Positions 1 to 22,308 of a stretch of 22,308 nt of DNA are shown here, piece after piece. Below the pieces are notes generated by a model. That model did no database searches, was not told the origin of the DNA, and was given only the letters and a program-made list of their open reading frames with translations. This DNA comes from a virus. How positions within the stretch are numbered: position 1 is the stretch's first letter; each line of letters opens with the position of its first letter. The stretch spans positions 1-22,308 of IMG/VR virus record IMGVR_UViG_3300020174_000086. One strand, written 5' to 3'. Position numbers and translations under genes: made by a program.

Positions 1-2
1 AT

Positions 3-197
3 TTTGAATATGGTAACGGATGTGTAATTGGTATTATCTCATCTTCAGATGATAATCAAGAAATTGAAAAAGCAAAATCAGCAGGTGCACAATTTTGGAT
101 TATTAAATCCGATGATATTGAACCTCGTTTAGAAGAATTCAGAAAAGATTATGAAGGATATCTAAACCGAACTGCTCCATTCAAAATTTATAAATAA
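3..197 (+). CDS. C-terminal part of a response-regulator receiver-like protein (5' end outside window)
   Basis: The frame is open from the left edge to TAA at 195-197, giving the last 64 residues of a gene. The fragment reads like the second half of a CheY-type receiver domain. A hydrophobic strand ends in serines (VIGIISSSDD), followed by a helix with the usual EIEKAKSAGA pattern, then a strand ending in an invariant-type lysine (FWIIKSDD). Receiver domains normally have Lys-Pro here; this one has Lys-Ser. A last helix and about 15 extra residues follow. The phospho-acceptor aspartate would lie upstream, outside the window, so activity cannot be judged. The stop is 8 nt before the next gene, suggesting cotranscription. 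The assignment rests on pattern recognition over a short stretch; a host-derived or degenerate receiver fold are both possible. Confidence 0.6.
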   Translation, partial: FEYGNGCVIGIISSSDDNQEIEKAKSAGAQFWIIKSDDIEPRLEEFRKDYEGYLNRTAPFKIYK

Positions 198-205
198 GTT
201 TTATA

Positions 206-799
206 ATGATTGAGGTTACGAAACATACGAGGGATATCCTATTGGGTGTTGCTAAGAAAAGGAAAGTTTATGTTGAAGGAAACTTTCTTAAACTCTTAAA
301 AGCACCTGATGGGGATACCGAGTTTGAAGAATACCTACGGTTGTGTAAGGAGAAGGATTCTACTGCTCGTAGAAAACGATTACAAGTAACTAAGCAAGTT
401 CAACAACAAAACAAAGAGTTGGTTGATAAACAAAAGGAAACCGATGAATTGATGATAGAACTTCAACAGGCATTGGAATCTGCAAAAGAATCTGAAGAGG
501 AAGCAAATCAATTAAGACAAGAAGCCGAAAAGGGAATGGGTAAAGCATTAGAAGATTTGGAACTAATGCAAAAGAAAACACAATTTGAGTTAATCAGTAC
601 AATTGTTAAAGTAGCACTTTACGTGATTATAGGAGTTGGTGTTCTCACAACTGCTATGTATGGTTTAGCATTAATTTCTGGTACTGATACACAAATCATA
701 GGTTCTACTTGGAGTAATATGTTTGGTATTCTCCTAACTAACGCATTCTCAATCGTTGGTACGATTATGGGTGTAAAGTACGCAACTGAAAAAGAATAA
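206..799 (+). CDS. Unknown coiled-coil protein with two C-terminal membrane segments
   Basis: This 197-residue protein is not recognised as a member of a named family. The sequence shows three parts. Residues 1-47 form a basic N-terminal region. Residues about 48-128 are highly charged, rich in Glu, Lys and Gln with heptad-like leucines, and are predicted to form a long coiled coil. Two hydrophobic stretches (about 130-157 and 170-191) should cross the membrane as a hairpin, leaving a short charged tail. There is no signal peptide, so the coiled coil would face the cytoplasm if the first segment inserts N-in. The gene lies between the receiver-like fragment and another unknown gene with 8-nt and 2-nt gaps, so the three are probably one operon. 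A role at the host inner membrane (lysis control or superinfection) is possible but unsupported by any motif. Confidence 0.7.
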   Translation: MIEVTKHTRDILLGVAKKRKVYVEGNFLKLLKAPDGDTEFEEYLRLCKEKDSTARRKRLQVTKQVQQQNKELVDKQKETDELMIELQQALESAKESEEEANQLRQEAEKGMGKALEDLELMQKKTQFELISTIVKVALYVIIGVGVLTTAMYGLALISGTDTQIIGSTWSNMFGILLTNAFSIVGTIMGVKYATEKE

Positions 800-801
800 A
801 G

Positions 802-1332
802 ATGAGTCCTCAAATCATAGACAAAGTTAATGTGGAAACTTACTATGATGTATTATCCATACCATTTGATAGGGAAGTATCAGAACCACATCATATCAGT
901 TCTATCGTAGATTTTAAGACCCTAAGAGAAGATACACAAAATTTTTTATTAAAACTACCCATCGTTCAGTTCACAGGCAATTTTAAGGCAGGTGGCTTGG
1001 ATTCTAAACAACGATTGTATCTAATGAGTAGTATGAATGATATCTTCTTCGTAGACACTCTTAAAACGAATTATGCTAAGTGTGTAACCAAACTCATCAA
1101 TGTTCCCGATTTGAGTGATAAAGAGGTTATTGAAAGAACTGATGAGCATAGAAGTATTAAACGAATTAGAAAATCCGAAAGTTATGAAGTTACCTATAAT
1201 GAGGTGGATTATGTAATTGAAATTACCGAAGAGGGTAACGGAACATTTACCAGTATTATGTATGGGGATAACTTCGTAATGGATTATATGTTAGAGAAAG
1301 ATATATTAGAATATTTTTATAAAAACAAATGA
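802..1332 (+). CDS. Hypothetical protein, 176 residues
   Basis: The ORF starts 2 nt after the preceding stop and ends in TGA. No known domain is recognised. The protein is soluble and acidic to neutral, with alternating hydrophobic/charged segments typical of a small alpha/beta fold. The region SYEVTYNEVDYVIEI looks like a beta hairpin, and the C-terminus is tyrosine- and lysine-rich. There are no cysteine motifs, membrane segments or coiled coil. Tight packing with the membrane protein upstream suggests cotranscription. It is the last gene of the left block, because a promoter-like element begins at its stop codon. Confidence 0.65.
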   Translation: MSPQIIDKVNVETYYDVLSIPFDREVSEPHHISSIVDFKTLREDTQNFLLKLPIVQFTGNFKAGGLDSKQRLYLMSSMNDIFFVDTLKTNYAKCVTKLINVPDLSDKEVIERTDEHRSIKRIRKSESYEVTYNEVDYVIEITEEGNGTFTSIMYGDNFVMDYMLEKDILEYFYKNK

Positions 1333-1340
1333 TATTTATT
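1332..1340 (+). promoter_or_regulatory. Putative phage late promoter element (copy 1)
   Basis: ATATTTATT, one mismatch to the ATATTTATA found at five other gene-unit starts in this window. It overlaps the TGA stop of the upstream gene and lies 20 nt before the ATG of the 44-residue peptide gene. Its promoter function is inferred from position and repetition. Confidence 0.5.
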
Positions 1341-1360
1341 GATATTAAACTAATATTATT

Positions 1361-1495
1361 ATGGCAAAATTGATTACGGGCAACTATATCGGTAACCCTA
1401 AGAAAAAAAGACCTGGTGTTCATGCAAAAACTAAGAATTCTCGCTCTAAGAATTCCACCAATTATAAGAAAAAGTATAGAGGACAGGGTAGGTAA
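1361..1495 (+). CDS. Small, strongly basic 44-residue peptide
   Basis: ATG at 1361 opens a 44-codon frame ending in TAA at 1493-1495. The peptide is about one third Lys/Arg, with a core PKKKRPGVHAKTKNSRSKNS and a C-terminal tail YKKKYRGQGR, and it has almost no acidic residues. I recall similar Arg/Lys-rich peptides ending in YRGQG from other tailed phages of Bacteroidota, which would support a real conserved gene, but I cannot run the search. The composition suggests nucleic-acid binding, for example DNA condensation or an RNA/ribosome contact. It has its own upstream ATATTTATT element and is followed by another such element, so it may be transcribed as a separate small late message. Confidence 0.7.
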   Translation: MAKLITGNYIGNPKKKRPGVHAKTKNSRSKNSTNYKKKYRGQGR

Positions 1496-1515
1496 AATCA
1501 CTTTTTAGTTTATTG

Positions 1516-1524
1516 ATATTTATA
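1516..1524 (+). promoter_or_regulatory. Putative phage late promoter element (copy 2)
   Basis: Exact ATATTTATA within TTGATATTTATATATTG, 24 nt before the ATG at 1549, in the 53-nt gap between the basic peptide gene and the coiled-coil gene. No terminator hairpin is visible in this gap. Confidence 0.6.
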
Positions 1525-1548
1525 TATTGAACAAATATTGATAAACTT

Positions 1549-1944
1549 ATGTCAACTGATTTCGAATTATTCCCAGGCAAAAACCTAAGTGGTTTGTTTG
1601 AGGATATCTACAATAACCAAATTAATAAAAAGAAACACATTTCTGAGATTATCCACGAACTCAGAAAGAGTATCAGACATGCTGGTGATATGGCTGTATT
1701 GGGTCCTGTTATCAAAGATTTAATCGATACATCCGTTCGTAACGATGACCAATTGGTTAAGTTAGCAACAATAGCACAAAGAATTATTGCATCTAATCAA
1801 AAATCAGAAGGAGATGCTGGTTTCCTTACTGATGCTGAGAGAGAACAACTTTTGGCTGAAATAGAACAAGTCCAAGATGAAGTTCAACGAATGGATAACT
1901 TAGAAAATGAAATCGAAGAAGTAAAGCAAAAATTAGAAAACTAA
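1549..1944 (+). CDS. Small coiled-coil protein upstream of the baseplate spike gene
   Basis: The protein has 131 residues and no recognised family. The N-terminal ~90 residues are mostly helical with a hydrophobic core (DMAVLGPVIKDLIDTSVRND followed by LVKLATIAQRIIA). Residues about 94-131 are Glu/Gln/Lys-rich with heptad spacing and should form a coiled coil. Its stop at 1942-1944 directly abuts the ATG of the gp5-like spike gene, so the two are translationally linked. The context suggests a tail-assembly factor, chaperone or minor baseplate component; this is inference only. It is the first gene of the unit driven from the element at 1516. Confidence 0.65.
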   Translation: MSTDFELFPGKNLSGLFEDIYNNQINKKKHISEIIHELRKSIRHAGDMAVLGPVIKDLIDTSVRNDDQLVKLATIAQRIIASNQKSEGDAGFLTDAEREQLLAEIEQVQDEVQRMDNLENEIEEVKQKLEN

Positions 1945-3171
1945 ATGTCTTTATTCAATAGAAATAGTAATGTACAATCTAATCAGAGTGTAGGTAGCCA
2001 TTATAGAGAAAAAACCTCTATGGGGGTTGTTTACAAAATTATATTGGATGTAGATGATGATATTCTTTCTGATTTAGAAATAGTAGATGAATTAAAAAGT
2101 AAATACATTGGTGCTATACAATTTAGACAAAGTGGTACATCTAGCAAAAGAGATGAAGCTCTATCTTTAGCACTTCCCAAAGATAAAACAAACATTTCGA
2201 TACCAACAGTAAATGAAACTGTTATTATCATAAATTCTCCTGGTGGTGGATATGTTTATGAAAGAATTATTGGCTCACCTATACCAAATTTAAATACATC
2301 TACAGATGAGATAACATCCACTCAGAAAAAAGAAAAAGCGGCTAATACAAATACCGCATCTCGGTATAGTAAAGTACAATCTACTGGTATAACAAGAAGT
2401 GAGAGTTCGTTAGATGATACGGATACCTCTAAGTTGGGTAGTTATTTTGAACCTCAATTAAATATTCATAAATTAAAGTTATATGAGGGTGATTATTTAA
2501 TTGAAAGTAGATTTGGCCAATCTATTAGATTTAGCGGTTACAATAATTCTGAAAATTCGTTTTCACCAACAATAACGATAAGAAATGGTGAGAGTGGTGA
2601 ATCATTAGACCAAAATATAGGATTATCTACCGAAGAAGATGTAAATAATGATGGTAACATTATATTTTTAGGTAGTGGTCAAAGATTGTTAAATTATACA
2701 TTACCAGTTGATAATTCATACGAATCTTTTTTTAACTATCCATCGGAACTAACAGGTAATCAAATATTATTAAATTCGGATAGAATAATATTATCGGCAA
2801 AAAATGCTGAAATGATTGGTGTAGCTAAAAAGGATATTGGATTTATTACTGATGGTCAATTTTCAATTGATGCTAGTAGAGGAATCAATATCACTACTGA
2901 TGATAACATATTTGTTGATACAAAGGATAGGGATTTTAACATAGATATTGGTTCTGGTACTATTGCATTGGGTACTGATGGTGATTTAGAAGCCGCTCCA
3001 AAGGGAGAGACTTTAGTATCGTTATTGAGTGAAATGTTGGATTTAATTTCTCAACAAATATATGTAACTCCAGCAGGTCCAACTTCACCAGGTCCAACAA
3101 ATGTGGCTCAGTTTGCAGCATTAAAAACAAAATTAAACTCAATGTTGAGTAATAATGTACAATTAAAATAA
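1945..3171 (+). CDS. 5: Baseplate central spike protein, gp5-like (OB fold plus beta-helix, no lysozyme domain)
   Basis: This 408-residue protein matches the architecture of the trimeric puncturing spike under the tail tube of T4-like phages. Residues about 25-115 form a beta-rich N-terminal domain with a typical OB-fold ending (VNETVIIINSPGGGYVYERI). After a Ser/Thr-rich linker (about 118-165) comes the family-typical YEGDYLIESRFGQSIRFSG near residue 179. Short repeating beta strands (about 190-345) fit the start of a triple-stranded beta-helix. The last ~55 residues look helical. T4 gp5 is 575 residues and carries a lysozyme domain between OB fold and helix; here the intervening linker has no room for it, so peptidoglycan digestion must come from another protein. 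The stop overlaps the next start (TAATG). Confidence 0.8.
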   Translation: MSLFNRNSNVQSNQSVGSHYREKTSMGVVYKIILDVDDDILSDLEIVDELKSKYIGAIQFRQSGTSSKRDEALSLALPKDKTNISIPTVNETVIIINSPGGGYVYERIIGSPIPNLNTSTDEITSTQKKEKAANTNTASRYSKVQSTGITRSESSLDDTDTSKLGSYFEPQLNIHKLKLYEGDYLIESRFGQSIRFSGYNNSENSFSPTITIRNGESGESLDQNIGLSTEEDVNNDGNIIFLGSGQRLLNYTLPVDNSYESFFNYPSELTGNQILLNSDRIILSAKNAEMIGVAKKDIGFITDGQFSIDASRGINITTDDNIFVDTKDRDFNIDIGSGTIALGTDGDLEAAPKGETLVSLLSEMLDLISQQIYVTPAGPTSPGPTNVAQFAALKTKLNSMLSNNVQLK

Positions 3172-3422
3172 TGGCGGCTTTAGATAACATAAAAGATAAA
3201 GTAAGTTCGGTTAAAACGGTAGTTAAGGATTTATCATCTATTACTGGAAAGGATGGTGATGTTGCAAAATCAGTACCAATTGATTCACCAAAAGTACCTG
3301 TTGTGCCAAAAATTGAAAAACCAAAACTTCCAAAGTTACCTAAAATTCCTTTACCAAAGTTACCATCAGTTCCTAAATTTCAGAAAAAGAAATTACCAGA
3401 TAATCCAAAAAAGAAAAAATAA
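3171..3422 (+). CDS. Small Pro/Lys-rich protein, 83 residues
   Basis: The start codon overlaps the stop of the spike gene (TAATG), indicating translational coupling. Residues 1-35 form a helix-prone N-terminus. The C-terminal half is dominated by irregular PK/LPK units (for example KLPKLPKIPLPKLPSVPK) and ends in a lysine cluster. Such a segment would be extended and strongly positively charged. No family is recognised. Its coupling to the spike gene suggests a spike- or hub-associated accessory, or a peptide that contacts DNA or membrane, but nothing in the sequence proves this. Smooth codon use and tight packing favour a real gene. Confidence 0.65.
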   Translation: MAALDNIKDKVSSVKTVVKDLSSITGKDGDVAKSVPIDSPKVPVVPKIEKPKLPKLPKIPLPKLPSVPKFQKKKLPDNPKKKK

Positions 3423-3432
3423 CTAAATAGAG

Positions 3433-4284
3433 ATGTCTTGGTCACTTTTCAAAGCAAACATATTAAGAAAAACAAACCCCGTATCTAATCCATCATTAAA
3501 TATAAATGAGGTAGCAACGATATGGGCAGAGGAATATGATGCTTGTGTAAAAAGGGGAAAGGATTTTATAAATTTTGAATCGGTTCAGAGTGGTAATTTA
3601 GAATTGATGAAAACTTTGTTTAGAGTTGCATTATTAAAAGGATTGATAACTCCACCTGGTGTAGATTTTTCATTAGTAAATGAATTTGGTAATGGTGTAA
3701 AAGCATATTGGGCAGGAGCACAAATGAGACCATTCCCACTACCATTAATACCAGCACCTGGCTCAATACAAAATTTAGCAGTAAATTCAAATGTGGTTAT
3801 TAATGTTGGTACTTGGCCATTATACCCACCATTAAAACCGGCTAGGAAACAAGAGATGATGGTTAATATGTTTATACTTGCGGCAGTTATACATTTATTT
3901 TCAATTGGTGGTATTATACAAACAACATCATTATATCCATCCGCACCATCACCAATCCCAGCGCCTGGTGTAATTAGTTGGACGGGTTATTTGATACCAC
4001 CTGTTATCCCAATACCAAATATTAACTTTCCAAAAGAAGATGGTTCAGAACCACCTGTAATAGAACAACCAGATGGAAGTGGTGGATTTGTAACAGATAT
4101 AGGTCCTACTCAAGAATATGAAGCACCATCACAACAACAAAAAGATATATTGGGTGGGGATGCATCATTGGATAATATTATTGATACAACACTACCAAAA
4201 GATGTGGTAGACCCGATAGAATCTGAAGAAATAATCAAAGATTTCAAAAAACAATTAGAAATGGGTGGTACAAAATGTGAATAA
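3433..4284 (+). CDS. Unknown proline-rich probable tail/baseplate protein, 283 residues
   Basis: No family is recognised. The N-terminal third (about 1-95) is helical (for example EVATIWAEEYDACVKRGKDF) and ends near AYWAGAQMRPFP. The middle (about 95-200) is rich in proline and hydrophobics, with repeated PxPxPAPG-like stretches (PLPLIPAPGS, SPIPAPGVIS). One hydrophobic helix (MMVNMFILAAVIHLFSIGGI) could be a membrane segment or a buried assembly helix. The last 80 residues are acidic, polar and probably disordered. It lies between the spike and gp25 genes, where T4-like phages keep hub and wedge components, so a virion role is likely but not shown. A phage membrane protein is an alternative because of the hydrophobic helix. 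Confidence 0.6.
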   Translation: MSWSLFKANILRKTNPVSNPSLNINEVATIWAEEYDACVKRGKDFINFESVQSGNLELMKTLFRVALLKGLITPPGVDFSLVNEFGNGVKAYWAGAQMRPFPLPLIPAPGSIQNLAVNSNVVINVGTWPLYPPLKPARKQEMMVNMFILAAVIHLFSIGGIIQTTSLYPSAPSPIPAPGVISWTGYLIPPVIPIPNINFPKEDGSEPPVIEQPDGSGGFVTDIGPTQEYEAPSQQQKDILGGDASLDNIIDTTLPKDVVDPIESEEIIKDFKKQLEMGGTKCE

Positions 4285-4305
4285 AAACGAAAAAACCCAA
4301 AACAA

Positions 4306-4314
4306 ATATTTATA
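4306..4314 (+). promoter_or_regulatory. Putative phage late promoter element (copy 3)
   Basis: Exact ATATTTATA in the 53-nt gap before the gene at 4338, ending 23 nt before its ATG. It is the only such element before the long gp25-gp6 block, which then runs to 16133 without another intergenic copy. Confidence 0.6.
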
Positions 4315-4337
4315 GAGAAAGGAAAACATTTCAAAAA

Positions 4338-4868
4338 ATGGATACTGATAAATTAGTTAAAGCAATACAAATTATTGTAAAAGAAGAAATAAAGACAGTT
4401 CTTCCTACTTTGGTTAAAGAGGGAGTTAAACGAGAAATGGCTAAGTTGTTGAAAGAAAACAAGCAGCTAAGAGAAGCTATTGCACCTCAAAAACCCAAAC
4501 AACCAACTTTTATGGATGAACCTATTGTTGAAAATGTGTTACACAATCAACCAAAAAAACCATTAAGTAAAAACCCAGTGTTAAATGAAGTGTTACAACA
4601 AACACAACCATTTAACTCAAGTCAAAGACAATCAACTGGTGCTGGTGATGAATGGAGAACGATGGGATTTGATTCAACATCAACTCATACATTAGGGCAA
4701 CAAAATATAGCACAACAAATGGGTTATGGTGATATGGCACCAAAGCAAGGGTTAGGTGTTCAAACTGGAAATCCTGCATTGGATAAAGCACTCAATAGAG
4801 ATTATAGTGGTTTGATGAAGGCATTAGATAAAAAGAAAGGTCCTTGGAGACCTGGAATGGATAGGTAA
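4338..4868 (+). CDS. Hypothetical protein upstream of gp25, helical N-terminus
   Basis: The 176-residue product has a charged amphipathic helix at residues about 3-48 (LVKAIQIIVKEEIKTVLPTL and onward), plausibly a coiled coil. A long polar Gln/Asn/Pro-rich region with little hydrophobic core follows, then a conserved-looking basic C-terminus KKKGPWRPGMDR. No catalytic motif or membrane segment is visible. The shape (helix, disordered linker, short terminal motif) fits an assembly adaptor or scaffold-like protein, but the family is not recognised. It is the first gene of the long unit containing gp25 and gp6, 6 nt ahead of gp25, so a baseplate-assembly role is the most economical guess. Confidence 0.6.
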   Translation: MDTDKLVKAIQIIVKEEIKTVLPTLVKEGVKREMAKLLKENKQLREAIAPQKPKQPTFMDEPIVENVLHNQPKKPLSKNPVLNEVLQQTQPFNSSQRQSTGAGDEWRTMGFDSTSTHTLGQQNIAQQMGYGDMAPKQGLGVQTGNPALDKALNRDYSGLMKALDKKKGPWRPGMDR

Positions 4869-4874
4869 TAAACT

Positions 4875-5303
4875 ATGGCTGTTGAAATTGGTAGAAAGAT
4901 TGTTAAAGATACACCACAATATGCAAATTATGCTATTGGGATTACTTTACCATTAACTTTTGGTGAGAATACATTTGAACAATCTTATTTAACCAAAGAC
5001 CAAGTTAAATCAAATATCAAAAATTTACTTCTTACTAAAAGAGGTGAAAGAGTTTTACAACCTGAGTTTGGTAGCGGATTGCAGGAATTACTTTTCGAAC
5101 CAAATGTAGATGATTTGGAAGGTAGGATTGAGGATACAATAAATGAAAGTTTACAACAATGGCTACCATATGTTACAGCAGAAGAAATTGATATTGAATC
5201 AACTGATGAGTTAAGAGATAATAATAGATTAAATGTTTCAATTAAATTTAGAATAGGAAATGATATTAATTTAGAAACCTTAACATTTACAGTTCAGGGA
5301 TAA
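4875..5303 (+). CDS. 25: Baseplate wedge protein gp25-like
   Basis: The 142-residue length is close to T4 gp25 (132), the wedge subunit that contacts the first sheath ring and helps trigger sheath contraction. The sequence shows the family signature: an N-terminal stretch ending in ITLPLTFGEN, a helix with KDQVKSNIKNLLLTKRGERV, then QPEFGSGLQELLFEP. A helix (EGRIEDTINESLQQWLPYV) and C-terminal strands ending in LETLTFTVQG follow. The gene is 6 nt after its upstream neighbour and 6 nt before the gp6-like gene, matching the common 25-6 pairing in T4-like phages. The assignment is secure at family level. Confidence 0.9.
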   Translation: MAVEIGRKIVKDTPQYANYAIGITLPLTFGENTFEQSYLTKDQVKSNIKNLLLTKRGERVLQPEFGSGLQELLFEPNVDDLEGRIEDTINESLQQWLPYVTAEEIDIESTDELRDNNRLNVSIKFRIGNDINLETLTFTVQG

Positions 5304-5309
5304 TAAGAT

Positions 5310-7343
5310 ATGGCAATAACAAAAACAACAAAGAATTTTAAGAATAGGGGTAAGGATATTAAATACCTCAACAAAGATTTTGCCGAATTTAGAGGTAATC
5401 TAATTGAGTTTGCAAAAACTTATTTCCCAGCTACTTATTCTGATTTTAACGAATCATCTCCAGGTATGATGTTTATCGAAATGGCATCGTATATTGGTGA
5501 TTCGCTTTCATATTATATTGATGATACCTTAAAGGAATCATTAATGGTTCATGCAGATGATATTGAAAATGTAATATCACTTTCACAATATTTGGGATAC
5601 AAGCCAAAAGTAACATCACCCGCAGTAACCACACTTTCGGTTTATCAATTAGTACCATCAACCGGAGATGGTGTAAACAATACCTATGATGAAACATATC
5701 TTTTGAAATTAAAAGAAGGTATGGTTGTTGAATCTACAAATGGGGTAAGATTTATTACTCAAGATGTAGTAGATTTTTCAGATGATACGGATAGAGAAAT
5801 CACTATTTATCAAACTGATTCTGTTAGTGGAGAAACTTCTTTTTATTTGGTAAAGAAAAAGGTACAAGCTATATCGGCTGAAATAAAAGAACAAGAGTTT
5901 ACTTTTGGTTCATATGAGGCATTTAGAACTATTGATTTATCCGATACTAACATTATCGATATCTACGATGTAAGAGATTCAAATGGAAACAAATGGTATG
6001 AAGTTCCTTATTTAGGACAGGAGTTAATATTTGTTGATTACCCAAATACAGCGGCTAATGACCCAGACTTATATCAGTTTAAATCGACAGTACCATATAT
6101 ATTAAACACACTTAAAACATCTCGTAGGTTTGTTAAAAAAGTAAATGGTGATAGTACCACAACAATTCAGTTTGGTGTTGGAGACCCATCTGTTAGTGAA
6201 GAAACTATTATACCTTCGGTTAAAAATGTTGGGTTGGGGTTACCTAATTCTATTTCTAAATTAAATGAATCATTTGACCCTACGAACTTTTTAAAAACAA
6301 ATACATATGGCTCTTCCCCATCAAACACAACTATAACTGTAAAATATTTGGTTGGGGGTGGAATTTCATCAAATGTAAAGAAGGGAACTCTTACTCAAAT
6401 TAGGGGTGTTGAATATGAAGAAGATACTACATTATTAACACCACAAGAATTAGCAATATACAATTCAACCAAAAATTCATTAGCAGTAGATAATGAAGTT
6501 CCTGCAACTGGTGGTAAAGGTGGTGATACGATTGAAGAAATAAAACAGAACGCTTTAGCAAACTTTGGCTCTCAGAATAGAGCAGTAACCGCTAAAGATT
6601 ATGAAGTAAGAGCGTTATCGATGCCAACTAAGTTTGGTTCGGTTGCAAAAGCATACGCTACGGCAGATGGTACATTGGATAACAACTCACCATCATCAAT
6701 TCTTTCTTCACCAAAAGCTTTACAAGAGTTTACTGATTTAGTAATGAGTTTTGTTGAAAAGCCGGATGATGAAGAGCCGGATAGAAGAAGTGTTCAACAA
6801 GAAATACAAAAATATTTAATTGGTAAAACTTCAAACGAAAACGAAAAAAACAACCCATTTGCAATTAACTTATATTTGTTGGGATATAATTCGGATGGAA
6901 AACTAAGTTCTTTAAATAGTGCAATAAAAGAAAACTTAAAAACATACCTTTCCGAATACAAAATTTTAACCGATGGTGTAAATATAAATGATGGATTTAT
7001 TATTAATATTGGTATTGAATTCGAAGTAATTACATTTAAAAATTATAATAAATCGGAAGTTGTTGCAAATTGTATTCAAGAATTAAAAGATTATTTTAAC
7101 ATTAATAATTGGACTTTTAATAATACTATCAACATTTCAGAATTAGAATTGATTGTAGCAAATGTAGAAGGTGTAAGTTCAGTTCCAAAATTAAAAATTG
7201 TAAATAAATGTGGTGAACCTTATTCACCAAACTCATATAATATAGAAGCGGCGATTAAAGATAAGATTTTATATCCATCTTTAGACCCATCGGTTTTTGA
7301 AGTTAAATTTCCAGATGCGGATATTAAAGGGAGAGCAAGATAA
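5310..7343 (+). CDS. 6: Baseplate wedge protein gp6-like (baseplate J superfamily)
   Basis: At 677 residues it is close to T4 gp6 (660), which dimerises between wedges to form the continuous inner ring of the baseplate. The N-terminus has the typical sequence DIKYLNKDFAEFRGNLIEFA, then TYFPATYSDFNESSPGMMFI and EMASYIGDSLSYYIDDTLKE. This is the hallmark helical region of gp6 and J-like proteins. The central part contains the J-like segment around GGKGGDTIEEIKQNALANFG followed by NRAVTAKDYEVRAL (residues about 402-435). The C-terminal ~170 residues form an alpha/beta region (NINDGFIINIGIEFEVITF). The stop overlaps the next start (TAATG), so the following protein is translationally coupled. Confidence 0.92.
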   Translation: MAITKTTKNFKNRGKDIKYLNKDFAEFRGNLIEFAKTYFPATYSDFNESSPGMMFIEMASYIGDSLSYYIDDTLKESLMVHADDIENVISLSQYLGYKPKVTSPAVTTLSVYQLVPSTGDGVNNTYDETYLLKLKEGMVVESTNGVRFITQDVVDFSDDTDREITIYQTDSVSGETSFYLVKKKVQAISAEIKEQEFTFGSYEAFRTIDLSDTNIIDIYDVRDSNGNKWYEVPYLGQELIFVDYPNTAANDPDLYQFKSTVPYILNTLKTSRRFVKKVNGDSTTTIQFGVGDPSVSEETIIPSVKNVGLGLPNSISKLNESFDPTNFLKTNTYGSSPSNTTITVKYLVGGGISSNVKKGTLTQIRGVEYEEDTTLLTPQELAIYNSTKNSLAVDNEVPATGGKGGDTIEEIKQNALANFGSQNRAVTAKDYEVRALSMPTKFGSVAKAYATADGTLDNNSPSSILSSPKALQEFTDLVMSFVEKPDDEEPDRRSVQQEIQKYLIGKTSNENEKNNPFAINLYLLGYNSDGKLSSLNSAIKENLKTYLSEYKILTDGVNINDGFIINIGIEFEVITFKNYNKSEVVANCIQELKDYFNINNWTFNNTINISELELIVANVEGVSSVPKLKIVNKCGEPYSPNSYNIEAAIKDKILYPSLDPSVFEVKFPDADIKGRAR

Positions 7344-8425
7344 TGGCATACTATTTCCTCACAGCATCAAAAGATGCATCGGTTTACTTACAACAACCTG
7401 ACCAAAATTGTGGTTTAGATGAAGTATTAGAGGTAAGTAAGGTTTACTATGGTAACATCAAAGATGTATCCAGAGCACTCCTTAAATTTGATGTGAGTAA
7501 CTTCTCATCATCACTATCAAATGGAAGTGTGGGATTCGAAGAAGCAACTCTTATAATGAGAGAAACTGAATCCGAAGAACTACCATTGGATTTTTCAATT
7601 AACATTCATCCAATATCCGAAAGTTGGGAGATGGGTAATGGTACTCGTTTTGATGATATATCTACCTCTGGTGTAACATGGAATTATAGAGAAGGTGATT
7701 CTTCTTTAAGATGGGTAAGTGTAGTTGATAATGGATTGCCTGTATTTGCTGGAACATCCACTGGTTCATTTGCTGGTAGAGGAGGTGTTTGGTATTCTGA
7801 TTTAAGTAGTTTTCAAAATTTTTCATATCAATCTAAAGATATTAATGCAAATATTACTACTATCGTTCAAAGCTGGTTAAGTGGTTCAATTAACAACGAA
7901 GGATTAATTGTAAAACACACAAACGCCGTTGAAGAAGATACAAACGATTATGGTATTCTAAAATTCTTTAGTAAAGAAACCAATACAATCCATCAGCCAA
8001 AAGTTAGAATTGGTTGGAATGATGTTTCTTTTACAACTGGTTCATTAACCGAACTAACATCTGAAGAAATTAAAGTTGGAATCAAAAACTTTAAAAAAGA
8101 ATATAGAGTAAACACAACTCCAAAGTTGAGAGTAGTGGGTAGGGATTTATATCCAGTTAAAACATTCTCAACAACCGCACAATATGGTATTAGTAAATTC
8201 TTACCAACAACATCATATTACCAAATTAGAGATTATCATTCAGATGATATTATTGTTCCATTCTCAAATTACACAAAGTTAAGTTGCGATTCAGCTGGTA
8301 ATTACTTCAATCTTAATTTATCAAATTGGGAAGTGGATAGAGTATATAAAATAGAATTTAAAGTTACCATTAATGGAGTTGATAATTTCTTTGATGAAGA
8401 TTATACATTTAGCGTAATATCGTAA
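7343..8425 (+). CDS. DNRLRE-like beta-sandwich tail/baseplate protein
   Basis: The 360-residue protein starts inside the gp6 stop codon (TAATG). Its N-terminal ~230 residues resemble DNRLRE/CBM-like beta-sandwich domains. There is an opening DASVYLQQ, a strand SRALLKFDVS, and the closing pattern WLSGSINNEGLIVKHTN plus LKFFSKET near residues 176-215. Such domains are known from secreted and cell-surface proteins, often with glycan-related roles. The C-terminal ~130 residues are a separate beta-rich region. Its place directly after gp6 suggests a structural component on the baseplate periphery, perhaps a receptor-binding or glycan-contacting protein in the position where T4 has wedge genes 7-8. 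Family resemblance is seen by eye; the function is inferred. Confidence 0.6.
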   Translation: MAYYFLTASKDASVYLQQPDQNCGLDEVLEVSKVYYGNIKDVSRALLKFDVSNFSSSLSNGSVGFEEATLIMRETESEELPLDFSINIHPISESWEMGNGTRFDDISTSGVTWNYREGDSSLRWVSVVDNGLPVFAGTSTGSFAGRGGVWYSDLSSFQNFSYQSKDINANITTIVQSWLSGSINNEGLIVKHTNAVEEDTNDYGILKFFSKETNTIHQPKVRIGWNDVSFTTGSLTELTSEEIKVGIKNFKKEYRVNTTPKLRVVGRDLYPVKTFSTTAQYGISKFLPTTSYYQIRDYHSDDIIVPFSNYTKLSCDSAGNYFNLNLSNWEVDRVYKIEFKVTINGVDNFFDEDYTFSVIS

Positions 8426-8426
8426 G

Positions 8427-9479
8427 ATGAAAAACAGCGGATTAAAAAATGAACAAAAAGTTCAACAAATTTTAGTAAGTGGTTCTACTGCATTAGTTCA
8501 GAGAAACTCCGCTGGTGTACGTCTATTTAGAGAATCTGATTTAGGTGATGGTATTATAAGTGGACAACTAATTAGACCAAAGTACAATACTAATGAACTA
8601 AAAAAATCAATAGATACTGAAATATTTGAATTAATTCCACAAGAAGCTCCTGATTTACCAGCGATGGTTCTTAAAACAATTTATGATGATGCTTTGGAAA
8701 GAATTGATGATTTAACTTTAGAGGTTACTAATTTAAATACAGAAGTAGGTAACTTAAATTCAAAAATTTCTGAATTAGAAATTGTAAGTGAAAGTTTGAA
8801 AATAGAAGCGGATAATCAAATATTAAAAGCTAATGTTTCAGAACAACAAGCCATTACCGCAAATGAGCAAGTAGCAACTACTACTATTGATTTAACAAAC
8901 GCTATTCAAAACTCAATTAATGAGGCAGTTCAAAGAGTATCTTTATTTGCAAGAAATGAATCTTTGGAACAAGAAGTTGCTAATCTAAGAGAACAATTAT
9001 TTGGATTGGCAGCTCAAACGGCAGAAGGTGCTCAAAGTGGTGGTAACAATTTATTTACGGTAAAAGTAATTGGTGGAGGTTCAGACCCGGATTATGATAT
9101 TAAAGCAACATCATCTCATTGGGATAGAAAAGGCGAAGATACATTAAATGTACAATTAGAAGTTAACAATGTTACTGCTGCGAATAAAATAACAAATATT
9201 CAGTTTAATTTCACCAATGGGCCTAAATGGCTTAAGGTAAGACAGGGATATTCTACAACGATAGAACCACAAGTATCTGCTATATATGGGTTAAAATTTG
9301 ATAATACTGTTATTGGTACAATGGACCCAAAAAGAGTTAATGCATTTATTGGAAAAAAGTGGTCTAGTGAAGCAAAGGACCATACTAATACCCAATTACA
9401 AGTTAAAGCTACATTTGCAGATGGAAGTACTGATACTGTAATTCTGAGAACAAAGTTAAGAAAAAACAGAAAAGGATAA
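8427..9479 (+). CDS. Coiled-coil plus beta-domain probable tail/baseplate protein
   Basis: The 350-residue protein has three visible parts. The N-terminal region (about 1-85) contains short beta/turn segments (LVSGSTALVQRNSAGVRLF). A long helical heptad region (about 88-200) includes LTLEVTNLNTEVGNLNSKIS and later NESLEQEVANLREQLFG. A C-terminal beta domain starts after the glycine linker (about 205-350) and ends in a basic KLRKNRKG tail. A central coiled coil with a terminal beta domain suits a trimeric fibre or connector on the baseplate. It begins 1 nt after the previous stop and ends 1 nt before the next start. No named family is recognised. Confidence 0.65.
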   Translation: MKNSGLKNEQKVQQILVSGSTALVQRNSAGVRLFRESDLGDGIISGQLIRPKYNTNELKKSIDTEIFELIPQEAPDLPAMVLKTIYDDALERIDDLTLEVTNLNTEVGNLNSKISELEIVSESLKIEADNQILKANVSEQQAITANEQVATTTIDLTNAIQNSINEAVQRVSLFARNESLEQEVANLREQLFGLAAQTAEGAQSGGNNLFTVKVIGGGSDPDYDIKATSSHWDRKGEDTLNVQLEVNNVTAANKITNIQFNFTNGPKWLKVRQGYSTTIEPQVSAIYGLKFDNTVIGTMDPKRVNAFIGKKWSSEAKDHTNTQLQVKATFADGSTDTVILRTKLRKNRKG

Positions 9480-9480
9480 A

Positions 9481-10641
9481 ATGGCAATTAAAACATTTAA
9501 AGAAATAATCGAAAACAAAGGGTATCGAATCTCTTCGAAAGATAGAGAAATTTTCGAACAAGGTACTCTACAATCATTCTTCGGATTTTCGGATTCGGAT
9601 ATGATTGAGTTTATCGTTTATGATGCCAATGATAATCAACTACCTCAAGGTGAATTTGGTGAGTTGGTTAGATACATTCCATTGAATTCGGAAAACATTA
9701 AAGATTACTTTTTAATAGCTGATGGTACTGTATTTCAAGCTTTAAATTTTCCAAACGAATACTTTATAGATGTTGAAAGATTAATAAAGGAAGCCGGATA
9801 TAATAATGGTATTTTTAAAACACAAATTACACTATTGAATAAAAGAGTAGGGTATGAATCGGCAAATGAAAAATTGTGGATTAAAGAAATATCACCATCC
9901 AGAACCGAAGTAAGATTATTGCCAATAATGAATGATGTTTCCAAAAAAACAGATTTATTAACAAGATATAATATTATGTTAAGTGGTTCTGATTTCAGAG
10001 ATGATATTATTCCATTTATTGCATCTTTTATAGAATCAATAAACCCATCGGAGGTTTCTTTATTTATCAAAAAAACTTATGGTGAAAAATGGTACAACAA
10101 TTTTGTTTCCGAATTTGGCATCAGAGGTATGGATAGTTTAGTAACTAAAATTTATAATGAATTTAGAAAAGCTGTTATTAATGAATTTTCAAATAGAGTA
10201 TCTTCTATTACAGATGTTAATTATGGTAAGAAAAAACAAACAAAACCATCATTAAAATATTCTAAAGAAGATGTTTATAAAATTTCTCAAAAAATTATAG
10301 TAGAAGTAATTCAAAAATATTTACCCAATAGAACAATACAAACATCTACTCAAGTTGAACCTGTATTTGATGCCAGTCAAGATACATTAAGTACAGTGGT
10401 TAGGAGAAGAGAATCCGATGTTACAATACAACCAAAAGTTCCTCAAGTAAATGTTACAAAAGAAAAACCACCAAAGCCGGTTGAAGAAAAACAACTTGAA
10501 AAACAAATAATGGAGGAAGTTCCATCAGAACTACCAGTTCCTAAATTTAGTAAACCAAATCCTATTAAATCAACCAAAACTCCAAAAGGATTGGGTAATT
10601 TATTTGGAAGAAAACGAAATAGAAAATTAGATAGATTATAA
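9481..10641 (+). CDS. Probable baseplate/tail protein with basic disordered C-terminus
   Basis: This 386-residue protein has an N-terminal alpha/beta domain (about 1-150) with a characteristic run: FIDVERLIKEAGYNNGIFKT, then a strand pair and EISPSRTEVRLLP. I recall this kind of segment from structural proteins near the baseplate genes of other T4-like phages, though not a numbered T4 gene. Residues about 155-265 are helical. The remainder is Pro/Lys/Glu-rich and likely disordered, ending in a strongly basic KGLGNLFGRKRNRKLDRL that may dock to a partner or to nucleic acid. It sits in the uninterrupted wedge-gene block with 1-nt gaps on both sides, supporting a virion assembly role. Confidence 0.65.
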   Translation: MAIKTFKEIIENKGYRISSKDREIFEQGTLQSFFGFSDSDMIEFIVYDANDNQLPQGEFGELVRYIPLNSENIKDYFLIADGTVFQALNFPNEYFIDVERLIKEAGYNNGIFKTQITLLNKRVGYESANEKLWIKEISPSRTEVRLLPIMNDVSKKTDLLTRYNIMLSGSDFRDDIIPFIASFIESINPSEVSLFIKKTYGEKWYNNFVSEFGIRGMDSLVTKIYNEFRKAVINEFSNRVSSITDVNYGKKKQTKPSLKYSKEDVYKISQKIIVEVIQKYLPNRTIQTSTQVEPVFDASQDTLSTVVRRRESDVTIQPKVPQVNVTKEKPPKPVEEKQLEKQIMEEVPSELPVPKFSKPNPIKSTKTPKGLGNLFGRKRNRKLDRL

Positions 10642-10642
10642 A

Positions 10643-12013
10643 ATGGCAGTACCTGTAAAAAATATAGGATTTGATGAGGTGTATAACCCCAATAATGATG
10701 ATGGAACTACGCCAAATGGTGGTGGTAACACTGGCGGTGGTGGGGGTGGAGGTCCTCAATCTGGTGGGGGTGGCTCTACTGTCCAAAGTAGTACTACTTC
10801 AAATATATTTGTATTTAATATATCATCTAATGAAAAATCATTTACAACATTATTAAATGGCAATGCAGTTGCTAATAGTAAATTAATTAGAATTGCTAGA
10901 AAAGATATTGCACTAGAAAATAAAAGAATTCAAATAAAAAAGACTGGGTTTAAAAACAACAATGAATATTATATTGTTGAAATGATTTCAGATGGTGGAC
11001 CAATTATTGATAATCCAAATTTTGACCAACCATTGGGTATAGGTACTAAAGATGTTTTACTTACAAAATATAGAAATGGTGAAGTAGTTGGTAAACCAAT
11101 ATCAATTAAAAATAATACATCTGTACAATTAGAATTTAATTTAACTAAAGTAACAGATGGGGATGAATACGAAGAACCAAAATCATATAATACATCTTTT
11201 AATATAAGTGGAGGGCAAGCATCGGTAAGTGTTCTTAAAAATGGAAATAAAAATGCTGAATTTTTCCCCAAAAAAGGAGCTAGTAGTTACTCCGATGTTG
11301 AGGGTACTAAATACACGATTCGTTCATCCGATACAACACTATATAGAATAACAAATATATTATACACATCCGCAACTAAAGAACAATCATTATCAGCTAA
11401 TGTTGGTGAAAGTTTAGAAATAACTGTAACTTTAAATTCGGATTATATATTTGATATTATTGTTGAAGAGGTATTCCAAGGTACTCCAGCAAAAGACCCA
11501 CAAATTCAATTGGTAAAGGATGGTGCTAGAGAATATAATATAAACTCCAAAACAGGTGTACCTTTAATGTTCAGAAAAAATGCAGATGTTGAGGCAATTA
11601 CTGTAATTATTGGTGAGGATGTATTTGAGTTTGATGATTTGGATAGTGGAGATTTATGTGGTGTAACTATACCACATTCAGCCTTTAGAAAAATAGGAAA
11701 ATATAATGTTAAGATTTTTCCATTTTCATTTGATGATTATGAAAATCAAGTTAGGCCTGCTGAACCTGCTGATAGAATTGAAACTAAAAAGACAGAAATT
11801 AAATATAACATAAAAGAAGAAGTTTCGGAAGAGGCTCCAACATTTGAAGATAAATATAACAAATATAAACCAAAACCAGGTGGTGGTTCTGGTGGTGGAG
11901 GAGGTAGACCTGTATTTTTAGATTCAGGAGCTGATTCATTTGACCCAACAAATCCGTTTACTAATAGAGGGGATTTTGTTAATGGACCTAATATAAACGA
12001 AGCATTAAGATAA
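10643..12013 (+). CDS. Probable tail/baseplate protein with glycine-rich linkers
   Basis: The product has 456 residues. A short N-terminal peptide (MAVPVKNIGFDEVYNPN) is followed by a glycine-rich linker (residues about 26-46, with runs such as GGGGGGG). Several beta-strand-rich segments follow (about 50-370) that resemble consecutive immunoglobulin-like sandwiches, and a second Gly-rich linker (about 412-422) leads to a short C-terminal peptide ending in GPNINEALR. This layout, with anchoring peptides separated from globular beta domains by flexible glycine, fits a peripheral baseplate or fibre protein. No family is recognised. It has 1-nt gaps to both neighbours in the wedge block. The frame stays open and codon use is even across the GC-richer linker, so the low complexity is not a frameshift artefact. 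Confidence 0.65.
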   Translation: MAVPVKNIGFDEVYNPNNDDGTTPNGGGNTGGGGGGGPQSGGGGSTVQSSTTSNIFVFNISSNEKSFTTLLNGNAVANSKLIRIARKDIALENKRIQIKKTGFKNNNEYYIVEMISDGGPIIDNPNFDQPLGIGTKDVLLTKYRNGEVVGKPISIKNNTSVQLEFNLTKVTDGDEYEEPKSYNTSFNISGGQASVSVLKNGNKNAEFFPKKGASSYSDVEGTKYTIRSSDTTLYRITNILYTSATKEQSLSANVGESLEITVTLNSDYIFDIIVEEVFQGTPAKDPQIQLVKDGAREYNINSKTGVPLMFRKNADVEAITVIIGEDVFEFDDLDSGDLCGVTIPHSAFRKIGKYNVKIFPFSFDDYENQVRPAEPADRIETKKTEIKYNIKEEVSEEAPTFEDKYNKYKPKPGGGSGGGGGRPVFLDSGADSFDPTNPFTNRGDFVNGPNINEALR

Positions 12014-12014
12014 G

Positions 12015-15000
12015 ATGGCACAAGAAAAATTACCTTTTGGAATGGGAGGAGCTGGTGGTAACAATAACACTGGTAATACCAATGTGCCTCAAAATAATCC
12101 ATCAACAATTAATCAACCTGTAAACCCAATTAATTTTCCAACAAAACCAACAAACAATAAGGGATTAAAATCAAACCTACCAAATGTATCATTATCAGAT
12201 AGACCATCTCCAAAAAAGTTAATCGAAAAATTAGATGAAGGAATTGCCGATGATGAAACAATTGGTGTATCAAATCGTGCTATTGATTTAGTAATTAATG
12301 TAATTGATGAAACATATGTAAATGTTCCTGATATTGTAAAGATACAATATCCAAAAGAAGTCAGAGGTGCTGATTTCGTTGGGTATGATGTAGATTTTAA
12401 TATTCAATTTGATGTAGTAAATGGTGATAGTAGTACTTTTGTTGAAGTTGGTATTGGTAGAGTAAAATCTGCATTTAGAACTAGGGATAAAAGTATAACC
12501 TTAAATGTAAAGGAAGTATTAATTAATTACCTTGATATGGAGGGTGAATTTAACCCTGCAAGAAAAGGAGCTCCTGAGGGCGTTGATGTTGGCGATAAAA
12601 TTAGAATCCCAATATCATTAACTCCAATTACTCAAAATTTAAGAAAAGAACAAATAAAAGGAGAAACAGAAACATTTACAGTTCTTTTTGATAAAGGTGA
12701 TTTAACCATTCCAAGAAATGTTGCAATCAATAGATTAGCTGAAGGATTTATATCTCAATTCACAAATTGTGAATTTGATGATTCTAAATATCTTACTCAT
12801 TTACTACATTTAGGTAAAGGTGATAATAAAGTAATTACAACTTGGGTAGGTAGTGAAAATTCTTTAATTCTTAAATTATACGAACCACTACCAACTTCTG
12901 TTAGAACTAATGATAAAGTTTGGATTACAAAAATACAAGCTAATCCAATTATAGAAACCATTACTTTGGTTGGTGATGGTATAGATTATTGTCCACCACT
13001 AAAGGGACCTAATTTTACTTTAGAATCTGATAATGGTATTGGATACCAAGTATATGATGAATTATTGGCAAGTGGTTCTACAACAAACACATCATTAGTT
13101 CAGAAATATATTTCTAAAAAAGGAATTGATACTGAAAAATTAAATATAGAATATGTAACTGGTTCCGAATATTATTTTGATAATTTTATACACTTTGGTT
13201 CAGCTGAAGAAAGAATAAAAAACTTTTGGTATAAGATTGAACTATTGGAATCATATCAATCAAAATATAATTCACTAACTACTTCAACTGCAGAATTGGG
13301 ATATGTTCTTGCCGAAGGTAGTACATATGATGGGTATGTGATTATAACTGAAGATGATAGTTCTTTAGGGTTAGATTCTACAACGACAACGGCGGCATCT
13401 GTTATTGAAGCAAATAAACAATTGGATAATATTAATAATCTAATTGGTACATTTGATGGGTTTGAAAAATGGTTGTACACATCAACTGATGATTTAGCGT
13501 ATCCAAAGAGTGGTAATACAATTGTGGCATCAACCAACTCTGAAGCAATAGCTTGGTACAATAGTAGTGTTAACGATAGCGCAACCTTTGATAGAAACAA
13601 CATTGATTATCTTAACAACAATCTTCCAGAGTTTATTAAGGAAGATTATCAGAATGAAGATTTTATGTTGTTTATGGATATGTTGGGACATCACTTTGAT
13701 GTTATTTGGGTTTATATAAATTCATTAAATAAGTTAAAAAATCCACAACACAAATCCGATAAAGGATTCTCTAATGAATTGGTTTATCATATGCTAGAAT
13801 CTTTGGGTTGGGAAGGTAAGAAAGCTTACGATTCTCAATTCCTATGGGAATATGCTTTAGGACAATATAAAGATGGTACACAAAAATACCAACAATCACT
13901 TAAATCAGCAAATGAAGAAGTTTGGAGAAGAATCCTTAACAATCTACCTTATTTACTAAAACACAAAGGTACTGCTCGTTCGTTGAAAGCAGTAATGGCT
14001 TGTTATGGTGTTCCACAATCACTTCTTACAATTATGGAGTTTGGTGGACCAACTGACCCAACCGATGGTGGTACTCAACCATTTACATTTGAGGATAGAA
14101 CAGCTGCTTTAGTATTTAGTGGTTCTCAATATGTAAGTACTGAATGGAAAAATTCACCATTACCATTGAGTATTGAAATGAATGTTAAATTCAACGAAGC
14201 TCAGAATCATAGTTTAGTAAAGGGTATATCGGGTGCTAGTACTTATTTTGAGTTAGATGCTATACAAACTACTGGTTCATTTGGTAAGATTGTATTCTCT
14301 ATGTATTCTGGTAGTGGATTGACTCCTTCTGGAGACCCACAAACCATTGAAACTACACAAAGAAAACTATTTGATGGTGAATATAAAACAATTGCTATTA
14401 CAAGAGCAGATGATACTGTTAGTTCTGGTTCGTATTCATTGTATCTAAAACAATCATTAAATAATAGATTAGTTATTAATGAATCTGTAACAAAACTTAT
14501 TAGTAGTTCATTTTGGGATGATTCTACTGAATTACAAATAGGTAGCGCATCTTATACAACAATTGATGAGTTCAGATTATGGAGTACTCCATTAGAAGAT
14601 GGTGTAATAACAACTCACACAAAACTTCCAGACGCAACAAATGGTAATAACTATACTGCATCTGCATCTGAATTGATATTAAGACATGATTTTGAATATC
14701 CAAAAAATAGACACACAGATGGAGATACTGAAATTATAAATGTTTCGGTTAGTAATCTATATAATGTAACATCATCAATAGCTGTTGGATTCACAAGTCA
14801 ATCTGTATATCCATATAATTACGAAACATATGAAAGAAGTGTAACCGCTCAGGTACCTTCTTTAGGATTCAATCAAGCCGATAAAATTAGATTTGAATCA
14901 CAAACTTTAGTTGGTGATTTATCTCATAAAGTTAGAGCAACTCAAAAATCATTGGATAGAGCACCAATCGATTCATCTCGATTAGGATTATTCTTCTCAC

Positions 15001-16133
15001 CAATCAAAGAGTTGAATATGGATATTATTAAATCTTTTGGTAATTTTAATATTGATAATTATATCGGAGCACCTGCTGATGAATATAAAGATGAATACAC
15101 CGAACTAAAAAATCTAAGAGAATTTTATTTCCAAAGATTAAATAGAGATATTTACGAATACATAAGATTAATCAGATACATAGATAAATCACTATTTGAT
15201 GTATTAGAAGATTTAGTTCCTGCTAGAGCAAAAGTTTCTAAAGGTTTATTAATTGAACCACATTATTTAGAAAGAAGTAAAACTAAATGGAAAAAACCAA
15301 CATCTGAGAAAAGAGATTATGAAACTAATCTAAATGTTGAAGAAGATGTAATTCTAATCGGTGATAATAATCAGTTCGAAGGAAAGTTGGATGTAGATGA
15401 TACAACTACCCTATCATATCAATATGATAATTATACAGCTAATTTAGATGCAGAAAGTGATATTAATTTGGTATCAACCAATCCACAATATGATTCATCT
15501 ATTGATGTAAATGAAGATACCGAATTAGTGGGAACATACCCAACATATGTATTTGAAATAAATGTACCTAAAGGAGATAAGTTAGATGCAACAGCTGCTT
15601 CCTTTGGATTTGAACAAATTGGAATGGAACCTGATTCTTTAGCAAATGCTGGATTTGGATTATATGCATCACTACCAGCAACTGGTTCGGTAACTAAATT
15701 AGATATTTTTGGAAATCGTTTCGTTACGAGAGAACAAATATATTTAATAAAAGAACAATATATCGAAAAAATAAAAGTACAAACTAAAGGCTGGCCTGCA
15801 ACTACTACTAATGAACAAGTTGAATATGAATTGCAGGATGTAACTAAATTTAGATATAGAGTATCAAGAGTAGGGGTTGGACAATCTATACCAACAATAG
15901 GTAATGATGTAGTAGAGGTTACTCCATTAAATGGTTATTTTCCAACACACTATCGTTACAAAAACAATTTATCAGAAGGGTTGCAAAAATCATTCTTTAA
16001 GGGTTCACAACAAACCCAAGATACAACCCCAGATGGGTTACCACCTGTTGAAACATTTACTACTAATCCAAATATTCTTAGAGTTGCGGATACTGGTAGA
16101 GGTTCTGGTGAACCAATCTTAGAGGTAGATTAA
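12015..16133 (+). CDS. Large baseplate-wedge-like tail protein with inserted LamG-like domain
   Basis: At 1372 residues this is the largest protein here and lies where T4-like phages encode the big wedge protein gp7 (1032 in T4). Residues 1-60 are Asn/Pro/Gly-rich. Residues about 85-400 are beta-rich with FIHFGSAEERIKNFWYKIEL near 390. Residues about 545-670 are helical, with LMLF-type core, then NNLPYLLKHKGTARSLKAVM and ACYGVP. That segment recalls the tail-protein-I/wedge fold (a domain arranging KGT-x-RS near its end). A LamG/concanavalin-like sandwich follows (about 693-865: TAALVFSGSQYVSTEW to TIDEFRLWSTPLED). The helical wedge part then resumes to VPARAKVSKGLLIEPHYLER at about 1070-1090. 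Five 19-residue repeats (1103-1197) and a C-terminal region follow. It probably forms the wedge arm and bears a glycan- or receptor-contacting domain; homology to gp7 is inferred from context. Confidence 0.75.
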   Translation: MAQEKLPFGMGGAGGNNNTGNTNVPQNNPSTINQPVNPINFPTKPTNNKGLKSNLPNVSLSDRPSPKKLIEKLDEGIADDETIGVSNRAIDLVINVIDETYVNVPDIVKIQYPKEVRGADFVGYDVDFNIQFDVVNGDSSTFVEVGIGRVKSAFRTRDKSITLNVKEVLINYLDMEGEFNPARKGAPEGVDVGDKIRIPISLTPITQNLRKEQIKGETETFTVLFDKGDLTIPRNVAINRLAEGFISQFTNCEFDDSKYLTHLLHLGKGDNKVITTWVGSENSLILKLYEPLPTSVRTNDKVWITKIQANPIIETITLVGDGIDYCPPLKGPNFTLESDNGIGYQVYDELLASGSTTNTSLVQKYISKKGIDTEKLNIEYVTGSEYYFDNFIHFGSAEERIKNFWYKIELLESYQSKYNSLTTSTAELGYVLAEGSTYDGYVIITEDDSSLGLDSTTTTAASVIEANKQLDNINNLIGTFDGFEKWLYTSTDDLAYPKSGNTIVASTNSEAIAWYNSSVNDSATFDRNNIDYLNNNLPEFIKEDYQNEDFMLFMDMLGHHFDVIWVYINSLNKLKNPQHKSDKGFSNELVYHMLESLGWEGKKAYDSQFLWEYALGQYKDGTQKYQQSLKSANEEVWRRILNNLPYLLKHKGTARSLKAVMACYGVPQSLLTIMEFGGPTDPTDGGTQPFTFEDRTAALVFSGSQYVSTEWKNSPLPLSIEMNVKFNEAQNHSLVKGISGASTYFELDAIQTTGSFGKIVFSMYSGSGLTPSGDPQTIETTQRKLFDGEYKTIAITRADDTVSSGSYSLYLKQSLNNRLVINESVTKLISSSFWDDSTELQIGSASYTTIDEFRLWSTPLEDGVITTHTKLPDATNGNNYTASASELILRHDFEYPKNRHTDGDTEIINVSVSNLYNVTSSIAVGFTSQSVYPYNYETYERSVTAQVPSLGFNQADKIRFESQTLVGDLSHKVRATQKSLDRAPIDSSRLGLFFSPIKELNMDIIKSFGNFNIDNYIGAPADEYKDEYTELKNLREFYFQRLNRDIYEYIRLIRYIDKSLFDVLEDLVPARAKVSKGLLIEPHYLERSKTKWKKPTSEKRDYETNLNVEEDVILIGDNNQFEGKLDVDDTTTLSYQYDNYTANLDAESDINLVSTNPQYDSSIDVNEDTELVGTYPTYVFEINVPKGDKLDATAASFGFEQIGMEPDSLANAGFGLYASLPATGSVTKLDIFGNRFVTREQIYLIKEQYIEKIKVQTKGWPATTTNEQVEYELQDVTKFRYRVSRVGVGQSIPTIGNDVVEVTPLNGYFPTHYRYKNNLSEGLQKSFFKGSQQTQDTTPDGLPPVETFTTNPNILRVADTGRGSGEPILEVD
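15321..15605 (+). repeat. Five tandem 57-bp units encoding 19-residue repeats
   Basis: Within the large wedge-like protein, residues 1103-1197 split into five consecutive 19-residue units starting at 15321, 15378, 15435, 15492 and 15549. The pattern is xxxLDVxxDxxLxxxxxxY, for example EGKLDVDDTTTLSYQYDNY and DSSIDVNEDTELVGTYPTY. The first four keep Leu/Ile-(Asp/Asn), an acidic cluster, a mid leucine and a terminal aromatic; the fifth (VFEINVPKGDKLDATAASF) is degenerate. The units probably form successive beta strands of a shaft or sandwich. Confidence 0.75.
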
Positions 16134-16151
16134 TTAAATTTGAAAAAAGTT

Positions 16152-16160
16152 ATATTTATA
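16152..16160 (+). promoter_or_regulatory. Putative phage late promoter element (copy 4)
   Basis: Exact ATATTTATA in the 55-nt gap between the large wedge-like gene and the structural gene at 16189, ending 28 nt before the ATG. This gene is likely to need its own strong late promoter. Confidence 0.6.
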
Positions 16161-16188
16161 GTATATCACAAAAGGGTAAAATAAAAAT

Positions 16189-16818
16189 ATGGGATATTTA
16201 GATAACACATCAATTACAGTCGATGCCATCCTTACTAAAAAGGGTAGACAAAAATTGGCATCCGGTCAAGACCTTGGAATCACCAAATTCGCATTGGGTG
16301 ATGATGAGATTGACTACACATTGTATGAGCCAGCGCACCCAAAGGGTTCGGCGTATTATGACTCAGCAATTAAGGCGATTCCAATTCTGGAAGCTAGTCC
16401 TGACGAAACGCAAGTATTAAGATATAAGCTAGTTACATTACCATCAGGTACAACTCAAATTCCAATCGTATCATTGGGTATCGCTTCGATTCCAGTGTAT
16501 CAAGATGAAGGGCAGGTGGCACTTTCACCTACAACTTCACCATTGGGAAATACGAATGCAGGATATACTGTTGTATTAGCAGACCAGAGAGCTGGTACAT
16601 TAGCAGTAACGCAAGGAGCAACAGCAGCTGGTTCAATTCCAGTGTTCTTAGGAGAAGAAGTAACTACTACCGCACAAGTTGTGAGTGGTTTAGGATTTAC
16701 ATTCTCACCTAATCCTTCGTTAACTACTAACATTACAACTACTTTGACTGTGTATGGTAACGAAACTGGAGGTTCAGTAACTATTCCAGTGGTGGTAACT
16801 TATAGAAGTAACGTATAA
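16189..16818 (+). CDS. Probable virion structural protein, 209 residues
   Basis: The N-terminus YLDNTSITVDAILTKKGRQK, followed by ITKFALGDDEIDYTLYEP and then the KAIPILEASPDETQVLRYKL region, is a recognisable conserved block. I recall it from structural proteins of marine and environmental T4-like phages, annotated only as structural or hypothetical. Residues about 85-209 are Thr/Val/Gly-rich with beta-sandwich character. There is no signal peptide or catalytic motif. Its third positions seem richer in C and G than those of the preceding tail genes, which together with its own upstream element suggests high expression. It heads a two-gene unit ending at the terminator at 18067. Its place in the particle is not known to me. 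Confidence 0.7.
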   Translation: MGYLDNTSITVDAILTKKGRQKLASGQDLGITKFALGDDEIDYTLYEPAHPKGSAYYDSAIKAIPILEASPDETQVLRYKLVTLPSGTTQIPIVSLGIASIPVYQDEGQVALSPTTSPLGNTNAGYTVVLADQRAGTLAVTQGATAAGSIPVFLGEEVTTTAQVVSGLGFTFSPNPSLTTNITTTLTVYGNETGGSVTIPVVVTYRSNV

Positions 16819-16831
16819 AAGGAAATAAACG

Positions 16832-18037
16832 ATGGCAATAATTCAAGACCCAAATATAACCGCTCAATTACAGGCATTGGCGGAATCAGGAACAATCGAA
16901 AGTAATGATGTAATAGCCCTTTTGAATTCAGCATTACCAGGCGGACAGCAAATCTCCCTTACAACAGGTGTATCATCTGGTGTATATAAGAGATTTGGTG
17001 AGTTCGATAAAGTAAATGCAAAGGTAGAAGTAGTAACTACTGGTTTATGGACTGGAGATACTGGTTCATTAACTAATGTACATACTTCATCAACTCAAGT
17101 TGCAGCTAATAGTGGTGATTACTATTACAATGCATATAACGCTAACCCAGCAACCGATTCTTCTGCGGAAGTTCAATTCGCTGTAGCATATGGGCATGTA
17201 AATGGAAGTGGTTCGGTATCATTACAAAATTCAGATGATTCACTACTTGCTTCAAAAGCAACTTACGCTCAGTATAAATCGGTTCTTTTAGACCCAACTG
17301 ATACTAAATTCTCATTTGAAAATGGTGCAGGAACTGCTGTTGATTCAAATGATATTTATGTAATCAATGTAAATAGAGCTAGATATAGGGAGAAAATGGA
17401 TGCAGGAAACTGGTCATTGAATCTTTCTGGTTCTAATGGTTTATTTACATTTATTGATGATAGTGGTAAGAAATTCGGTGATACATTAGGTAAAGCTGGT
17501 AGAGTATTTAAAGTAGTAAGTGGTTCACTTAACTTAGGTACGGAAAATGCAGCAACTGTTAACACTACAACTTCTTCTGGTGATGTGGGATTTGGATTAT
17601 TTTATCCTGATAGAGGAATAGTAGTTCTTTCACCAGCAGCATTAGAAGATACTGTTGGTAATGTTGGAGTAAATGGTTCGGAAGTAACTTTAGCTGGTTC
17701 ATTATCTGTGGCAGCTGAGCAAGAAAATCACAAAAGATTATTTAACTCTATTAAATTGGGTGGTGATTTCCAAGCTCGTAGAACTGAAAATGTATCTACA
17801 AGACACTTCTTCGTAAGAGCAACCAATAGAGAATTTAACTATTCAAACAACCCAACCTATGTAAATACAAATGGTACTTTCGCTGAAACTTCATTCGAAA
17901 CTGACCCAAGAACTTACATTACAACAGTTGGACTTTTAAACGATTCAAACGAATTAATCGCAGTAGCTAAAACATCTCAACCAATTGAAAAATCATTTGA
18001 TAAAGAAGTATTAATTAAAGTTAAACTTTCATTCTAA
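16832..18037 (+). CDS. Probable virion structural protein, 401 residues, sharing a C-terminal module with the next gene
   Basis: ATG at 16832 is preceded by AAAAGGAAAT at a ribosome-binding distance. The protein is Ser/Thr/Asn/Gly-rich and mostly beta-structured, as in exposed virion proteins. Residues about 250-401 share a module with the 312-residue protein at 18124: LFYPDRGIVVL, then REFNYSNNPTY, then YITTVGLLNDSNELIAVAK and SQPI. The C-terminal ITT(V/I)GL...VAVAK...QPI pattern is, as far as I recall, common in structural proteins of environmental T4-like phages. The gene is the last before a strong terminator, cotranscribed with the 209-residue protein. It could be a tail, head-decoration or fibre component; the sequence does not decide. 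Confidence 0.7.
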   Translation: MAIIQDPNITAQLQALAESGTIESNDVIALLNSALPGGQQISLTTGVSSGVYKRFGEFDKVNAKVEVVTTGLWTGDTGSLTNVHTSSTQVAANSGDYYYNAYNANPATDSSAEVQFAVAYGHVNGSGSVSLQNSDDSLLASKATYAQYKSVLLDPTDTKFSFENGAGTAVDSNDIYVINVNRARYREKMDAGNWSLNLSGSNGLFTFIDDSGKKFGDTLGKAGRVFKVVSGSLNLGTENAATVNTTTSSGDVGFGLFYPDRGIVVLSPAALEDTVGNVGVNGSEVTLAGSLSVAAEQENHKRLFNSIKLGGDFQARRTENVSTRHFFVRATNREFNYSNNPTYVNTNGTFAETSFETDPRTYITTVGLLNDSNELIAVAKTSQPIEKSFDKEVLIKVKLSF

Positions 18038-18066
18038 TTAAATTGATTAAATTATAAACTTAGAAG

Positions 18067-18096
18067 AACCCCACCAAAAGTGGGGTTTTTCGTTTT
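18067..18096 (+). terminator. Rho-independent terminator
   Basis: A perfect 8-bp stem AACCCCAC/GTGGGGTT (18067-18074 with 18080-18087) encloses the 5-nt loop CAAAA and runs into TTTCGTTTT. It sits 29 nt after the stop of the 401-residue protein gene and just before the next promoter-like element. It is the clearest terminator in the window. Confidence 0.9.
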
Positions 18097-18099
18097 ATG

Positions 18100-18108
18100 A
18101 TATTTATA
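18100..18108 (+). promoter_or_regulatory. Putative phage late promoter element (copy 5)
   Basis: Exact ATATTTATA within TGATATTTATAGA, directly after the terminator and 15 nt before the ATG at 18124. A terminator followed immediately by this element is the best positional argument that the motif restarts transcription. Confidence 0.65.
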
Positions 18109-18123
18109 GAAAAGTATTTTTAG

Positions 18124-19062
18124 ATGTTAAAAGAGATTCCAAAATCGGATATTGTAGTCAGACCTTTCAAAGTTTACAAAGAGTGGGCTTTGGATGAGAC
18201 TGATATTACCCCATTGTATGGTACTCTGCAAACTGATTTATATGATGCTAATACTGATGATACAAACTCTAATGGTATTTCTAAAAGAACTTTGTATGAT
18301 TCCATTAAAGCACAATTCTATTTAAATCCAGCAACAGCATCTATTGTAACTGAAGTTGGTAGGAGAGAATCATATGCATCTACAAATGAAAGAGTAATTG
18401 GTGATACTATTGGTGTAATATCGATTCCACAAGAATATTATGGTGAAGGTGTTAAAGTTGGTTCACTAACATTAGAATATGGTTCAATAACAGCAACCGA
18501 TGATGGTAATTCTAACCTAATTGATTCAGCATCAAATATTAAGGGAAATTTATTTTACGATAGGGGGTTAATTGTTTTAACCGATAATGTAACCGATGGT
18601 TCTACCTTAACTAACTTTGATATTTCATATCGTTCAACAATGACAATCTATGAAAATGAAATATTCTTATCGGTAAACGAAAACGAATTTAACGTATCTC
18701 AAAATCCTACTGCAGTATATGAGGTTGGTGCAACTAAACGAAATGTAACTGTAACAAAACCAAAAAGTAGACTTATAGATGGTGAAACTGCTGTTAAAAG
18801 CTTTTATCAACCTGGAGCAAAATATGTTAGAAATTCAAATTATCCATACATTTCAAATGTGGATGGGGTATCAAAGGGTAGTTTTGATGATTATATCGTA
18901 AGTGGTTCTACTGATGAAACTGGTTCTTATTTAGCACCATTTATTACAACAATTGGTTTATATGATAATGAGTTGAATATGGTTGCTGTGGCTAAATTAC
19001 CACAACCAATTAAATCGCTACCAGATTATCCAGTAAACTTCATTATTCGTTTCGATACATAA
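18124..19062 (+). CDS. Probable virion structural protein, 312 residues, paralogous module to upstream gene
   Basis: The N-terminal ~110 residues are specific to this protein (SDIVVRPFKVYKEWALDETD and onward). From about residue 140 it parallels the 401-residue protein. GNLFYDRGLIVLTDNV matches LFYPDRGIVVL, NEFNVSQNPTAVY matches REFNYSNNPTY, and FITTIGLYDNELNMVAVAKL plus QPI matches the same C-terminal block. The two are therefore likely paralogues or share an exchangeable module. The inserted stretch between the second and third blocks is longer here. The gene has its own promoter-like element after the terminator and stands apart from the upstream unit, so its dosage may be set separately. 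A virion role is inferred from family resemblance and position. Confidence 0.7.
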   Translation: MLKEIPKSDIVVRPFKVYKEWALDETDITPLYGTLQTDLYDANTDDTNSNGISKRTLYDSIKAQFYLNPATASIVTEVGRRESYASTNERVIGDTIGVISIPQEYYGEGVKVGSLTLEYGSITATDDGNSNLIDSASNIKGNLFYDRGLIVLTDNVTDGSTLTNFDISYRSTMTIYENEIFLSVNENEFNVSQNPTAVYEVGATKRNVTVTKPKSRLIDGETAVKSFYQPGAKYVRNSNYPYISNVDGVSKGSFDDYIVSGSTDETGSYLAPFITTIGLYDNELNMVAVAKLPQPIKSLPDYPVNFIIRFDT

Positions 19063-19066
19063 TGTT

Positions 19067-19075
19067 ATATTTATA
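19067..19075 (+). promoter_or_regulatory. Putative phage late promoter element (copy 6)
   Basis: Exact ATATTTATA within TTATATTTATAATATA, 20 nt before the ATG at 19096. The sequence AAAGGAAAG lies between element and start and could act as a ribosome-binding site. Confidence 0.6.
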
Positions 19076-19095
19076 ATATATAAAGGAAAGAAATT

Positions 19096-19302
19096 ATGAC
19101 TTTAGAAGAAAGATTAGAAAAAAACCCACCAGCAACATCAAAAGCAAACACCAAAGGTGGTGATAAAACTTTAATTGAAGCCGATGGTGGTTTAGATTTA
19201 TCTAAAGATGAAAAAGCTATCGAAAAAGCCGGTGGTAGAAAGTTAGGACAAGGTGGTGGTGGATATGCTCCATCCAAACCCTACTCCGATACACTTAAAT
19301 AA
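19096..19302 (+). CDS. Small hydrophilic hypothetical protein, 68 residues
   Basis: A short protein without a recognised family. The N-terminus is charged (MTLEERLEKNPPATSKANTK), the middle acidic (IEADGGLDLSKDEKAIEKAG), and the end glycine-rich and polar (LGQGGGGYAPSKPYSDTLK). It lacks a hydrophobic core and is probably disordered. It is preceded by an AAAGGAAAG ribosome-binding-like sequence and a late-type element, and followed after 6 nt by the GIY-YIG gene. The regulatory signals support a real, late-expressed gene, perhaps an assembly or internal virion peptide. Confidence 0.65.
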   Translation: MTLEERLEKNPPATSKANTKGGDKTLIEADGGLDLSKDEKAIEKAGGRKLGQGGGGYAPSKPYSDTLK

Positions 19303-19308
19303 GAATTT

Positions 19309-19722
19309 ATGATTCAATGGTTATGGGAGGGAAACCACATCAAAGATGCGGAAGTTCCCGAAAGCGCAGTAGGATTCATCTACATGATTGAACACATCCC
19401 TACTGGAAAATACTACATAGGTAAGAAAAACCTAAAGGCAAAACGAACACTTCCCCCACTAAAAGGAAAAAAGAGGAAACGAAAGGTCATTAAAGAATCT
19501 GACTGGAGAAAATATATGTCCTCTAATCAATGGATTAAAGAAGAAGTATCTAATGGTGGTGAAGAAAACTTCAAAAAGAAAATCCTTCAGTTCTGCTATT
19601 CAGCAAAATCACTCACTTATTACGAACTCTATTGGCAATTCAAATATAATGTATTGGCCGATGAAAACTCACTCAACGATAATCTTTTAGGAAAGTTTTT
19701 TAGAAAAGATTTGGAAATCTAA
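19309..19722 (+). CDS. GIY-YIG domain protein (Seg-like putative endonuclease)
   Basis: This 137-residue protein carries the GIY-YIG fold signature. GFIY (22-25) and YYIG (35-38) are followed by a basic helix region (KKNLKAKR and KGKKRKRKVIKESDW), and a glutamate in LTYYELYW (E106) is a candidate for the metal-binding Glu. The family cuts DNA with a single metal ion; phage members include T4 Seg homing enzymes and stand-alone nucleases. It lacks a visible separate DNA-binding module beyond the basic patch, so it is a minimal form. It lies 6 nt after the 68-residue gene and is the last gene of the late block. A homing role is not shown; repair, host-DNA attack or packaging-linked cleavage are alternatives. 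Confidence 0.8.
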   Translation: MIQWLWEGNHIKDAEVPESAVGFIYMIEHIPTGKYYIGKKNLKAKRTLPPLKGKKRKRKVIKESDWRKYMSSNQWIKEEVSNGGEENFKKKILQFCYSAKSLTYYELYWQFKYNVLADENSLNDNLLGKFFRKDLEI

Positions 19723-19741
19723 AATATTTTTTGTATATTTG
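19710..19741 (+). promoter_or_regulatory. Bacteroidota-type housekeeping promoter (-33/-7)
   Basis: TTTG at 19710-19713 and TATATTTG at 19734-19741 are separated by 20 nt, matching the known Bacteroidota consensus TTTG-N(17-23)-TAnnTTTG. The upstream box lies in the 3' end of the GIY-YIG gene. Transcription should start near 19747, which argues for the downstream ATG at 19777 as the start of the next gene. Confidence 0.75.
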
Positions 19742-19776
19742 AGTGTTAATTGTATATATACACAAAAAATAATATT

Positions 19777-19980
19777 ATGACTTTAAACCAAGTAGCAAAA
19801 AAACATGGTATCAATCCAAATTCTTTAAACGCAAAAGATGATGGATTAAAAATAGCAGTAAAATCTATTCAACAATTAGTTCCTATGCTTGAAAAAAGAA
19901 AAGTAGATGAACAAACTATCAATGATATAAAAAAATTAGGACAATTTCTATATGATGTATCCGATTCAACCATCGGATAA
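19777..19980 (+). CDS. Small hypothetical protein, 67 residues, first gene of the replication block
   Basis: I chose ATG at 19777 over the in-frame ATG at 19750. The Bacteroidota promoter just upstream would start transcription at about 19747, leaving almost no leader for 19750, and the extra residues (MYIYTKNNI) are spurious-looking AT-rich sequence. The 67-residue product is helical. A short start resembling a helix-turn-helix (LNQVAKKHGINPNSLN) is followed by two amphipathic helices (IAVKSIQQLVPMLEKR and TINDIKKLGQFLYDV). It could be a small DNA-binding or replication accessory protein, but no family is recognised. It has its own promoter and is followed immediately by the promoter of the primase gene. 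Confidence 0.6.
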   Translation: MTLNQVAKKHGINPNSLNAKDDGLKIAVKSIQQLVPMLEKRKVDEQTINDIKKLGQFLYDVSDSTIG

Positions 19981-20012
19981 TTTGGATAATTAAAAAATTT
20001 TTCGTATATTTG
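19981..20012 (+). promoter_or_regulatory. Bacteroidota-type housekeeping promoter of the primase operon
   Basis: TTTG at 19981-19984 and TATATTTG at 20005-20012, again exactly 20 nt apart, lie between the stop of the 67-residue gene and the primase ATG at 20028. The leader is short and AT-rich with no Shine-Dalgarno, as is usual in Bacteroidota. Confidence 0.8.
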
Positions 20013-20027
20013 TTGAAAATATAATTT

Positions 20028-20966
20028 ATGCTCTCCGCAAGAAATAAATTAGTTGTTGTAAACATATTGGATTCTGCTTTAGGTGTTGGTACATCTATGA
20101 AGGGAAGTGAACAAGCACATCATTGTCCTTTCTGCCATCACCATAAGAAGAAACTCCAAGTAAATTTAGAATCTCAATATTGGCATTGTTGGGTATGTGA
20201 TTCAAAGGGTAGAAGTATCCAATCACTACTCAATCGTTTGAATGTTGATAGAAGTGATATAGCTAAGATTATTTCAATCTATGGTGAGTACAAACCAACA
20301 AACAATCAGAAGGAAGTTGAGAAGGTAGTACTTAAACTACCTAAAGAATTTAAATCACTTTATCAGAAACCAAAATCAATCAATCCAATTTATAACCAAG
20401 CCATTGGATACCTTAAACGAAGAGGTATTACTATGGATGAGGTGTTGAAGTACAACATTGGTTATTGTGAAGATGGGTTGTATGGTGGTAGAGTGATTAT
20501 TCCATCTTATAATGAAGATGGTGAATTAAACTATTTCATAGCTCGTTCTTTTTACGAAGATGAAAAGATGAAGTATAAGAATCCACCTGTTAGTAGAGAT
20601 GTGATTGTATTTGATAATCAAATCAATTGGGAAGAACCCATCACATTAGTGGAAGGTGTATTTGATTCATTCTCAGTAAAACGAAATGTAATTCCTATCT
20701 TAGGGAAATTTATACCCAGAACTCTAAAAGCAAAAATCAAAGAGAAGGGTGTGAGTGAAATCAATATCTTATTAGATTCGGATGCGGTAGATGATTCTAC
20801 AAAACATGCAAACTACTTTATTGGAAATGGTATAAAGGTAAAGAATATTATACCTGAAGGTGGTGATGCTGGTGAAATCGGATTTGATAAGATAAATGAA
20901 TTATTAAAAGAAACCAAAGAAACTGGTTGGGATGATTTAATCCTCACTAAACTAAACAATTTATGA
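20028..20966 (+). CDS. 61: DNA primase, T4 gp61-like (zinc ribbon plus Toprim)
   Basis: This 312-residue protein synthesises RNA primers for lagging-strand replication. The N-terminal zinc ribbon is clear: HHCPFCHHHKKKL with C33 and C36, then WHCWVC with C54 and C57. The catalytic core includes RRGITMDEVLKYNIGY and GGRVIIPSYNEDGELNYFIA. The Toprim metal-binding residues follow as LVEGVFDSF (E209) and LLDSDAVDD (D250, D252). Length is near T4 gp61 (342), and the protein lacks the C-terminal helicase-binding domain of bacterial DnaG, as expected for the phage type that works with a separate gp41-like helicase. It has its own Bacteroidota promoter. Its TGA overlaps the start of the next gene (ATGA), coupling primase to the recombination nuclease. 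Confidence 0.9.
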   Translation: MLSARNKLVVVNILDSALGVGTSMKGSEQAHHCPFCHHHKKKLQVNLESQYWHCWVCDSKGRSIQSLLNRLNVDRSDIAKIISIYGEYKPTNNQKEVEKVVLKLPKEFKSLYQKPKSINPIYNQAIGYLKRRGITMDEVLKYNIGYCEDGLYGGRVIIPSYNEDGELNYFIARSFYEDEKMKYKNPPVSRDVIVFDNQINWEEPITLVEGVFDSFSVKRNVIPILGKFIPRTLKAKIKEKGVSEINILLDSDAVDDSTKHANYFIGNGIKVKNIIPEGGDAGEIGFDKINELLKETKETGWDDLILTKLNNL

Positions 20967-22308
20967 AGGTAGAAAAGATTTACCACTTAGCGGATTTACA
21001 TATCCGAAATTTGAAAAGACATAAGGAGTATAGAGAAGTATTCCAAAAGTTTTTGGATAATGTAGATAGAGATAACATTGAAAACTCTATCATCTACTTA
21101 GCTGGTGATATTGCACATGCTAAAACTGAAATGAGTCCCGAATTGGTAAGGGAAATCAGTTGGTTCTTAACCGAATGTGCAAATAGAAAACACACATTCC
21201 TAATTACTGGGAATCACGATTGTAACTTAAATAATAATTATCGATTGGATGTTCTTACACCAATCGTTGAAAATTTAGAAAATGAAAGAATTCACTATCT
21301 TAGAGATACTGGGAGCTACAACTTCGGTAATATTACTTTTGTGGTATATTCTATACTTGATAAGCAAGAGAATTGGCCAAAGGCGGAATTGGTAAAGGGT
21401 GATAATAAAATATGTTTATTCCACGGACCTGTTAATTTAGCACAAACTGATATTGGATACACTGTATCATCAAACCACTTCACAACGGATATGTTTGAAG
21501 GATTTGATATGGTGATGTTAGGTGATATCCACAAAAGACAAACATTAGGAACACCAACCATTGCATATGCTGGTTCTATGATTCAACAAAATCACGGAGA
21601 ATCTTTAGATAAACATGGTTACTTATTATGGGATGTTGAAAGTAGAACCTTTGAGGAATTTGATATTCCAAACGATTACGGATTCTACACTTTGGATATT
21701 GAAGATGGTGTAGTTCCTAATGTAACTGATATGCCCGCTAAACCTAGATTGAGAGTTCGTATTTCAAATACAGACCCAACTCAGATTAAGAAGGCATTAA
21801 CTCAGATTAAAAAGAAATATAAAGTAGAAGAATTCACTGTTACGAGAATGGATACTATTTCTCGTCAAAAGACAGGAAACTCAAACAACCAATTAGCAAT
21901 TGGAAATGTGAGAGATGTAGAATTCCAAAACGAACTAATCAAAGATTATTTAGAAAGGCAGTTCCTTGCTGATAACGAAACTATTGATAAGATTCAGAAA
22001 ATCAATAGAGAGATGAACACAAAGTTGGTAGACGATGATGTTGTTCCAAACATCCAATGGATACCAAAGCAATTTGAATTTTCTAATATGTTCTCTTATG
22101 GTGAGAACAATAAGATTCGATTTGATAACGCTAAAGGAATGGTGGGAGTATTCGCACCAAACGCTAGTGGTAAATCATCTTTATTTGATGCTATCTCATT
22201 TTGTATTTTTGACAAGACAAGTAGAACCTACTTAGCAAAGAACATAATGAACAATAGAAAATCAAACTTCTATTGTAAACTACATTTTCAGATTGATGGA
22301 GTAGATTA
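20963..22308 (+). CDS. 47-46: Mre11-like nuclease fused to Rad50-like ATPase (gp47-gp46 fusion), 3' end outside window
   Basis: One frame runs without a stop from ATG at 20963 to the window end, at least 448 codons. Residues 1 to about 235 are an Mre11/SbcD/gp47 calcineurin-like nuclease: ADLH (D11, H13), AGD (D49), GNHD (83-86), FHGPV (H154) and LGDIHKRQ (187-193). The last motif has Asp where most Mre11 proteins have the first His of GHxH. A capping-type region follows (to about 350). Then comes the start of a Rad50/SbcC/gp46 ATPase head, with FSNMFSYGENNKIRFDN preceding a Walker A loop APNASGKSS (398-406) and LFDAISFCIFDK. In T4 these are separate genes (47, 339 residues; 46, 560 residues) whose products process DNA ends for recombination-dependent replication. 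The start overlaps the primase stop. Confidence 0.88.
   Translation, partial: MKVEKIYHLADLHIRNLKRHKEYREVFQKFLDNVDRDNIENSIIYLAGDIAHAKTEMSPELVREISWFLTECANRKHTFLITGNHDCNLNNNYRLDVLTPIVENLENERIHYLRDTGSYNFGNITFVVYSILDKQENWPKAELVKGDNKICLFHGPVNLAQTDIGYTVSSNHFTTDMFEGFDMVMLGDIHKRQTLGTPTIAYAGSMIQQNHGESLDKHGYLLWDVESRTFEEFDIPNDYGFYTLDIEDGVVPNVTDMPAKPRLRVRISNTDPTQIKKALTQIKKKYKVEEFTVTRMDTISRQKTGNSNNQLAIGNVRDVEFQNELIKDYLERQFLADNETIDKIQKINREMNTKLVDDDVVPNIQWIPKQFEFSNMFSYGENNKIRFDNAKGMVGVFAPNASGKSSLFDAISFCIFDKTSRTYLAKNIMNNRKSNFYCKLHFQIDGVD

Follow-up and report, generated by a model that had tools for sequence, protein, structure and literature searches.

A conserved AT-rich box before structural genes as the probable late promoter of a phage group, with a candidate phage sigma factor

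A 22,308-base viral fragment from IMG/VR (the whole stretch analyzed here, called the window) carries all its genes on the plus strand, and the same short AT-rich word stands before one structural gene after another. What is this word for, and what reads it? The original prediction, made from the sequence alone, took it for a phage-specific late promoter. Our work strongly supports the late-promoter reading, on the grounds of enrichment in gaps, absence before early genes and the presence of a candidate sigma factor. We propose that ATATTTAT(A/T) is the late promoter of a phage group and that a phage sigma factor reads it with the host RNA polymerase; in the absence of transcript or binding data, we give this proposal a probability of roughly 0.7.

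A scan of the window finds ATATTTATA exactly at 1516, 4306, 16152, 18100 and 19067, all on the plus strand, and no copy was found on the minus strand. Together with the variant ATATTTATT at 1332 there are six copies; none is in a gene, and every one of the six structural-side gaps longer than 25 nt holds one. They stand at the positions and 15 to 28 nt before an ATG, as had been predicted for nearly every such gap.

1332..1340, plus strand: putative late promoter box, variant ATATTTATT, 20 nt before a 44-aa ORF at 1361
1516..1524, plus strand: putative late promoter box ATATTTATA, 24 nt before a 131-aa ORF at 1549; exact in 59 of 62 distinct orthologous upstream regions
4306..4314, plus strand: putative late promoter box ATATTTATA, 23 nt before an ORF at 4338; exact in 78 of 85 orthologous upstream regions, ATATTTATT in the remaining 7
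16152..16160, plus strand: putative late promoter box ATATTTATA, 28 nt before a 209-aa ORF at 16189; exact in 22 and ATATTTATT in 34 of 57 orthologous upstream regions
18063..18091, plus strand: intrinsic terminator between two structural units, 12-pair stem and T tail
18100..18108, plus strand: putative late promoter box ATATTTATA, 15 nt before an ORF at 18124; exact in 46 of 49 orthologous upstream regions
19067..19075, plus strand: putative late promoter box ATATTTATA, 20 nt before a 68-aa ORF at 19096; exact in 32 of 35 orthologous upstream regions
19710..19741, plus strand: putative host-type (early) promoter, TTTG (19710) and TATATTTG (19734-19741), before an ORF at 19777; box in 11 of 34 orthologous upstream regions
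19981..20012, plus strand: putative host-type (early) promoter, TTTG (19981) and TATATTTG (20005-20012), before the primase gene at 20028; box in 26 of 36 orthologous upstream regions

The ORF at 4338 sits ahead of gp25-like and gp6-like baseplate genes. The terminator at 18063-18091 ends 8 nt ahead of the box at 18100, which bears out the claim that one copy directly follows a strong terminator; this is not a general rule, since only 5 of 79 late-box sites have a terminator before them in a strict exact-stem test. The 44-aa ORF (1361-1495) is very basic and weakly matches phrog_516, whose function is unknown. A 401-aa ORF at 16832 was considered as the sheath and dropped, the real sheath being a 769-aa protein elsewhere. 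Between the late and early blocks, 19309-19722 is a 137-aa ORF with GIY-YIG-like residues (FIYMIEHIPTGKYYIGKK), noted by reading the sequence only. Scans of the window against Rfam and for tRNAs gave no match.

Matches with one mismatch are not in excess in the window as a whole (35 seen, 38.9 expected); hence, the signal is positional. ATATTTATW occupies six window gaps, and the most reached by any of 20,000 Markov-simulated gap sets, matched in composition to the window gaps, was four. Because the window is a fragment, we read two long relatives over their whole genomes: G004 (252.6 kb), whose positions 49478-50804 match the genes at the left end of the window at 97-100% protein identity, and G007 (270.9 kb), which has an exact box before a 46-aa ORF adjoining the ortholog of the gene at 1549. 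Forward copies of ATATTTATA number 33 in G004 (32 intergenic) and 41 in G007 (38 intergenic), with 2 and 6 copies, respectively, in reverse. Counted in gaps only, the 9-mer occurs 28 times in G004 against 2.3 expected from an order-3 model and 35 times in G007 against 2.6, so that the genome-wide enrichment on which the original prediction had staked itself is there. Unsupervised k-mer counting gave ATATTTATA and TTTCGTATATTTG as the leading strand-biased gap words (G004/G007). Strong strand bias was also observed in ten further contigs, and the controls T4 (9 copies on each strand) and RM378 (5 and 4) had none. A mirror-sequence control is meaningless for ATATTTATA, because the word reads the same backwards.

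Among orthologs of five late genes, 285 of 288 upstream regions lie within one mismatch of the box, and the core ATATTTAT is nearly invariant across the 285 sites. Position 9 is A in 239, T in 45 and G in 1. T being common, the copy at 1332, which does differ in spelling and had been counted as a mismatch, is a normal variant. G being rare, the match at 17352 (ATATTTATG), cited earlier as an example of chance occurrence, does lie inside a gene but is not a typical box. Several hundred upstream regions of seven control genes without a gap had no exact box. No -35 signal accompanies the box, the information outside it reaching at most 0.34 bit in 70 aligned late sites. Scans of viral contigs gave at least 600 matches, and a search of the open literature found no published report of the box.

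The replication side of the window uses another signal. As had been claimed, the gaps before the small ORF (19777) and the primase gene (20028) have no late box, and neither do the orthologous upstream regions, with an exact copy in 0 of 36 for primase and 0 of 34 for the small ORF; equal frequency before early genes, which would have spoken against a late promoter, is not observed. Early sites have a strong TTTG 19-20 nt upstream of TCGTATATTTG, the known -33/-7 promoter of Bacteroidota, and the two-box class of the 19710 site is also present in G004 and G007. Both elements of Bacteroidota sigma-A promoters (-33 TTTG and -7 TAnnTTTG) occur at early sites and neither at late sites, in agreement with the claim that the late box differs from TAnnTTTG. 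In G004, the genes that directly follow a late box include those for tail sheath, tail tube, head-tail adaptor and baseplate hub/lysozyme; a host-type box precedes those for helicase, endonuclease, SSB, exonuclease, primase and sliding clamp. Among ortholog pairs of G004 and G007, 15 are late in both, 10 are early in both and none has swapped class. The labels "early" and "late" are inferred from gene function, without timing data. The SSB gene of G004 belongs to both classes, with tandem host-type and late boxes (171023 and 171076). Such a double-box SSB resembles T4 gene 32.

Where would transcription start? At 417 distinct box sites, an ORF begins with ATG 10-35 nt downstream in 339, with a peak at 20-24 nt, and 18 sites form a second class with the ATG 3-4 nt after the box; no ATG lies at 5 or 7-10 nt among these 417 sites. 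The start codons are as called and are unconfirmed. The simplest reading of this spacing is a start 4-5 nt after the box, and the peak at 3-4 nt predicts that some mRNAs are leaderless. The start 6-12 nt after the box that had been expected is thus replaced by a closer one, itself a prediction without transcript data.

The original prediction had also called for a sigma gene elsewhere in the genome, and a candidate was found beside the structural block. The gene has 239 codons (46919-47638 in G004) and lies about 1.8 kb to the left of the point in G004 that matches the left edge of the window, so that the window itself lacks it. It was first picked up by a weak Sigma70_r2 match in G004 (12.7 bits against a cut-off of 24); there is no Pfam match above the cut-off, and neither phmmer/BLAST searches of G004 and G007 with gp55 and the annotated RM378 sigma nor PHROG and PDB sequence searches with the candidate gave anything convincing. 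The protein is 84% identical between G004 and G007, and its family occurs in many viral contigs, adjoining the structural block. A family profile found such a sigma-fold protein in every tested record of at least 160 kb except T4; the homologs in immuto (immuto35A_152), Mel-JY01 and RM378 (Rm378p020) are annotated as hypothetical only, and the one in LR756508 is unannotated. Its upstream neighbor in G004 is a 90-aa gene whose promoter is a host-type box at 46.6 kb. A strict host-type box is found upstream of the sigma gene at 15 of 78 loci, and a late box within 650 nt upstream at none of the 78. We consider the 239-aa protein a good candidate for the reader of the box, an inference by association.

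An AlphaFold2 model of the candidate with 35 relatives has a pLDDT of 75 and a pTM of 0.43. In structural alignments, residues 9-116 have T4 gp55 (7d7c_F) as the best chain (Z 10.7, 103 residues, 2.5 A), a lead that is tied, as other sigma region 2 domains lie within Z 1. Nearly all matches are sigma factors, and the BFVD matches are largely phage sigmas. The N-terminal part is hence predicted to have the fold of sigma region 2. A profile comparison with gp55 is co-linear (7-103 with 8-107; P 0.0098), with an HHalign probability of only 4%; the gp55 family HMM phrog_234 has no match in eight relatives, the T4 control being positive, and a weak one in immuto (E 0.008). In T4, gp55 places A(-12) and A(-8) in deep pockets via Y97 and T99, with Y97 stacking on A(-12) (PMC7892883). 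Y97 aligns with Tyr91 of the candidate, invariant in 89 sequences (50 close and 37 immuto-clade members, LR756508 and Mel-JY01), T99 aligns with Ser/Thr93 in the close clade only, and H95, of the -9 pocket, aligns with Phe/Tyr in the candidate family. The box had been described as a reverse complement-like form of the T4 promoter, which is unneeded: TATTTATA read forward matches T4 TATAAATA at 6 of 8 positions, with A(-12) and A(-8) kept and -10 and -9 different. The conserved contact residues would fit these two retained adenines, as far as the alignment can be trusted. The candidate looks like a distant relative of gp55, weakly supported by sequence.

Residues 130-239 are modeled confidently as a four-helix domain with an HTH-like end (pLDDT 82.5, pTM 0.73). 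SigR region 4 scored Z 4.7 in a fold search that also brought up unrelated HTH folds, and as these searches returned no clear fold or family, we do not claim a sigma-4 domain. T4 DNA polymerase, gp55 and gp33 have similar C-termini, through which they bind the clamp (PMC2988020, PMC7892883). G004 encodes a DNA polymerase, clamp and clamp loader (phrog_223, phrog_168 and phrog_225), and G007 and G022 also have the sliding clamp. A C-terminal FFx[FY] is found only in DNA polymerase and the candidate sigma among the 235 (G004) and 268 (G007) forward genes, the tails of polymerase and sigma being EKFFSF and DEFFSY in G004 and EKFFAF and MDFFAY in G007. The match is limited to these two genomes: in other relatives the polymerase has FFxF and the sigma tail is DFW or dissimilar, and the match fails in the immuto clade too. 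Activation of the sigma by the sliding clamp is therefore plausible but not shown, and remains inferred. More tentatively still, and with the odds against it, the protein could be a one-piece late sigma, in which region 2 is gp55-like, an HTH-like domain takes the place of sigma-4/gp33 and the tail binds the clamp. A fused late-transcription sigma (gp55-gp33) was noted as not found by Geiduschek and Kassavetis (PMC2988020).

We hypothesize that early and replication genes would be transcribed first, by host RNA polymerase with host sigma-A, and that one early unit would make the phage sigma (239 aa in G004). This sigma would direct host RNA polymerase to the late boxes, each a single -10-like element without a -35 element, and transcription would begin some 4-5 nt past the box, in some cases at the A of the start codon itself. 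As in T4, the sigma would probably be bound to the phage sliding clamp through its C-terminal tail, in which case late transcription would follow replication.

The main remaining rival is a retuned host factor: host sigma-A, or another host sigma, would read the late promoter with the help of a phage activator or an altered RNA polymerase, and no dedicated phage sigma would exist. We regard this as unlikely without dismissing it, since early TATATTTG and late ATATTTATA have ATATTT in common, so that one sigma might be retuned, and the 239-aa protein is tied to the box by association only. The late class, however, has neither the -33 TTTG nor the G of the -7 box and ends in a different tail, and a conserved sigma-fold protein is found by the family profile in all tested records of at least 160 kb but T4.

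The other explanations have far less room. That the box is a promoter of a phage-encoded RNA polymerase is very improbable. An invariant single box without a -35 element also fits single-subunit or phiKZ-type polymerases, but no beta' domain was found in eight records with a search positive in 14 of 14 control genomes; a search for a T7-type polymerase found nothing either and is weak, because no control was positive. A role in translation or RNA processing, in place of transcription, has just as slim a chance. The element does always lie near a start codon, but its spacing to the ATG is broad, 11-30 nt, and two-peaked, one copy directly follows a terminator, and the box marks only one functional class of genes. 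Chance in AT-rich DNA has a negligible claim, despite gaps with more than 80% A+T and one-mismatch matches as frequent as in shuffles: it is already refuted by the counts, at least 12-fold over the order-3 model and strand-biased, by the conservation in 285 of 288 orthologous upstream regions and by the lack of strand bias in T4 and RM378.

A late promoter read by a phage sigma would give a very abundant, almost unannotated phage group a two-step transcription program, with boxes and a candidate regulator. With the two boxes, early and late genes of these phages can be told apart by sequence alone. Should the sigma be clamp-tethered, and likewise should the one-piece reading be true, late transcription would be coupled to replication outside the classical T4 family; tethering, or a one-piece sigma with its HTH-like domain, would also bear on the open question of why no fused late sigma has been seen (PMC2988020).

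The system is present in a cultured Flavobacterium phage, immuto (MW353176.1), and is hence testable; there, the box precedes immuto35A_163, the homolog of the 209-aa ORF at 16189. In immuto gaps, a longer word resembling TATATTTAGGTATCAATAATTAAAAC is strongly enriched as well; it may be another promoter class or a repeat. In Mel-JY01 (PP395634.1) the late box is found in 19 upstream regions against 4.1 expected. This phage, recorded from Microcystis elabens, also has the Bacteroidota-type box GTATATTTG (7 copies, 0.27 expected); given both boxes, it may in reality infect a Bacteroidota of that culture. LR756508 has a sigma homolog, yet no box enrichment in 240 kb. RM378 (NC_004735.1) has the homolog Rm378p020 (17032-17826) and an enriched word that differs from ATATTTAT: TATTTAA, 6-17 nt before many called starts, which overlaps the late box in TATTTA and is possibly an RM378 late promoter. 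A second sigma-like gene of RM378, annotated Rm378p144 (128329-128928), is unrelated to Rm378p020.

The T4 late system consists of the promoter TATAAATA, sigma gp55, co-activator gp33 and clamp gp45. Like it, the system described here has an AT box of 8-9 bp roughly one helical turn ahead of the start, without a -35 element and before virion genes, a sigma region 2 fold (predicted here), a phage clamp and clamp loader and, in two genomes, an acidic/aromatic sigma tail resembling that of DNA polymerase. Unlike T4, the box has T at -10/-9 (A in T4) and the predicted start is closer; the sigma has about 50 more residues, its C-terminal domain being predicted as four-helix and HTH-like, and is missed by the gp55 family HMM; the hosts are inferred to be Bacteroidota, and nearly all genes lie on one strand. 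The T4 box TATAAATA is not enriched in immuto or Mel-JY01. The sigma of phiEco32-type phages redirects host RNA polymerase, the same idea as proposed here, homology not being shown in our work. These phages have their own sigma factor (PMC8948821). Compared with Bacteroidota sigma-A promoters, the late box is without the -33 element and TTTG, and promoters of that same type precede the early genes of the phages studied here.
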